Below, piece after piece: positions 1 to 64,000 of a DNA stretch of 64,000 nucleotides. A program made the position numbers and the translations under genes. Below the pieces are notes generated by a model. The model was not told where the DNA came from, did not search any database, and worked only from the letters and a program-made list of their open reading frames with translations. This stretch comes from Eutreptiella sp. 'Long Island Sound 2002' (lineage: Eukaryota; Euglenozoa; Euglenophyceae; Eutreptiales; Eutreptiaceae): NCBI GenBank assembly GCA_964036045.1, contig OZ038378.1, positions 186,905,128-186,969,127 on the forward strand, given 5' to 3'. Numbering within the stretch: the stretch's first letter is position 1; every line of letters begins with the position of its first letter.

Positions 1-262
1 AATTATGTAAAAATGTTTGGCCGATCTGGCCCGCGAGCGCGCATCAGCGGCAAATGGCAATTCCAGCTAAAATAGCGGAACGCGGCGGATTTACGGGGAA
101 TGGACCGCGGAATCAAATCCGGCATATCAGAAATATATAGGAAATATCCTGAGACTGAGCTGCGAGGCGGCGATTCCGCCGAAGCAAAGAAAATGACCAA
201 AATGTAGCCAATCTGGACAGAATGTCTGAAAATCTGAGCAGATGGGGCTAGCCGCACTTACA
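1..262 (-). repeat. 3' LTR of element A (cut by window edge)
   Basis: Bases 1-262 repeat at 10070-10331 with about 4 mismatches (near 25, 43, 188 and 194). On the minus strand the copy begins TGTAAGTGCGGC directly after a purine tract, as a 3' LTR should. It runs off the left edge, so the LTR is longer than 262 bp. Confidence 0.9.
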
Positions 263-272
263 CTCCCCCTCC
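263..272 (-). other. Polypurine tract of element A
   Basis: On the minus strand the ten purines GGAGGGGGAG, preceded by a T run, abut the TG that opens the 3' LTR. This is the usual position of the plus-strand primer of LTR retrotransposons. It is absent beside the 5' copy at 10332, where the flank is element B coding sequence. Confidence 0.85.
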
Positions 273-1920
273 AAAAACACACTGGGGTGTGTCGCTACGT
301 CAACGAAGAACGTAGTGCGGGTAAGTCCCAGAAAAACATAGAATTGTAGCCTCGATGGGGCGAAATCTGCTTGATCTGACCTGATTTGGACTGAATTGGC
401 ACTGAATCAGGGTGGATGAACCTGAAATGAGACAGAATGAGAAGTGACGAACAGTCCTCCGTGCAGTAAAACATTAGGTCAAGGGCTAAAAAGCATGTAA
501 ACGTATCGAGAATCGATACCAAACCATGCATTGGTTGAGAATGAGGTAGATTATTGGTGGATTGAGTGGGGGGATCAAGAATTGGAGTGACATCTCAGCG
601 CTCTGGCACAGTTTCGCTGTCGCGGGCACGCTACGGTGTCCTCGCCGAACTCTACATCATGTTACTCCCGCTTTTCTCGTTCTGAAAAGTGCAGCATGTG
701 CTTCAGATGTGCCGCATCTGGTGGATGATCACAAGATTCAGCAAATTTGAGAGTTAAGTTGGGCAGAGATGAAGGAGATTAAACAATCACAGCGAGGGCC
801 AACAAACACAAATGAAGTCTGCAGGCCCTAAGTGAACCACAGAAGGTAAGGATGTTTTTCTGTTCACTTAGATCTAAACAGATCTTCGAGGAATCAGAGA
901 AGATGACAAGGAAATCAACCTAAATTGTCCTAAAATGTGACAAATTCATGAGATGGAGGTGAAATGAAGCGGAATGTCTGGAACTAAAACTACCAACACC
1001 TTCGGTTAGACTAAAGTTAATATATATTGTCGTTTATTCAGCTCAATGGTGCTTTCCGGCACGTTGGTTCGCGAGCATCAAACAGATTCTATCAAAATGT
1101 GGATCATGTGATGATGCATCATGATGGGACATGCTGGCCCTGGATCCTTGGCATGTAACGCGCCGAAGGTTCGCTGAAGGCAATTTACTGACAGTATATA
1201 ACTGAGAGACACCGAATTTACAGTGGCGGCGGTGTCAATCGACTTGGACAAGGCCAATCTTTCGAATGAGTCCCACAAGACACTTGGATTCACCATTTTC
1301 AACAGTTTCAGGTCGGATTTAGCTCACATTGGCGTGTGCCAAAAATACAACGAAGCTTACGGACTTCAGAGGTTGCTGTTAGAAGTCCCTAGAGCTCCTA
1401 GATGAAGATTGTCTGAACAATTGACGTCTGGGTTTCGTACAACAGTGGCAGAATGATGGACAAACCTGAGAAATTCAAGGTAAATTTGAGGATCCTGGAT
1501 CTGAATCTGGACTTTGGCGTCAGCATCACAGCAAATGAAGGTAAGATCTGAGTTCCTGGCGTCGCATCTGGTGCAGCCAGTACTACAGGGGGTACCTGTA
1601 GGGGTGAATGTCGCTGGCCAGCGTTTTGATTATGTACATTTGCTTCCATCTGCACGAGTAGCCAAATTCCAAAGATGCACAGACCAACAGAGACAAGATT
1701 ACCCCGAATCTGCCTGAATTAAGCCTGAGTTTGGTTTTTTCTGAACACGGCAGCACACTCCGTGGCTTTCGGTTTTCGACTTTCGATACGCTACCGAACG
1801 GAGACCAAAGAAAAATGGATTGATTGACGTCAAATTATCAAACATTCGCAGTTCTCCACATCATGACATAAACAGAAAGGATGAACAGTGGATTGAGCAG
1901 AATGTGGTAGGATGGCTTCC
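273..1920 (-). other. Long 3' non-coding region of element A
   Basis: About 1.65 kb between the pol stop and the polypurine tract. Only short chance ORFs with no recognisable motif are seen on either strand. This is longer than most gypsy 3' untranslated regions and may hold regulatory sequence or a decayed extra gene; nothing more can be supported. Confidence 0.55.
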
Positions 1921-4900
1921 TCAATTCGGCCAAGCACGAATACATGTGACCACCAACCTGTCTGGCCTGGCCCTCGTACGGCTTGGGCGCTGCAAATCAG
2001 CGGCCGAACTTGAAGCTTGGTCCTCATTTGGCTCCTGGGCTGGCCTGACCGCAGGAGGGGGGATCGACGGATCAGCCCTGGAATGTGGCTGCTGAGGGCC
2101 GTAAAAGGCTGGATCTCGATTCACCACAGGTCGTTTTCCGTCGCTCTCCACTTGTCTGTCTGGTTTCGACAAACAATCTGTCAGGAGTACACCCATTTCG
2201 GGGTGCTTCTTGAGGAAGTCGATGAACCCCTTGGTGTACCCATGGACAAAAGATTGGGCTGGTTCCCAGTTGTTGTGACTGGAATCAAAGCCCCTCCACT
2301 CACACAGAAATTCCCATTCGCCCTTGGCGTCACGTCTTGCTTCAACAATTCTCTTGAGTTCGTACTTTCCCCCTTCGATGACTCGATCAGACAAATGTTT
2401 CGCAGTCCAAAAAAGGGGTTTAACCCGATCCTTGGGGAAGGGGATCTCTCTCTTGAGGCGATCGCCCGAAACGTCAATTTCCCTGCTGACATCCACACGA
2501 ATCCTCCACCTGTTCTCACCAAGACGCGCTGTAACAGCGAATGGCCCCTCCCACAAGGGAAGAAGCTTGTCATCTCCGTCCAGGGTGGTTTCGGATTTTC
2601 GAAGCCAAACTCGATCATCGACTTCAAAATTGTGGGGGTTTTTTCGACCTTGATTTTGAACCCAAAGCCAGTCAGCTTGATGCTTCTCGATTAATTTCGA
2701 CACAGATTTATCTGCTCGTTGGACTTCGTCCAAAAACAGCGAAGCATCTTTACAGGGGCGAGGATTATTCAACGGCATGTTCCACCAACACTTCTTTCGT
2801 CCAAAGACAATTTCATTTGGAGAAAGGCCATGATACAAAGGCGTGTTGTGGTAACGGCGAAGCAATGCGAAGAGAACTTCAAGCCAGTGGAAATCCTTTT
2901 CACTCGCGAGCTCCTTACGAAGCATATTTATAACAGAGCGGCCGGCTCTTTCGCCAGGCAACGCTCGATGCGAGTGGATTTCACACCTGAGGTGGTGGAT
3001 TCCAAGGCGAGCACATAATTCTCTCCACCATTCGGAGGTGTACTCTTTGCCTGAATCCGTCACCACCTCGGATGGGACGTCCCAACCTCCCATCCAGGTC
3101 TGCGCGCACCATTTGGCGGCAGCCTTGCAAGTCATCGACTCAATGTTGCAAGGCAACACTTGAATGTAGCCGGAATGACGGCACTGAATAAGGAGCACAC
3201 CATTGACTTTTTTATTCGTCCAATGGCACTCTTCGTCATCGAGTTCACCGAGAATGAAGAAATCACTGGTGACTCTGTTAAAGAGGCGCTCCGGAATAGG
3301 ATGAGGCCTCAGATGGCCGTGCTTCTTCGCGCTGGGGGGCGTCGAGACAGCACATTGGGCACATCCGGCGGCTACTTTCATGCAATGAGTGTAGAGCCTC
3401 GATCCAAACAACCTATGCTTAATCATCGACCACAGTCGACGGCCATGTGCGTGGGGGGACTCCCATTTATGCCACCAGTTTAACACTCGGGGGGCTAGGG
3501 CGTCTGGCACACACAATTTACCCTCCATCCACAGCTTCCCCCCATCCAACGAGTACTCAGGAAAAATCCCATCCTTGTGAGCATCTTTGGATTTGAGATT
3601 TCCAAAGACCTCTTTAAACATGGGATCCTGCAGATAATCGGACGTCCAGTCACGGATGATCAGGGAATCTTTAGGCAGGGGTGGAGTTTTGGCCGGATCC
3701 CGACGCTTAATGCCTTGGATCAACCGAAATCGACTTACTTGTCGGGGATAGTCAAACCGTTTCACACTCCCTGAGGAGGGATCGGTGACTTTCTCCACGA
3801 CTTTCAGTGTTTTGGTGCAGATCTCATGGGCATGCGCCGGATCTGAGATGGCCGTGATGTCGTGACACGGCAATGCGTGCTGTTTAACAGCGCACTGCAT
3901 GCATGCACGTCGAATGAGTTTCTTTTCTTCCTGATCCCATTCGATGATTACATGGCGGTCCTGCTCCGTACCATGGATGTTGGTACTTTGCAGCCCCTCT
4001 GAGGCGGGGTAAGCCCATCGGCTCAGAGCATCCGCTACCGTGTTGTGTTTTCCAGGCAAATACGACACGTGGAGGTCAAACAGAGAGAGAAATTCGTGCC
4101 ATCTGGCCCGTCGACCAGCTGGGCTCGCGACAGTATCAATGTGTTCGGTGGCCCAATACTCCAGAGATTGATGATCCGTCAGGACCTCGACTCGATTGGT
4201 GCCAACCCACGATTGGTACTTTTTTAGAGCGCAAATTATGGCATACGTTTCTTGCTCACGCGGCGACCATTGCATTTGGCGTGGGGCTAGCTTCCGAGAC
4301 CAAAATGCAAGAGGGTAATGATCGCCGGTGGCCTCATCAACCTGTTCAAGGACAGCTCCGATCGCGTACCTAGAAGCGTCGGTTCTAATGTAGAAGGGTC
4401 GGTCAAATTGGGGCACATGCAACGTGGCGACTTCACAGAGGGCCGCCTTCAAGTGATGGAAGGCCTCCTCGCACTCGTCAGTCCACTTGACACGAACCTT
4501 TGAACCTGCCTTGCCTGCATCTCTCCCTACCTTCAATAATTCAGTGAGGGGGGCAGCAAATTTGGCATAATTCGGCACAAAAGTGTGGTAACAATTGCAA
4601 CAACCCAGGAATCCTCTCAACTCCGTGATCGTCTCAGGGCGCTTCCACTTTTGAATAGCGACGAGCTTCCCTGGACTGGGTCGTCGGGTGCCATTCTCTA
4701 GGAGAGAACCACAAAATTCGACTGATTTTAAAAATAATTTTCCCTTCTTTGGCCCACAAATCAGCTGATTGGCGTCAAGAATGTCCAAAAATTGGTTCAG
4801 CTGCTTCTCATGTAGGGCCACCAGCTCGGCTTCGGTCAGTCCCTCCCCTTCCGTCGCGATGATTATGTCATCTATGTACACACTCACGAAGGCACGAAGC

Positions 4901-6975
4901 TCAGGATGGGTTGTGAACAGCACATCCTCCATCATTCTTTGAAAAAATGAAGGGGCGTTCTTCAGGCCCATGGGCATGACCGTCCATTGGACTGGGCCAC
5001 ATGGCGTGCACATACAGGTGAGAGGTCGGCTGTCCTTCCTCAACGGCATTTGGTGAAAGCCGTGACGGAGATCCAGCACAGAAAACAAACGACCTCTTGC
5101 CGTCTTGGCGATTTCCTCCTCAATGAGGGGCAGGGGGTGTGAATCCGCCTTGGTTTCGGCGTTGAGATTGCGAAAATCAACCACCATTCGCCAACCATCT
5201 ATAGTGTTCTCGTCTGCAGGCGGTGGCTTCGGGACTGTGAAGGGTGCACAGCACCATTCGCTGGTCATACAACCCTCAAGCCAACCAAATTCCCTGAGAT
5301 TTCTCTCAATGATTTTTCTGAGTATCTCATGTTTGTGTCCATGATTTTCATAAGGGCGCTGTTTCTTCGCCTTGTACCCTTCACGAAGCTGGATGAAGGC
5401 TTCACCGAACTGCCCACGGACAGGGGGGTCCTTGATCAACTTCCCTGAAAGGGTTGTGTCCTTCCGTTCCTCAAAAATTCTTTCTCTTGACTTGGAACAC
5501 AATTCAGTGTCCACCTGATCGCCAGGAATTACTGTCGAAAAAACTTTGGCGACTTCTTCGGCTTTGGCAGGAAGAATCTTCTTACAGATGTCCCTAAACA
5601 GGTCCGTATCAACTGCCTCTTGAAGATAGGTGGGTCGTGTGTCGAAATCCCAGAGATTCTCTTCGTGATCCAGCTCCTCGAAAGGATCCATGAAAGCTTC
5701 CACAGGGGGTTTTTCATAAAAAACTCTGAATTTGCGGCGCGATTTGGAATTTTTCTTCGCCCGTGCACTGAAGATTCCCTTCGATGTCGATCGCACTGGG
5801 GAAGAGGGAGACGAGGCGGATCCATTGGACGTTGAATCACCTTGGGTATCTGACGGACAAAAATCAGAAAAAATAGATTCATCATCAGTACCACGCTCAA
5901 CCTCAGATTCTGACCCAACACAAGAATCAGTACCAGAACCAGCAGAATTAGAGTCAGAAAGCTTTCCATCCACCAGGAATGCAAGCGAACTCCAGGACCG
6001 CTGTGGCAGGGGACCTGTGTCGTCCCTGGCATACAGCTTAATCTTCCTGGGAAGTTCGATGTAATCTACACAAATGTCTTGTAACTCCTGAAACCAAGGC
6101 TTGTCGTCCCACAAGGGCACAACTAAAATTGCCTGGGTTTTATCTTGCTTGATTTTGTGGATGACCTGCTGGATTAAGTGAAACGGAGGATTAATCCACA
6201 ACTTCTTGTCCCATTTGTGGGTCCAAGCGTCGCTGAAGTGCTTGTCAAAGCGCTTGTTCATACGGTTAGCAAAGGCATCATACTGGGGCCAAAAGGAATG
6301 GTGTTCATGAAAATATTCACAAATTGCATCGCGCCATTTGTCGACAACTCTGTAGGATGAAGAGTGCCAGCGCGAAGGGCGTCGTGGCTGGGAGTCCCTA
6401 CGAAGACATTCTAACTCTTGGGAGTAATCGGCACTCCCATTCACCTCTGCAATGGTGACATCTTCACCAAATTTTGATGTCACTTTTTGCTTCAAAAATT
6501 CTTCTGCACTTTTAAACCCTGCATGCAAAAAACGAAATTCAGGACGCTCCAAGGGACCTGACTCCAGCAAAAAACAACGACGATGACCTACGGGCGCTAC
6601 CCTGTTCTTGCGAAGCCAAGGATGGCCCAAATAAAGGTCATACTTTATGTCAGCACGATAGAAGTAGTCATCCTTAAGGACAACTTCTTCCACATTTTGC
6701 TCTTCCCAAAGGTCTTGAGCGACCAAATGAGTTGATATAGAACAACCGCGTTGCCCACCTGCGAGAGAATGTCCAGAAACTCCCTCGAGGGTAACAGGAT
6801 GAGGCGATTCAAACACGCAATCGTCGGGTAAGAATGAATTGGATTGGAGATTTACCTCTGATCCATTGTCACACAAACAAGTGGCGAGGTGGAAATTTCC
6901 CTTGCAATCAGAGACCCACAGCTTTGTGACAAACTGACGGGCCCTGTGCTTGGACTGTACACCAACCTCGTCCAC
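1921..6975 (-). CDS. pol: Element A pol polyprotein: PR, methyltransferase-like, RT, RNase H, integrase, chromodomain
   Basis: The open frame has 1684 codons. A protease-like segment has DNGS near residues 36-39 and YLGHPWL near 115-121. Next is a DAM-like segment with YDAFANRMN (about 232-240) and NPPF (about 262-265), then an acidic linker. RT has VDFRNLN, SVLDLRHGFHQMPL and the catalytic YIDD near 700-703. RNase H has TDAS (about 865), E near 907, TDHQS (about 933) and VADALSR. Integrase has an H-H-C-C finger (ending CAQC), TSDFF, VVTDSGKEYTS and ERAGRS. A chromodomain (ELKRIVEARRD, CEWRGF, NNWEP) lies near the C terminus. The frame opens with a GTG and has no AUG until about residue 239, past the protease, so expression depends on reading through the gag UAG. 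The DNGS protease site is unusual (D-T/S-G is usual). Confidence 0.93.
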   Translation of the reverse strand: MDEVGVQSKHRARQFVTKLWVSDCKGNFHLATCLCDNGSEVNLQSNSFLPDDCVFESPHPVTLEGVSGHSLAGGQRGCSISTHLVAQDLWEEQNVEEVVLKDDYFYRADIKYDLYLGHPWLRKNRVAPVGHRRCFLLESGPLERPEFRFLHAGFKSAEEFLKQKVTSKFGEDVTIAEVNGSADYSQELECLRRDSQPRRPSRWHSSSYRVVDKWRDAICEYFHEHHSFWPQYDAFANRMNKRFDKHFSDAWTHKWDKKLWINPPFHLIQQVIHKIKQDKTQAILVVPLWDDKPWFQELQDICVDYIELPRKIKLYARDDTGPLPQRSWSSLAFLVDGKLSDSNSAGSGTDSCVGSESEVERGTDDESIFSDFCPSDTQGDSTSNGSASSPSSPVRSTSKGIFSARAKKNSKSRRKFRVFYEKPPVEAFMDPFEELDHEENLWDFDTRPTYLQEAVDTDLFRDICKKILPAKAEEVAKVFSTVIPGDQVDTELCSKSRERIFEERKDTTLSGKLIKDPPVRGQFGEAFIQLREGYKAKKQRPYENHGHKHEILRKIIERNLREFGWLEGCMTSEWCCAPFTVPKPPPADENTIDGWRMVVDFRNLNAETKADSHPLPLIEEEIAKTARGRLFSVLDLRHGFHQMPLRKDSRPLTCMCTPCGPVQWTVMPMGLKNAPSFFQRMMEDVLFTTHPELRAFVSVYIDDIIIATEGEGLTEAELVALHEKQLNQFLDILDANQLICGPKKGKLFLKSVEFCGSLLENGTRRPSPGKLVAIQKWKRPETITELRGFLGCCNCYHTFVPNYAKFAAPLTELLKVGRDAGKAGSKVRVKWTDECEEAFHHLKAALCEVATLHVPQFDRPFYIRTDASRYAIGAVLEQVDEATGDHYPLAFWSRKLAPRQMQWSPREQETYAIICALKKYQSWVGTNRVEVLTDHQSLEYWATEHIDTVASPAGRRARWHEFLSLFDLHVSYLPGKHNTVADALSRWAYPASEGLQSTNIHGTEQDRHVIIEWDQEEKKLIRRACMQCAVKQHALPCHDITAISDPAHAHEICTKTLKVVEKVTDPSSGSVKRFDYPRQVSRFRLIQGIKRRDPAKTPPLPKDSLIIRDWTSDYLQDPMFKEVFGNLKSKDAHKDGIFPEYSLDGGKLWMEGKLCVPDALAPRVLNWWHKWESPHAHGRRLWSMIKHRLFGSRLYTHCMKVAAGCAQCAVSTPPSAKKHGHLRPHPIPERLFNRVTSDFFILGELDDEECHWTNKKVNGVLLIQCRHSGYIQVLPCNIESMTCKAAAKWCAQTWMGGWDVPSEVVTDSGKEYTSEWWRELCARLGIHHLRCEIHSHRALPGERAGRSVINMLRKELASEKDFHWLEVLFALLRRYHNTPLYHGLSPNEIVFGRKKCWWNMPLNNPRPCKDASLFLDEVQRADKSVSKLIEKHQADWLWVQNQGRKNPHNFEVDDRVWLRKSETTLDGDDKLLPLWEGPFAVTARLGENRWRIRVDVSREIDVSGDRLKREIPFPKDRVKPLFWTAKHLSDRVIEGGKYELKRIVEARRDAKGEWEFLCEWRGFDSSHNNWEPAQSFVHGYTKGFIDFLKKHPEMGVLLTDCLSKPDRQVESDGKRPVVNRDPAFYGPQQPHSRADPSIPPPAVRPAQEPNEDQASSSAADLQRPSRTRARPDRLVVTCIRAWPN

Positions 6976-7104
6976 TACAACAGAAGGATCCGCTGCCGGA
7001 TCCAGGGGAGAGGAGACAAGCGACCCTACATCAAGTAATGGTCGAGATGGAATCTGGGGATCATGCCTGAAATCGCCTGGGGAGGGGCGATTTTCGTGGC
7101 TCCC

Positions 7105-7107
7105 CTA
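7105..7107 (-). promoter_or_regulatory. gag-pol UAG readthrough stop, element A
   Basis: On the minus strand gag ends GCC TAG GGG AGC. The frame after the stop is open without a break into pol (6975 onward, same frame), and pol has no upstream AUG of its own. A UAG followed by GGG resembles the gammaretroviral UAG-GGA context. That this stop is suppressed in the cell is inferred, not shown. Confidence 0.65.
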
Positions 7108-9963
7108 GGCGTTCTGACCTCCAGCGGCTGCGTTAACGTTGTGAACACAGCCTGATTCGTCGATCCACTCATCTTGGAACGGATCATCATCTGGACTCAG
7201 GGCATTTTCGACATAATCTCGATCCGCATCGGACACCTGGTCTGCACCTGAGACCTGATCCACACGATGGTTGCCCTTTCCGCGTCCACGGCCACGGCCG
7301 CCGGATGATGGGCCACCACCGTCGCCACGCCCTCTGCCCTTACCAGAGAAAGGGGTTCCTGAAGGATTTCCCTTACCTTTACCCTGTGATCCTGGAGCAT
7401 TTCCTTTGTTTGTACCAGATTGAGGGGTTTGGCCTGGATTTCGATTTCCGCCTCCGGCGTTGCCATTGGGACTTGTCTGGCCGTTCGGCTGCCCACCGGA
7501 GCCGGATGGAGTCCGATTTCCTTTGCCTTGGGACCCGCCAGGGCCTCCGGTATTTTTGTTTCCACCGGAGGGGGTCGAAGTACCCTTTCCCCCCTTTGCA
7601 CCATGCACCTGTCTGTCATTCCTGTCTGAATTCTGCGAATTACTGACATTTTCACCAATCACCTTGTGATCGTAAGCAGACCATCGGTGATTACCAGTAG
7701 AATGCGTCTTAGCTCGGTTCGTAGAACCTAGAAGAAGGCAGATGCTACAATGATCCTGAACATTCCGGGTGTCATTCACCTTTTTGTTGCCCTTTTGGGC
7801 CCCATTTTGGGTGTTTTGCTGGGTATTCTTGTTTCCCCCAAGACCCTCATGGAAATTTTGATTGGCGGCGTCAGCGAGCCGCTCAACCTCTTCCCACAGT
7901 TCCTGCGGGGTGAACGAAAACACCCAGTTCCTGGCCTTCAGGCGATGGCCGTGGAAACTTACTCCCCTATTGAGGACTTGGACAAACAAGTCTCGATCCT
8001 CGTGTTCATTAAACTTGATTTTCCACGTGTTTTCAGTGAATTTCACCTTGGTAAACGACGTGGGGGAACACTTTTGAAGTGATTCCCTGACGGTGAACCT
8101 GTTGGCCGAGGCATCGAAGCCATCGACCTCCGCCGACGAGGTCTTGACCTTTTCTTCGGACTGTCTGTTCCGAAGGGTGGCGGCAGTTTCTGAGGGAATC
8201 TTGTCAAAAATCAGATTTTTCAGCTCGGCACTAGAAAATGTTTCGCCTGAATGTTCAGATTCTTCTACGAGATTCCAGAAGCGCTGTCTCTTGTCCTGCA
8301 CTTCGTGCAAGATTAATCGCGAGAACGAAGGAAAATTCTTCAACATCTGGTGGTAATGGTCCTCAGGCAGCCGGGATCCACGTACCTCCAACTGTTCCCA
8401 CACCTCATCAAAGGTAAGGGGGGAACTTGAATCCTCACGATCACTCCAGGTCCTGAGCCAAGTGTTGGCCGGCGCTCCCTCAAGGCAGTCCAAGAGCGCC
8501 ATCAGGAACTGATCATCCTGGAGTTTTTGAGTCTTAACCCACAGTTTAAATTCCCGTTGGAACTGAGGCCAACGTCTGGGGTTCCCATTATACTTCGGCT
8601 GCTTGGCAACCTGACGAAGTCGCAATGAAGTAGGATTTAGGAGTGAATCCAGCCCAACACCGGCCGTAATGGCAGACACCTTGGCGGCATCATTAGCCAC
8701 ACCAGCTCCGGCGAGGGTCTGGGCGAGCAACATCTGGGCTATTGCATTGGAATCAACAGCAGGAAGGGTAGTACGGGAGGCAGTTCGTTTGGCATTCTGA
8801 GCCTCAGTCCTAGCCTTCGCCGACCTACTCTGAGATCGAGAGATTGTAACCCTTTCCTTTAGCTTAGTCCTGCTGATCCTGGCATCGGTGGTCTTAGAGT
8901 CGACCGAAGGAGCAATCGAAAAAATTTCTGTCGCCTCCTCCGACGGTTTTGTGGTTTGTTCCACCGATGATGCGCCCTCAGACCGCATGTGTGTCTTGAA
9001 AAGATCCTTAATTCCCAGCGTCTGAATGATGAGTTGCATTTGATCTTTGAGCAATTGGAGCTCAGTATCTCGCTGTAATCTGCAAGAGCAGTCGGCAGGA
9101 CAGTACATACCGTGTCCTGAAGGGCCTGAGCAGGCTGTCGGACCGCTAATCTCAGTGGTTCGCAGCCAGGAGTCCACTTGGGGAGCTCCTTCAGCCCTAA
9201 TTTCCAGGCTTGCCTGCCTGGCTGCCTCTAAAATTCCTTCCTCAACCGCGGCGGCTAGATCGTCGCGGATGGAAACAGAGGGATGAGGGGCGGAGGGCCC
9301 GGCAACAGGTGCCTTGGTCTTCTCCTTCGGGAAGGGGCTTGCCTCCCAGATCTGCAAAAAAATGGCAAAAGATTCATCTTCTTGAGAACGCCACCACATC
9401 CTGGTATTAATTTCTTCCTGAAGAAGGAAAAAATATTCAAATAAAAAATCAGAGGCGATTCTTTCTTGACCTATCAGCTTAAACGTGGCTAATAGACAAA
9501 GGGCCTCAAGCGCCTCAAGGTTACGGGTCACTTCTGAAGACAAATGGTTGTCCCATTGTGCCCAAGAGGCTGGTCGATTATAGGTAGGTACCTCACCTGG
9601 ACCACCCATCTCAATGTCGTCAATGTCGGCGTCGATGGTCTCAAAATGTGGACATTGGTAAGGAGTATTAGTACCTGCCAGGTCCGTAAGCTCCACCGGA
9701 GCGTTGCCATTAGCGTAGGCTGGGAGATTCCAGCTACTTGATGGCCAATTTCGACTGCCGTACTGGGGAGCTAGCTGTGGTTGGGACACCAAAGGAACAA
9801 CATTCAGGTAGCCTCTGCTACCATGAAAGTGCTGCCCTGGGTCGTTGACAAGACCAGTGGGGCAGGCACGCGAGGAGTCTCCCTGAACGTTGCTATTGGG
9901 GGTGGAACCGGATACTCGGACACCAACAGAGGCGAGAGCAGCAACAACTGAAGCAAGGTCCAT
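7105..9963 (-). CDS. gag: Element A gag (capsid/nucleocapsid) protein
   Basis: 952 codons from an ATG at 9963 just inside the 5' LTR and leader. The central part has a gypsy-like capsid segment (PKYNGNPRRWPQFQREFKLW, then GAPANTWL and LRNRQ). Downstream is a possible zinc-binding CSIC..H..H (CSICLLLGSTNRAKTHSTGNH region), then a long Gly/Asn/Arg-rich tail with GRGRGRG runs, as expected of a nucleic-acid-binding nucleocapsid. It ends in TAG and is followed in the same frame by pol. Gag would form the intracellular particle in which reverse transcription takes place. Capsid assignment is by position and composition. Confidence 0.85.
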   Translation of the reverse strand: MDLASVVAALASVGVRVSGSTPNSNVQGDSSRACPTGLVNDPGQHFHGSRGYLNVVPLVSQPQLAPQYGSRNWPSSSWNLPAYANGNAPVELTDLAGTNTPYQCPHFETIDADIDDIEMGGPGEVPTYNRPASWAQWDNHLSSEVTRNLEALEALCLLATFKLIGQERIASDFLFEYFFLLQEEINTRMWWRSQEDESFAIFLQIWEASPFPKEKTKAPVAGPSAPHPSVSIRDDLAAAVEEGILEAARQASLEIRAEGAPQVDSWLRTTEISGPTACSGPSGHGMYCPADCSCRLQRDTELQLLKDQMQLIIQTLGIKDLFKTHMRSEGASSVEQTTKPSEEATEIFSIAPSVDSKTTDARISRTKLKERVTISRSQSRSAKARTEAQNAKRTASRTTLPAVDSNAIAQMLLAQTLAGAGVANDAAKVSAITAGVGLDSLLNPTSLRLRQVAKQPKYNGNPRRWPQFQREFKLWVKTQKLQDDQFLMALLDCLEGAPANTWLRTWSDREDSSSPLTFDEVWEQLEVRGSRLPEDHYHQMLKNFPSFSRLILHEVQDKRQRFWNLVEESEHSGETFSSAELKNLIFDKIPSETAATLRNRQSEEKVKTSSAEVDGFDASANRFTVRESLQKCSPTSFTKVKFTENTWKIKFNEHEDRDLFVQVLNRGVSFHGHRLKARNWVFSFTPQELWEEVERLADAANQNFHEGLGGNKNTQQNTQNGAQKGNKKVNDTRNVQDHCSICLLLGSTNRAKTHSTGNHRWSAYDHKVIGENVSNSQNSDRNDRQVHGAKGGKGTSTPSGGNKNTGGPGGSQGKGNRTPSGSGGQPNGQTSPNGNAGGGNRNPGQTPQSGTNKGNAPGSQGKGKGNPSGTPFSGKGRGRGDGGGPSSGGRGRGRGKGNHRVDQVSGADQVSDADRDYVENALSPDDDPFQDEWIDESGCVHNVNAAAGGQNA

Positions 9964-10069
9964 GCTGATTGTGGTCCGGCAGAAAATCCCAGTCTATGAA
10001 GAAAATTGATGCGAATTATTCTAAATACATCTGAGTGTCCAAAACTGTCTGAAAAGATTTAAATAATCC
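9964..10069 (-). other. 5' leader or LTR remainder of element A
   Basis: Sequence between the visible LTR homology and the gag start. The LTR may continue into it, because identity still holds at the window's first base. It should contain the primer binding site, but no clear tRNA-complementary TGG block after a CA end could be fixed by eye. Confidence 0.5.
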
Positions 10070-10331
10070 AATTATGTAAAAATGTTTGGCCGACCTGGCC
10101 CGCGAGCGCGCGTCAGCGGCAAATGGCAATTCCAGCTAAAATAGCGGAACGCGGCGGATTTACGGGGAATGGACCGCGGAATCAAATCCGGCATATCAGA
10201 AATATATAGGAAATATCCTGAGACTGAGCTGCGAGGCGGCGATTCCGCCGAAGCAAGGAAAAAGACCAAAATGTAGCCAATCTGGACAGAATGTCTGAAA
10301 ATCTGAGCAGATGGGGCTAGCCGCACTTACA
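10070..10331 (-). repeat. 5' LTR of element A (matching part)
   Basis: Near-identical to 1-262 (offset 10069). On the minus strand it opens TGTAAGTG at 10331, immediately after element B codons for a chromodomain. It should contain the promoter; the true LTR end lies between 10070 and about 9975. Confidence 0.9.
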
Positions 10332-10332
10332 C

Positions 10333-13300
10333 GGATGTAGTCCATGAAGGGGGTATTAATCCGCGGCACGAACGAGGAGACGGGTTCCCAGGTGTCGTGG
10401 GACGGCCCATAGCCTCGCCAACGAACCTTGAACTCCAGGCCTCTGGGTGCCAAGGCGTTCGGACGCTGAGCCAGGATCTTCTCGACGGTATAGTTGTCCT
10501 GCCCAGCATAGTCGTCGTCCGAATCAGCCTCATGTGCGGCGTAGTCCAGGGACACATGTTGGCCACGGACGTCGGGTTCCCGCACGCGGAGTTGACTCTC
10601 GTGGCGCTCCCGGAACTGTCCGTGACCCACCTTGATGCGGTAGGTGTCCTCACCAATCCTGCGGACCACCTCTCCGGGTGTGAACCAGGTTTTGGTGCGG
10701 TTGGTGCCCATAGGGCGGGGTCTGATCACCCACACCGGGTCTCCCACCCTAAAATTCTGCGCTGTCGAGCTTGGGGCGGACTTCTGACGCTCAGCATGCT
10801 CCTTCTCGAGCTGCTGGCGGATGTCCCGCGCCGTTGCCTCTTGCCGCGCAAAGAATTCCTTGGCGTCCATGGCCATACGACCACCAGACAAGGGAAGTCC
10901 CCGACCCAGGGGGTCACTGCCGAACAGAATCTGGTGAGGGGACAAACCACCAGGAGTGGGGGTGTCATGTTGGGCCTTCAGAGCGGGCCACATCTCCTCA
11001 AACCAGTTCTGACGTGGATTGGTGATGTGAATCTTGCGCAGCTTCTCGAACAGCTGCCGTCCAGCCACTTCAGCCCGGCCATTGGACCGGCTGAGATAGG
11101 CGACGCTCTTGGCATGACGTATTCCCATGAGGGAACACATAGCCTTGAACCAGCCACCAGTAAACTGGGGCCCTCGGTCACTGCAAATGGTGCGGGGGAT
11201 GTCAAAGACGGTCAGCCAATGACGAATCATCATGACTGCCACTTCCTTGGCAAGCAACCCCTTTTTGCGTGCCGGAACGGCTACAACGTAGCCACTGTGG
11301 CGATCCACACAAAGGACCAAACAGTCAAAGGTCTCCTTGTCAATGTGCACTTCGGGCATGGAGAAGATGTCCATGGCCACGCCCTCCATGGGTTGGTCAG
11401 GAACCTGGGTCCATTCGGATTCCCCCTTGACGTTCCGGTTATCGGGATTGCAGGCCTGACAGACCGAGCAACCCTTCCTGACCTTCTTGATGGCGGTGTA
11501 GAGGTTGATCTGGCCGATCTCAAACCGGCGCTGCATGTCCAGGGCTTGCTTCTCGACCCCTGGGTGCAGCATGTGGTGGTGCCAAGCTTCACACAGCTCG
11601 AGTACCCGGGACTCCGGGACCAGCAGCTTACCATTCCGGTAAAGCTTGCCATCCTCTTCGGTCAGCCCCTTTGGCCACTTCTGCCCGTCATCAGGGTCGG
11701 TGACAGCCCTATACTCGGCCGCAAAGGCCTCCGACTTGGCGTAGTCGTCGGTCCAATCGTCCTGGAGGCAAGATTCAGGGAAGGGGTGCTTGTCGGACTC
11801 AGCTCCATCAGGGGCGAGTACTCTGACCGCTCTGCCCATCCTCGTTCCGAGGGGGGCATCCGCAGCCATGACGACAAAGCATTTAACACCCTCCTCCTCC
11901 ATCAGGCGCTCCATTTCAATGATCCTCTTGGCTTCAGCGGTCTCAGCCTCATCGCCCTGGGCAGAGACATCCGTCATGCCCTTGCTGGCAGGATAGGCCC
12001 ACCTACTGGGACAGTCCGCTACGGTGTTGTCCTTACCAGGAACATACACAACCGTGAGGTCGGACTTGGCCAAGGTCTCATGCCATCTTGCCCGTCGGGA
12101 GGCGGGACCAGAGGGGGTGTCCACGTGCTCCTTGTGCCACGACTGCAGACTCTGATGGTCGGTGCAGACGGGGACGGGATGGAGGGCTATGTACCCAGCC
12201 CATTTCCTGAGAGCCATGACGATGGCATACGGCTCATTTTCTCGGGGCGTCCATGTCCGTCTCTGGCCTTCCGCCAGGACTCGGCTCCAGAAAGCCACTG
12301 GCACGTGCCTCCCATCGTCAAGCACTTGCTCCAACACAGCGCCAACGGCGTAGTCGGAAGCATCAGTGCGCAGGACGAACCCTCGGTCAGGATCCACGAG
12401 GTGCAGACCCACTGCGGATAGCAGCGCCTGCTTCATCCCCTCAAAGGCACGGTCGGACTCAGCAGTCCAGACCAGAGCCTTCTTGGACCCTTTCTTGGTC
12501 TCCTCTCGGTTGCCCTTGAGCATGGTCGTCATGGGGGCTGCATACTCGGCATACATCTTGATATACCCCGAGTAATAATTGCAGAACCCCAAGTACGCAC
12601 GCAGCTCAGAGACCGTTTTGGGCTTTTCCCAGTGCTCAATCGCAGCCACCTTGCCAGGTATGGGCTTTCGCTGCCCGTTCCCAACTACGTGGCCAGCGAA
12701 GACCACCTCGCTTACCGCAATGGTGGCCTTGTCACTGCTGCCAGTGAGTTTGTGCCGAACCAGAAGGTCCAGCACTCGAGTGACGTCCCTCTCATGTGCC
12801 TCCAGGAGCTCCTCGTAGCTCATACTGGGGTCCCCGCACGCGATGATCACGTTGTCCACGAAGGGGTCCGCACAGTCACGCACCGGCTCAAGCAGGTTTT
12901 CGAGCATCCGCTGAAAAGCCGCATTGCCGTTGGTAACGCCCATGGGCATCACCTTCCACTGGAGAGGTCCAAGTGGGGTGCTCATGGCTGTGCAGGCACG
13001 GGACTCATCGGCGAGAGGCATCTGATGATAACCATGTTTCAGGTCAATCACCGTGAAGATCCTCCGCCGGTGTTGTTTTTGCAGCATGTCCTCAATGAGG
13101 GGCAGCGTATAGCTGTGGTGCTGCGTTTGGGCGTTTAGGCCGCGGTAGTCGACAACGAGCCGCCACTCTCCGGCCACCTTCTTGGGGACGACGAAGCACG
13201 GAGAGGCCCACTCGGAGTGGCACGGCTCGAGCCAGCCTCTCTCGATGAAGTCACGGAGGATCTTCTCCATGGCCTCCTTCCTCTCGCCCCTCAGGGCAAA

Positions 13301-13411
13301 CTCCCGGTGTCGATACACACGGGGGTCCTGCTTCAGTCGTATCTTGGCCTCGCCATACGGTCCACGCACCGTTGGGGGAAACACAGGTTTTCCGCTGAAG
13401 AAGGTATCACC
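10333..13411 (-). pseudogene. pol: Element B pol, RT-RNase H-integrase-chromodomain part
   Basis: An open frame from 13384 (no ATG; in frame with the part upstream of the TAA at 13412-13414) carries VDYRGLNAQ, VIDLKHGYHQMPL, RNase H (LRTDASDYAVGAVLEQ, TDHQSLQSW, DNTVADCPSRWAY), integrase (AWHHHMLHPG..CSVCQAC, MDIFSMPE, SDRGPQFTG, NGRAEVAGR) and a chromodomain (YTVEKILAQRP, VRWRGYGPSHDTWEP). The RT box that should read Y-V/I-D-D is FVDN, so the second catalytic Asp is lost. The chromodomain stops at FMDYIR, exactly where the 5' LTR of element A begins. Residues read past that point are LTR sequence. Confidence 0.88.
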
Positions 13412-15237
13412 TTACTTCTGCTTCAGCCTGGCCCTCATTGCTTGGATCTTGGGGCAATCATCGGACTCCGCCTTGGCTTTTCCGGGCACCTGGACCACGG
13501 AGCTTACTTGAGGGGTACCGACCCCGCTCGGTTTCGGCTCAGGTGGTCTTCCCAGGTGGCCCAAAGGGCCATCTCTGGTCTTGCCTCGGAATATGTCGCC
13601 GTAGGTGGGTGGGTTTCCGCCGATTGGCTCGTCCTGGCTGGACATGTGGTCCAGCACCCTCTTCAGGAAAGTATTCTTGTCATAGGAACCAGAGACGATC
13701 GAGTCCACTTCCCACCAGGCTTTGGCCTGGCCCTTGCCCTCACGCTGGCTTCCCCAGTCGTGAAGGGCTGATCCATATACCCCTGAACCAGATCCAACTC
13801 CTCTTCAGTGAGGGGGTCTTCCGATTCTCCGATGTCAACAGGGGAAACCGCAAAGCATTGCCGCCATGGCTCCGCTACGATGCGGTTGACACACACGACG
13901 TCCGTGGTGTCGGCCTGATCAAGGCCCCCATCCACATAGTGGAATTCGGTTGGCCATCTCTGGGGTGGCATGGGCTGTCCCTTAGCGTCCTGATAGACAC
14001 TCTCTCCAGCCGGTAGGACGACCTTGTTTAAGGTCATGTTGGTCAATGAGACCGACCAATGTCGGGTACCTTCCTCCTCGGTGCATCCCATAGGAACAAC
14101 CAGCACTGCCTTGGAGCGGTCCTTGCGAATCTTCGCTACCGCCCTTGGAATGTCCCATCGGGGGCAATGGATCCACATCAAGCCCTGATGCGGACCCCAG
14201 TGCTTTTTCCACGCGGAGTCCTGGGCGCTCCAGTACTTCTCACAAACCCTAAGATGGGCGGAGGTTCCTGAAGAGAACGCATCCAGGGCCAGATCCGAAG
14301 CTCCCAGGTCCGCAACCACTCGGTTCTTAACTTCCGGCATTACGCCGTACTCCTGGTTTGCTGGCCCAGTTGGCTCAGTGCCCAGCGCGCCTACTTCGAG
14401 CTGATAGCGTTCTGGGTGGATCCATTTGCATTCCACATGGTGCTCAGGTGACGAAAGCCACGAGAGCTGGTCGTCCTGGTACAGGGTCATTGAGGCCTGG
14501 GCCGGGAGAACGCCGGAATCCGTCTCCATCATGAAGTCGTACCCAACGATCATGTCCCAGTCCATCTCGGCCTCGTAGAAGCGACCTTGCAGGAGGATTT
14601 CCTTGCCGAGGTCTGGGCGGCCCAGCTCACGGTGGTTCACGAACTGCAGCCCAATGGCCGCTTCCTTCGTGCCTCCCACCATGTACTGGCCATTCGCCAC
14701 CTTCAGCCTGACAGGTTTCCGACTGTCGGCCAAACACTCTGGCGGAAGTAGGCCAGCCTTGACCAAGCTGACCTGAGGTCCCGTGTCGACCAACACGTCG
14801 AAGACCTTCTCCACTTCCCCACATAAGGCTCGGACCTTAAGGTGCAACTGCCGCTGACGCCCAACGCGGCGCACGGCGTGCAAGCTCAGGATCTCAGGCC
14901 GTTCCAGAAGATCAACAAGCAACTGGTGCAGGTCGTGGACAATGGGCTCAGGCTGCCCATCTGCAGCATCCAGCTGCGGTCCGGGTGATCCTCCGATACT
15001 CTCAGATAGATCTTGAAGCACATCGAATACATTCTTGGTCGCGAAGGATGGAGGGGTGCAAGAGTTTGTGCCTTCACTTGCCCTCACCCCGCCACCGCGA
15101 CTGTCGGGTGCCGGACCGGGCCTTCCACCCGCGGCAATCCCTTTGTGCTTACCGACTCCCGACTGGGATGGTGTGGCGCTTCCCACGACACCATCCTGCG
15201 ACCGCCCTAGCTGGGGCCCTTGGCTGCAGGGGCTCCG
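13412..15237 (-). pseudogene. pol: Element B pol N-terminal part: protease and methyltransferase-like remnant
   Basis: After the UAG at 15238 the same frame stays open to 13663. It holds a retropepsin-like VLVDTGPQVSLV, then MIVGYDFM, then LDAFSSGTS and VLVVPMG, which parallel the DAM-like segment of element A. The NPPF motif position reads HCPRW, so this domain has lost its core residues. Near 13.69 kb the frame moves by -1 into an ORF (13708-13412) ending in TAA; after that TAA the same frame continues into the RT part. No AUG precedes the protease, as in element A. Confidence 0.8.
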
Positions 15238-15240
15238 CTA
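15238..15240 (-). promoter_or_regulatory. gag-pol UAG, element B
   Basis: On the minus strand gag ends GCC CCC TAG CGG AGC. The frame remains open through the stop into the protease. The arrangement equals that of element A (UAG, then S-GG AGC). CGG after a stop is a known readthrough-favouring triplet in several RNA viruses. Confidence 0.6.
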
Positions 15241-18110
15241 GGGGGCGTCGGTTGTGGAAGTAGGGGTATTCTCCTCCGCATCAACCTCGTTGACACCCTT
15301 CTTCTTTCCCCTATTCCTGGTCTTCTTGTCCTTGTCCTTGTTCTGGTCGCTCTCTTTGTTCTCCTTGTTCTTGTTGTCCGACCTGGGGACCCAGTTCCTC
15401 TTGATCTCCTGGATCTCCTTGGCCAACTCGGTCCCCACCGACATCAGCTTGGAGAGCTCGTCCTTGTTGACCTCCACTTTGGCCTCCCGGATACGCGCGG
15501 GTGCACGCTTCTTCGACCCGTGCGCCTTCTTGTAGGCCTCCGTGTCGGCCTGGTGGATGGGGCATGTTCGGTGTTCATGGTTGAAGCCTTTCTTCCTCCC
15601 ATAACACACGAAACAGCCCTGCGGGTGAGCTCGTATGAACTCCCCAAAGGACAGCGGAGGGTCGCCTATGCGGCTGGGGTCCCTCTTCTCCTTCTTCTTC
15701 CAACCCGGCTGCAGGGGCTTCCAGTTTCCCCAGTTGCTCCCCGCGTTCAGGTTGTGGGCCACAAAGGCACAAACGGCCATCTCGGCGGGCTCATCGTCGT
15801 CGTCATCGTCGATGAGAGCCTCATCGCCATCGGCTCCCGCTGGGTGCATGGCAGCTTCCCCGCCAGGCCCCTCGCCAACGTAGTTGACGTCGCGGTCGCC
15901 GGGCCTCAACCCGCGGGTGTGGTGGAGGTTCCGGTACTCCTTGAGTACTTCCTCTCCAACCCACTCCAGGATCGCGTCGCAGCTCATCCACGCCGGGATG
16001 GCCTGCAGACGGATGGTCTGGCCGCTCACGTCACACTCGTCAAGGCGCCACATCGCGGTCTTCTCGCGATCGCCCGAGACGGTGATGAGCAGAGCGTTCC
16101 GCAGGGAGTGCCGTTAGACATCCCTGGCCACGTTCTTCCTCGTCCAAGCCACCACGTTCGTATGATACTCTTTGGGGAGCATCATCTTGACCGTGTGGTT
16201 GGACTTGGCCCTCTTGGCTTCCTCCTTGGTGACCCTCTTGATACATGCTTCCGGCAGCATGGAGAGTAGGCGAGCCTGCTCGTCACCCTCGTTCCAGTCC
16301 TCCACGTTACGGCGGAAGAGGGTGTATTGCCCTCGGAAGTCTCGCCAGTCCCGTAGGCGGATCTCCCGTCCATCATGCTGAAGCTTGATGGACTTCCACC
16401 CTTTGGCAGCCACCTGCGGAGCGTCCACCTGCTCCTGCTCGTTGAGCCACTTCTTGGCTTCCTTGAGGGTCTTGATTTTCCCCTCCTTGGACGCCACAAA
16501 GTATAGCTCTTGGAGCACTTCCGGCAGGCGGTACCTGAACCGTCTGAAGACATATTTCTCCGCATCTGCGGGATCCGTGTCCTCAGTGACGGTCACCCCC
16601 CAATCGTCCAGCTTCTGCAAGAAGCGGTCGAGGTTGAGGGGGTTGCAATTGTACATGGGGGGCTTGATGTCCTTCAGGTCTTCCCACACGGCGGCATCCG
16701 CGGCCTTAGAGACCATGAACGCTGGCCGCGAGGCCGACCGAGGTTCCCATCGGCCTCTCCCACGGACTCCCACGGCTGCCACTTCCATCTCCTCCCCGGT
16801 ATCCCTGTGGCTACGCCGCGGTTCCTCCATGTACGCTGAACCTAGATGTTCACGCCGTACTCCTTCCATGTATGCCTCCTCATCACGGCGCCGGCGGCTG
16901 CGTTCAGCGGCTTCCCGTCGTACACCACGCGGCGGGGAAATGTAGAACTCCTCCAGGTCCAGGTCCGGGTCCTCACCTCCGCCGACATCCCACTCCACGT
17001 CTCCTCTGGGGACCTCATCCCTGAGTCCACCATAACGTCCACCAGCCATTGGGATTGGCTCCGGGGCTGGTGCGGGGGGTCGGGGGCGTACCGGTGTCCG
17101 CGGTGGAGCACGGCGGTTGTGGTACTCCGCGCTGAGCCACTCATCACGCCAACCCTCACTGTCACTGCCAGGCGGCACGCGCTCGTTGCGGCGTCCTGCG
17201 CTTTGGTGAGAGGGGGCGCTGAGATAGGGGTCACTGGCGCTGGGGCGACTCCTGGGGGCTCTGCCGGGGGCGAGGGGTCTGCCTGGACCTGGTCCGGGTC
17301 CCCAGCTGTCGTCCGACGAGCCAGACTCCAGGGGTGGGTGGTCGCTGCCGACGCTCCCACGGCCTTCCAGCACGTCCAACCTCTGCTGCAGGCTGCTGAT
17401 GACCCTGTTCAGCTGCCTTGTCTCGCCCTTGGCGATGTCCAGTTGCTTCTGGGTGGCGGTGGCGACCTTGGCGCTCTTGACCATCTCGATCTTGGCGATG
17501 TCCAGCTCCTTCTGTGCGCGCGCGGCGACACTTGCGATGCGAGTCATCTCGCCCTTGCCCATGTCTACCTCGCGCTCGAGGGACTGGACCCTCCTGCGGA
17601 GGTGGACGATCCACCGCCAGGTGGAATCCGGGTCGCCGTTCCATGGTGGGTCGTCGGGGTCCCCAGGGGGTCTTCCAGGAGGGCCTCCGCTGGGTCCGCC
17701 CGGTCCAGGGGGTCCTCCTCCGCCCGGTTGTCCGCCTCCAGGGGGTCCACTTGGTGGGCGTCCTCCAGGGGGTCCTGATGGTCCTCCGCCAGGGGGTCTG
17801 GGCGGGTCCCCGCCGGGTCGCCTCGGTGGGTCCGAGGATGGGGGCTTCTTTCTGAGGTCGAAGTCCATGTCATCATGCTCGTCCATGTCGCCCCACCTGG
17901 GCGTCTCGGTCCCGCACGCGGAAGACTCCGAGCTCCGGTAGGGAGGAGGGAGATCCTCACTCTCAGCCTCCGGCTCCATGGGGACGTCTCCGCCTCCTCC
18001 GCCAGCCACTCCTCGGCGATGTCGGCGGCCTCGTTCATCCCCGTCGCTGGCGGTGAAGAAGGGGTCGGAGTCGTGGGGGTGACCTCCCGCAGGCCCCCTT
18101 ACCCTTCCTC
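15238..18110 (-). pseudogene. gag: Element B gag, capsid and nucleocapsid part
   Basis: A Pro/Gly/Asp-rich stretch with repeated PPGGxP is followed by a helical heptad-like segment (LEREVDMGKGEMTRIASV) and a capsid-like domain (AAVWEDLKDIKPPMYNCNPL, WRDFRGQYTLFRRNV). A TAA at 16114-16116 interrupts it, but the same frame continues (RHSLRNALLITVSGDREK) into a downstream part with CFVCYGRKKGFNHEHRTC. That is a C-X2-C-X8-H-X4-C knuckle, wider than the usual CCHC. A Lys/Asp-rich tail ends in TAG at 15238. The TAA makes the gene non-functional unless read through. Confidence 0.75.
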
Positions 18111-18817
18111 CGTCGGTGGGCGGTTGGGCCACTGCTCCCACTGCTGCCCGTGTCGACCTCCTCCGGATCCAGCGCCATCTTGGAGGAGGCGTCCCCTTCG
18201 AAGACCCTTCGAAGGGTCTCCACTCGGGATCCTCCCGGGGGAGTCTCGCGGCGGAGTTTGGCCTCAGCCTCCTCCATTGCGGCGGCTGTGGCTGCGGCAG
18301 CTCGCCTTTCGGCCTCCTCCCGGGCACGAGCCGCCTTGGCTTCCCGGGCCTGCTGCAGCCGAGCCTTCTCCGCTTCCAACGCCGCCAACTCCGCCTCCGT
18401 CTTGGCCCTCTCCTCAGCGACCTTCCGTCGCGCGGCCTCGATGACGTCCTTCTTGGCGGCGTCCGCCTGGGCCTTGGCCGTTGCTTCGGCGTGGGCCCTT
18501 TCTTGCGCCTCCTTCTTTGCCCCCTCTTGGGCAAGCGCCTCTTCCAGCGCCTTCACCTCGGCCTCCTTGCAGGCAATGGCCTCCTGCGTCAGGCGGGCTT
18601 CCTGGGCGGCTGCCGCCACCGCACCCTTGACCTGGGCGGTCGCTGCTTCATGGGCGGTTGCGGCTGTGAGTCCGGCCGCAATGGCCGCCACGGCTGAGGC
18701 GTGGATGGCCATGCCATGCTCCAAATTTGCAGCCTCCTGCTGGGCGATGCCGAAGGCGCCCTCCATGGCAGCGTTCTGCTGCGTGGCCCGTTGCCGGTGG
18801 CCCACAGGCGCGCTCAC
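18035..18817 (-). pseudogene. gag: Element B gag, Ala-rich coiled-coil part
   Basis: The frame from 18817 encodes a long Ala/Glu/Lys-rich helix with heptad character (EVKALEEALAQEGAKKEAQE, AAMEEAEAKLRRE). Composition is far more protein-like than the overlapping Arg/Pro-rich frame that is open at the same place. It leads to DPEEVDTGSSGSSGP and then must move by one base near 18.09 kb, at a G-run, to join the next gag part. This is a coiled-coil oligomerisation segment by appearance only. Confidence 0.6.
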
Positions 18818-18829
18818 AGGCGCGCGCCA

Positions 18830-19514
18830 CGTCCCTTTGGTCGGGAGCGACGCTGCTGCTGGAGCTGGCCTGGTCGGCCGGCATCCTCCCGCGGTGGGCC
18901 GACTCCACGTCGCTGCTGGGGCCTGACTTCCTCAGGTGCAGCTGACGGGGCTTGGCCTTGGCCTGCTTGGCGACTTGGAGGAAGTCGCCAAGGGTGGTGT
19001 GGCCAGGGTGGTGACCACCACTGGCCCGTTGGGGGCTGCGGGCTGGGGTTCCGCCCTTGGCGCCTTGGGCGGCTTCGGCGGCCAGGGACTCCTGGTACTC
19101 CCGCCACTTCCGGTCTCGCTTCCCGTCCCCGGCGGGCCGCTTCTCCTTCCCCGGAAACGCGCTGCTGCTGCTGCCCTGCAGCGTGCGCTCGCTCCCCGGG
19201 TACTCGTTCGGCTTCTCGTCCTCCTCAATCCCGTCGGGGCGCAGCCCTTCGCCGGGCCTGTCTGGCCGCGTCCAAACCCTCCAGCGCCTCTGGCGGAAGC
19301 GGAAGGCAAACCCTTCCACCCGCAGCCAGTCTTCGGCCGCCTGCAGGCGGTCGGGGCCCATGTCCTCGCGGAGCTCAAAGCTCCCGGGCATGCCGCCTTC
19401 GCACTGGGGATGGCTGTGGCGATAGTGCTGGTCCCACACCAATCCACGCAGTAGGCGCACCGCATGGGGGTGGGGCCACGGCCACGTCTTGCCCGCTTCT
19501 TGCCAGTTTACCAT
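18830..19514 (-). pseudogene. gag: Element B gag, N-terminal part
   Basis: An ATG at 19514 opens a frame with a compact-looking domain (VNWQEAGKTWPWPHPHAV, LRGLVWDQHYRHSHPQ, ERQ-rich basic segments) and then a low-complexity linker. It joins the coiled-coil frame near 18.83 kb by a one-base shift. It may be the true N terminus of element B gag; no family was recognised. Confidence 0.5.
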
Positions 19515-19980
19515 GGCAGCGGGGGGCGTACTTGGTCTTGAGGTCCTTGGTGGGCTCTCGTTCCGCTCAACGGACTGGTCCTGGTGGTGGTTGTTGAAGC
19601 GGTTGACGTAGCACTGGACTGGGAGTGCGGCCGGTGCTGGTCGGCCGGTGGTTGTGGAGGTGGTTGCTGTAGCTGGGCGTTCGGCCTTGCTGGTCGGCCG
19701 AAGGAACTCGTTGATGTCGGAGTTCCGGTCCCTGCACTTCCTTCACGGACTCGGCGCTGCTGCCGGGCGGCGCTGCGAGCCGCTGCGCTGCGCTGCGAGC
19801 TGCAAGCTGCGAGCTGCTGCGCTGCGCTGCTCGGGGTTCGGGTGGCACCGGGTGGCACGCGGGGGATGGGTAACCCCGCGGCGGTGAAACGCTGTTGACG
19901 CGTTCCCGGTGGGGGGGCCTGGCCACGGGACGCTGCGGTGACACGCACAAGCAAGCAGGCAGGCAAAGCACTGCGCTCAC
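19515..19980. other. GC-rich region upstream of element B gag
   Basis: Contains a short-period GCTGCG/GCTGCGAGC-rich tract near 19755-19835 and no convincing ORF. It may be the leader or 5' LTR of element B, but without the partner LTR this cannot be tested here. Confidence 0.4.
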
Positions 19981-22850
19981 AGGGGCATCATTACGCTCGT
20001 GTCATGTGACAAAGCGTTTCAGGATCCTTGCCACTCTGCAACGAGGGAACAAAAGTATGTACAGCAACACATCAAGATATGTACACATGGGGTTAAGACT
20101 GGACTGGGGTAAGGGCATCGGAGGACAATAGACACTTAGTCCCAACTCGTATCCCAATCCCAGGTCCCACCCTCTGAGTGGCTGGTAGGGGCGGGGGCTC
20201 AAACACAACCCATGCCCTGCTCAGTCCGGACCCTGAAACCCTGCCAGTAGGGGACGTGTCCCGCCCAGCCACAGCCGAGTTCCTGAGAACCAAGGTGCTC
20301 CAAGGCCAACCAACATTGACTCCCTATGCTCCCCAACAGACAGGTCCCAACTCCCCTCTGAGCGAGAGAGATGGCCCCGCCAATATCCCCTAGGAGTTGG
20401 TAGCTGAAAATGGGCTGTTTCAGCCCAAACTGATATTAGTTCAAAAATCTCCGAAATTGACCCCTCGTCCGGACCCACCAGAGGTAGGGACGAGGCAACT
20501 GACTCTACGCCTTTGGAGTATGAACTTTCTTGGAGCCCTCACCCAACCTGGTTCGCTCTGAGGTTCCGGCATCAGGGCACCACGGGTTCGTCAAGTGGGG
20601 TCATGATGCCAAAATCACCAAAATCGGCATCATCCTCACGCGTGGCTCGCCGAGCCAGGACAAGGCCAATGACTCACAGGATAGGAGGCAGGACCTAGGA
20701 CCCCTATCTGAGTGCACAACTTGGTATTAGGTGCAGGCACTCAATGGGCAAAGAGATATGGGGCCGCCAATTGACCACACAGCTGGGTGAAATTGAGGTC
20801 CCAAAAGGGGGTCATTTCGGCTGCTCGAAATGAGCCAAAATTCGGGGGTGCTTCCAATAGTATATCTCCACGCCGGCTTGGAGATCGGATCCGCCATTCC
20901 AAACGCGATCCACTGGGAGTGCAACGGAGACTCCCATGTCCTTGGGACCCAAAGACCCACATGCCACCTGGCGTGGTGACAATCCCAATGGGGTCCACAA
21001 ATGCCAAAATGGCGAAATCGTCCAGACTCACTTTGGGCTAGCACCTTGACAAAGGTTGCTCCGCCTCGCCCACGTGGTGTGCGAGCCATGGGGACCAATG
21101 TCCATATCACCCATGTCATATAAGGTCCATTGGTCCATGCGTCTGGCGTGCACGAGGGGGCTGAACATGGTGCACGGCGGGCAGAAAATGTGGAAAATTG
21201 CTCAAAATGGCCGAAAATGCGCAGACTCATGGTTGGCTCAAATGAGGCACATGCCCGACTTGGACCGGAGTGTGCCATAGGATTGGTATCAAGTCATATG
21301 CGTCCAACATATCTTTTGGGCGTCGCCCAACCCCTCCAGTTTTGGGAATGGCAGGGTCGCCAAGTGAGCCCATGATTTGGGATAGTCCCAAATCGCCAAC
21401 ATGGCGGCCACGGTATCCCAAGGCCAAGGGGAGTTATTCGCCGGGTCCAAGATATGTTGGGCACCGAAGTATGTACCCTCATAACATAGTTGGGTCATGA
21501 TGTCAATTGGGCGCAACGTTGAGATACACGGTCACCACTTGACATCATGACAGGCAAAAAACAGCAAAATTGGCGAAAAGACACACAAAAGTGCCTTGAA
21601 AGCTACACAAATATATTATAATATCTTCGGCTTGGATTGAGTTATCGACCAATCCTCTTAAACACAATGACTTGACACCAATGACCTTCGATTCCACATA
21701 TGTGCTCCACTTGGGGCGCTTTGGAAGGTCGCGCGCGCTGCCTCCCAAGTGGGCACATGCAAAAATGGAATATTGCAAGAAACACACCTTGCTCGCAACG
21801 CATCGCTTCGGGAGCGCTCCACAAGCGTCCCTTCACCAAGGATAGGCTTGCGAGTGTTGGTTGGGAGTACAATGAAGGGCCTCGTGCGATATGGGGTCCA
21901 TTGGCGGGTTAGTCTCGGAATGGTGCACCCGCCAAAAGGGCACGCGATATGACACCAAATATGGCATACAACCCTACCCACGCCTTCTACACCCAACCTA
22001 GTGGCCTAGAATCAAAGTATGCCTATATTCTAATGTAACTTTGGTCCCTTAACACGCATGCAAGTGCTTTGGTCAAAAATCGACCTCCTTTCGAAAAGCC
22101 GAATTTTAGCATGCACGCAAAATATATTGCCAATATATATATGGAGATCATATATGCACTATCCGGGGAAGACAAGTGATATGCCCCGGATGTAGAGGCA
22201 AGCAAAGAGGGAGGAAACACCAACTCAACACACTTCTACACGTACTAGGACGCCAAGTAAGTGAAGAAGCGCACTTCTTGGACGACACTCAAAATAAAAA
22301 ACCCTTTGGGCCTATGGAGTTGGGATCCCTTGGCCTCATCCTATGACTATGGGGGGCAAAACCTCATACACAGTGCCTATGAGGCACGTTAGTTCGTCCT
22401 TGGGCGCTTGAACGCTCGTAACCCTTGTTATTCCACTTTCGGGTTCAAAGCGCCTTCGGCTGCCCAGATTTTCTGGGAAAAATCTGGGACGCGATCCGTT
22501 ATATCAAGGAAAAAATTGCGGATCGGTCGAAGACTGTTTCAGTCTTAACTCCAAGAAAGATCGTTCTACAGAATTATCTAATGCAGTCCACGGAACAGGC
22601 GACGACACGCGGCGCGACTGCGGCGATTTCACGACAATTGGAAATCGCGGTAGAAATCGGGTATTTCGCCGATTTCTAACCTCAAATTGACCAAGACAGT
22701 AAAATTATGGTAATTCCACATCGACTTAATGGTTAGAAATCGGATTCCAGATTTCGCGGGTTAGAGAACAGGGATATCCCGCTGACAGCCGGTGTCAACG
22801 GCTTCTGCACGGGTGTGACGGCTCACAGGCCTCCGGGCCATGGGCCATAG
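19981..22850. other. Non-coding unique-looking DNA
   Basis: About 2.9 kb of lower-GC sequence. Short ORFs on both strands lack motifs and overlap one another. Words such as CCAAAAT and GGGGTC recur loosely, suggesting very old repeats. The only clear structure is a 13-bp inverted repeat at 22669-22681 and 22731-22743. Confidence 0.5.
22669..22743. repeat. Inverted repeat (13-bp arms)
   Basis: CCGATTTCTAACC at 22669-22681 is the exact reverse complement of 22731-22743, with a 49-base spacer. It could form a hairpin or be a transposon-end relic. Confidence 0.6.
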
Positions 22851-24780
22851 GTTCTGGGTACCGCTTCAATGGGGTGGTGGGCACTGTGGGCGTGGCTGGT
22901 CTGTGTGGGTGTCGGGCATGTGTGGGGCGAAGGGGCGGTGGGTGTGGCTGGGGCACTGTGGGCGATGCAATGGGTGGAGGAGATGCTGGTGACGCCTACG
23001 GAGGGGGTGCTGTAGGCGTCGAAACGGGTTGGTGTTGTTGACGTGGGTGCTTCAGGGGGTTGGTGACGCTGATGGTGTCATAGGTGACGGGGCGGGCGCT
23101 GGGGGGGGGCCTGCGGCTCCGGTGGTCGCTGTAGGTGGTGCAGTGGGTGGTGGCGTAACTGGTGATGTCGGCGGTGAGGGTGCTGCAGGTGACGTCGAGG
23201 GTGAGGGCGCTGCGGGTGATGTCATGGGTGGCGGCGATGTTAATGTGGGTGTTGCAGGTGATGTGCCAGCTGGTGGCGCCCCTGGTACTGTCCTTGCGTA
23301 GGGTGGTGCTTGGGGTGCTCTGGGCGGTGATGTCGTCGGTGGTGCCGATGGTGAGGGTGACGCAGGCGATGCACCGGGTGACGGTGAGGCCAGTGTGTGC
23401 CGTAGGTGACACGTTGGGAACGGGTGTTGGGGGGCTGGAGGGGGGTTGCCGTTGGTGCAACGGGCGATGGAGGCGTTGGTGCCGCAGGTGGTGGATCGGG
23501 TGATGGTGTTGTTGTTGATGCCGACGAGGTGGTTTGTTTGCCTGTCTGCCCCTGGAGTCGGTGCCGGCGTTGGGTGGTTGCCTGTGCGTGTGGTGGTGGC
23601 GGTGGGGGTCGGTGCGCCGGGCGCTTGGTGGGCGTGGTTGGGTGCGGGTGCGCGTGTTGGTGTGTACTTGGTGCGGGTTGCGGGGGGTCTGTGGGCGGCG
23701 GGTGCGCTGTTGCCGTGCGTGTGGCGGTTTGTGTTGTCTGGTGGAGCGTGGCGGGCGTGTGCTTTGCGTGGATGGTGTGGGGTCTGGTCGGCGTGGGTGG
23801 TGTCGGTGTGGGTGTTCCGGGTTGGGTGCTGGTTGTGGGCGTGTCGTCCGCGCGGTGTGGTCGGGCGTGATGGTGGTGCCGCTGGCAACGTCGATGGTGA
23901 CGGTGCTGCAGGTGATAAGGGTGGGACGGCGATGTTGGCGGTTTCTGGTGTGGGTGCTGTGGGTGGTGTTGAGCGTGGGGGTGTTGCAGGTGTGGTGCCG
24001 GGTGGATGGTGGTGTGCCTGGCGACGGCGTCGTGAGTGCTGTCGGGGGGGAGGGTGTTGTTGGTGGTGCTTTGAGTGGCGGTGCCGCCGGTGAGAGGCTG
24101 GCGGAGAGGAGAGGGCGGTAGTGCGGCCAGGCGCGATGTTGGGCCCCTCGGTCTGGTCGGTCAGCCGGAGGTGGGTGCGGCTGGTGGTGTGGCGCTCGGT
24201 GTGTGTGGCCTGTGCCGGGTATCTTAGGTGTGCTTGTTGGTGCGGGTGTGTTGATGGCGGCGGTTTGTCCGCCATTCTGCCCGGTGAGATGGTGCTGGCG
24301 TTGGGTGGCTGCCTGTGTGGGGTTTGTGCCGTTGTGTGTGGCGGTGGTGGTGGGGGTCGGTGCGCTGGGCTCTTGGTGGGCTTGGTTGGGTGCGGGTGTG
24401 CGCGTGGACGTGTACTTGGTGGGCAGCTTGTGTTGTCTGATGGTGCGTGGCTGGTGTATGCTCTGCGTGGATGGTGCCGATGTGCGTGCTTGGGGTTGGG
24501 AGCTGGATGTGGGTGCGTCGCTTGCGCGGTGTGGTCGGGCGTGATGGTGGGTTCTCTGACGTGTGTGGCCGGCTGGTGGCGGGTGTCGTCGGGCCGGTGT
24601 GGGCTGGGTGGTCGTGGTGGTTGTGGCTGGACTGCTTGGTGGTTGTGGTGTCGGTGGGCGGCCCTGATGATGGGTCTTCGGTGTGTGGTGGCGGGTGGGC
24701 GTGTATGGTGGTGGTGATGGTTTGTCATTGCGGGTGGTGTTTGGTGTGGTACCGTTGGGCGTGTGGTTTGCCATAACTGA
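22850..24780. repeat. G/T-rich low-complexity block with internal duplication
   Basis: The plus strand is dominated by GGTG, GTGGT and TGCGGGTG words. Segments near 23555-23890 and 24290-24560 are diverged copies of each other (about 735 bp apart). All frames stay open over long spans on both strands because stops are rare in such DNA, giving Thr/Pro/His-rich or Gly/Val/Cys-rich peptides. No gene is supported. Confidence 0.65.
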
Positions 24781-24822
24781 GCACTCACCCCTCCGGGTGG
24801 CGCAGGCCCGGTGGTCCGGTAG

Positions 24823-25270
24823 CCTGTCCGGCAGGCAGTGCGTGCCCGCCAGGTGCTCACGCGTCCCCCCAGGCGGCGGCTGTTCCGTAGCCGGCAGGGG
24901 CTAGGTTCACTGCCGGGCGCACACACGTCCCTCCGGACGGCGGCTGTTTCGTAGGCGGCAGGGGCTGGGTTCACTGCCGGGCGCGCACACGTCCGTCCGG
25001 ACGGCGGCTGTTTCGTAGCCTGCAGGGGCTGGGTTCACTGCCGGGCGCACACACGTCCATCCGGACAGCGGCTGTTTCGTAGCCGGCAGGGGCTGGGTTC
25101 ACTGCCGGGCGCACACACATCCGTCCGGACGGTGGCTGGTTGGTAGCCGGCAGGGGCTGGGTTCACTGCCGGGCGCACACACGTCCGTCCGGACGGCGGC
25201 TGTTTCGTAGGCGGAAGGGGTTAGGTACCCTGCTGGGTGCACAGACGTCCATCCGGACGGCGGCTGTTGC
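24823..25270. repeat. 64-bp tandem repeat, about 6-7 units
   Basis: The word GTAG before (G/C)CGGCAGGGG recurs at 24887, 24951, 25015, 25079, 25143 and 25207, exactly 64 bases apart. Units contain TTCACTGCCGGGCGC and CGTCCGTCCGGACGG (a palindrome TCCGGA). Copies at both ends are more diverged. Confidence 0.9.
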
Positions 25271-25553
25271 GCTGTGGGGACTGCGGGGCTTGGACTTGTT
25301 CTTGGCGGCTCGTTCGTCGTCTGGCGTGGGTGTTTGCCGTGGTGGTGTCGTGTTTTGTGCCCTGGTGCCTGCTGGCGTGCGGTGCTGCGCGTGTGCCCTG
25401 CTTGGCCTGCGTGTGGCGCGCGCTCCTTGCCCGGGCGTGCTGTTGCGCAACGCGGGGACACACCCTCTCTCTGGCGGGCCCGTTTGGCTCCATGGTGGGC
25501 CCTGTTGGCGTCCGGCTGCGGCCCGGTGCGCGGCAGTGGGATGTGTGTATGTT

Positions 25554-25569
25554 GGGGGGGGGGGGGGGG
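25554..25569. repeat. G16 homopolymer
   Basis: An uninterrupted run of 16 G between the 64-bp and 65-bp arrays. It may cause assembly or length errors. Confidence 0.9.
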
Positions 25570-25780
25570 TTAGGTTCCTCTCCTCTCGCCTTCCCCGCCT
25601 TGTCCCTCTGTCCCTTTTCGCCGGCCTGCCCTGCCTGCCTACCCTCCTCGTACCCGCTGGGTTTGCCTTGGCTGGACGGTTGGTCTTGGTGGTCTGACAT
25701 GGTTCTTCCTTCCTGCAGGGGGGCGTGGGCTGGGTTCGTTTTGGGGGTGGGTTGCTCGTGTGGTGTGCCGTGCTGCGTAT

Positions 25781-28110
25781 ACGGTGTCCTCGGCCTCCTG
25801 GCTCCTGTTCACCAGCGTGCATGTCCTGTGTGTGGTGTTGCGTGTGCGGTGTCCTGCGCCGCTTGGCTCCCGTTCACCGGTGTGCACGCTCTGTGTGTGG
25901 TGTTGTGTGTACGGTGTCCTGGGTCCCCTGGCTCCTGTTTACCGGTGTGTACGCTCTGTGTGTGGTGGTGCGTGTACGGTGTCCTGGGCCTCCTGGCTCC
26001 TGTTCACCAGTGTGCACGCTCTGTGTGTGGTGTTGTGTGTACGGTGTCCTGGGCCTCCTGGCTCCTGTTCACCGGTGTGCACGCTCTGTGTGTGGTGTTG
26101 TGTGTACGGTGTCCTGGGTCCCCTGGCTCCTGTTTACCGGTGTGTACGCTCTGTGTGTGGTGGTGCGTGTACGGTGTCCTGGGCCTCCTGGCTCCTGTTC
26201 ACCAGTGGGCACGCTCTGTGTGTGGTGTTGTGTGTACGGTGTCCTGGGCCTCCTGGCTCCTGTTCACCGGTGTGCACGCTCTGTGTGTGGTGTTGCGTGT
26301 ACGGCGTCCTGGGCCTCCTGGCTCCTGTTCACCGGTGTGCACGCTCTGTGTGTGGTGTTGCGTGTACGGTGTCCTGAGCCTCCTGGCTCCTGTTCACCGG
26401 TGTGCATGCTCTGTGCGTGGTGTTGCGTGTACGGTCTCCTGAGCCTCCTGCCTCCTGTTCACCGGTGTGCACGCTCTGTGTGCTGTGGTGCGTGTACGGC
26501 GTCTTGGGCCTCCTGGCTCCTGTTCACCAGTGTGCACGCTCTGAGTGTGGTGTTGCGTGTACGGTGTCCTGGGCCTCCTGGCTCCTGTTCACCGGTGTGC
26601 ACACTCTGTGTGTGGTGTTGCGTGTACGGTGTCCTGGGCCTCCTGGCTGCTGTTCACCGGTGTGCACGCTCTGTGTGTGGTGTTGCGTGTACGGTGTCCT
26701 GGGCCTCCTGGCTCCTGTTCACCGGTGTGCACGCTCTGTGTGTGGTGTTGCGTGTACGGTGTCCTGGGCCTCCTGGCTGCTGTACACCGGTGTGCACGCT
26801 CTGTGTGTGGTGTTGCGTGTACGGTGTCCTGGGCCTCCTGGCTCCTGTTCACCGCTGTGCACGCTCCGTGTGTGGTGTTGCGTGTACGGTGTCCTGAGCC
26901 TCCTGGCTCCTGTTCAGCGGTGTGCACGCTGTGTGTGTGGTGTTGCGTCTACGGTGTCCTGGGCCTCCTGGCTCCTGTTCACCGGTGTGCACGCTCTGTG
27001 TGTGGTGTTGTGTGTCCGGCGTCCTCGGCCTCCTGGCTCCTGTTCACCGGTGTGCACGCTCTGTGTGCTGTGGTGCGTGTACGGTGTCCTGGGCCTCCTG
27101 GCTCCTGTTCACCGGTGTGCACACTCTGTGTGTGGTGTTGTGTGTACGGTGTCCTGGGCCTCCTGGCTCCTGTTCAGCGGTGTGCACGCTCTGTGCGTGG
27201 TGTTTCCTGTACGGTGTCCTGGGCCTCCTGGCTCCTGTTCACCGGTGTGCACGCTCTGTGTGTGGTGTTGCGTGTACGGTGTCCTTGACCTCCTGGCTCC
27301 TGTTCACCGGTGCGCACGCTGGGTGTGTGGTGTTGTGTGCGTGGTACCCTGGGCCGCTTGCCTCCTGTTCACCTGTGTGCCTGCTTCGGTGTGCTGTGTC
27401 GTGTGTACGGCGTCCTGTGCCCCTTGGCTCCGGTTCATCGGTGTGCACGCTTTGTGTGCGGTGTCGTGTGTGCGGTGTCCTGGGCCTCTTGGCTCCTGTT
27501 CTCCGGTGCGCGTGCTCGCTGTGCTGTGTTGTTTGTGCCGTGTTCTGGGCTTCCTGGCTCCTGTCCTCCGGCGTGCCTGCTCTGTGTGCGGTGTCGTGTG
27601 TCTGGTCTCCTGGGCCTTTTGGCCCTTTTGTGCTTGTGTGCTCGTGTGGTGTGTGTTGTGTTGTGTGTGTGGTGTCCTGGGACACTTCGTTCGTGTTCTC
27701 CGGTGTCGCGATGTGTTGCGGTGTGTGTGGTGTCTGGTGTGCGGTGTTGCGTGTGCGGTGTCCTGGGCCTCCCGGCCCCTGTTCACCGGTGCGCACGCCC
27801 GGTGTGTGGTGTTGTGTGGGCGCTGTCCTGGGCCGCTTGGCTCCTGTTCACCGGCGTGCTTGTGCGGTGTGTTGTGTGGTGTGTGCGGTGTCCTGGGCCA
27901 CTTGGCTCCTGTTCACCGGTGTGCTCGCGTGGCGTGTGTTGTGTCGCGTGTTTGGTGTCCTGGGCCCCGTGGCTCCCGTTCAGCGGCATGCTGTGTGCTT
28001 TTTCGGTGTGTTGTGTGTTGTGTGCGGTGTCCTCGGCCACGTGGCTCCTGTTCACCGGTGCGCGTGCTCGGTGTGTTGCGTGGTGTGTGCGGTGTGGGTG
28101 TGGGTGCGTG
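25781..28110. repeat. 65-bp minisatellite, about 35 units
   Basis: The core ACGGTGTCCTGGGCCTCCTG repeats every 65 bases (26041, 26106, 26171, 26236 and on). Because 65 is not a multiple of three, each unit is read in all three frames in turn, and none contains a stop, so long ORFs appear in every plus frame. Units are most alike from 25.8 to 27.3 kb and decay to the right. No start context, domain or codon bias supports translation. Confidence 0.9.
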
Positions 28111-28143
28111 GTCGCGTGCGCCATACCGTTGCTGCGACGTTGC

Positions 28144-28560
28144 GGACTCTTTGTTTTTGTTTACACATGGGTAGACACCGTGGGGAACGCCGTAGCGAAC
28201 TCGCCACTGGCATCCCGGCCACCGAGGCGTCCCGCATCCTATGGTGTCTTACTTATTCCTCCCGTCCTGGACTCTTTGATTTTGGCGATGCCCAAGAGTA
28301 AGCGTGTCTTAATGCTTGCATGGCGGCATATGCTACTTAATCGTTGGTTTGCGGACTCTTTGTATTTTGCGACGCCCAAGAGTAGGCGTGTTTGTTTAAT
28401 GCATTCCTGACATGCTACTTATTCTTTATGTCTTGGACTCTTTGTTTTTTGCGACACCCAAGAGTAAGCGTGTCTTAATGCATGTATGGCGGCATATGCT
28501 ACTCACTCTTTGGTTTGAGGACTCTTTGTTTTTGCGACGCCCAAGAGTAAGCGTGTCTCA
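28144..28560. repeat. About 84-bp tandem repeat, 4-5 units
   Basis: GGACTCTTTG recurs at 28144, 28269, 28353, 28435 and 28519, followed by GCGAC(G/A)CCCAAGAGTA(A/G)GCGTGT and CATATGCTACT. Spacing is 82-84 bases, with one longer 125-base step. Confidence 0.85.
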
Positions 28561-28670
28561 ATTGGCACAAAGGTGGGTCGGGAGGTACATGGAGAAGGAC
28601 AAAGGAAGAGAGAGGGTGCGAGACGGAGGGCGTGGCGTGTTAGAAAACCATTTTTTTTCCCGGTTCTTAC

Positions 28671-29399
28671 GTGCTGCTCGCGACGCGTTTTTCTTTACAT
28701 ATACGGCGTCTTAGAGGGCGAGAGGCACGGTCTTGTACTCCTAAGCTCGGTACGGTGCTTACGGCGTGCAGGAGAGTACACCAGTGCGACTTGCGCCGGG
28801 TGCAGATGAGTTTTTTGCAAGACCTGGGCTACGAAGAGCCCACAGTGTCATCGGCATACCAACGGCTGGTGCAACTGCAATCGCAGGAGAACCACGAGGA
28901 GTTCCAGGAGAGAATGGTGTCAAAGCTTCGGTCACAGCTGTTGTCTAGAGAGGAGAGGAGTCGGCGGCAGTCAGAGCGCCGCACACGCATCTTTGAGCTG
29001 CACCCTAGGTCAGGGATCCGGCAGGGGGACCCGCTGTCTCCTCTGCTGTTTGATGTGATTACTGTTTTTCTCATTTATGACATCAAATCCCTGCACGTTG
29101 ACGTGCAGATCCTGCTTTATGTAACTCAGATCGAAGCAACTGCTACTGGAGCATCCGACTGCCGGCCTAGTGGAGGAACAGTTTTCAGGTTTACATGCCT
29201 GGGGCGGGGGGGGGGGTATAGATGGACAAGGCTGCCCTTTGGTTGGTCTTTCAGTCTGGTGGTGTGCCAGAAATTGGCTTCAGGTATTGTTCTTGGTGTA
29301 TTGGCCCGTCTGCAGGCAGATGGCTTTGTTTATTTGTATGACATTCTCCTTGTTGCCAGACGATCTAAGGTGAAACGAGGTGCGTGTTGTGTCGCATAG
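28671..29399 (+). pseudogene. Chimeric ORF: LINE RT fragment fused to a second RT fragment
   Basis: A 242-codon frame. Its middle has SGIRQGDPLSPLLFDVI, the classic non-LTR RT motif, continuing to DVQILLYV, where a YADD box would be expected. At that point (about 29129) the sequence switches to a copy of the RT segment found at 30201-30483: WTRLPFGWSFS..LQADGFVYLYDILLVARR. There the first catalytic Asp is Tyr (GAT to TAT). Two unrelated RT pieces are thus joined in one frame; neither is complete. Function is unlikely. Confidence 0.7.
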
Positions 29400-29410
29400 A
29401 AACTGCGTGG
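29129..29410. repeat. Duplicated RT segment, copy 1
   Basis: Nearly identical to 30201-30483 (offset about 1072-1074, the difference lying in a G-run near 29209 and 30279). Copy 1 ends where GAAACTGCGT diverges. Confidence 0.85.
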
Positions 29411-30200
29411 AGCAAAGTGCTGACGCACACATGGTGAGTCAGACTCGGAGATTGCAGAGCGGCTGGCAAGCAGAGAAGAGGATAACTCCGAGGCAAAATA
29501 TCACTTCGAGCACGCAGATGCATGATGATGGGGGCGGAGAGAGGCCCGTACAACAAAGTACAACGGAGGAAACAAAGAACTAGGCGAGTTGCAAGACGTG
29601 CGATGCGATACAGGCGGTCAGTGGTCTGGCTGGTGTGCCGGGTGAGCAAGTTCCTTGGTTGAATGCCGCGCTGCTGTCAATGGTTCATGGAGTAGAGGAT
29701 GCGATGAATTCCAAGGGGTTGGCCGGAAATGGAGTTCTGGAGGCCATGGTGACACTGTCACAAGCTAGCCTGTCACATGCAAGCACTGAGTCCTACTATC
29801 CTGAGGATGAGGATGATTGCATGGCTGATCCTGAACTGGCCAGCAGGGGGGTGGGGGCTGTGGGTAGTGTCCGAGTGGCCCCGAGTCTGTGGCAGCCGTG
29901 GGTACCAGGTGAATTGTGTAAGAGGTACCAGGAGTGGTATCCAAGGGCAAGGGGGTAAAGGAGATGCTAGAGGCCATACAAGTGGCAGGTGGGCTGAAAG
30001 CAACTGGAGACAGGCGGGCCACGGGACGGGCGGTAGTCATCCCGAAAAATTCGGAAAAGTGCAGCATGATTTTGAACTGCAAGGAACAGAATCACGCGAG
30101 TGGAGTTAAGCCAAAAGGATTCCGTTTACCGCAAGTGGAAAGGATATGTGACCGTCTGGTTTTTGAAAACAAGCAGTTGTGGTGGTGGATGTGTAAGTTA

Positions 30201-30483
30201 GATCGAAGCAACTGCTACTGGAGCATCCGACTGGCGGCCTAGTGGAGGAACAGTTTTCAGGTTCACATGCCTTGGGCGGGGGGGGGGGGGTATAGATGGA
30301 CAAGGCTGCCCTTCGGTTGGTCTTTCAGTCTGGTGGTGTGCCAGAAATTGGTTTCAGGTATTCTTCGTGGTGTATTGGCCCGTCTGCAGGCAGATGGCTT
30401 TGTTTATTTGGATGACATTCTCCTTGTTGCCAGACGATCTAAGGTGAAACGAGGTGCGTGTTGTGTCGCACAGAAACTGCGTC
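30201..30483. repeat. Duplicated RT segment, copy 2
   Basis: Partner of 29129-29410. This copy keeps the YLDD box (FVYLDDILLVA) and is continuous with its own up- and downstream RT coding, so it is the source-like copy. Confidence 0.85.
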
Positions 30484-30810
30484 GGGCAGGGTTTCTGATC
30501 AATCCAATTAGTCCAAAGTTTGTGTGTGACCCGACGCAGAGGTCGGACTTCAATCATTCAGTGGTTTGGTACGGAGAAAGGGAGTGTGGGGAACAAACAG
30601 GGATTGCTGGTTGGAATCCTGGGACTGTGGGTTTTGGCTGTGATTGGACCGTTTGACTCCCTATTAATGTCACGGCTCCTGGGACGTTTAGAATGGGCAC
30701 TGAGGCCGCATGTAGGGGCAGCGGCTTTCCTAGCCAGTGCAAATCAGTGGATGCAGGATAGCCATTTTTGCTGTGGGTTACCTGTTTGGCGGTCTTTGAT
30801 GACCGCCATC

Positions 30811-30826
30811 ATTTTTGCTATATTGC
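30811..30826. repeat. Target-site duplication, left copy
   Basis: ATTTTTGCTATATTGC, 16 bases, repeated exactly at 50795-50810. Between the copies lies the GC-rich 19,968-bp insertion; outside them lies AT-richer coding of an older element. Confidence 0.93.
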
Positions 30827-33800
30827 AACGCCAGCCCGCAGGGGCGCACGCTGTGGGGCCGGTGCTGGGTCCCCACGCCCGCAGCGACCGCACCCGGGAC
30901 ACACGGGAGGCGGAACCCTGGCTGCCCGCTCCAGAGGACGGGCGGCCGGGGAAGGGACAGCGCCTGACACCACGCGCCCCTCACAACGGTGGCAGGCCAC
31001 CCCCCCCGGGGACGGCCCCCCACCGGCCCCCGCGGCATGCAGCCCCCACAGGGCATGCAGGCCGCGGGGACGGTGTTGGGCTCCCGCACCGACACATCCG
31101 CGCCCACAGCACGTGGGTGGCGGACCCCATCAGCCCACCCAGTGGGCGGGCAGTTGGGGGAGGGACGGCGCCTGGCCTCAGACGCCCCCCACAACGGTGG
31201 AAGGCACCCCCCCGGGGATGCCCTTCCGCCAACCCCACAGCGAGCAACGCCGGCTCGCAAGGGCGCACGCTGTGAGGCCGGTGCTGGGTCCCCACGCCCG
31301 CACCGACCACACCCGGGACACACGGGTCGCGGAACCCAGGCTGCCCGCTCCAGAGGACGGGCGGCCGGGGGAGGGACAGCGCCTGACACCTGGCGCCCCT
31401 CACAACGGTTGCAGGCCACCCCCCCCGGGGATGGCCCGCCGCCACCCCCGCGGCACGCAGCCCCCACAGGGCATGCAGGCCAAGGGGACAGTGTTGGGCC
31501 TCCACACCCACACACTCGCACCCACAGCACGTGGGTCGCGGACCCGAACAGCCCGCCCAATGGGCGGGCAGTCGGGGGAGGGAGAGCGCCTGACCCCAGA
31601 CGCCCCTCACAATGGTGGAAGGCACCTCCCCTGGGGACGCCCTTCCTTCACCCCCACAGCGAGCAACGCCGGCCCGCAAGGGCGCACACTGTGGGGCCGG
31701 TGCTGGGTCCCCACGCCCACACCGACCGCACCCGGGACACACGGGACGCGGAACTCTGGCTGCCCGCTCCAGAGGACGGGCGGCCGGGGGAGGGACAGCG
31801 CCTGACACCAGGCGCCCCTCACAAAGGTGGCAGGCCACCCCCCCCGGGGACGGCCCCCCACCGCCCCCGCGGCATGCAGCTTCCACAGGGCATGCAGCGG
31901 GGACGGTGTTGGGCTCTCAAACCCACACACCCGCGCCCACAGCACGTCGGTGGCGGACCCCATCAGCCCGCCCAGTGGGCGGGCAGTCGGGGGAGGGACG
32001 GCGCCTGACCACAGACGCCCCTCACAATGGTGGAAGGCACCTCCCCCGGGGACACCCTTCCGCCACCCCGACAGCGAGCAAAGCCGGCCCGCAAGGGCGC
32101 TTGCTGTGGGGCCGGTGCTGTGTCCCCACGCCCGCACCGACCGCACCCGGGACACACGGGACGCGGAACCCTGGCCGCCCGCTCCAGAGGACGGGCGGCC
32201 AGGGGAGGGACAGCGCCTGACACCAGGCGCCCCTCACAACGGTGGCAGGCCACCCCCCCCGGGGACGGCCCCCCACCACCCCCGCGGCATGCAGCTTCCA
32301 CAGAGCATGCAGCGGGGACGGTATTGGGCTCTCAAACCCACACACCCGCGCCCACACCACGTCGGTGGCGGACCCCATCAGCCCGCCCAGTGGGCGGGCA
32401 GTCGGGGGAGGGACGGCGCCTGACCACAGACGCCCCTCACAATGGTGGAAGGCACGTCCCCCGGGGACGCCCTTCCGCCACCCCCACAGCGAGCAACGCC
32501 TGCCCGCAAGGGCGCTTGCTGTGCGGCCGGTGCTGTGTCCCCACGCCCGCACCGACCGCACCCGGGACACACGGGACGCGGAACCCTGGCCGCCCGCTCC
32601 AGAGGACGGGCGGCCGGGGGAGGGACAGCGCCTGACACCAGGCGCCCCTCACAACGGTGGCAGGCCAGCCCCCCCGGGGACGGCCCCCCACCACCCCCGC
32701 GGCATGCAGCTTCCACAGAGCATGCAGCGGGGACGGTGTTGGGCTCTCAAACCCACACACCCGCGCCCACACCACGTCGGTGGCGGACTCCATCAGCCCG
32801 CCCAGTGGGCGGGCAGTCGGGGGAGGGACGGCGCCTGACCACAGACGCCCCTCACAATGGTGGAAGGCACGTCCCCCGGGGACGCCCTTCCGCCACCCCC
32901 ACAGCGAGCAACGCCGGCCCGCAAGGGCGCTTGCTGTGCGGCCGGTGCTGTGTCCCCACGCCCGCACCGACCGCACCCGGGACACACGGCACGCGGAACC
33001 CTGGCTGCCCGCTCCAGAGGACGGGCGGCCGGGGGAGGGACAGCGCCTGACACCAGGCGCCCCTCACAACGGTGGCAGGCCAGCCCCCCGGAGACGGCCC
33101 CCCACCACCCCCGCGGCATGCAGCCCCCACAGGGCACGCAGGCCAAGGGGACAGTGTTGGGCCCCCGCACCGACACATCCGCGCCCACAGCACGTGGGTG
33201 GCGGACCCCAACAGCCCGCCGACCGGACGGGCAGTCGGGGGAGGGACAGCGCCTGTCCTCAGACGCCCCTCACAATGGTGGAAGGCACCCCCCCCGGGGA
33301 TGCCCTTCCTCCACTCCCACAGCGAGCAACGCCGGCCCGCAAGGGCGCACGCTGTGGGGCCGGTGCTGGGTCCCCACGCCCGCACCGACCGCACCTCGGA
33401 CACACGGGACGCGGAACCCTGGCTACCCGCTCCAGAGGACGGGCGGCTAGGGGAGGGACAGCGCCGGACACCAGGCGCCCCTCACAACGGTGGCAGGCCA
33501 CCCCCCCCAGGGACGGCCCCCCACCACGGCCGCGGCATGCAGCCCCCGCAGGACATGCAGGCCGAGGGGACAGTGTTGGGCCCCCACACCCACACACCCG
33601 CGCCCACAGCACGTGGGTGGCGGACCCCAACAGCTCGCCCAGTGGGCGGGCAGTCGGGGGAGGGACGGCGCCTGGCCCCAGACGCCCCCAACAATGGTGG
33701 AAGGCACCCCCCCCGGGGAGGCCCCCCCGCCACCCTCACAGCGAGCAACGCCGGCCCGCAAGGGCGCACGCTGTGGGGCCGGTGCTGGGTCCCCACGCCC

Positions 33801-34377
33801 GCACCGACCGCACCCGGGACACACGGGTCGCGGAACCCTGGCTGCCCGCTGCAGAGGACGGGCGGCCGGGGGAGGGACAGCGCCTGACACCAGACGCCCC
33901 TCACAACGGTGGCGGGCCACCCCCCCCGGGGACGGCCCCCCACCACCCCCGCGGCACACAGTCCCCACAGGCCATGCAAGCCAAGGGGACGGTATTGGGC
34001 CCCCACGCCCACACACCTGCACCCACAGCACGTGGGTGGCGGACCCCAACAGCCCCCCCAATGGACGGGCAGTCGGAGGAGGGACAGCGCCTGACCTCAG
34101 ACGCCCCTCACCATGGTGGAAGGCGCCCCCCCGTGGGGACGCTCTTCCGCCACCCTCACAGCGAGCAACGCCGGCCCGCAAGGGCGCACGCTGTGGAGCC
34201 GGTGCTGGGCCCCCACGCCCGCACCGACCGCGCCTGGGACACGTGGGTCACGGAACCCTGGCTGCCCGCTCCAGAGGACGGGCGGCCGGGGGAGGGACAG
34301 CGCCTAACACCAGACGTCCCTCGCAATGCTCGAAAGCGCCCCCCCCGGGGACGCCCATCCGCCACCCCCACAATGAG
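30827..34377 (+). repeat. 5' higher-order tandem array (415-420 bp dimers), likely promoter monomers
   Basis: GAGCAACGCC recurs near 31242, 31661, 32076 (variant), 32491, 32906, 33324, 33743 and 34163, steps of 415-420. Each dimer has two related halves of about 205-215 bp sharing GGGGGAGGGACRGCGCCTG and CACAACGGTGG. There are about eight dimers plus a terminal half unit. The array starts inside a unit exactly at the target-site duplication and ends about 80 bp before the first ORF, as mouse L1 monomers do. The central 415-bp units are the most alike. Long ORFs across it are composition artefacts. Confidence 0.85.
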
Positions 34378-34455
34378 CAACACACCAACGCATAAACGCA
34401 CCAGCCACGGTACATCCGCACCCCACCCCCTGCTCTTAGGCAAAGCGACACAACA

Positions 34456-35400
34456 ATGGCGGAACCCGCGGCTCCACGCAAAACACACCCCCGATCTCGG
34501 ACACTGGACGAAGCACACGAGGTCATCAGGGCGCTGGGACTCAGAGACGGCGAAGGAGACCCCCCACAAGGGGACGCGGGCACGGACTCCGACCTGGAGG
34601 CAGTACCGGAGCCCCCCGCGGGAGGCGCGCCCGCGGAACCTGCGCCGCCGGCGGGCAGCGTGCCCGCTCTCTGCCCCGCGTGGAAACGGGGCCACTGCAC
34701 CGGCGAAGGCTGGTGCCCCAAAAAGCACCCCAAGCCCGGCCCCGATGACAGAGGGCTGCCCGAGGTGAAACCCGCGGCCGCATGCGCCGCCCTACGCTAC
34801 GGGGTGGCGCAGGGCTGGATCCTGGATGAGACCGCGCGCGGCAGCGTGAACATCCAGGAGGCCGTCGACCGAGTCAGCCACGCGGGACAGGCGGCAGTGG
34901 CCTTGCACACCAGGGGCCGCCACGGCGGACCCGCGGAGGGGATCATTGTAGAACCCTCGGGAATGGTGCTGGTCCTGGCGGCTGACATGGTCCGAGGGGT
35001 GCTCCACGCGTCCCGCCTGCGGCGGGCGTGCCCACAGTGGACCATCCAGGTGTACACCCCCCCACGGGCGTGGCCCTTCTCCACGTGGGCGGTGCTCGCC
35101 GTCATGTGGCACCTGGCACCGGAGGACGCCCCCACAGGGACCGCGGAGGACATCGCCCGGGACCTCCACACCTGGCCGGCCGACCAGGATTACCCCTGGC
35201 GCAGGCCCCGGGGCGGCCTCCCAGTGGCACCCGCGGCAGAGGGGCTCAGCCTCGCGGCAACCCTCCAACGGCATCCCGACAAGAAGGCACGCCACTTCCT
35301 GCAGACGGGCACGGCCCCGGCCACCCCGCCAGACTCCGAGTGGCGATGGGACGCATGGGCGGCGCAACTGCTGCCGGGCCCCTGGACCCTCCCGTTGTAG
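34456..35400 (+). CDS. LINE ORF with CCCH zinc finger
   Basis: 314 codons from an ATG about 80 bp after the repeat array, so it is the first ORF of the element. Residues about 74-93 read CPAWKRGHCTGEGWCPKKH, a C-X7-C-X5-C-X3-H finger of the RNA-binding CCCH type. The rest is a compact alpha/beta-looking domain (IIVEPSGMVLVLAADMV) of no recognised family. It ends in TAG at 35398-35400; the same frame stays open afterwards, with an ATG ten bases downstream (35410). Likely role: an ORF1-type RNA-binding protein of the retrotransposition particle. Confidence 0.75.
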   Translation: MAEPAAPRKTHPRSRTLDEAHEVIRALGLRDGEGDPPQGDAGTDSDLEAVPEPPAGGAPAEPAPPAGSVPALCPAWKRGHCTGEGWCPKKHPKPGPDDRGLPEVKPAAACAALRYGVAQGWILDETARGSVNIQEAVDRVSHAGQAAVALHTRGRHGGPAEGIIVEPSGMVLVLAADMVRGVLHASRLRRACPQWTIQVYTPPRAWPFSTWAVLAVMWHLAPEDAPTGTAEDIARDLHTWPADQDYPWRRPRGGLPVAPAAEGLSLAATLQRHPDKKARHFLQTGTAPATPPDSEWRWDAWAAQLLPGPWTLPL

Positions 35401-35403
35401 TAT

Positions 35404-37035
35404 TTGTCCATGGGCACCCTGGCCCACGCCACCCAGGCCGTCAAGGGGGCTTTCCCGCAGCCGCTCCTCCCCGGCGTGGCCCTGCTCCGCAGCCTGCAGG
35501 CGGGGGCCGCCTGGGTACGGTGGAAGGAAGGAAAGGGGCGCTCGAGCCCCTATTTCCCCCTGGTCCAGGGCCAGGCGCTGCTCCACGCCGAGGGCACGGG
35601 GACCGTGGAATGGGGGGCGATCATGCCCGGTACGGCGTGCAGTTGGATCACAGCGGCCGCCCCACAGCCCATGCGATCGCCGCCGGCGTGCCACCGCCTC
35701 CTACGGATGGTCCCCTCTTTGGCCCCCCAACACGCCTTTACGAGGGACGTGTGGAAGGCCGTACTGAGCCACATCAGGGAGTGGCTAACGAACCCGGGTG
35801 CATGGTACCCGCCGGGGCTGGTGCTCGAACAGCTCACGGCCCCCACAGGCGAGATCCTCCACGCCCTGCACAGGGCGTCGGCTCTCACGGAGCAGCTCAA
35901 CGACGAAGTGCTGGACCTGGCGCTGGAGCCGCTGCGGGTGCTCTACCCGCAAACCCACATCCCACCCGCAGGCACGTCCAACTGCCTAGGCCGCCTGGGG
36001 TTGCAGCGCCGCGTCGAGGCCGCGCACTCAGGAGGCGTGGTGGAGCAGTGGCTAACGCTCTGCAACCCGTCCACCGCGGAAGGCCACTGGTACCTGAACC
36101 AACTCCTCTTCCAACCACAGGCAGCCCCGGAACACCGCCGGCAAAACCCGTACCACACGCACCCGGAGCGCCAAGGCGCGCAGGACTTCCCGCAGCCAGT
36201 CCCGCCCGCCCTCCTGCCGGGACAGGACCCGGAGGCGCTACAGCAGGGCCCCCCGCTCGACACCGCCACCACGGTACAACAGAGGGGACGCGACGGCGTG
36301 GATGGTGCCGAACCGAGCGTCACGAACTGCGGAGCGGTGGCCTGGATGGCAGCCTGCAGGCACCTCGCCCGAGATACCACGGGGCTCCGGCAGTACAGAC
36401 CAACGGACCGCACGGCGCTGGCTTCCGCGGTCGCGGCCGTCACCATGGGTCCCTTGGCGGCGTGGCCGGCGCAACTGCTGCCCCACGTCCCCTGCCGCGA
36501 CACGCAGCCCCGCCGGCCGGCTGCAACGCACGCGCCGACGGCACCCCTCACGGCGGAGCAGCTATACGTCGTCGCGGCGGGGTTGCTAGCGGACGGCGGG
36601 GAGAGCTTCGTCCACCACCACGGCCCGGCGCAGATTGCGGGAAGCATACAAGGGCGACAGCGCGATGCACCAGACCCGTGGCATGCCACACTCCGCGGGC
36701 GCACCCGCGTCTGGGATGCGGGCGATGGCACACCTCCAGCCGGGCCTAAGCAGGGGGAGGCACTGGTGCTGCAGACGGCAGGCTACCAGGCCATCCTACA
36801 CGGCCACGCCGGAGGGTACTGGTCGCACGTCCTGGCCGGAGGACGCTGGACTGTCTGGCACAGCACCGCCAGGCAAGGGGCATTCCCACCCCTGCCCCAC
36901 GTCAACTGGCAACAGGGGCCCAGCCAGGCCTACTATATGTCGGTGGACCCCTGGCCGCTGGCGGTTCTGCTACACACCGTCATCGCCCCGAACAAGAGGC
37001 AGGAACCGGGGTGGGTCAACCCCCCCCCACACTGG
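35404..37035 (+). CDS. LINE ORF with cysteine-protease-like region
   Basis: Same frame as the CCCH ORF after its TAG; first ATG at 35410. The central region has SVTNCGAVAWMAACRHL, and about 160 residues later HGHAGGYWSHVLAGGRWTVW and then HST. A Cys box followed by a G-(H/Y)W..G.W box is the order of papain-fold deubiquitinases (UCH/USP/Josephin), and OTU-type proteases are known from some LINEs. The assignment is tentative. Real coding seems to end near 37020-37030, where a run of nine C lets the frame slip; the formal ORF runs on to 37272 with Arg/Ser-rich shadow sequence. Confidence 0.6.
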
Positions 37036-37418
37036 TGTGGAGCCCCGACCAGGAGGAGCATCTACGGGCCGCGTGGCAGGGAGACGCCATTAGGGCCACG
37101 GACGTCCCGGACCTCCACGCGGGGCCAATCGCGCAAGCCCGCCCGGCGGCTACCCTGGCGGTGGCCCAACGGGGACAGCAGAACCTGCAGTGGGTGGTAT
37201 GCATGTTCGGCCCGGCGGACGCGCACATCGTCGTCTGCGACACCGAGCGCCTGCCGGGGCCCGAAGCCGTGATCCGCGTGGCAGACTGCACCCGCATGAT
37301 CGTCAAGGCGCTACAGGAGGGCGAACACCACGCCCTCCTGCTCCAGGTCAGGCTGAAGGACAACGCCCGGGCGGCGAGGTTGGGGTGTGGCCGGCAGCGG
37401 CGCACCCCGCCGACCTAG
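37011..37418 (+). CDS. LINE ORF continuation after C-run frame change
   Basis: Frame reached from the protease ORF by losing one base at the C9 run at 37020. It encodes a protein-like stretch (LQWVVCMFGPADAHIVVCDT, CTRMIVKALQEGEHHALLLQ) before turning to shadow sequence near 37390, where a second one-base shift leads to the next part. It has no ATG of its own, which suggests a broken or frameshifted continuation rather than a separate gene. Confidence 0.5.
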   Translation: MGQPPPTLVWSPDQEEHLRAAWQGDAIRATDVPDLHAGPIAQARPAATLAVAQRGQQNLQWVVCMFGPADAHIVVCDTERLPGPEAVIRVADCTRMIVKALQEGEHHALLLQVRLKDNARAARLGCGRQRRTPPT

Positions 37419-38152
37419 AGCTCCAGCTGGCGGTCCCGACCGCAGTGTACCACTGGCTACAGGCCTTCCACGACCTGCGATGGAGGGGCAAGCCCGACCG
37501 CCAAATCGGCTAGACGCACTGGCAAACGTGGCTGCAAGCAGACGCGCAGCGCGATGCCATCCGGGGTCTCGGGCCCGCGCCCGCGACACGAGCCCTCGAT
37601 GCCGCGGCCTCGGGCCGCACAGTGGCGCCACACACGGTGCCACTGGCCAACCTGCCATTCGAACCAGCGGCGGAGGGCGCCATTTGGAAGTCGGTGCCGC
37701 TCCCCCCGGCGCGGGGGGCCACGGAGCCGACGAAATGCCCCCTGTGTGCAGACAAGTACTACACATGCGGGGGAAAGGTGGAACACCTGGCGAGGCACGC
37801 GGTGCACGCTGCAGCCCCGGCAGACGACAAGGAGGCGGCCACCAACATCCTGCAGGGGAGAGCACGGAGGTCCCCATGGCACGCCCCGTACACCCGGCGC
37901 CCCCCTCCCCAGGCAGCCAACCACGCAGACGGAGATGCGGAGGCACCCGGAGCGGCCCCGGGGACCGGCGGTGGGGCCCCACCAGAGTCCATGTCCATCC
38001 TCGCGGGGCTGGCCCCCCTGGCCCCCCTGGCTCCCCTGGTCCCCCGGGCCCCCCTGTGGGCCCCGCTGGGAACGGGCTCAGCGGATGCGGCACATCCCGA
38101 TGCAATGGCTGCGCCGGCGGACCCAGCGGCGATGCCGATGCGGGAGAGCTGA
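37391..38152 (+). CDS. LINE ORF with C2H2-type zinc finger, upstream of EN-RT
   Basis: Begins in frame with ADLELQLAVPTAVYHWLQ, is interrupted by TAG at 37511-37513, and then continues in the same frame (THWQTWLQADAQRDAIRGLG) to KCPLCADKYYTCGGKVEHLA and RHAVHA, a C-X2-C..H-X3-H finger like those N-terminal to some LINE endonuclease/RT proteins. A Pro/Ala/Leu repeat (LAPLAPL) follows. It stops at TGA 38150-38152 and the EN-RT ATG (38165) is 12 bases later in the same frame. Confidence 0.6.
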
Positions 38153-38164
38153 CTCCAGGAGGAC

Positions 38165-41100
38165 ATGGCGGGCGACGCCCTGTGGCTCCTCTCGTGGAAC
38201 CTGCGCAACGGCCTCGTGCCGCCAGACCGGTCCCTCCGGGACACTCTCCGGCAGCGCCGGGGGCCGGCGGCCTGCACCGACAAGGAGCACCTCATCACCG
38301 GCATGCTACCCCAGGAGGGGGGCTTTGCCATCATACTCCAGGAAACGAGGATCGCCACCCTGGCGCAGGAGATGCACGTGGCCGCGGCGCTCCGGGACAA
38401 GGGGTACACCGCGTTCTTCAGCAGCCGGCTGGCGGAGACGGGAGCCACCTCCACCTCGAGAGGGGGGGGCCTCCTCACCGCCGTCAGCAGCAAGTACATG
38501 GCGGAGCACGAGGTGCTCAGTTTCACGGAAATTGTCCCCGGGAAGGCCGCGGCCCTGGAGATCGGCACGGACGGGGGAGGCCTCACCCTCATCAACGTCC
38601 ACGGGCCGCAAGCAGGCTGCTCCCCGTGGGCGGGACGGGCGGCGTTCTGGGCCGACATACAAATGTATGCCACGGCACGCAGCCTCGGTGGGAGGCACCC
38701 GGTGGTCATCGCTGGCGACACCAACATCTACATGGATGTCCCCACCAACCCGGCCACGGAGCACTTCCGAGCGGGCTGGGAGGCCTGCGGTTTCCGAAGG
38801 GCCGCGGCAGGCGGCGAGGAGGAAATGACCCCCACGCACCACCCGTCCCGGCACAGGGTGGACACCTTTCTGGTCAACGAGCCCCTCCTGCCGTGGTCCC
38901 TGCGGGAAAGCGTCTGGGCTCGCGGCATGGCGCACCCCCAGGGGATCGGCTCGGACCACCTCCCGGTCCGCCTGGCCCTGCGGGGTCTCCTCAGCGCAGC
39001 GGGGCGCGCGGCGATGCCCACCCCCTACAGCCACACGGAGGGCCGCCTCCTCCCGTACGACGCCGAGGCCGCACCCGTCCAACACTGCCTGTGGGCGGCG
39101 GTCACCGCCGCGCAGGATGAACCCTTCCTGGCGCCATGGCTGGGTCCTGCAGAGCAGCACAACTACGGGTCCATGCCCGCGGCCGCGGTGGACAAAGTTT
39201 TCGAACACCTCCACGCGACGCATGACGCCCTGGCGCGTGTGGTGGGACGCCGGCAGCTGTCCCCGGCGGGGACGGACCCGGCGGAGGGGGACCTCCCGGA
39301 GAGCGGAAAGAAGCTCCAGGCAGCGGTCCTCCGCTATGACACCCTGGCAGCGGGCGCGCCAGCAGCGTACCAGGCGGGCGCGGCCCGGCATGGCATCCGG
39401 TCCGAGGCGGCGCTCCGGCTCACAGAGGAGCTGCAGGGTGTGTCGCCCGGGTTCTGCCCGACCACACAGGGCCAGCTACAGGAGGAGCTGGAGAGGCAAG
39501 CAGCCGCCCTCGAGGACGACATTCGCCAGCTCCACGCACTCCTGGCGGCAGACCGCAAGCGCGCCATCAAGGACTTCTGGCGCCGCCACGCCCCCGACAT
39601 CGCCCAGCGATGGAAAGCCGTGCGGGGAGCCATGGAGGTAGAGGCCCCGGGCCCGTCAGGTTTCTGGAACGTGCGGGTCCCCAACACCCAAACGCTCCTC
39701 ACGGAGGCCCACGACGTGATGTTCGCAGTTCGCGCCTTCTGGCGAGAACTGTATGACAAACGCCTGGTGGACCTCCCAGGCTTCCAGGCAGTCCTCGGCC
39801 GCCACGTCCCCCGGGTCCCTGAAGGGGCCTGGACACAGGTCCAGCAGTACTCCATGCAGGACCTGAAGTCCGCCCTGGACAAGGCCGATGGCAAGGCCCC
39901 AGGTCCCAACCACGTGGAGGCCCGTTTCATCAAGGCCCTCCCGGCACCCGTCCAGTGGCTCCTGGTCCACTCCTACCGGGCCATCCTCCGCGGCGCCCCG
40001 CCGCCGATGCACTGGAGGGACGCGCACATCTGGCTCAGCCCCAAGGTACCGAGCTCTGCCAGACTGGACGACTACAGGCCCATAGCTCTGGGCCAGCTGG
40101 ACATGAAGCTGCTCACGGGCCCCCTCACCAAGCGCATCACGGAAGTGCTCACACGGCACAGAGTGGTCAGCGACTGGCAGCTAGGGGCCCTCCCTGGCTC
40201 CAACGCAGGCCCCCCGCTGTTCATGGCACAGCGGCAGCTCGAGCGAGGAAGGCCCAACTACGTCTTCTCCTTGGACACCCGCAAGGCCTTCGACACCGCC
40301 CCGCACGGCGCCCTCCACCTCATCCTGCGCCACCTCTCCGTGCCACCGGACGTCATCGACCTCCTGCTCTTCCTCCACACGTGCGCCAGGCTGCGCATCG
40401 TCACAGCACACGGGCTAACGCAGCCCGTCTACGTGCTGCGCGGCGTCCGGCAGGGCAACCCCGAGAGCCCCCTACTGTACGCGCTCCTCCTGGAGCCCCT
40501 GCTCAGGGCGCAGGGGCACCGCCTGCGCCCGCCGGGAGGGGCCGAGCACGGCCTCGTCCAGGCCTACATCGACGACCTGCTGGTGGTGGCCCACACGCTG
40601 CAGCACTTCGTCGAGGGCGTGGAGGCGGTGGCCGCGTACCTGAGGATGATGGGCATGGAGCTCAACCCCCGCAAGTGCGCCATGGCCACCACGGAGGGGG
40701 TCCCGGGCCTGCAGCTGCGCCTCTGTCCCCACCTGAAAAACCCGTGGCACTGGGTACCAGCGGCGGACTCCGTCCCCTACCTGGGACTCCAGCTGCAGCC
40801 GGACTGGGAGTTCTCCCTGCAGCGCAAGCACCGGCTACGCCTGGCGGCGGTGCACCACTGGTGCCTTAACACCCTCGCGCCACCGAAAGTGGTGCAGGAC
40901 GTCATCCTGGCGATCCTCGGGGGGGTGACGCAGTACGTCGCCCCTTTCATCGCCGACGACTCCGACACTGCACGCCACCTGGACCACATCACGGTCCAGG
41001 TCGCGAAGGACAGGGCGCGGTACGCCTTCGACGCCTCGCGGGACAGCCTGCAGGATGACCGGACCCTGGGGCTCACACGGGTGCCAACGCGGTGCCAGCA

Positions 41101-41692
41101 GGCAGCGGTGGCCCTCGTGGGTACACTCGTCCACCAACGCTCAACCTCCGTGCGCGCCGAGGTCACCAAGATGTTCTGGGAAATAGCTGGCGCGCACAGA
41201 ATATGTCTCGAGGTGCACTACCCTGTCCCGGAGTTCGCAACTCTAGCGGGGGGCGACTGGGTCCACCGCATACCCCGGGCCCTGGCGGCCCTGAGAGTGG
41301 GGCTGTACAACCCCATCGCGTGCCCCAGGGCGGCCCATGTCCAACTACAGTCCCCGCCGGGCATTATCGTCACGCTGCGCACCGCCAGGCTGCGACACCG
41401 CGACACGTGCCGCCTGACGGTGCCACACACAACGCCGTGGCATGGGCACCACGGGCCACACCACCCCTTCCTGGACAACGATGACCCGTGGCTGACGGCG
41501 GTGCGGGAATGCCTCAACCCATGCGCCGATGAACGCCTCCACTATTGCCGCCGTCAGCAGGAGCCCACCAACCACCCCGGGTGGCGCGACGCCTTGGTCC
41601 ACCTCTTCCACACCACCGGCACGCGGGACGCCCGCCTGAGGCTCGTCCACCCCACGACACTAAGCAGGACGCCCACACCGGCCCGAGGGTGA
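38165..41692 (+). CDS. LINE ORF2: APE endonuclease and reverse transcriptase
   Basis: 1175 codons from ATG 38165. The endonuclease shows SWN (10-12), QETRI (Glu 60), INVHGP, AGDTN (Asp 185, Asn 187), RVDTF and GSDH (262-265). These are the catalytic residues of exonuclease III/APE-type nickases that cut the target for target-primed reverse transcription. RT shows GKAPGPN (about 577), YRPIAL, SLDTRKAFD (Asp 704), RGVRQGNPESPLLYA (759-) and AYIDDLLVVAH (YIDD 801-804), all intact. The thumb region PYLGLQLQ follows. It ends in TGA; the RNase H region continues in the -1 frame and lacks its own AUG near the junction. Confidence 0.93.
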   Translation: MAGDALWLLSWNLRNGLVPPDRSLRDTLRQRRGPAACTDKEHLITGMLPQEGGFAIILQETRIATLAQEMHVAAALRDKGYTAFFSSRLAETGATSTSRGGGLLTAVSSKYMAEHEVLSFTEIVPGKAAALEIGTDGGGLTLINVHGPQAGCSPWAGRAAFWADIQMYATARSLGGRHPVVIAGDTNIYMDVPTNPATEHFRAGWEACGFRRAAAGGEEEMTPTHHPSRHRVDTFLVNEPLLPWSLRESVWARGMAHPQGIGSDHLPVRLALRGLLSAAGRAAMPTPYSHTEGRLLPYDAEAAPVQHCLWAAVTAAQDEPFLAPWLGPAEQHNYGSMPAAAVDKVFEHLHATHDALARVVGRRQLSPAGTDPAEGDLPESGKKLQAAVLRYDTLAAGAPAAYQAGAARHGIRSEAALRLTEELQGVSPGFCPTTQGQLQEELERQAAALEDDIRQLHALLAADRKRAIKDFWRRHAPDIAQRWKAVRGAMEVEAPGPSGFWNVRVPNTQTLLTEAHDVMFAVRAFWRELYDKRLVDLPGFQAVLGRHVPRVPEGAWTQVQQYSMQDLKSALDKADGKAPGPNHVEARFIKALPAPVQWLLVHSYRAILRGAPPPMHWRDAHIWLSPKVPSSARLDDYRPIALGQLDMKLLTGPLTKRITEVLTRHRVVSDWQLGALPGSNAGPPLFMAQRQLERGRPNYVFSLDTRKAFDTAPHGALHLILRHLSVPPDVIDLLLFLHTCARLRIVTAHGLTQPVYVLRGVRQGNPESPLLYALLLEPLLRAQGHRLRPPGGAEHGLVQAYIDDLLVVAHTLQHFVEGVEAVAAYLRMMGMELNPRKCAMATTEGVPGLQLRLCPHLKNPWHWVPAADSVPYLGLQLQPDWEFSLQRKHRLRLAAVHHWCLNTLAPPKVVQDVILAILGGVTQYVAPFIADDSDTARHLDHITVQVAKDRARYAFDASRDSLQDDRTLGLTRVPTRCQQAAVALVGTLVHQRSTSVRAEVTKMFWEIAGAHRICLEVHYPVPEFATLAGGDWVHRIPRALAALRVGLYNPIACPRAAHVQLQSPPGIIVTLRTARLRHRDTCRLTVPHTTPWHGHHGPHHPFLDNDDPWLTAVRECLNPCADERLHYCRRQQEPTNHPGWRDALVHLFHTTGTRDARLRLVHPTTLSRTPTPARG

Positions 41693-43083
41693 CCCCGGAC
41701 GGCCTGCGCCTCCACGTCGGGGGCTACCGCCGCCGGGACGGCCTATCCCCCCCCACACGGGGGGCGGCGTACCACCCGCCGGCAGCCCTCATGTACATCG
41801 TCCGCAACGTACTCGCGGAAAGCGAGCACCAAGAGCCTAACGCGGACGTGGCATGGCCCGAGCCCCTGCGCCCCCGGCCCCACGCGCCGACGCCGTTGTG
41901 GTTGGTGACCACGGACGACCAATGCACCCAAGCGACGGGGCAGGCGCAGCTCCGGGCCGAGTGGGTAATATTTCAGGCCGGGGCGGGCCAGCCCGAACCC
42001 TGTGGGCTCCCCCGTGGCACCGCCCTGCTAGTAGCTACGGGGGTGCCGCACGACCCACACATGGCCATGCACGCGTTGGAGGACCAGCCAGAGGACACAG
42101 GGCACCTGGTGGTGCACCAGCGCGGGGGCCCGGCGTGGCTCAAGGAACATGTGACGGCACTTCGGTCCTGCGCAAGCACGATCACTGGAGCGGAGATCCG
42201 GCTGCACCACCACCCGGCGATCAGCCTCGGCGACACCAGGGCGCTGAGCGTGGACCAACTGACCCCCAGCGACCCCGACGTCCGGTGGCACTCCGCCGAC
42301 CTCAACGCGGGGTGGCTCAGCCCCAGGGGATACTACTGGATCCCGGAGGCCTGGGGTCACACCTCTTCCGACGCGTCCGGGGGCGGACCCTGCAAACACG
42401 CCACCAGCGTCGCTGTCGCCGCCGACCTCACCCGCACGTGGGCGGTGGCCATCTCGGGCAAGGTGCCCGACGGGGAGGGGGTCGCCGCCTCCCTCCCCCT
42501 ACAATACGGTGCCCACCGACCATGTGTCCACACGGTGGACGCCGAAGTCATCCTCCACCTCCTGCGGCACGCAGATTGCGAGCGGACCACGGGGGTCCCC
42601 GCGGGCGCAGCGAAGGTGGTGAACCAGATGCCCCTGCGGTGGCTCCGGGACAGCCTGTGCGCGCGAGGGCAACACGCCGGGCTACCGTTCTGGTACGTCC
42701 GAGCCACCTCGCACCACAGTGACGCCCTACTGCACAAGGCGGACTGGGCGGCGTCCCAGGACACCGTCCTGCAGAACACGCCCCCGGACCCTGGCCACGC
42801 CCAACTCATTGTCGCCGGCCGTGACGGCCATCTCGATCTACGGCCCCCCACGATGCGGGTGCTCGGCGAGGTCGCGCAGCAGGCGCAGACGGACCATGCG
42901 CTGACGCACCGGGGACACACACCTTTGGGCGCGGCCCACGCCACAGCCTATGTCCACGCCCGGGACCTCACCGCGACGGCCAACAACCGCCGGGCGCTGC
43001 GGGCCCGAGACGGCCACACGCCGGTGCAGCGCAGGCTCCGCGTCCGTAAGGAGCGGCTCTCCGGCGTCGCCATCGTCCCGTAA
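41545..43083 (+). CDS. LINE RNase H region
   Basis: Protein-like sequence begins about 41690 (TPDGLRLHVGGYRRRDG) in the -1 frame relative to ORF2, so it is probably fused to RT by a frameshift or a lost base. It has TSSDASGGG (Asp at 42370), TVDAEVILHLL (Glu at 42544), and later TSHHSDALLHKADWAAS, matching D, E and final D of RNase HI domains found after RT in several LINE clades. It ends in TAA (43081-43083), but the same frame runs on into a zinc knuckle. RNase H would degrade template RNA during second-strand synthesis. Confidence 0.8.
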   Translation: MPPSAGAHQPPRVARRLGPPLPHHRHAGRPPEARPPHDTKQDAHTGPRVTPDGLRLHVGGYRRRDGLSPPTRGAAYHPPAALMYIVRNVLAESEHQEPNADVAWPEPLRPRPHAPTPLWLVTTDDQCTQATGQAQLRAEWVIFQAGAGQPEPCGLPRGTALLVATGVPHDPHMAMHALEDQPEDTGHLVVHQRGGPAWLKEHVTALRSCASTITGAEIRLHHHPAISLGDTRALSVDQLTPSDPDVRWHSADLNAGWLSPRGYYWIPEAWGHTSSDASGGGPCKHATSVAVAADLTRTWAVAISGKVPDGEGVAASLPLQYGAHRPCVHTVDAEVILHLLRHADCERTTGVPAGAAKVVNQMPLRWLRDSLCARGQHAGLPFWYVRATSHHSDALLHKADWAASQDTVLQNTPPDPGHAQLIVAGRDGHLDLRPPTMRVLGEVAQQAQTDHALTHRGHTPLGAAHATAYVHARDLTATANNRRALRARDGHTPVQRRLRVRKERLSGVAIVP

Positions 43084-44835
43084 CCGTGCCTCCTATGCGG
43101 TGGCCCGGAGGAGACCCTGGTGCACATGCACGTGGGGTGCGCCCACTCACAGCTCCTCTGGCCCCACTACCGCCAGGCGGTACACGAGGCGGCCCGCCAC
43201 CTCCCACCCGGGGACAAAGCCCTCTGGGTGGCCTCGTGGCGCTCCGCAGGCGCCACATGGACGGAAGTCTTCTGCTCCGGACTGGTGCCCGAGGACGCGG
43301 AGGCGCAGCTCCGCGCCATAGCCTGCTACGACCCGCCGGGAGGGACCTCTGTGGACGATTCCCTCCACCACATGCTCCGGCTGGGGGACTTCGCATGGGA
43401 ACTTCGCAACCACCGGCTGGAGCAACTCCTCCGCGAGTCCGTAAGCACGGCAGCCCGGGCACACCGGTGGCTCACTGCGGCGGAGGGCGACCACGCTCTC
43501 CCTCCCCCGCGCCCTGACAAGGACTTCGTAGCCTCCCTCCGTGTCGTGAATGGCACCCTGGAGTGCCCGCCCCAAGAGGGCCCCCACCCGTACCAGGACC
43601 TGCCGAGGCACCTACAAGACGCCCTTTTCCCACCGTGGATCATCGGGCGCGCCTCCATGACCGCTCGGGAGGCGCGCATTGTGGGTGAGGAGTGGGCGCG
43701 CGAGTGGGGCCGGTGTTGCGCCGCCACGCGCGCCCCGGAGACCCCTGCGCAACGATACGCCGCCATCCCGCTCAAGGGATGGGGGCCGGACACCCGGCCG
43801 AGACCCACCGTGATCCGCGGGGCGGGACCTGGCCACCCGTGGGACGCGGCGACGGGGGAATGGCTGCAGGCGGCCCCAGGGCTGCAAACGGGATGGACTG
43901 GGGACGTGTCCTCACTCGTCAGGACACCCGTCCTGCCCCGCATCGTCCTTCACGCCGCCAACGTACTCCGGGCTACGGAGATACGCACGTGGGGACACGC
44001 CGCGGCAACCGTCCGGTGGCACCCCCCAGAGGGCGGGGCCGCCCAGCTCGCCCTGGCGCACTTCAAAGCTGGGGGGCCGGTATACGACGACGCCCTGTCC
44101 CGGCTGGGCGACACCCAGGGGCCCTTGCTCCTCATGCTCCCCACCAACATTGCAGCCGCGCTGCGCCAGGAGCTGGACGGCTGCGAAGGGCTGCGAGTGG
44201 AATGGGAGGCAGTCGCAGACGGCACCCTGCTGGCCCTCCTCCACCGAGACACCGCAAACGGGTGCCGATGGGATGTGCTGACGCCCCACCTCACCGGGTG
44301 CCACGTGTACATGGGAACCCCCCCCCAGGGGCACCCCCGCCCGGCGTGGGACGACCTCATCGCCGCCTTCCAAGACCACGGGATCCTCTCCGACGACACG
44401 TGGCAGGAGGTCCAGCGGAAGACGCTTGGCAAGGACTACCGGCGCCGCGTCCGCACCCGCCTGCTGGAGATCCGGGACCCCCTCCGACAGAGGTGGGACG
44501 ACCTCTGGCTCCGCCATCTCGACCCTTGGTCGCCGCCCTCCCACCTCCCACACACCTGCCGACTCTGCGGGGAATGTGACACGGTGTCCTCCGCAGCGTC
44601 GACAGGCGCCAACAGGTGCGCGCGGTGCACCCAGGTGGCCGCGTGCCCCTCGCCCGAACCTCCCGCAGGCCCGCGCAGGCGCACAGAGGAGGAGGCCCTG
44701 CACCGGCGCATTGAGGGGGCACACACCCCCTCACACGAACGAGCGGGCCCCGCGGGTGCTGCCCTTCTGTGGATCCACGTGCACCTGCGGGACCCCACAT
44801 CCGTTGCGCACCTGTCGCACGTGTTCGCGCCCTAA
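43084..44835 (+). CDS. LINE C-terminal part: CCHC knuckle and unknown domain
   Basis: Directly after the TAA and in the same frame: CLLCGGPEETLVHMHVGC (43087-43140), C-X2-C-X8-H-X4-C, the knuckle commonly found C-terminal to LINE RT/RNase H. It is followed by LLWPHYRQAV, and about 500 further residues match no family I recognise. Near the end a zinc-ribbon-like CRLCGECD..CARCTQVAAC occurs. A second endonuclease domain here would parallel Dualen elements, but no PD-(D/E)XK motif was seen with confidence. Ends in TAA at 44833. Confidence 0.65.
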   Translation, partial: PCLLCGGPEETLVHMHVGCAHSQLLWPHYRQAVHEAARHLPPGDKALWVASWRSAGATWTEVFCSGLVPEDAEAQLRAIACYDPPGGTSVDDSLHHMLRLGDFAWELRNHRLEQLLRESVSTAARAHRWLTAAEGDHALPPPRPDKDFVASLRVVNGTLECPPQEGPHPYQDLPRHLQDALFPPWIIGRASMTAREARIVGEEWAREWGRCCAATRAPETPAQRYAAIPLKGWGPDTRPRPTVIRGAGPGHPWDAATGEWLQAAPGLQTGWTGDVSSLVRTPVLPRIVLHAANVLRATEIRTWGHAAATVRWHPPEGGAAQLALAHFKAGGPVYDDALSRLGDTQGPLLLMLPTNIAAALRQELDGCEGLRVEWEAVADGTLLALLHRDTANGCRWDVLTPHLTGCHVYMGTPPQGHPRPAWDDLIAAFQDHGILSDDTWQEVQRKTLGKDYRRRVRTRLLEIRDPLRQRWDDLWLRHLDPWSPPSHLPHTCRLCGECDTVSSAASTGANRCARCTQVAACPSPEPPAGPRRRTEEEALHRRIEGAHTPSHERAGPAGAALLWIHVHLRDPTSVAHLSHVFAP

Positions 44836-44874
44836 CCCCCACCCGCCGCCGCCCTTTGCAGAGCCCGCAGCACC

Positions 44875-46107
44875 ATGCCACGCCGACAGGGGGATTGGCC
44901 GGGACACACCAGGGCCCGCCGCAAAGCGCAGGAGGCGGCCGTCCGGGGCCTGGTGGCGGACGCGGTGGCAGAGGTACACGGGGCGCACGCTGCCGCACGG
45001 TGTGACCTGACGGGCAGTGCGAGGGCTTTCTTCAAAGAGACCACCCTCCCGGCCGTCCGCGCCCTGAACGGAGCGGCGGCCCCTACGCTGCTCCCGGCAA
45101 TGCACCGGATCGTGAACGCCGTCCAGCCGGGGCTCATCAGCCCGGAGGCGGCCCTCTACGGGCACTGGATGGAGTGGCGCGAGTCCAACCAGTCAGGCCG
45201 GCCCCTGTCCATGGGGGACACCTTGCGGCTGACGGAAGCAGGGTCTGCCATGTCCCTCCGCAGCAGCGCCCCAGCCCTGCTGCACGCCCTCAGGACGCGC
45301 TACCCCGGGGACGCGGCCCCGTACCTGAACCAGGCGCGGGCCACGTACCCGGGGGGAGTGTCCGAGCTGGATGCGGCGCTCCACCTTCTGCACCCACCGG
45401 ACGAGGACCTGGAGGTGGGCGAGATCACAGTGTTCGTGGAAGGCGCGGACGAGGCGTCCGCCCGCTCCCGGCCGACCAACCCAGTGTACGACGGCACCAG
45501 GCCTACCCTCCCGTACGCCATCGTATGGGAGGCGTTCCCCAGGGAGCCCACTTGGTGCCCCGCCCTCCCGCCGGCGACGCACGCGCCCTGCGGCTGGGCT
45601 AACCACGACCTGCCCCCCCCCCTCTCCAGAACCAGGGGTGCCCACCACAGGGCGCAGGTCCTCTGGCAAGAGTGCCCTGGCACCCCCCTGCTCCTCCTCG
45701 TCGTCGCGACCCGCGGGGACCCGGGGCGGGTCCTGGGGATCACCCCCACCCACCTCTATGGGGCAGCACCCGTACCCCGCCCCCCCCTCCCGGCGCCCGC
45801 GGCGCGGGACGGAGTACACACCTTCCTGCGAACACAGGAGGTCACCGCCGTTACGGGGGTCCACCTGGTGCGGCTCCCCCCGACACCACTCGACGACCCC
45901 CGGGGGCCCAGGGCCCTGGGCCCCGCCCCAGACTGGGAGCTATGGCGCGACGCGTGGGCCGCGTGGATCCCCCGCCTCCCCTCCCAATGCCGGTGGATGG
46001 CCGCCGGCCCCCGGCCGTGCGGGGCTGACGACACAGCCGGTCCCCCTGCCCCTCCCCCCCTCCCCCCCGCGGAGCACCACACGGCACTGCCCACGGCACG
46101 GCACTGA
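44875..46107 (+). CDS. LINE downstream ORF, unknown function
   Basis: 410 codons from ATG 44875, 40 bases after the previous stop and in the same frame. The N terminus is basic (PRRQGDWPGHTRARRKAQEA), the middle has alternating hydrophobic pattern (SELDAALHLLHPPDEDLEVG, EITVFVEG), and the end is Pro-rich. No family recognised. Its TGA (46105-46107) overlaps the next ATG as TGATG, a stop-restart arrangement. It lies inside the target-site duplication limits, so it belongs to the element or was carried by it. Confidence 0.6.
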   Translation: MPRRQGDWPGHTRARRKAQEAAVRGLVADAVAEVHGAHAAARCDLTGSARAFFKETTLPAVRALNGAAAPTLLPAMHRIVNAVQPGLISPEAALYGHWMEWRESNQSGRPLSMGDTLRLTEAGSAMSLRSSAPALLHALRTRYPGDAAPYLNQARATYPGGVSELDAALHLLHPPDEDLEVGEITVFVEGADEASARSRPTNPVYDGTRPTLPYAIVWEAFPREPTWCPALPPATHAPCGWANHDLPPPLSRTRGAHHRAQVLWQECPGTPLLLLVVATRGDPGRVLGITPTHLYGAAPVPRPPLPAPAARDGVHTFLRTQEVTAVTGVHLVRLPPTPLDDPRGPRALGPAPDWELWRDAWAAWIPRLPSQCRWMAAGPRPCGADDTAGPPAPPPLPPAEHHTALPTARH

Positions 46108-48099
46108 TGCACCAGGAGGTAGTGGGAAGGGCGCGCCTGCCACCACGCATGCCTACCAGGATAACAGTGATGGCAGACTCCGATGGCTCCCCCCAGCGGG
46201 ACGACCGCCACCACCGCCGGTCCCCCTCTCGCTCCCCCGCCTCCCCGGAGTGGACGGGGGAGACCCTCGCGGAGCGCGAGGAGCGGAGGCTGGCGGAGGC
46301 GGCGGTGCTGGTCGGGCTGCCGCCGCCGGCCCAGGAGCCTGAGCCAGCCGAGGTGACCGCCCCCGCCGCCCAAGCAGCAAGCCCCGCCGCCCCGCCCCGG
46401 GGGGGGGGGGGCAGACGCGCAGGAGGCGGAGACCGCAGCCCCAGCGAGCCACGCCGCGGCCTCAACCGCGGCCCCCGGCACGCCGCCGACACGGGGGGTA
46501 GCCCCGGCGCAGGAACCGGGCGCATCGCTGAGGGCTGCCGCAGCCGAAGAGGAGAGCGAGAAGGGCGCGCGAGGGGTGGCGACGGCAACCCCGGCAGGCC
46601 GCGCCACCGCCTCGGCCGACCACGCCGCGACCCCCAGCACGCCGCGAAAACGGGGGACGGACCCCGCACGGGCCACAGGCGCCTCGCCAGCGGCCGCCAC
46701 AGCAGCGAAGGAGAGCGAGGAGGGCGCGCGAGGGGTTGCGGCCGCGACCCCGGCGGGCCGCGCCACCGCCTCGGCCGGCCACGCCGCGACCCCCAGCACG
46801 CCGCGAAAGCGGGGGACGGACCCCGCACGGGCCACGGGCACCTCGCCGGCGGCCGCCACAGCAGCAAAGGAGAGCGAGGAGGGCGCGCGAGGAGTTGCGA
46901 CCGCGGCCCCGGCGGGCCGCGCCACCGCCTTGGCCGGCCACGCCGCGACCCCCAGCGCGCCGCGCAAGCGAGGGAAGAACCCCGCACGGGCCACGGGCGC
47001 CTCGCCAGCGGCCGCCGCAGCAGCAGCAGTGGGCAGGGAGAGGGCGAAGTACCGCGCCCACGCCAACCCCACCCACACCCACACCAGCCCCCCCAAGCGG
47101 TTCCCCCCCAAGCCCTTCCCCCCGGGGCGGGCGCGGCACGTCCGCCCCCCGGCGCCCGAGCGCTCGCCGCCAGGCGTCACGCTGCCGCAGCTACAAAGAC
47201 AGCGGGACGCCCGGCGCGTGATCCAGGAAGGAGGGGAGGGCGCGCAGGCAGAGCTGCGTGCCAGCCACGGGAGCGCGGAGCGGGGGGCAGGAGGCGACAG
47301 GGGAAGTGCCCAGGAGCGCGCACAAGGAGCGGGCCAGGGCACGCGCCGCAGGGAGCAAGGGCGCAGCAGCGGGGGGGAGCAGAGCGCAGGCAGCGGACGG
47401 CGCGACTCGGGGCAGGGGGCCGGGAAGGGACCAGGGCACGGGAAGGGCGCGCAGGGGCACGGGCAGGGAGCCCAGGTGCAGGGGGCAGGGAGAGGGGCGG
47501 TGGGTGAGCGGGCGGGCCAGGGCGTGGGGGACGGGGGGCGGAACCCGCGGCACGGGCAGGGGGCTGGAAAGGGACCCAAGGGCAAGGGCAGGGGCGCCGC
47601 GGGCCCCAAGGGACAGGCGGGACGGGGCATGGGAGCCCAGAAGGGAGGGCGGGACGAAGTGAGGGGGGCAGGGAGCGGGGGACCCCCGCAGCCGGACGTG
47701 CAGCCTGTGAGGTGCATCCCCCCCGGCATCCAACAGATGCCGGCGCACCACACCCACCACCACCACCACCACCACCACCACCACCAGCTCGACAACATCG
47801 ACCCTGACGCCGGTGAGCTCGTCCCCCCCCAACCCCCACGACCCCGGCACCAGCCAGCCCCCCCCGCGCCGAGGGCGGAGCCGGCGCAGATGGCCTCGGG
47901 AGAGGGGGGCGGGGCGCGACATCGGCGCCGCAGGCACAGGGGCAGTGAGGGGAGCCGTCGCGGGGGGCAGAGGGGGGCTGGCCATGGGACCGGGACTCGG
48001 GCGCGGTCCCGGACCCTCTGGGAGAAGAGGCCCTCCCCCTGGTGGGGGAGCTGTACGGGTGGTTGTGCTGGGCCAACCAGGGGACCACCAGGGGGTTGA
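46107..48099 (+). CDS. LINE terminal ORF with 53-residue repeats, basic low-complexity
   Basis: Starts at ATG 46107 (TGATG overlap). The N part (RSPSRSPASPEWTGETLAER) leads to a G12 run near 46400, where the frame moves by one base into an Ala/Thr/Lys-rich frame with three to four 159-bp repeats (AGRATASADHAATPSTPRKR, KESEEGARGV). A Gly/Gln/Arg-rich stretch, a poly-His run and an Arg-rich end follow. It looks like a disordered nucleic-acid-binding protein. Exact frame use in the last 600 bp is uncertain. Confidence 0.5.
46480..47030 (+). repeat. 159-bp tandem repeat inside the terminal LINE ORF
   Basis: CCCCGGC steps at about 46589, 46748 and 46907 show a 159-base (53-codon) period, in phase with the reading frame; a fourth copy is partial. 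Confidence 0.85.
47750..47786 (+). repeat. (CAC)n microsatellite encoding poly-His
   Basis: Eleven or more CAC/ACC triplets in a row, read as His in the terminal LINE ORF. Confidence 0.85.
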
Positions 48100-48407
48100 G
48101 GAACCGGTCTTTCGATGCTGTGCTCCTCCGGAGAGACGGAGGAAACCGAGAGGTACCCCCGGGGGGGGGGGCAGCCCCAGAGGACCATGAGAGGGTCCTC
48201 AGGTCAGTGATCCGGACGGCGTGGCCCGACAGGGAGCGGACATGGCCGGCCTTCCTCGAAGGGGGAGCGGTGCTCCGCATCACGGATGCGGACGCCAACA
48301 ACTGGCTCCCCCGGGCTTTGCGCAGCGCCCTCGCCCACTGGCGCTACCGCCGGCGCAACTCGCCGCCGCCACAGCCCCAGCCCCCACACAAGCGGCGGCG
48401 CAGGTGA
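48042..48407 (+). CDS. LINE terminal ORF, C-terminal part
   Basis: 121 codons with a balanced, folded-looking sequence (GELYGWLCWANQGTTRGLRN, RSFDAVLLRRDGG, RITDADANNWLPRALRSALA) ending in a basic tail (KRRRR) and TGA. It is in a different frame from the preceding low-complexity ORF and probably joins it by a one-base shift in the G/C-rich stretch before 48040. Function unknown. Confidence 0.5.
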   Translation: MGELYGWLCWANQGTTRGLRNRSFDAVLLRRDGGNREVPPGGGAAPEDHERVLRSVIRTAWPDRERTWPAFLEGGAVLRITDADANNWLPRALRSALAHWRYRRRNSPPPQPQPPHKRRRR

Positions 48408-49726
48408 TGGCCCAGACGGCGGATGCGAGAGGGTGGGGGGAGGAGCTGGGCCCCCCGACCCACGCCCCCCCGACGGTACGGCACGATGCATGAGAGCGTG
48501 CCACCCCCCGCCGGAGGGAGGGCGGAGACAACGAGCGTGGGGGGGAACCTGCTGCCCCGCAGCCCGCTAACCGCTGACCGCTAACCCTCACGGCCGCCCC
48601 CGGCCGGCCAGCGCCGCGCGACGACGGCCGGGCGGATTAGGGGCCCCAGCAAGGGCCTGCACGAGGGTCCGGCTCTAGGTAGAGGGGGGCGGGGGAAGGG
48701 CGCGACCCCCCAGCCGATGGCTGGCCCCCGGGGCCGGGACTGCCATGCCGCCCCCCCCCCCGGCCATCAGGAGGCGTCGCCAGGGGACCAGAGGGCCCCC
48801 CCCACTCCCTCCCCCCCCTCCCACTCAGACCCGACAGCGGGCGGGGGGGCGCCCCCCCCCCCGCACCCCCCCAAGCTGGGGCGCCAAAGGCACGGCCCTC
48901 CGCCCCCCCGGAGCCGAGGGGACGCCCCCCCCCCCCCAGAAGGGACGGCGACGCGGTGAGGGGAGCTGCGGCTGGACCTGCTCCCGTGAGCCCACGCTAG
49001 CGTGCCGGAGCAACGCGCACAACAGAACAGTACGGAGGCCGCGCCCCACATGACCCTCCCGTGACCACAGCCCACTCAGGGAGGGCGAAGGGGGGGTTCA
49101 GGTCTGCAGGGGCCCCCGGGGGAGCGGTTCACGGGCCGCCCCTAACCTCCCCCAATCCGGGGCGGCAATTCGACCCCGGCCTCACGCGCACGCCAGAAGG
49201 GAGCGCGCCGACAACATGAGGGGGGCCATGACTGAGTACCGCAGGCCGCCGCCCAGAAGGGGAGCAGGGAGGCCGCGGCGCGACAACCCCCCCCCCGCCC
49301 CCCCACCGGCCTGCAAGCCGCGGGGGCCCCGGCCCCCACCCCCCAAGGCAGGGGGGATGGTCCCCCCCCGGCCCGAGAGAGGAGCCGGAGCGCGACCCGC
49401 CCCCCCGCCCGAGCCGCCGGCTCCCACGGGGGCCGCGAAGAACAAGCGAGCTCGCGCCAACGCGCCAGGAAGCCGCACAGATCGCACCCAGAGAAGCCTG
49501 GTGAGCACCAACTGGAGTGATATGGGGGGCCACGCCCCCCATGGACAGCACAACGCCAGTGACACGCGCTTTGTTGCCTGCCCAGGGACGGCAGAGGGAC
49601 GGAATGAGGCAGAGCGCCCCCCCGCCCTACAGGCCCCCCCCCGGCCGCACAAACGGGGGGTACGGCGCAGCCCCCCCCCCCCCCCCCCCCAGCCCGCCCG
49701 CCGGCAAACGAACGCCACGGACCCGC

Positions 49727-49945
49727 CCCGCGGCGCGCAGCCCCCACAGGGCGTCCCGGCAGAGGGGACAGACAAGGGCCCCCACACCCGCACGCCCGCG
49801 CCCACAACCCGTGAATCGCGGATCCTGACAGCCCGCCAAGTGGGCGGGCAATCGGGGGAGGGGGAGCGCCTGACCCCAGACGCCCCTCGCAACAGTAGAA
49901 GGCACCCCCCCCGAGGACGCCCTACCGCCACCCCGACCATTCCAA
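49727..49945 (+). repeat. Copy of the 5' promoter monomer inside the 3' region
   Basis: The stretch from CGGCGCGCAGCCCCCACAGG through GGGCGGGCAATCGGGGGAGG and GCGCCTGACCCCAGACGCCC to CCCCCCGAGGACGCCCTACC aligns in order with a unit of the 30827-34377 array, same strand, diverged by roughly a fifth by eye. Confidence 0.8.
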
Positions 49946-50716
49946 GCCAAGTAGGGGGGAACCGGGACCGGACCGCCCACCCCCAAGCACGCCCGACAGA
50001 GCAAGGGACCGGGGCAGGACACGCGGAGGGGCACAGACCACGTGGAACGGCCCTACCAGCGCCCAGTGCCGGGGCCACCCGAGGTGCGCACGCCACACCA
50101 CCCAGGAAGGGGAGGAGCGGACGCTGCGGGAGCGCGAGCGCACACACACGAAATGGACACGCGGGGACTACCAGAAGGGCAACCGGACCGAGCACGCGGA
50201 ACGCACAGACCGGGTGGAATGGCGTACCAGCGAGCGAGGGTAAGGGACACCCGGACGGGACGGCCCGCCACACGCAGCGCGGAACACGCGGGGCGGGGAG
50301 GGGGAAACGAGAGAGACACAACACCAGGTACCGGCCCGAACCCCCGGAACCGGCCGCGAGCGCCACGCACACACAGACGGGGCACTGCACCCGCCAAGGC
50401 AGTACTGGCGCACAGCGCCACGCCCCAACCCCTAGGCTAGGCAGCCTCCGCGCCAGCCCAAGGGGGTCCCACTGGCGACAAGCCAGTAGCACGGGCCCGG
50501 CGGCGCCGGCGCCCTGGGCGACCACGCATTAGGGGTGCAACGCAGTGGGTAAGCGCCCGCAGCCACGGCTGCGAATTGATGCACTGACCGGGGAGTGGCG
50601 AAACGGGGAAGCCGGGGAAGGACGGGGCTCCGAGCTCTGTGAACCCGGGGGACTCCGCCACCAGGCAGGAGGTGCGTCTTGGAGGGCCCCCCACTAGGAC
50701 CTGGTGGGGAGGATAT

Positions 50717-50735
50717 CACCTGGCCCGACCAGGTG
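50717..50735 (+). other. Hairpin near the LINE 3' end
   Basis: CACCTGG-CCCGA-CCAGGTG forms a perfect 7-bp stem with a 5-base loop, about 60 bases before the tail. 3' stem-loops are recognised by the RT of several LINE families. Confidence 0.6.
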
Positions 50736-50767
50736 GCCCCCCGGGGCCGAAAGGCGTCTAGTACCCG

Positions 50768-50794
50768 CAAAATCAAACCTCAAACCTCAAACCT
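50768..50794 (+). repeat. (CAAACCT)3 3' tail of the LINE
   Basis: CGCAAAAT then CAAACCT three times, ending directly at the right target-site copy. A short heptamer tail in place of poly(A). Confidence 0.85.
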
Positions 50795-50810
50795 ATTTTT
50801 GCTATATTGC
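50795..50810. repeat. Target-site duplication, right copy
   Basis: Same 16 bases as 30811-30826. Followed by CCCAGAGGCT, which continues the coding frame interrupted at 30826. Confidence 0.93.
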
Positions 50811-51393
50811 CCCAGAGGCTTAGGCCTAATGTTTGTCCTGTCCTGCCTGTGAAGGGGGTGGATGATATATGTCTTGTTTTGTACGCAATTCCGTCTAAGG
50901 ATGGCCGCCGATTTTTCACGGCTGTTATGTCGAAGAAAAAAAAAAGATAAAGAAAAAGAAGTGTAATCAGTGCAAGCAGTGAAAAAAGATGGGGTGCCAA
51001 GAGGTACCATCCCGGTTGTGCTAACGCGCAATTTGGCTGTGGGGAACACTTATACGATAATAATTTATGTCCAAGGTGGCAAGTTAGAAGGAAGTGAAAT
51101 CAGTGAAAAAAGTTCTGGAAAAAGGTGAAATCAGTTTTGTGACGAAGGGTCAGCTTAAGGATGACGGTGCTGTTTTGAAGGAGATGTGTGGGGGAGCTGA
51201 AAATGATGCTCAGGGCCATGGTTGTGTCGCCATCCGATTCCTGAGTGCGTGCAAAGCAGGTGCCACAGACCGGGCGACTGGACGGCCAACAGTGACCCCC
51301 GTGGAAATGGGTGTTTCCCCCCTTTTGATCATCAAAACTGACCAAAACCCCCCTCCACACCAGGTTTTCTCCTACTGGTTTTGGGGCCGATAA
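50795..51393 (+). pseudogene. Old RT element, right part
   Basis: With the LINE and one duplication copy removed, the frame reading WRSLMTAIIFAIL continues as PQRLRPNVCPVLPV and then YAIPSKDGRRFF, to a stop after a poly-Lys run near 50948. Further on, an ORF (51094-51393) reads FVTKGQLKDDGAVLKEMCGG and HGCVAIRFLSACKAG and may be more of the same element. Position after an RT thumb suggests the RNase H region, but no catalytic motif is certain. Confidence 0.6.
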
Positions 51394-52031
51394 GTAGCAA
51401 TTCGTGGTGCAGAGGTAGTGTTCCGTCACCGTGCGGGAGTGCGCTGCAGACAAACATCGGTTTCCACCACTCCATTTTCACTGTCAGAATTCTGACAGTG
51501 CCCCTTTTGTTCGCATCCCCAGTTGGGCCGCCTAAGGGCGTGGCATCCCCCCCCCTCTACCCTCCCCTGAAGCATACGGTCTCAGTCCAGCTTACTTGGC
51601 CAAAGAGGGCCAGCACATGCAAGGTGACTCGGGGGAAAGACAGTAACATTAGGGTGCCTTTCTCTGTTTGTAGCATAGAAACACTGACGTGTTGACAAAG
51701 CAAGGCCAACAGGCGCATTGATTTGTATGGTAGCACATTTGTATCATACCAATGATCTCATGGAACTGCCGAACATTGCTGCATATGCATACCGGGATGT
51801 GCATGTGTAGAGCGCTTTGAGACCTGCTTGTGCCTCCCCCCGAAATTCTAGCCCTTCCAAAAAAAACACCCTCAAATTATTCCTTGGGTGGTAGATGACA
51901 ACAACTATGGTCAGGCATGAGACGAATAACGAAGAAGTTGCTCTACTGTCCGCAGGCAGACGACTCTTTGATATGTTCTGTCTGGCCCGCTCCCGTGCTT
52001 TTTCTTTTTGCAGAAATCAGTTTGACGATCA
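51394..52031. other. Intergenic stretch upstream of the EGF/TSP gene, with a 22-bp palindrome
   Basis: No convincing gene. Bases 51479-51500 are a perfect 22-bp palindrome centred on GAATTC (arms CACTGTCAGAA). The promoter of the downstream gene would lie here, but no clear TATA or initiator could be fixed. Confidence 0.6.
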
Positions 52032-53930
52032 ATGTGGCAGGGGCTGTTTTTCATCCTTCTGCTGGCATTCGCAACCGGTGACAGTGGCGTGGCAAACGCA
52101 GGCGTCGAATGTTGGGAGGCTTGTGACAAGATTTCTGGCGCATGCACCTCCTGTGGATCAAGCAAGTGCTGCCGCAGGGGATGACAATCGAATCGGTGCC
52201 TGCCGGACGAAGGAGGCCTTAACAACCACGTATGCATTGCCGATGAAAGCGAATGCCTCACCGACAACGGAGGCTGTACCCAGATCTGCACCAATACCAT
52301 GGGATCCCATGTATGTTCCTGCAAGTTTGGATATAAGCTGATTGCGAATGGCGCTAGCTGTGATGATATTGATGAGGGTGCCCTCGGGACGCACAACTGT
52401 CCTGCCAAGGCTATATGCAGCAACATTGAGGGAGCTTTTGTTTGCCTATGTAATGCTGGTTACAGTCCCTTGGTCGATTGTGTAGGAACTGAGTGGAGTA
52501 TATGGGGCCACTGTTCTGCGGAGTGTGGCGGGGGATTACGGATGCGGACTAGAACATTTGTGAAGCAGCGTCCAGATGCCGTCTGTGGGGACAGTGTGGA
52601 GGCGGAGACATGCAACTCACAGAATTGCACTGTGCACTGCTTGGTGTCCGAATGGACACAGTGGACAGTGTGTTCTCAAACGTGTGCGGGAGGAAGCAGA
52701 AGCCGTCTACAGAGTTTCCATCGGCTGCCACGGAATGGGGGAAGATCTTGTGGGGACCCTACACAGACAGAGGACTGCTCTACAGAAGCCTGCCCGTCAG
52801 AGTCTCCATCACCATCGCCCTCTTCATCACCCTCTGAATCGCCCTCTCCATATCTTTCGCCATCGAGTTCGCCATCACCCTCTGGATTGCCCTCTGCATC
52901 TCGTTCGCCATCTGGTTCGCCATCTCCGTCGGTGTCCACATCACAATCTGGATCGCCATCACCCTCTGACTCGCCCTCTCCACCATCGCCGATCCCTTCA
53001 GCCTCACCCCCACCACCGGAATCCCCTTCAGCCTCACAATCGCCATCACCGCAGGAATCACCATCGCCATCGCCTTCAATTTCTCCTTCCCCTCCACCTT
53101 TGTGCGTCCTTCGTTCGGGAACCTTGAGCAGTAACCCTGCGTGTAACTATCGCGGTGGTTCTGAGCAGCTGGTAGCTGGTACAAGGGTTGCTGGATTTGC
53201 GTCAGAATTCAGGTGCTCTGCAGAAGCGCTTGCAGCAAGTGTGCTGTCATGTGACCGTTATTCACTGGGTGGCATAAATTCGCAACCCAGCGATCCGGGG
53301 GTGTTTTTGTGTGCGGACAACTGGGCCTTCTTCTATACTTCCACGGACTGCGAAGAATGAGGGGAAAACAACTATCCCGTGACCCAGTGTCGCAGTTCCA
53401 GATGCAACCTGCCCCCAGCGTACTATTTGGAAAACATAATCGGCCACGGTGACCAGCAAAGAACCACCGACCTGTTTCAAATGTACTGCGCTCAGTCTGA
53501 GGGCAGGAAACACGAAGGTTCTTGGTGCTCTCTCTCATATATGGCTAATTTGAGAGACACCAACACGGCACATGAGGGGATAGGCTGTAGTCCGGGGTAC
53601 CACGGCACGCCTAATTTGACACCTGATCTTGACTGCGACTGGAGCTTCGACTACGACCCACACACTCTCCAACCAAAACCCTATACCACCCAAAGACCGT
53701 TTTTTACTGGGATTGAAGGATGCACACCCAATCGATGCATTCTTCCAGCAGGATACGTCAGTCCCAACCCCGACTGTAACTCTGATGGCTGCACGGTGCA
53801 AGAGTTAGAAGATGCTGGTGCCTTGCAATGTATGCCCGGTTGGGCAACGGCAACGGGAAATCCGAGCATTGAAGACAAGTGTTATGAAGATGGCGGTGTT
53901 TTCAGTGTTCAGTGTCAAGGAAATGAAAGG
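52032..53930 (+). CDS. Secreted/membrane Cys-rich, EGF, thrombospondin-1, Ser-Pro protein, N-terminal part
   Basis: ATG 52032 gives a signal peptide (MWQGLFFILLLAFATGDSG) and a Cys-rich module (CWEACDKISG..SSKCCRRG). A TGA at 52182 follows where related modules usually have Trp. The same frame continues to an EGF domain (ECLTDNGGCTQICTN), a second EGF-like domain (THNCPAKAICSN), two thrombospondin type 1 repeats (TEWSIWGHCSAECGGG; SEWTQWTVCSQTCAGG) and a Ser-Pro-rich linker. A unique Cys-containing domain runs to TGA at 53358. Beyond it the same frame is again open (GENNYPVTQCRSSRC, RCILPAGYVSPNPDCNS) until about 53930, where the frame must move by one base. Likely an extracellular matrix or surface protein. 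Missed introns, decay or sequence errors could explain the breaks. Confidence 0.75.
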
Positions 53931-55884
53931 ATGCCAGCAAAACAATTGCAACTGGGTGCCTTCCCCCTCTCCATCCGCATCGGAATCTCCATCTCCATCA
54001 GGCTATTCACCTGCATCGGCATCGGAGTACCCCTCGGAGTCACCGTCACCCTCCGTATCACCGTCACCATCGCCATCCCCCTCTGCATCTGCATCGGTCT
54101 CTCCGTCACCGTCACCATCGCCATTTGCCTCTGCATCTGCATCGGTCTCTCCGTCACCGTCACCATCGCCATCCCCCTCTGCGTCACCGTCACCATCGCC
54201 ATCCCCCTCTGCGTCTGCATCGTCCTCCCCGATGCCATCACCATCACTCTCTGTATCTCCATCAGCATCACCACCTTCCCCCTCTCCATCTCCGTCAATG
54301 CCCTCTCCATCTCCATCTGAGTCGGCCTCACCGTCTCCATCAGAATCACCATCGCAATCGCCATCTACATCTCCATCTGAAAGTCCGTCACCATCTGAGT
54401 CACCATCACCATCTGAGTCTCCATCACCTGCATCGGACTCTCCGTCTCCATCACCCTCTTTTTCGCCAGGACCAGCCTGTGCTGTTGGGGAGAGAGTGTC
54501 CAGCAGCAAATGCGTTGCCTGCGCTGCTGGCTTCATGAATGCCCCAGGAGACCTGAGGATTGGGCCTGATACCACTTGTGACGATGTCGATGAGTGCGCT
54601 GCTGGTACACACAGCTGTCCATTTTCGACAGTCTGTATAAACTCCGAGGGGAGCTTCAGTTGTGCAAGCCCCGGTCAGTACACTTGTGCAGACGTTGATG
54701 AGTGTGCTGCTGGAACGCACAACTGTGGCACCAACGCCAAATGCCGCAACACTGTAGGGTCCTTCACCTGCTGGTGCAATACTGGCTTGGTTGGCAATGG
54801 ACAGACATGCGTATCTGCGCCTTCGCCATACCAAGTACTCCACCCGTTCTCGTCACTGTCAGATTTCCTTGCGTTCATGACTGAATCCATTGGATTCACA
54901 TTCGGCACTATCCCTTCTCAAGCACCAGGTGGTTCAGCAAAACTGATGGCAACATATGCTAACATGGCCGTCGGTGTCTGGTACTCAATCTCAGAAAACC
55001 TGCCAGCCTTCAAAATCAATGACCAGACATTTGGGATTACGGACTGGGGTAGTAACGTTCATAGTGCAACCATTCTGGTGCATGACTTTGAAGATGCGGA
55101 GGCATGTTTGGGATACAACCTACAGCGGCCCTTGGAGTTGCAGCCTGCAGCAATCATGCAAGTTGTATCACTCACACGTTGGGACACCTCTGGCAACAAA
55201 ATATCAGATGGCACCTTCACATTGCAAGTTGATCTTCCACGTAATTCTAGTAGCAACCCTGTATTCAAGCGCTACAATGATGGATCTGCTGAGCCTAGTG
55301 ACCTGATCCCAGAAGGGGGCACAGTGGAGAAGTGTGGGTCTGCATGCTACATAGTCACTGCAGTGAAAACCTCTTCATTTGCAGCATTCACTAGTGTATC
55401 CAGCTCAAGCCCAAGCCCAAGCCCAAGCCCTAGCTCGGGCCCCTCATCAAATGGAGGCGATGACGGATTACCTTGGCTGGGTCTCTTGGCCCTAGTGGCT
55501 GTCCCGCTGCTCGTCTTTGCGGTCTGGAGATTCTGGTCTGCGGTCTGGAGAGGAAGACCAGAAGAAAGCTGGGAAGAAGAGCAAGATGTACCTATCTCAG
55601 AAGAAGAGCAAGGTGAAGGTGATCATGGGTATCCATTTATGTTCACGCCAGTTCCCTCGTTCAATACGCCCAACCCAGTTCACTACGAAGAGATGGATAC
55701 TATGTCCGATTGCATACTGCACCCAGAGACCTGTGCTATGTTTGACGCAGTACCCCCGGAGGCGTATGCTGTCTCAGACATGTTGCACCCAGAGATGCAT
55801 GCCATTTCTGAGGTATTACACCCAGAGGCGTTTGCAATGCCGGATGTACTACAACCAGAGATATATGCCACGTCTAATGTATGA
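53931..55884 (+). CDS. Same protein, C-terminal part: Ser-Pro, EGF-CA, unknown domain, TM, HPE-repeat tail
   Basis: From KGCQQNNCNWVPSPSPS the frame holds a long SPSPSP/SASVSPSP linker, two EGF-type modules (DVDECAAGTHSCPFSTVC; DVDECAAGTHNCGTNAKC), and a 200-residue domain (FLAFMTESIGFTFGTI, SATILVHDFEDAEACLGYNL). Next come a second Ser-Pro linker, one transmembrane segment (LPWLGLLALVAVPLLVFAVW, about 55465-55530) and an acidic cytoplasmic tail. The tail has degenerate 11-residue repeats (LHPEMHAISEV, LHPEAFAMPDV, LQPEIYATSNV). The TGA at 55882 falls inside a repeat; the same frame runs on with further HPE units to a TGA at about 56022. Topology is type I. Function unknown; adhesion or matrix role by analogy. 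Confidence 0.75.
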
Positions 55885-56163
55885 CACCCGGACACACATG
55901 CCATGTCAAATGTGTGGCACCCAGAGATGGATGCTATGTATGACGCATTGCACCCAGACGCATTGCACCCAGAGACGTCCGCAATGTCTGGCATCTTTGT
56001 CCCAGATGCATTCCACGTCTGATGTATGGCACCCAGAGATAGAGAGAAGGGCAAGGGCCCCTCTCTACCAGGTTTTTCGATTGTTTTGCCTACAGTGCTG
56101 TGTGGCACAACTGATTGTCCACTTGCACCTGGCCTGGCTGTGCAACTGTGTCTGTTGCATCCA
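55797..56163. repeat. Segmental duplication block a, copy 1
   Basis: Encodes the HPE-repeat end of the membrane protein and what follows; repeated at about 57207-57575. Copy 1 has TGA where copy 2 has TTG (Leu) in the same repeat position. Confidence 0.85.
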
Positions 56164-56493
56164 AGACAATACATTTATCTATGTATTTCACAGAATGCTT
56201 CGTGTTTCGGAATTTCAGGTTGTTCCTGCACCGCTGTGAACCGCATGTACATCCATGGCTCCTTGACATGCGACTGGCCACAGTGTGCATGTTAATGTAT
56301 GGGCCAGTTTACAGCATCTGCACTCAGAAACCAAAGCCCAATTGGGCGTGGAATGCTGTGACTTGTGAGCCAGTGGTGGCATGCGGTTCAGAATTGGGTA
56401 CGCACTTTTATGCTGTTCGGCAATTTGCTGTGTGGCACAACTGATTGCCCACTTGCACCTGGCCTGGCTGTGCACAATTTTGCCCATGATTTC
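56157..56493. repeat. Segmental duplication block b, copy 1
   Basis: From CTGTTGCATCCAAG to about GCACAATTTTGCCCAT; repeated at about 58376-58743, where a 31-bp telomere-like insertion interrupts it. Confidence 0.85.
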
Positions 56494-56511
56494 ATTCTTT
56501 TGGAATTTTTT

Positions 56512-57180
56512 GGAGAGTGCCATATGAGGCGTGTATTCCCCTGAAGTATGGTGATCCAATTCACAGACTGAACCAACAGATCAAACAATCAATTCCTGGG
56601 ACCAAACTGTTTGCAGTCAACCGTCCACAGCCAAATCTCAGGAAGCGCTGGCACAGAGCGCTGGTAAAAACCCTGAATGATCTGGAGAATGTCCAGCCAG
56701 CAGCAGACAGTTTGTCTATGGATGCCAGTCTGTTGTTGAATTGCAGGGCAGCAGCTGAAAATGGCAACTGGAGCCAGAGTAAGCGCCGCCGCGTCGCCTT
56801 AACAGGTCGCGCACACTGCCAAAATATCATGTGTTTTGAATATTTGTGAATGCAATTCCTGCGCTATGCACATGTATTTTCAGTGAAGTCAGTGAACCAG
56901 ATGTATAATACACCAGATGGAACACGCCAGTAAAATGACGGATGTCTGCATGTGTGATACACGCACTGATGTGAGATAAAGAATGTCTTTTTGAATATCC
57001 TGTGTTATGTCACGCTCAGACTGATGAGGGCCTAGTGTTGGGCCGAAACCGGTCTAGTTTTTTGGCTTTGTTTGTGGACGCTTGCATATGAGCTGTGTGT
57101 GAAGTAGCCCGTGCCCACCGCTGATTTTCTGATTGAGGACCCGTTCTCAGGATTTTCCGGCGAGGACAAGCTCAAAGCTC
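56512..57180. repeat. Segmental duplication block c, copy 1
   Basis: From GGAGAGTGCCATATGAGG to the AAATTCCAAAAA run; repeated at about 57658-58345. It contains an ORF (see 56517) and a non-coding part with AGTGAAGTCAGTGAACCAG. Confidence 0.85.
56517..56849 (+). pseudogene. ORF in block c, unknown
   Basis: 110 codons with coherent composition (PLKYGDPIHRLNQQIKQSI, PQPNLRKRWHRALVKTLNDL, SQSKRRRVAL). The paralogous copy at 57670-57949 keeps the frame but stops earlier (TGA in place of TTA). May be a terminal exon or a gene fragment spread by duplication. No family recognised. Confidence 0.4.
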
Positions 57181-57206
57181 ATCCCAAAAAATTCCAAAAA
57201 AAAGCA

Positions 57207-57575
57207 CCCAGAGATGCATGCCATTTCTGAGGTATTACACCCAGAGGCGTTTGCAATGCCCGATGTACTACAACCAGAGATATATACCACGTCTAATGTA
57301 TTGCACCCGGACACACATGCCATGTCAAATGTGTGGCACCCAGAGATGGATGCTTTGTATGACGCATTGCACCCAGAGGCATTGCACCCAGAGACGTCCG
57401 CAATGTCTGGCATTTTTGTCCCAGATGCATTCCACGTCTGATGTATGGCACCCAGAGATATAGAGAAGGGCAAGGGCCCCTCTCTGCCAGGTTTTTTGAT
57501 TGTTGTGCCTACAGTGCTGTGTGGCACAACTGATTGTCCACTTGCACCTGGCCTGGCTGTGCAACTGTGTCTGTT
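57207..57575. repeat. Segmental duplication block a, copy 2
   Basis: Second copy of 55797-56163. It keeps the HPE repeats open to HV-stop at about 57441. Joined on the left to block c copy 1 through an A-run (TTCCAAAAAAAAGCACCC). Confidence 0.85.
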
Positions 57576-57657
57576 GCAGATTTTTTTTTTGGGAAAATTT
57601 TTGGTTTTTGGAATTTTTTTCGAATTTTTTCCTTTTTGGAATTTTTTTGCATCCATG
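57576..57657. repeat. T-rich junction with TTTTTGGAATTTTT words
   Basis: A run of T tracts and GGAATTTTTT words separates block a copy 2 from block c copy 2. The same AT words lie at the other block junctions (57180-57206, 58323-58360, 56493-56512). Confidence 0.8.
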
Positions 57658-58345
57658 TGTGGAGAGTGCCATATGAGGCGTGTATTCCCCTGAAGTATGG
57701 AGATTCAATTCACAGACTGAACCAACAGATCAAACACTCAGTTCCTGGGACCAAACTGTTTGCAGTCAACCGTCCACAGCCAAATCTCAGGAAGCGCTGG
57801 CACAGAGCGCTGGTAAAAACCCTGAATGATCTGGGGAATGTCCAGCCAGCTGCAGACAGTTTGTCTATGGGTTCCAGCCTGTTGTTGAATTGCAGGGCAG
57901 CAGCTGAAAATGGCAACTGCAGCCAGAGTAAGCGCCGCCGCGTCACCTGAACAGGTCGCGCACACTGCCAAAATATCATGTGTTTTGAATATTTGTGAAT
58001 GCAATTCCTGCGCTATGCACATGTATTTTCAGTGAAGTCAGTGAACCAGATGTATAATACACCAGATGGAACACGCCAGTAGAATGACGGATGTCTGCAT
58101 GTGTGATACACGCACTGATGTGAGATAAAGAATGTCTTTTTGAATATCCTGTGTTATCTCACGCTCAGACTGATGAGTGTTCGGCCGAAACCGGTCTCGT
58201 TTTTTGGCTTTGTTTGTGGACCCTTGCATGTGAGCCGTGTGTGAAGTAGCCCGTGACCACCGCTGATTTTCTGATTGAGGACCCCTTCTCAGGATTTTCC
58301 GGCGAGGACAAGCTCAAAGCAAATCCCAAAAAATTCCAAAAAAAT
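57658..58345. repeat. Segmental duplication block c, copy 2
   Basis: Near-copy of 56512-57180, including the ORF fragment (57670-57949) and the GCCGAAACCGGTCT stretch. Confidence 0.85.
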
Positions 58346-58375
58346 TCCAAAAACGTCCTGGCTGTGCAACTGTGT

Positions 58376-58743
58376 CTGTTGCATCCAAGGCAATACATTT
58401 CTCTCTGTATTTCACAGAATGCTTCGTGTTTCTAACCTAACCCTAACCCTAACCTGGTTTTTCGGAATTTCAGGTTGTTCCTGCACCGCTGTGAACCGCA
58501 TGTACCGCCATGGCTCCTTGACATGCGACTGGCCACAGTGTGCATGTCAATGTATGGGCCAGTTTACAGCATCTGCACCCAGAAACCAAAGCCCAATTGG
58601 GCGTGGAATGCTGTGAATTGTGAGCCAGTGGTGGCATGCGGTTCAGAATTGGGTACGCACTTTTATGCTGTTCGGCAATTTGCTGTGTGGCACAACTGAT
58701 TGCCCACTTGCACCCGGCCTGGCTGTGCACGATTTTGCCCATC
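58376..58743. repeat. Segmental duplication block b, copy 2
   Basis: Copy of 56157-56493 with the extra bases 58432-58462. Block order is a1-b1-c1-a2-c2-b2. Confidence 0.85.
58432..58462. repeat. Interstitial telomere-like insertion (CCCTAA)n
   Basis: 31 extra bases (CTAACCTAACCCTAACCC and so on, ending CTGGTTTTT) lie between CGTGTTT and CGGAATTTC. In the paralog at 56203-56220 these two words are directly joined. Confidence 0.9.
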
Positions 58744-58847
58744 ATTTCATGCTCAAGTTTTGCTCGTTCCAAATATCTTCAGATGGCGGTCAACATGGAC
58801 GGACCAAGGTGCACACAGGAAGGGATGCTGGTTCTGAGTGCTCAGCC

Positions 58848-59914
58848 ATCTGCTCCGGTCTTGTTGGCATTCTTTACTGTTTTTTGCTTTGTGCCTTGTT
58901 TTGCAGGATTCGCTCGGGAATGTGGATGATTCGTCCGGTGGGGTGCCCCTAGGAATTGCATTTCTGCCTCCCCTCCCCACCCCTGGCTTTGTGTTCTTTC
59001 AGTTTTACCAAAATGTCACTTTTTACCTGGCCATCTAAAGAAAAAAGATTCTGCTGTTTTGACGTTTATAAACATGCGAATGCCTTTTTCTTTAGATTTT
59101 GGATTTAGTAGAGAATCTTTTTTTTTTAGATGCGAAATATTTTTTTTAGATGTTTTTGCTCATTTTTGTAGCTGTTTATGCTCATTTTGTGGCTGTTTTG
59201 ACTTAAATTTCAGGTCTTTTCTTAAATTTTAGCGCATCTAAAAAAAGGATTTCGCATTTAAAAAAAAGATTACCCCTGCACACAGGGCGGGATTTTGGTT
59301 CTGTATTTGTTTGGCATTTCCAAAAATTCACGGCATTTTAGCCCTTCTCCACAAAGAAGGTGTCTTGTGCATCATTTGCACAGTGGCCCCATGCCATCAA
59401 ATGGGTTACATCATCTTCACGAAATGTAGTGTGTACTGCAACAGCGCGTTCTGCAAGTTGTCAAGCATCTGCTCTGGTCTTGTCCGCATTCTTTACTGTT
59501 TTTTGCTTTGTGCCTTGTTTTGCAGGATTCGCTCGGGAATGTGGATGATTCGTCCGGTGGGGTGCCCCTAGGAATTGCATTTCTGCCTCCCCTCCCCAGC
59601 CCTGGCTTTGTGTTTTTTTAGTTTTACCAAAATCACACTTTTTACCTGGCCATCTAAAAAAAAGGATTCTGCTGTTTTGAGGTTTATGAACATTCGAATG
59701 AATTTTTTTTTACTTTTTGGCTTTCGTTGGAATGTTATTCTTTAGTAGAGAAACCTTTTTTTTTAGATGCGAAATCTTTTTTTTAGATGTTTTTCCTCAT
59801 TTTTTTAAGCTGTTTATGCTCATTTTTTGGCTGTTTTGAATTAGATTTTAGCAGCTTTCTTAAATTTTAGCGTATCTAAAAAAAAGATTTCGCATCCAAA
59901 AAAAAGATTACCCC
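58848..59914. repeat. Tandem duplication (about 620-bp step) with fold-back AT-rich segment
   Basis: 58848-59278 and 59467-59914 match (offset about 619-636): CTTTACTGTTTTTTGCTTTG, GATGATTCGTCCGGTGGGGT and on. Each copy ends in an inverted repeat built from TTTTTTTTAGATGCGAAAT and its complement (59114-59272; 59754-59911). No gene. The 188 bases between the copies are unique. Confidence 0.85.
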
Positions 59915-59995
59915 CAATTTGATCTGCTCCGAGAACAGGGGTTTTCCTTCGCTGGGGGACCTATGCAGAGACGTCATTTGAACGGATCATAGGTA

Positions 59996-60253
59996 ATGCC
60001 TGGATTTTGTAAAGTAGGGCACTCAAACTGGAACACGCTGGAACAAAAAGGGACAGACCTAGGAGCAGTGGTATTGCCGCCAATGGCTGCTGATTTCATC
60101 AGACAGGTCCAGGCATGCTTGAGGGAGGCGGCAATGACTAGTTCTGATACAGTAGATGAAATGTTGTCCGGAGTAACAGGTGCCGTTGCCTCGGTCCGTG
60201 TGGACACACAACTGTGGCTTGTGGGGGACGTGGTGTGTGCGGGGACTCCATGA
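59996..60253 (+). CDS. Small ORF, unknown (possible exon)
   Basis: 85 codons with plausible composition (PMAADFIRQVQACLREAAMT, VRVDTQLWLVGDVVCAG). The downstream ORF at 60638-60925 may belong to the same gene or element. No family recognised; a chance ORF is possible. Confidence 0.3.
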   Translation: MPGFCKVGHSNWNTLEQKGTDLGAVVLPPMAADFIRQVQACLREAAMTSSDTVDEMLSGVTGAVASVRVDTQLWLVGDVVCAGTP

Positions 60254-60637
60254 CAGCACAGGTGATGAAGCAAGTTTGATTTTGACACCCCCCCCCCCTT
60301 TCCCCTCAGCTTGGACCACCAGCCCCCCGTCCACCCCTCTAGACCCCCTCTGGAGCGCCAGATTAGCAAGAACAGGCGCTATACAAATGTTGTTTGTTGC
60401 CCAGACATGTTAAATGCAATCATCAGTCCGCGGACAAGGGGCCCCTGGCACGGGATGCTGCCAACCACATTGAGCACTGTGTCCGATCCATCTACTTTTC
60501 AAGCGGGGCTGCTAGCCTTGCTAGCCGTGCCCCACTCAGCAATGAGTGTGGGCGCAGCGTGGAACCGCGTGGCCACCAGCGTTTGGTGGCCCGTTGTGGG
60601 AGCCCCGGGAGTGGAATTGCGGTACACAATGTGAAAT

Positions 60638-60925
60638 GTGGGGTGTGGTCCGAAGACTTTTCTACATAAAGGACCTGTTGTTGCCGTGCATGACACTGAC
60701 GTTACTGTTAAGTGGGCCACAGATAAGAACCACACAAAGGTTACCGCCTCGGAGGTCCAGGAGAACGAAGAAGCAGCATGGGCAGCTTTCCACAAAGCCC
60801 AGATGAGTTCGTCTCCTGGTTCCGCAACGGGCACTCGATCTGGAAATTCTGATACCTCCTCAGAGCCGGCCTTGTTTCCTGAATCCACAACACAACCAGC
60901 CCCCCTCCCCTTCCCTACCGCTTAG
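60638..60925 (+). CDS. Small ORF, unknown, SH3-like strand pattern
   Basis: 95 codons starting FLHKGPVVAVHDTDVTVKW and TDKNHTKVTASEV, a beta-rich pattern like the tail of integrases or a small SH3-like fold, then a Ser/Thr/Pro-rich end. It might be a retroelement remnant. Weak evidence. Confidence 0.3.
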   Translation: MGCGPKTFLHKGPVVAVHDTDVTVKWATDKNHTKVTASEVQENEEAAWAAFHKAQMSSSPGSATGTRSGNSDTSSEPALFPESTTQPAPLPFPTA

Positions 60926-61083
60926 GCGGCTCAAGTCGCATGGTCAAAAACAACAGAAAAGGTAGGAAAAAGACAGGTTTCAGAAAGCATCAAATAATAA
61001 TTATTTTGATGGATATGTCTGGACTGTCGCAACCCATTACCATGAAAGGAATATTGTCGTAGAAGTTACACGTCCCATGGGTC

Positions 61084-61368
61084 ATGTACGGAAAAGTATT
61101 GTTTTGTGTCCATTCTTTGCGCGAGGCCTCTCGCAAAGGCGCTCATTTGTGTCAGATTAATGTACTGCAGCGCAATGCATTAGGCGTATGTGAGGTCGCT
61201 CGGCAGCTTCTGACTCCGATCATGAAGAGCCCCTACCGCAACCCAAACCAGCTGAACCATCACAACGTGCCGGAGAAGATGTACAACCGGACAACACTCA
61301 AGATCTTGCACACGGGGCTGTTGAAGGATATTTACTTTCGTGGTTGTGCAAATATCGGCCCCAATTAG
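61084..61368 (+). CDS. Small ORF, unknown
   Basis: 94 codons; the stretch LGVCEVARQLLTPIMKSPYR and NHHNVPEKMYNRTTLK looks protein-like but matches nothing I know. Could be an exon or a chance ORF. Confidence 0.25.
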   Translation: MYGKVLFCVHSLREASRKGAHLCQINVLQRNALGVCEVARQLLTPIMKSPYRNPNQLNHHNVPEKMYNRTTLKILHTGLLKDIYFRGCANIGPN

Positions 61369-61975
61369 TTGCTTATGAAACCTGCCTGCAATGTGATGGG
61401 TAGAATACACTACAATCCTTGAAGCTTTTGACGCCGGAGGACATTGCGCAAATGAATATTGTGCTGGGACATCAACGCTTGATGGTGGGGACAGACTGAA
61501 GGATTGTACCTACGGTGCTTGGCATGGTGGGGCACCAACCCCCCTTTTTTTTTGTTGGCCCGGAATTGACCGGAGGGTCTTTTGCAACACATTATGCCCT
61601 CAAACATAAATTCCACCAGCACCATTTTTCCTAAAAGAGCTGTGGTCTGCAGTGGTGCTCAACCATGCGCAACCGTGCGTTGCCTTCACATCCAACCGTG
61701 CGCAACCGTGAACCCGAAGAAAGTAGTTTTGTGCAATCGTACACGCACAGCTTTAACCACGTCTCTGATCCCATTTTCATTTTTTTCGGATTTTGGGTCC
61801 AGGTCACTTCCAAGGCCTGCGGGTCAATAGGTCGGTAAGACTTGGGGGGTAGAAACCATGTGCTATTGGAATTAGAATTCTAAGATAATTCAGCTTTTGT
61901 AAATTAGAAATTGGAAGGCGGAGCAGTCAGAATGGTTTTGGATTGCTATTGCTGTCGGTATATGGACTTTGTTTT
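61369..61975. other. Non-coding stretch
   Basis: No supported gene. It contains a T9 run near 61546 and recurring CAACCGTGCGCAACCGTG words (61665-61712). Confidence 0.5.
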
Positions 61976-61978
61976 GAA

Positions 61979-62033
61979 TGTTGTGTGGTGTGGCATAGCT
62001 TGGTGTGGTGTGGTGTGTTGTGGTGTGGTGCAC
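61979..62033. repeat. GTGGT-type microsatellite
   Basis: Repeated TGGTGTGGTGTGG words, imperfect. Confidence 0.75.
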
Positions 62034-62085
62034 AATGTTCCGTAACACCTCTTTTTTTTGGCCCTAAAGGAATGTTGGTTCGGGG

Positions 62086-62382
62086 TTAGGGTTAGGGTCA
62101 CCGACTTGGTGGAACCAGGCTTGGTTTTATAACCCTCTTTAGTGTCTAGCGTGGACCCACTAAGTTTAGCAAGCAAGCAGCAAGCAGCAAGCACACGCGA
62201 AATGGGTAAAAATCACAGCTCAGTCGTGGTGCTTTGGATTTGGCCAAAATTTTGGTGGATGCTACCTATGGGTGTGAGGGACAACCAACAAAGTATGAGC
62301 AAAAAACTCAACAGTGGCGGCCGGGAAAGGGCGTCGCAAGTGCCGGAACACCATTTCAAAAGATGCAATTTAGGGCCAAAAT
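62086..62382. repeat. Tandem duplication near 62 kb, copy 1
   Basis: Starts at TTAGGGTTAGGG, then GTGTCTAG.GTGGACCCACTA, a GCAAGCA microsatellite, CCAAAATTTTGGTGGATGCT, and a GCAATTTAGGGCCAAAAT end. The empty MITE site (AAAGTATGAGC) is at about 62291-62301. Confidence 0.85.
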
Positions 62383-63331
62383 AGGGTTAGGGTCAGCGAG
62401 CTGGTGGAAACAATCGTGGTTTTCTAACACTCTCTAGTGTCTAGGGTGGACCCACTAGGTTTACCTAGCAAGCAACTAGCAGCAAGCAGCAAGCAAGCAG
62501 CAAGCAAGCAGCAAGCATGCGCAAAATGGGGGAAAATCACATCTATATCGTGGTGTTTCGGATTGGGCCAAAATTTTGGTGGATGCTACCTATAGGTGTG
62601 AGGAACAACCACAGAAACTACCGTGCCAATCCTAACTATTTGCGGAAATAATTGATTCCCGGTCCAACGTGTTGTTTTGCCGCAAAAAAAAGAAACCCAA
62701 AAAATATTAATGTTTGGCTTTGTGCCCTTCGCAAAAATGGGTTCCGCCAAAAAAAATCGCATTTTTTTTTGCCCCTGCCCGCCTTTGCAGAATACCACAA
62801 TTGCGGGACGGATGTTGTGTTTGCCCCACTTGTAAGGTTGAAGCATCCGAAACACTTGCTTGTTGGTGCTTGTCTGTGCTATGGACTGCAATCCCAGAGT
62901 TCAACCGATCCACATTTGTATGCCTGTGTAGGATTGCACTGTAGGATTGGACTGCAATCCCACAGTCCAAATGATCAACATTTGTATGCCTGTGTAGGAT
63001 TGGACTGCAATCCCAGAGTCCAAGGTACCCCAGGCCCTTCGCAAAAATGGGTCCCGCAAAAAAACGCAAAAATATAAAACAATTTTGTCTCAATACGCTC
63101 CGCAAAAATGGGTTCCGCAGAAAAAAATCGCAAAATTTTCCTTCCCCCTGTTTTAAGTGTTGCCGCAAAATTTTGCTTAAATGAAATTAGAAACACCCAA
63201 AGCAAAACTTAGGATTCCGCAAATAGTTAGGATGGGCACGGTATGAGCCCGAAACTCAACGGTGGCGGCTGGGAACGGGCGTCGCACGTGCCAGACCTCC
63301 ATCTCAAAATCTGCAATTTAGGGCCAAAATT
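62383..63331. repeat. Tandem duplication near 62 kb, copy 2 (interrupted)
   Basis: Starts AGGGTTAGGG and follows copy 1 word for word to 62618, then holds the MITE, then resumes at 63244 with TGAGC(C/A) to GGGCCAAAAT at 63331. Its GCAAGCA tract is longer. Confidence 0.85.
62621..63241. mobile_element. 621-bp MITE with TA target duplication
   Basis: The ends are inverted repeats of 27 bp with one mismatch (left CCGTGCCAATCCTAACTATT, then TGCGGAA). Both ends are flanked by TA (62619-62620 and 63242-63243). The paralogous site without the element has a single TA. No transposase ORF is present. TA duplication points to the Tc1/mariner superfamily. Inside are repeats of GCAAAAATGGG(T)(T/C)CCGC and a roughly 60-bp unit GGATTGGACTGCAATCCCA. 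Confidence 0.92.
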
Positions 63332-63560
63332 ATCCCTTCTTTTGCCCAAAACTGCCCTAGAACCTGCTGAAAACGGCCAAATGAAGAGAAATAGCGGCTG
63401 TTGTACAGATGCAGCTAGACTTTCCCCTGCCGAAGGGCCCTCCAGGGCCCTCTAACTCCACAATATATCCGTGAACCGCCCCCAAAAGGCCCCCAGAAGC
63501 CCCAGAAGTTGTGCACATTAGCCACCGACAGCCCTAAACCAAAAACCGACCATTTCTTGG
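63332..63560. other. Non-coding stretch
   Basis: No gene seen; a GCCCTCCAGGGCCCTC palindromic word lies at about 63437-63452. Confidence 0.5.
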
Positions 63561-63569
63561 GCTACGTGG

Positions 63570-64000
63570 CTCAAAACGCCATTTTTGGAAAATCATGGTT
63601 TTGACTCGCTTTTGAGCCATTTGTGGTCACAAATGGGCCCATTTTCAAGGCCCTCTCGGCCTTGAGGGGGGGCCAAAATTGCTCAACATGGGCTCAAAAT
63701 GGGCTGATTCCACTTGTTTGTGCACCCCGAAATAGTCCAAAAGTATCTTTGGGGAAACCCATTTTTGATCTATTTTTGACTGATTTTTGGTCCCAAGACG
63801 GCCCATTTTGAAGGCATTTTGTGACTTTGGAGGGGCCAAAATAGCTTCCAATGGGCTCAAAGGGCTCAAATAGCTTGCAAAGGGGCTTATTTCACCTGTT
63901 TGTGCATCCAAAATGGTTTGGGATCATTTTTGGAGGAACACATTTTTGACCCATTTTTGACCAATTTTTGGTAGCAAAACAGCCCATTTTCAAGGCATTT
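63570..64000. repeat. Diverged satellite, 164-181-bp units
   Basis: CCCATTTT(C/G)AAGGC recurs at 63638, 63802 and 63983, each preceded by TTTTGA..(C/T)ATTTTTGA and followed by GGGCCAAAAT, and CACCTGTTTGTGCA appears in both full units. The array runs off the window. Confidence 0.75.

Follow-up and report, generated by a model that had tools for sequence, protein, structure and literature searches.

A many-copy giant LINE family in the genome of Eutreptiella sp. 'Long Island Sound 2002'

A single insertion and its copies in the host assembly

The window analysed here, a 64,000-base stretch of contig OZ038378.1, contains a single non-LTR retrotransposon insertion with a 16-bp target-site duplication on its flanks. 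We put at about 95% the probability that it belongs to a many-copy giant LINE family built of a ~298-bp leader, an array of 419-bp monomers, ORF1, ORF2 (APE, RT, RNase H, zinc finger and a long C-terminus), ORF3, a long 3' UTR and a (TCAAACC)n tail. All features given below lie on the + strand. The exact 16-mer occurs only twice in the window, at 30811–30826 and 50795–50810, both times in + orientation, and two occurrences were obtained in none of 100 dinucleotide shuffles, so that the perfect duplication claimed in the preliminary description holds. The left copy is also present at a duplicated locus (L009/L010) and its last two bases, GC, also fit the phase of the array, while other copies of the element end immediately before the right one at 50795. 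Between the duplications the insertion measures 19,968 bp. GC content per kb is 64–79% across 31001–51000 compared to 51–56% in the kb adjoining either side which, together with the common 3' end of the copies presented below, bears out the initial view of a single GC-rich element.

A search of the 2.28-Gb host assembly with the RT segment, in which 40 of 2,711 candidates were scored, showed matches at ~97% in at least 39 other places. Ten of these 39 were fetched; two are duplications of the window insertion and eight have other surroundings. Seven of the eight RT-selected copies elsewhere share the 3' end at 50793/50794, just left of the right 16-mer, and the eighth (c9) is rearranged. Internal 5' starts were located in five copies, corresponding to window positions 37284, 37691, 38058, 38325 and 38955. 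The pattern that LINEs show, a fixed 3' end together with 5' truncation to varying extents, is seen here: 7/8 copies share the 3' end and five distinct internal starts occur, although the one in c5 adjoins the end of a gypsy LTR and may be a later interruption. Pairwise divergence among the copies is 2.6–4.5% over 34456–46104. Searches of the fetched DNA for diverged protein relatives gave none (three matches at 63–68% identity are pieces of the same family and the rest had E-values of 0.2–1), and none were found in viral and genome contig collections by six peptide patterns each.

These copies decide on whether the feature could be a set of nested or adjacent elements, such as a satellite array, a LINE and unrelated GC-rich DNA, lying between chance copies of the 16-mer. 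Other repeats do occur nearby and some copies carry extra DNA (c8 between 48844 and 48852, c6 near 50170), but the array, ORFs, 3' UTR and tail appear in the same order on other chromosomes, and c6 and c8 are whole from the same leader base through the same tail with unrelated flanks. Because whole copies recur elsewhere, we reject this reading, to which we leave hardly any probability.

Among eight separate insertions with both ends read, three have target-site duplications, of 16 bp in the window copy, 9 bp in c3 and 6 bp or more in c4, and in the other five just 2–4 bases match, which is not above chance.

Leader, 5' array and 3' half unit

Two loci (L017 and L021) begin at the identical base, with a ~298-bp leader upstream of the array. 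Because they extend that much farther upstream, the 5' end in the window is not the true 5' end of the family, and the window copy, which is without the leader, is therefore slightly 5'-truncated. The proposed check for other copies sharing both ends, run on 10 of the 39 places, thus bore out the 3' limit (7/8 copies elsewhere) and moved the 5' one upstream.

The array spans 30825–34369 (30827–34369 when counted from the end of the left duplication) and comprises ~8.5 units of 415–419 bp, in agreement with the tandem 5' repeats noted initially. Each 419-bp unit consists of two ~208-bp halves that are ~75% alike, and unit number differs between copies from ~1.5 to more than 11. These units are probably promoter monomers. 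A single half unit of the same array is located near the 3' end at 49726–49934 and was also detected in all three 3' pieces tested (L012, L018 and L022; 86–87%); besides it, no terminal repeat pair was found.

The presence of a half unit at both ends could point to an LTR-like or Terminon-like giant element, in which the 5' array and 3' half unit would act as terminal repeats in replication. In accordance with this, in a neighbour upstream of c3 an array leads, without loss of phase, to the 3' half unit and on to the 3' UTR, and this neighbour is without ~50 bases just past the half unit, somewhat like a solo LTR. On the other hand, no integrase (rve) or GIY-YIG match was obtained in the ORFs scanned, no Rfam ribozyme reached gathering scores, and the internal 5' starts and simple-repeat tail are marks of LINEs, rendering such an element very unlikely compared to a LINE.

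Coding regions

ORF1 is located at 34456–38152 and comprises ~1230 codons as measured along other copies; its pN/pS is 0.53, whereas the two remaining frames have 1.09 and 1.52. In the window copy it is broken by stops, and also by frame changes between ~37.0 and 37.5 kb, and neither ORF1 nor ORF2 is open end to end in any fetched copy. Two motifs without Pfam matches were recognised by reading: C-x7-C-x5-C-x3-H at 34672–34728, which we take to be a CCCH zinc finger and whose third Cys is substituted in c8, and C-x2-C-x12-H-x3-H at 37736–37798, presumably a C2H2-like zinc finger. Additionally, a possible papain-like cysteine protease lies at 36322–36864, where an NCG at a helix start is followed by strands with a histidine; Pfam and PDB searches of this part gave no match, and its AlphaFold model (pLDDT 40.6) is too poor to use. 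A 2005 study of Dualen reportedly described a cysteine protease, which this candidate would resemble.

ORF2 (38165–44835, ~2220 codons) starts, in the frame of ORF1, with an ATG 12 nt past the stop codon of that ORF. In the window copy its reading is interrupted twice, by a change of frame near 41.66 kb and by a stop codon at 43081, and the longest open stretch in fetched copies is 1975 aa, in the 5'-incomplete c5. Pfam places an APE-type endonuclease domain at 38189–38959 (PF03372, E-values = 9.2e-12 and 1.6e-10; SWN, QET, GDTN and GSDH motifs), upstream of and in one ORF with a reverse transcriptase at 40064–40795 (PF00078, E-value = 1.1e-23), whose catalytic YIDD falls within 40562–40579. 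The putative RNase H at 42370–42753 is recognised by the motif residues D-E-D-H-D (spacing 35/21/58/10) only, since no Pfam or PDB match up to E 10 was found; the five residues are all present in 6/7 other copies and four of them in the seventh. Hence, the APE and RT parts of the suggested APE-RT-RNase H order are confirmed by profile, while the RNase H part stands as five motif residues. It is followed by a CCHC zinc finger (C-x2-C-x8-H-x4-C) at 43087–43140, read from the residues, with zf-RVT appearing at E 9.4 only. The AlphaFold model of the ORF2 C-terminus (pLDDT 38.9) is too poor to judge its fold. In the selection analysis, ORF1, the APE domain and the RNase H part each had a pN/pS clearly under that of the alternative frames, but values for RT (0.74) and ORF3 (0.70) are not distinct from other frames, and non-coding stretches reach 0.62–0.67 in some frame.

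ORF3 encodes 410 aa at 44875–46107, in the same frame as the ORF2 end, with a weak selection signal. The ATGs of the ORFs are kept in 5/5, 6/6 and 8/8 of the copies covering them (window copy counted; 8/8 for ORF3). All three ORFs lie in one frame, and ORF2 and ORF3 each have a kept ATG shortly past a shared stop. The 'about ten ORF segments' reported previously result largely from decay and from frames that are open by chance in GC-rich DNA; there is support for three ORFs, and for the third it is weak. Programmed frameshifting was considered for the frame order F1-F3-F2-F1 of the window copy and dropped, because c2, c6 and c8 keep the coding phase in a single frame at the corresponding positions. 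Each of these three copies nevertheless carries ORF breaks of its own.

Relation to known retroelements

Judging from its sequence, the element is a giant LINE of roughly three times the usual size, and its domain set is nearest that of Dualen/RandI. R2 elements likewise have a CCHC finger after the RT, and the best PDB match of the RT is 8gh6 (E-value = 9.6e-20), which we take to be silkworm R2. However, R2 cuts its target, the 28S rDNA, with an endonuclease of the restriction-like type, whereas the family presented here has APE, and no shared target motif was found by eye among 18 flanks. Mouse L1 shares the APE endonuclease and 5' truncation. It also has 5' monomers that vary in number, and its consensus is given as 6,000–8,000 bp (PMC3600994). 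Our family differs from it by its 419-bp dimeric units, RNase H motifs, three ORFs, 3' half unit and non-poly(A) tail. Giant retroelements including Terminons are similar in large size, extra ORFs and tandem repeats, but they are Penelope-like or LTR elements according to the excerpt of PMC6431247, while the present family is a LINE.

Dualen/RandI elements have been found in green algae and cryptophytes (PMC8226300 and PMC12747079, as excerpted) and Dualen is described as encoding both APE and PD-(D/E)XK endonucleases (excerpt of PMC3636483). Our family is like them in having APE, RT and RNase H (the last as motifs only), and different in its size of ~20 kb, three ORFs and monomer array. True membership of this clade, in which case the second (restriction-like) endonuclease would have been lost or have diverged beyond recognition, is a serious possibility a little short of an even chance. 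APE, the RNase H motifs after the RT and the possible cysteine protease argue for it, as does the simple-repeat tail other than poly(A), a type reported for RandI LINEs of algae (PMC3747384). The 10 PDB matches listed for the RT include both R2 and L1 chains and give a weak hint: 8gh6 outscores L1 ORF2p (8sxt, E-value = 8.3e-15), as might be expected of a clade placed between them, but L1 is not outscored by any of the three other R2 sequences among the matches listed (E-values of 3.9e-15 to 3.2e-14). Furthermore, neither reading nor Pfam up to E 10 revealed a PD-(D/E)XK endonuclease in ORF3 or in the C-terminal part of ORF2.

For the giant LINE, the following cycle can be proposed. The monomers would drive transcription, ORF1 may bind the RNA via its CCCH finger, and ORF2 and ORF3 could be translated from one RNA by stop-restart. 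The APE domain would nick target DNA that is little selected, and the RT would prime at the nick on the RNA 3' end, so that target-site duplications would vary and many copies would be truncated at the 5' end. Tentatively, and with rather less than even confidence, we suggest that this may be the largest LINE family so far, at 18–24 kb in the genome, forming a clade by itself or branching deeply next to Dualen, with three one-frame proteins made by repeated stop-restart, a dimeric monomer array as driver and a 3' half monomer through which copies could collapse by recombination in the manner of solo LTRs. The family may be undescribed; a literature search gave no contradiction, no 20-kb LINE being noticed among the papers listed. 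On general grounds, the need of a LINE RT to copy its RNA at the nick without interruption should limit size. A family whose full-length insertions are close to 20 kb long, and whose RT segment is matched at ~97% in at least 39 other places, offers an enzyme for testing extreme processivity, and three in-frame ORFs with kept ATGs, along with two-ended monomers, make ideas on LINE growth and copy-shedding testable.

The 3' region and tail

The GC-rich 3' region at 46108–49725 contains 159-bp repeats and C/G tracts and shows no clear coding signal. No tRNA was detected in the window, and no known RNA family, ribozymes included, was found at Rfam gathering scores, the matches in 50300–50900 all being sub-threshold. 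Alignment of 21 ends revealed that the most conserved 3' stretch, with the tail GCAAAA(TCAAACC)3 T, is located at 50700–50794, where pairwise divergence is 1.2% compared to 2.7–8.3% in the remaining 100-base blocks of 48400–50699. The tail was also present in 10/10 further ends, themselves picked by 3' sequence, mostly with three repeats and with more in L044 and L045. From the '3' hairpin and tail' initially proposed, the (TCAAACC)n tail was verified, but the last 200 nt do not fold better than shuffles (z -0.22). Two short hairpins are located in or near the most conserved 3' stretch.

Insertion and Copies in the Host Assembly

The giant LINE, with the duplicated 16 bp on either side, occupies 30811-50810 of the window, and the 16-bp target-site duplication that the preliminary description had placed at both ends was confirmed: the 16-mer occurs in the window only at 30811-30826 and 50795-50810, and two sites were obtained in 0 of 100 shuffles. 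The GC-rich interior claimed there was also recovered, the 19,968 bp inside the 16-mers having a much higher GC content than the DNA on either side. Searching the host assembly (2,280,300,865 bases, 2205 contigs; window at C1:186905128-186969127) with the RT segment led to 39 places at about 97% besides the window's own, these 40 having been scored among 2711 candidates, a first-look figure and no copy count. Both sides were fetched for 10 of the 39 (copies c2 to c11). In c2 (C1, 186.54 Mb) and c7 (C1, 186.43 Mb) both window flanks continue at about 97%, and c2 bears the same duplicated target site as the window; both are duplications of the window locus. One insertion is thereby present in three duplicated C1 loci (186.43, 186.54, and 186.94 Mb) with flanks about 97% alike, carrying 11.5, 6.5, and 8.5 monomers, respectively.

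Seven of the eight copies elsewhere (c3, c4, c5, c6, c8, c10, and c11) end at window position 50793 or 50794 next to flanks unlike the window's, and are separate insertions. The eighth, c9, is rearranged, its own element breaking at 48101 next to a piece in inverted orientation with its end at 50794, and it was excluded from the end and target-site counts. Ten additional 3' ends, picked by 3' sequence from 40 listed, all show the tail followed by differing flanks. Within the 3' region, conservation is highest over the last 95 bases (divergence 1.2% vs. 2.7-8.3% in other 100-base blocks). Other copies sharing both ends had been called for; the 3' end is indeed shared, but the 5' end is not, as in c6 (L017) and c8 (L021) a leader of about 298 bp precedes the array. 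It is common to both and starts at the identical base, with different neighbours. From leader base to tail, c6 measures 18,414 bp and c8 23,882 bp as standing, lengths to which inserts contribute roughly 1.2 and 3.1 kb, respectively. The window copy has no leader; its first base falls in the array, at position 1 of a unit. Internal 5' starts were located in five copies, at 37,284, 37,691, 38,058, 38,325, and 38,955; the last belongs to c5, adjoins a gypsy LTR end and may reflect a later interruption. Both c5 (L015 9193-9655) and c8 (L021 1-462) begin exactly where LTR-like DNA matching window 9870-10331 ends, c8 with the full leader and c5 at 38,955.

Apart from the 16-bp matching ends of the window, c3 showed a target-site duplication of 9 bp and c4 one of at least 6 bp, each inside a 12-base match across the junctions. 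Matching ends of 3 bp (c6), 3-4 bp (c10, c11), and 2 bp (c5, c8) prove nothing about duplication. By eye, no shared motif follows the tail in 18 flanks (8 including the window and 10 from the extra 3' ends). LINE-type elements are known to insert by TPRT once APE has nicked the target. The giant LINE would have inserted likewise, by APE nicking and then TPRT; support for this comes from the constant 3' end, the internal 5' starts, the conservation of the last 95 bases, and the duplications, present at 3 of 8 insertions.

Repeat Array and Derivatives

The array unit of 415-419 bp consists of two halves of about 208 bp, about 75% alike. There are about 1.5 units in c6, 6.5 in c2, 8.5 in the window, 10.3 in c8, 11.5 in c7, and more than 11 in c9, where the array runs off the piece. 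Since c2, c7, and the window represent one insertion with differing unit numbers, arrays change size after insertion. By likeness to mouse L1 (PMC3600994), the monomers might act as promoters. A half unit is also established at 49726-49934, and likewise in 3/3 other 3' pieces tested (L012, L018, L022). Upstream of c3, an array continues in phase into the 3' half unit and then the 3' UTR; some 50 bases directly after the half unit are absent. In L036 (1-5000) an array is joined to 48,724. These joins are candidate deletion derivatives without the ORFs; the one upstream of c3 has the form that recombination between the element's two ends might leave. In both L036 (1-5000) and L011 the array directly adjoins the 3' UTR, no ORFs lying between them, and these pieces are possibly non-autonomous or recombined derivatives.

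Coding Capacity

Three stops of the window copy are missing from all other covering copies (34393, 0/5; 35398, 0/5; 37511, 0/6), and at the window's stop at 43081 open frames span the position in at least 6 of 7 joined copies. Stops common to copies are 38150 (8/8), 44833 (10/10, TAA or TGA), and 46105 (9/10). The end of ORF1, ORF2, and the end of ORF2 with ORF3 lie in the same frame save for shared stops (window; c2, c3, c5, c7, or c8 where open). None of the fetched copies is fully open; c2, for instance, carries one stop within ORF1 and interruptions in ORF2. At 1975 aa, the ORF2 portion of c5 that runs from that copy's internal start to 44832 is the longest stretch left open. ATGs are kept, window counted, at 34456 (5/5), 38165 (6/6), and 44875 (8/8). 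As those of ORF2 and ORF3 lie 12 and 39 nt past shared stops, both ORFs may be translated by stop-restart.

In-frame pN/pS, pooled over all pairs of 8 copies (pairs that are not independent), was 0.53 for ORF1 (other frames 1.09, 1.52), 0.46 for APE (0.94, 1.48), 0.70 for the APE-RT linker (0.99, 1.59), 0.74 for RT (0.60, 1.38), 0.67 after RT (1.35, 0.89), 0.52 for the RNase H part (1.15, 1.43), 0.74 for the ORF2 C-terminus (1.13, 1.01), and 0.70 for ORF3 (0.73, 1.41). Because four control stretches 3' of ORF3 gave best-frame values of 0.75, 0.64, 0.75, and 0.62, a distinct signal is confined to ORF1, APE, and the RNase H part. For RT the Pfam match secures the assignment, and the case for ORF3 is its retained ATG, the stop common to the copies, and a reading frame that stays open for 410 codons from that ATG in the window, c2, c3, and c7.

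APE and RT were both identified by profile match. The PDB matches listed include five R2 chains, of which just two, 8gh6 and 8ibw (both silkworm R2), clearly outscore L1. The putative RNase H harbors residues D-E-D-H-D with a spacing of 35/21/58/10, close to the 38/22/54/10 of E. coli RNase HI; six of seven other copies retain all five, c7 having a changed histidine, and profile and PDB searches gave no match for this part. ORF1 contains two fingers, one of CCCH type whose third Cys is replaced in c8 and one that is C2H2-like, as well as an NCG...H arrangement resembling that of a cysteine protease, a speculative reading. No restriction-like endonuclease was seen by Pfam search or by reading. 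LINEs are known as a kind; this one is new in combining its size with three ORFs in a single frame, dimeric monomers, and a half unit near the 3' end. The family is likely undescribed, judging by listings of open-licence papers.

Neighbouring Features

Two chromodomain Ty3/gypsy elements (RT, RNase H, rve, Chromo) are located on the minus strand at 1921-9993 and 10196-18552, the first with a weak Dam methylase-like stretch (E-value = 0.0058). Tandem repeats of 64 bp (24874-25268; 6.2 units, 90% matches) and 65 bp (25763-28095; up to about 35 units, with long Cys-rich open frames) follow. The flank upstream of the LINE bears another reverse transcriptase fragment at 28644-29399 (PF00078, E-value = 7.3e-06, under the curated cut-off), and fragments of host-like genes, containing EGF, TSP1, and Ser-Pro repeats, are found at 52185-55884.
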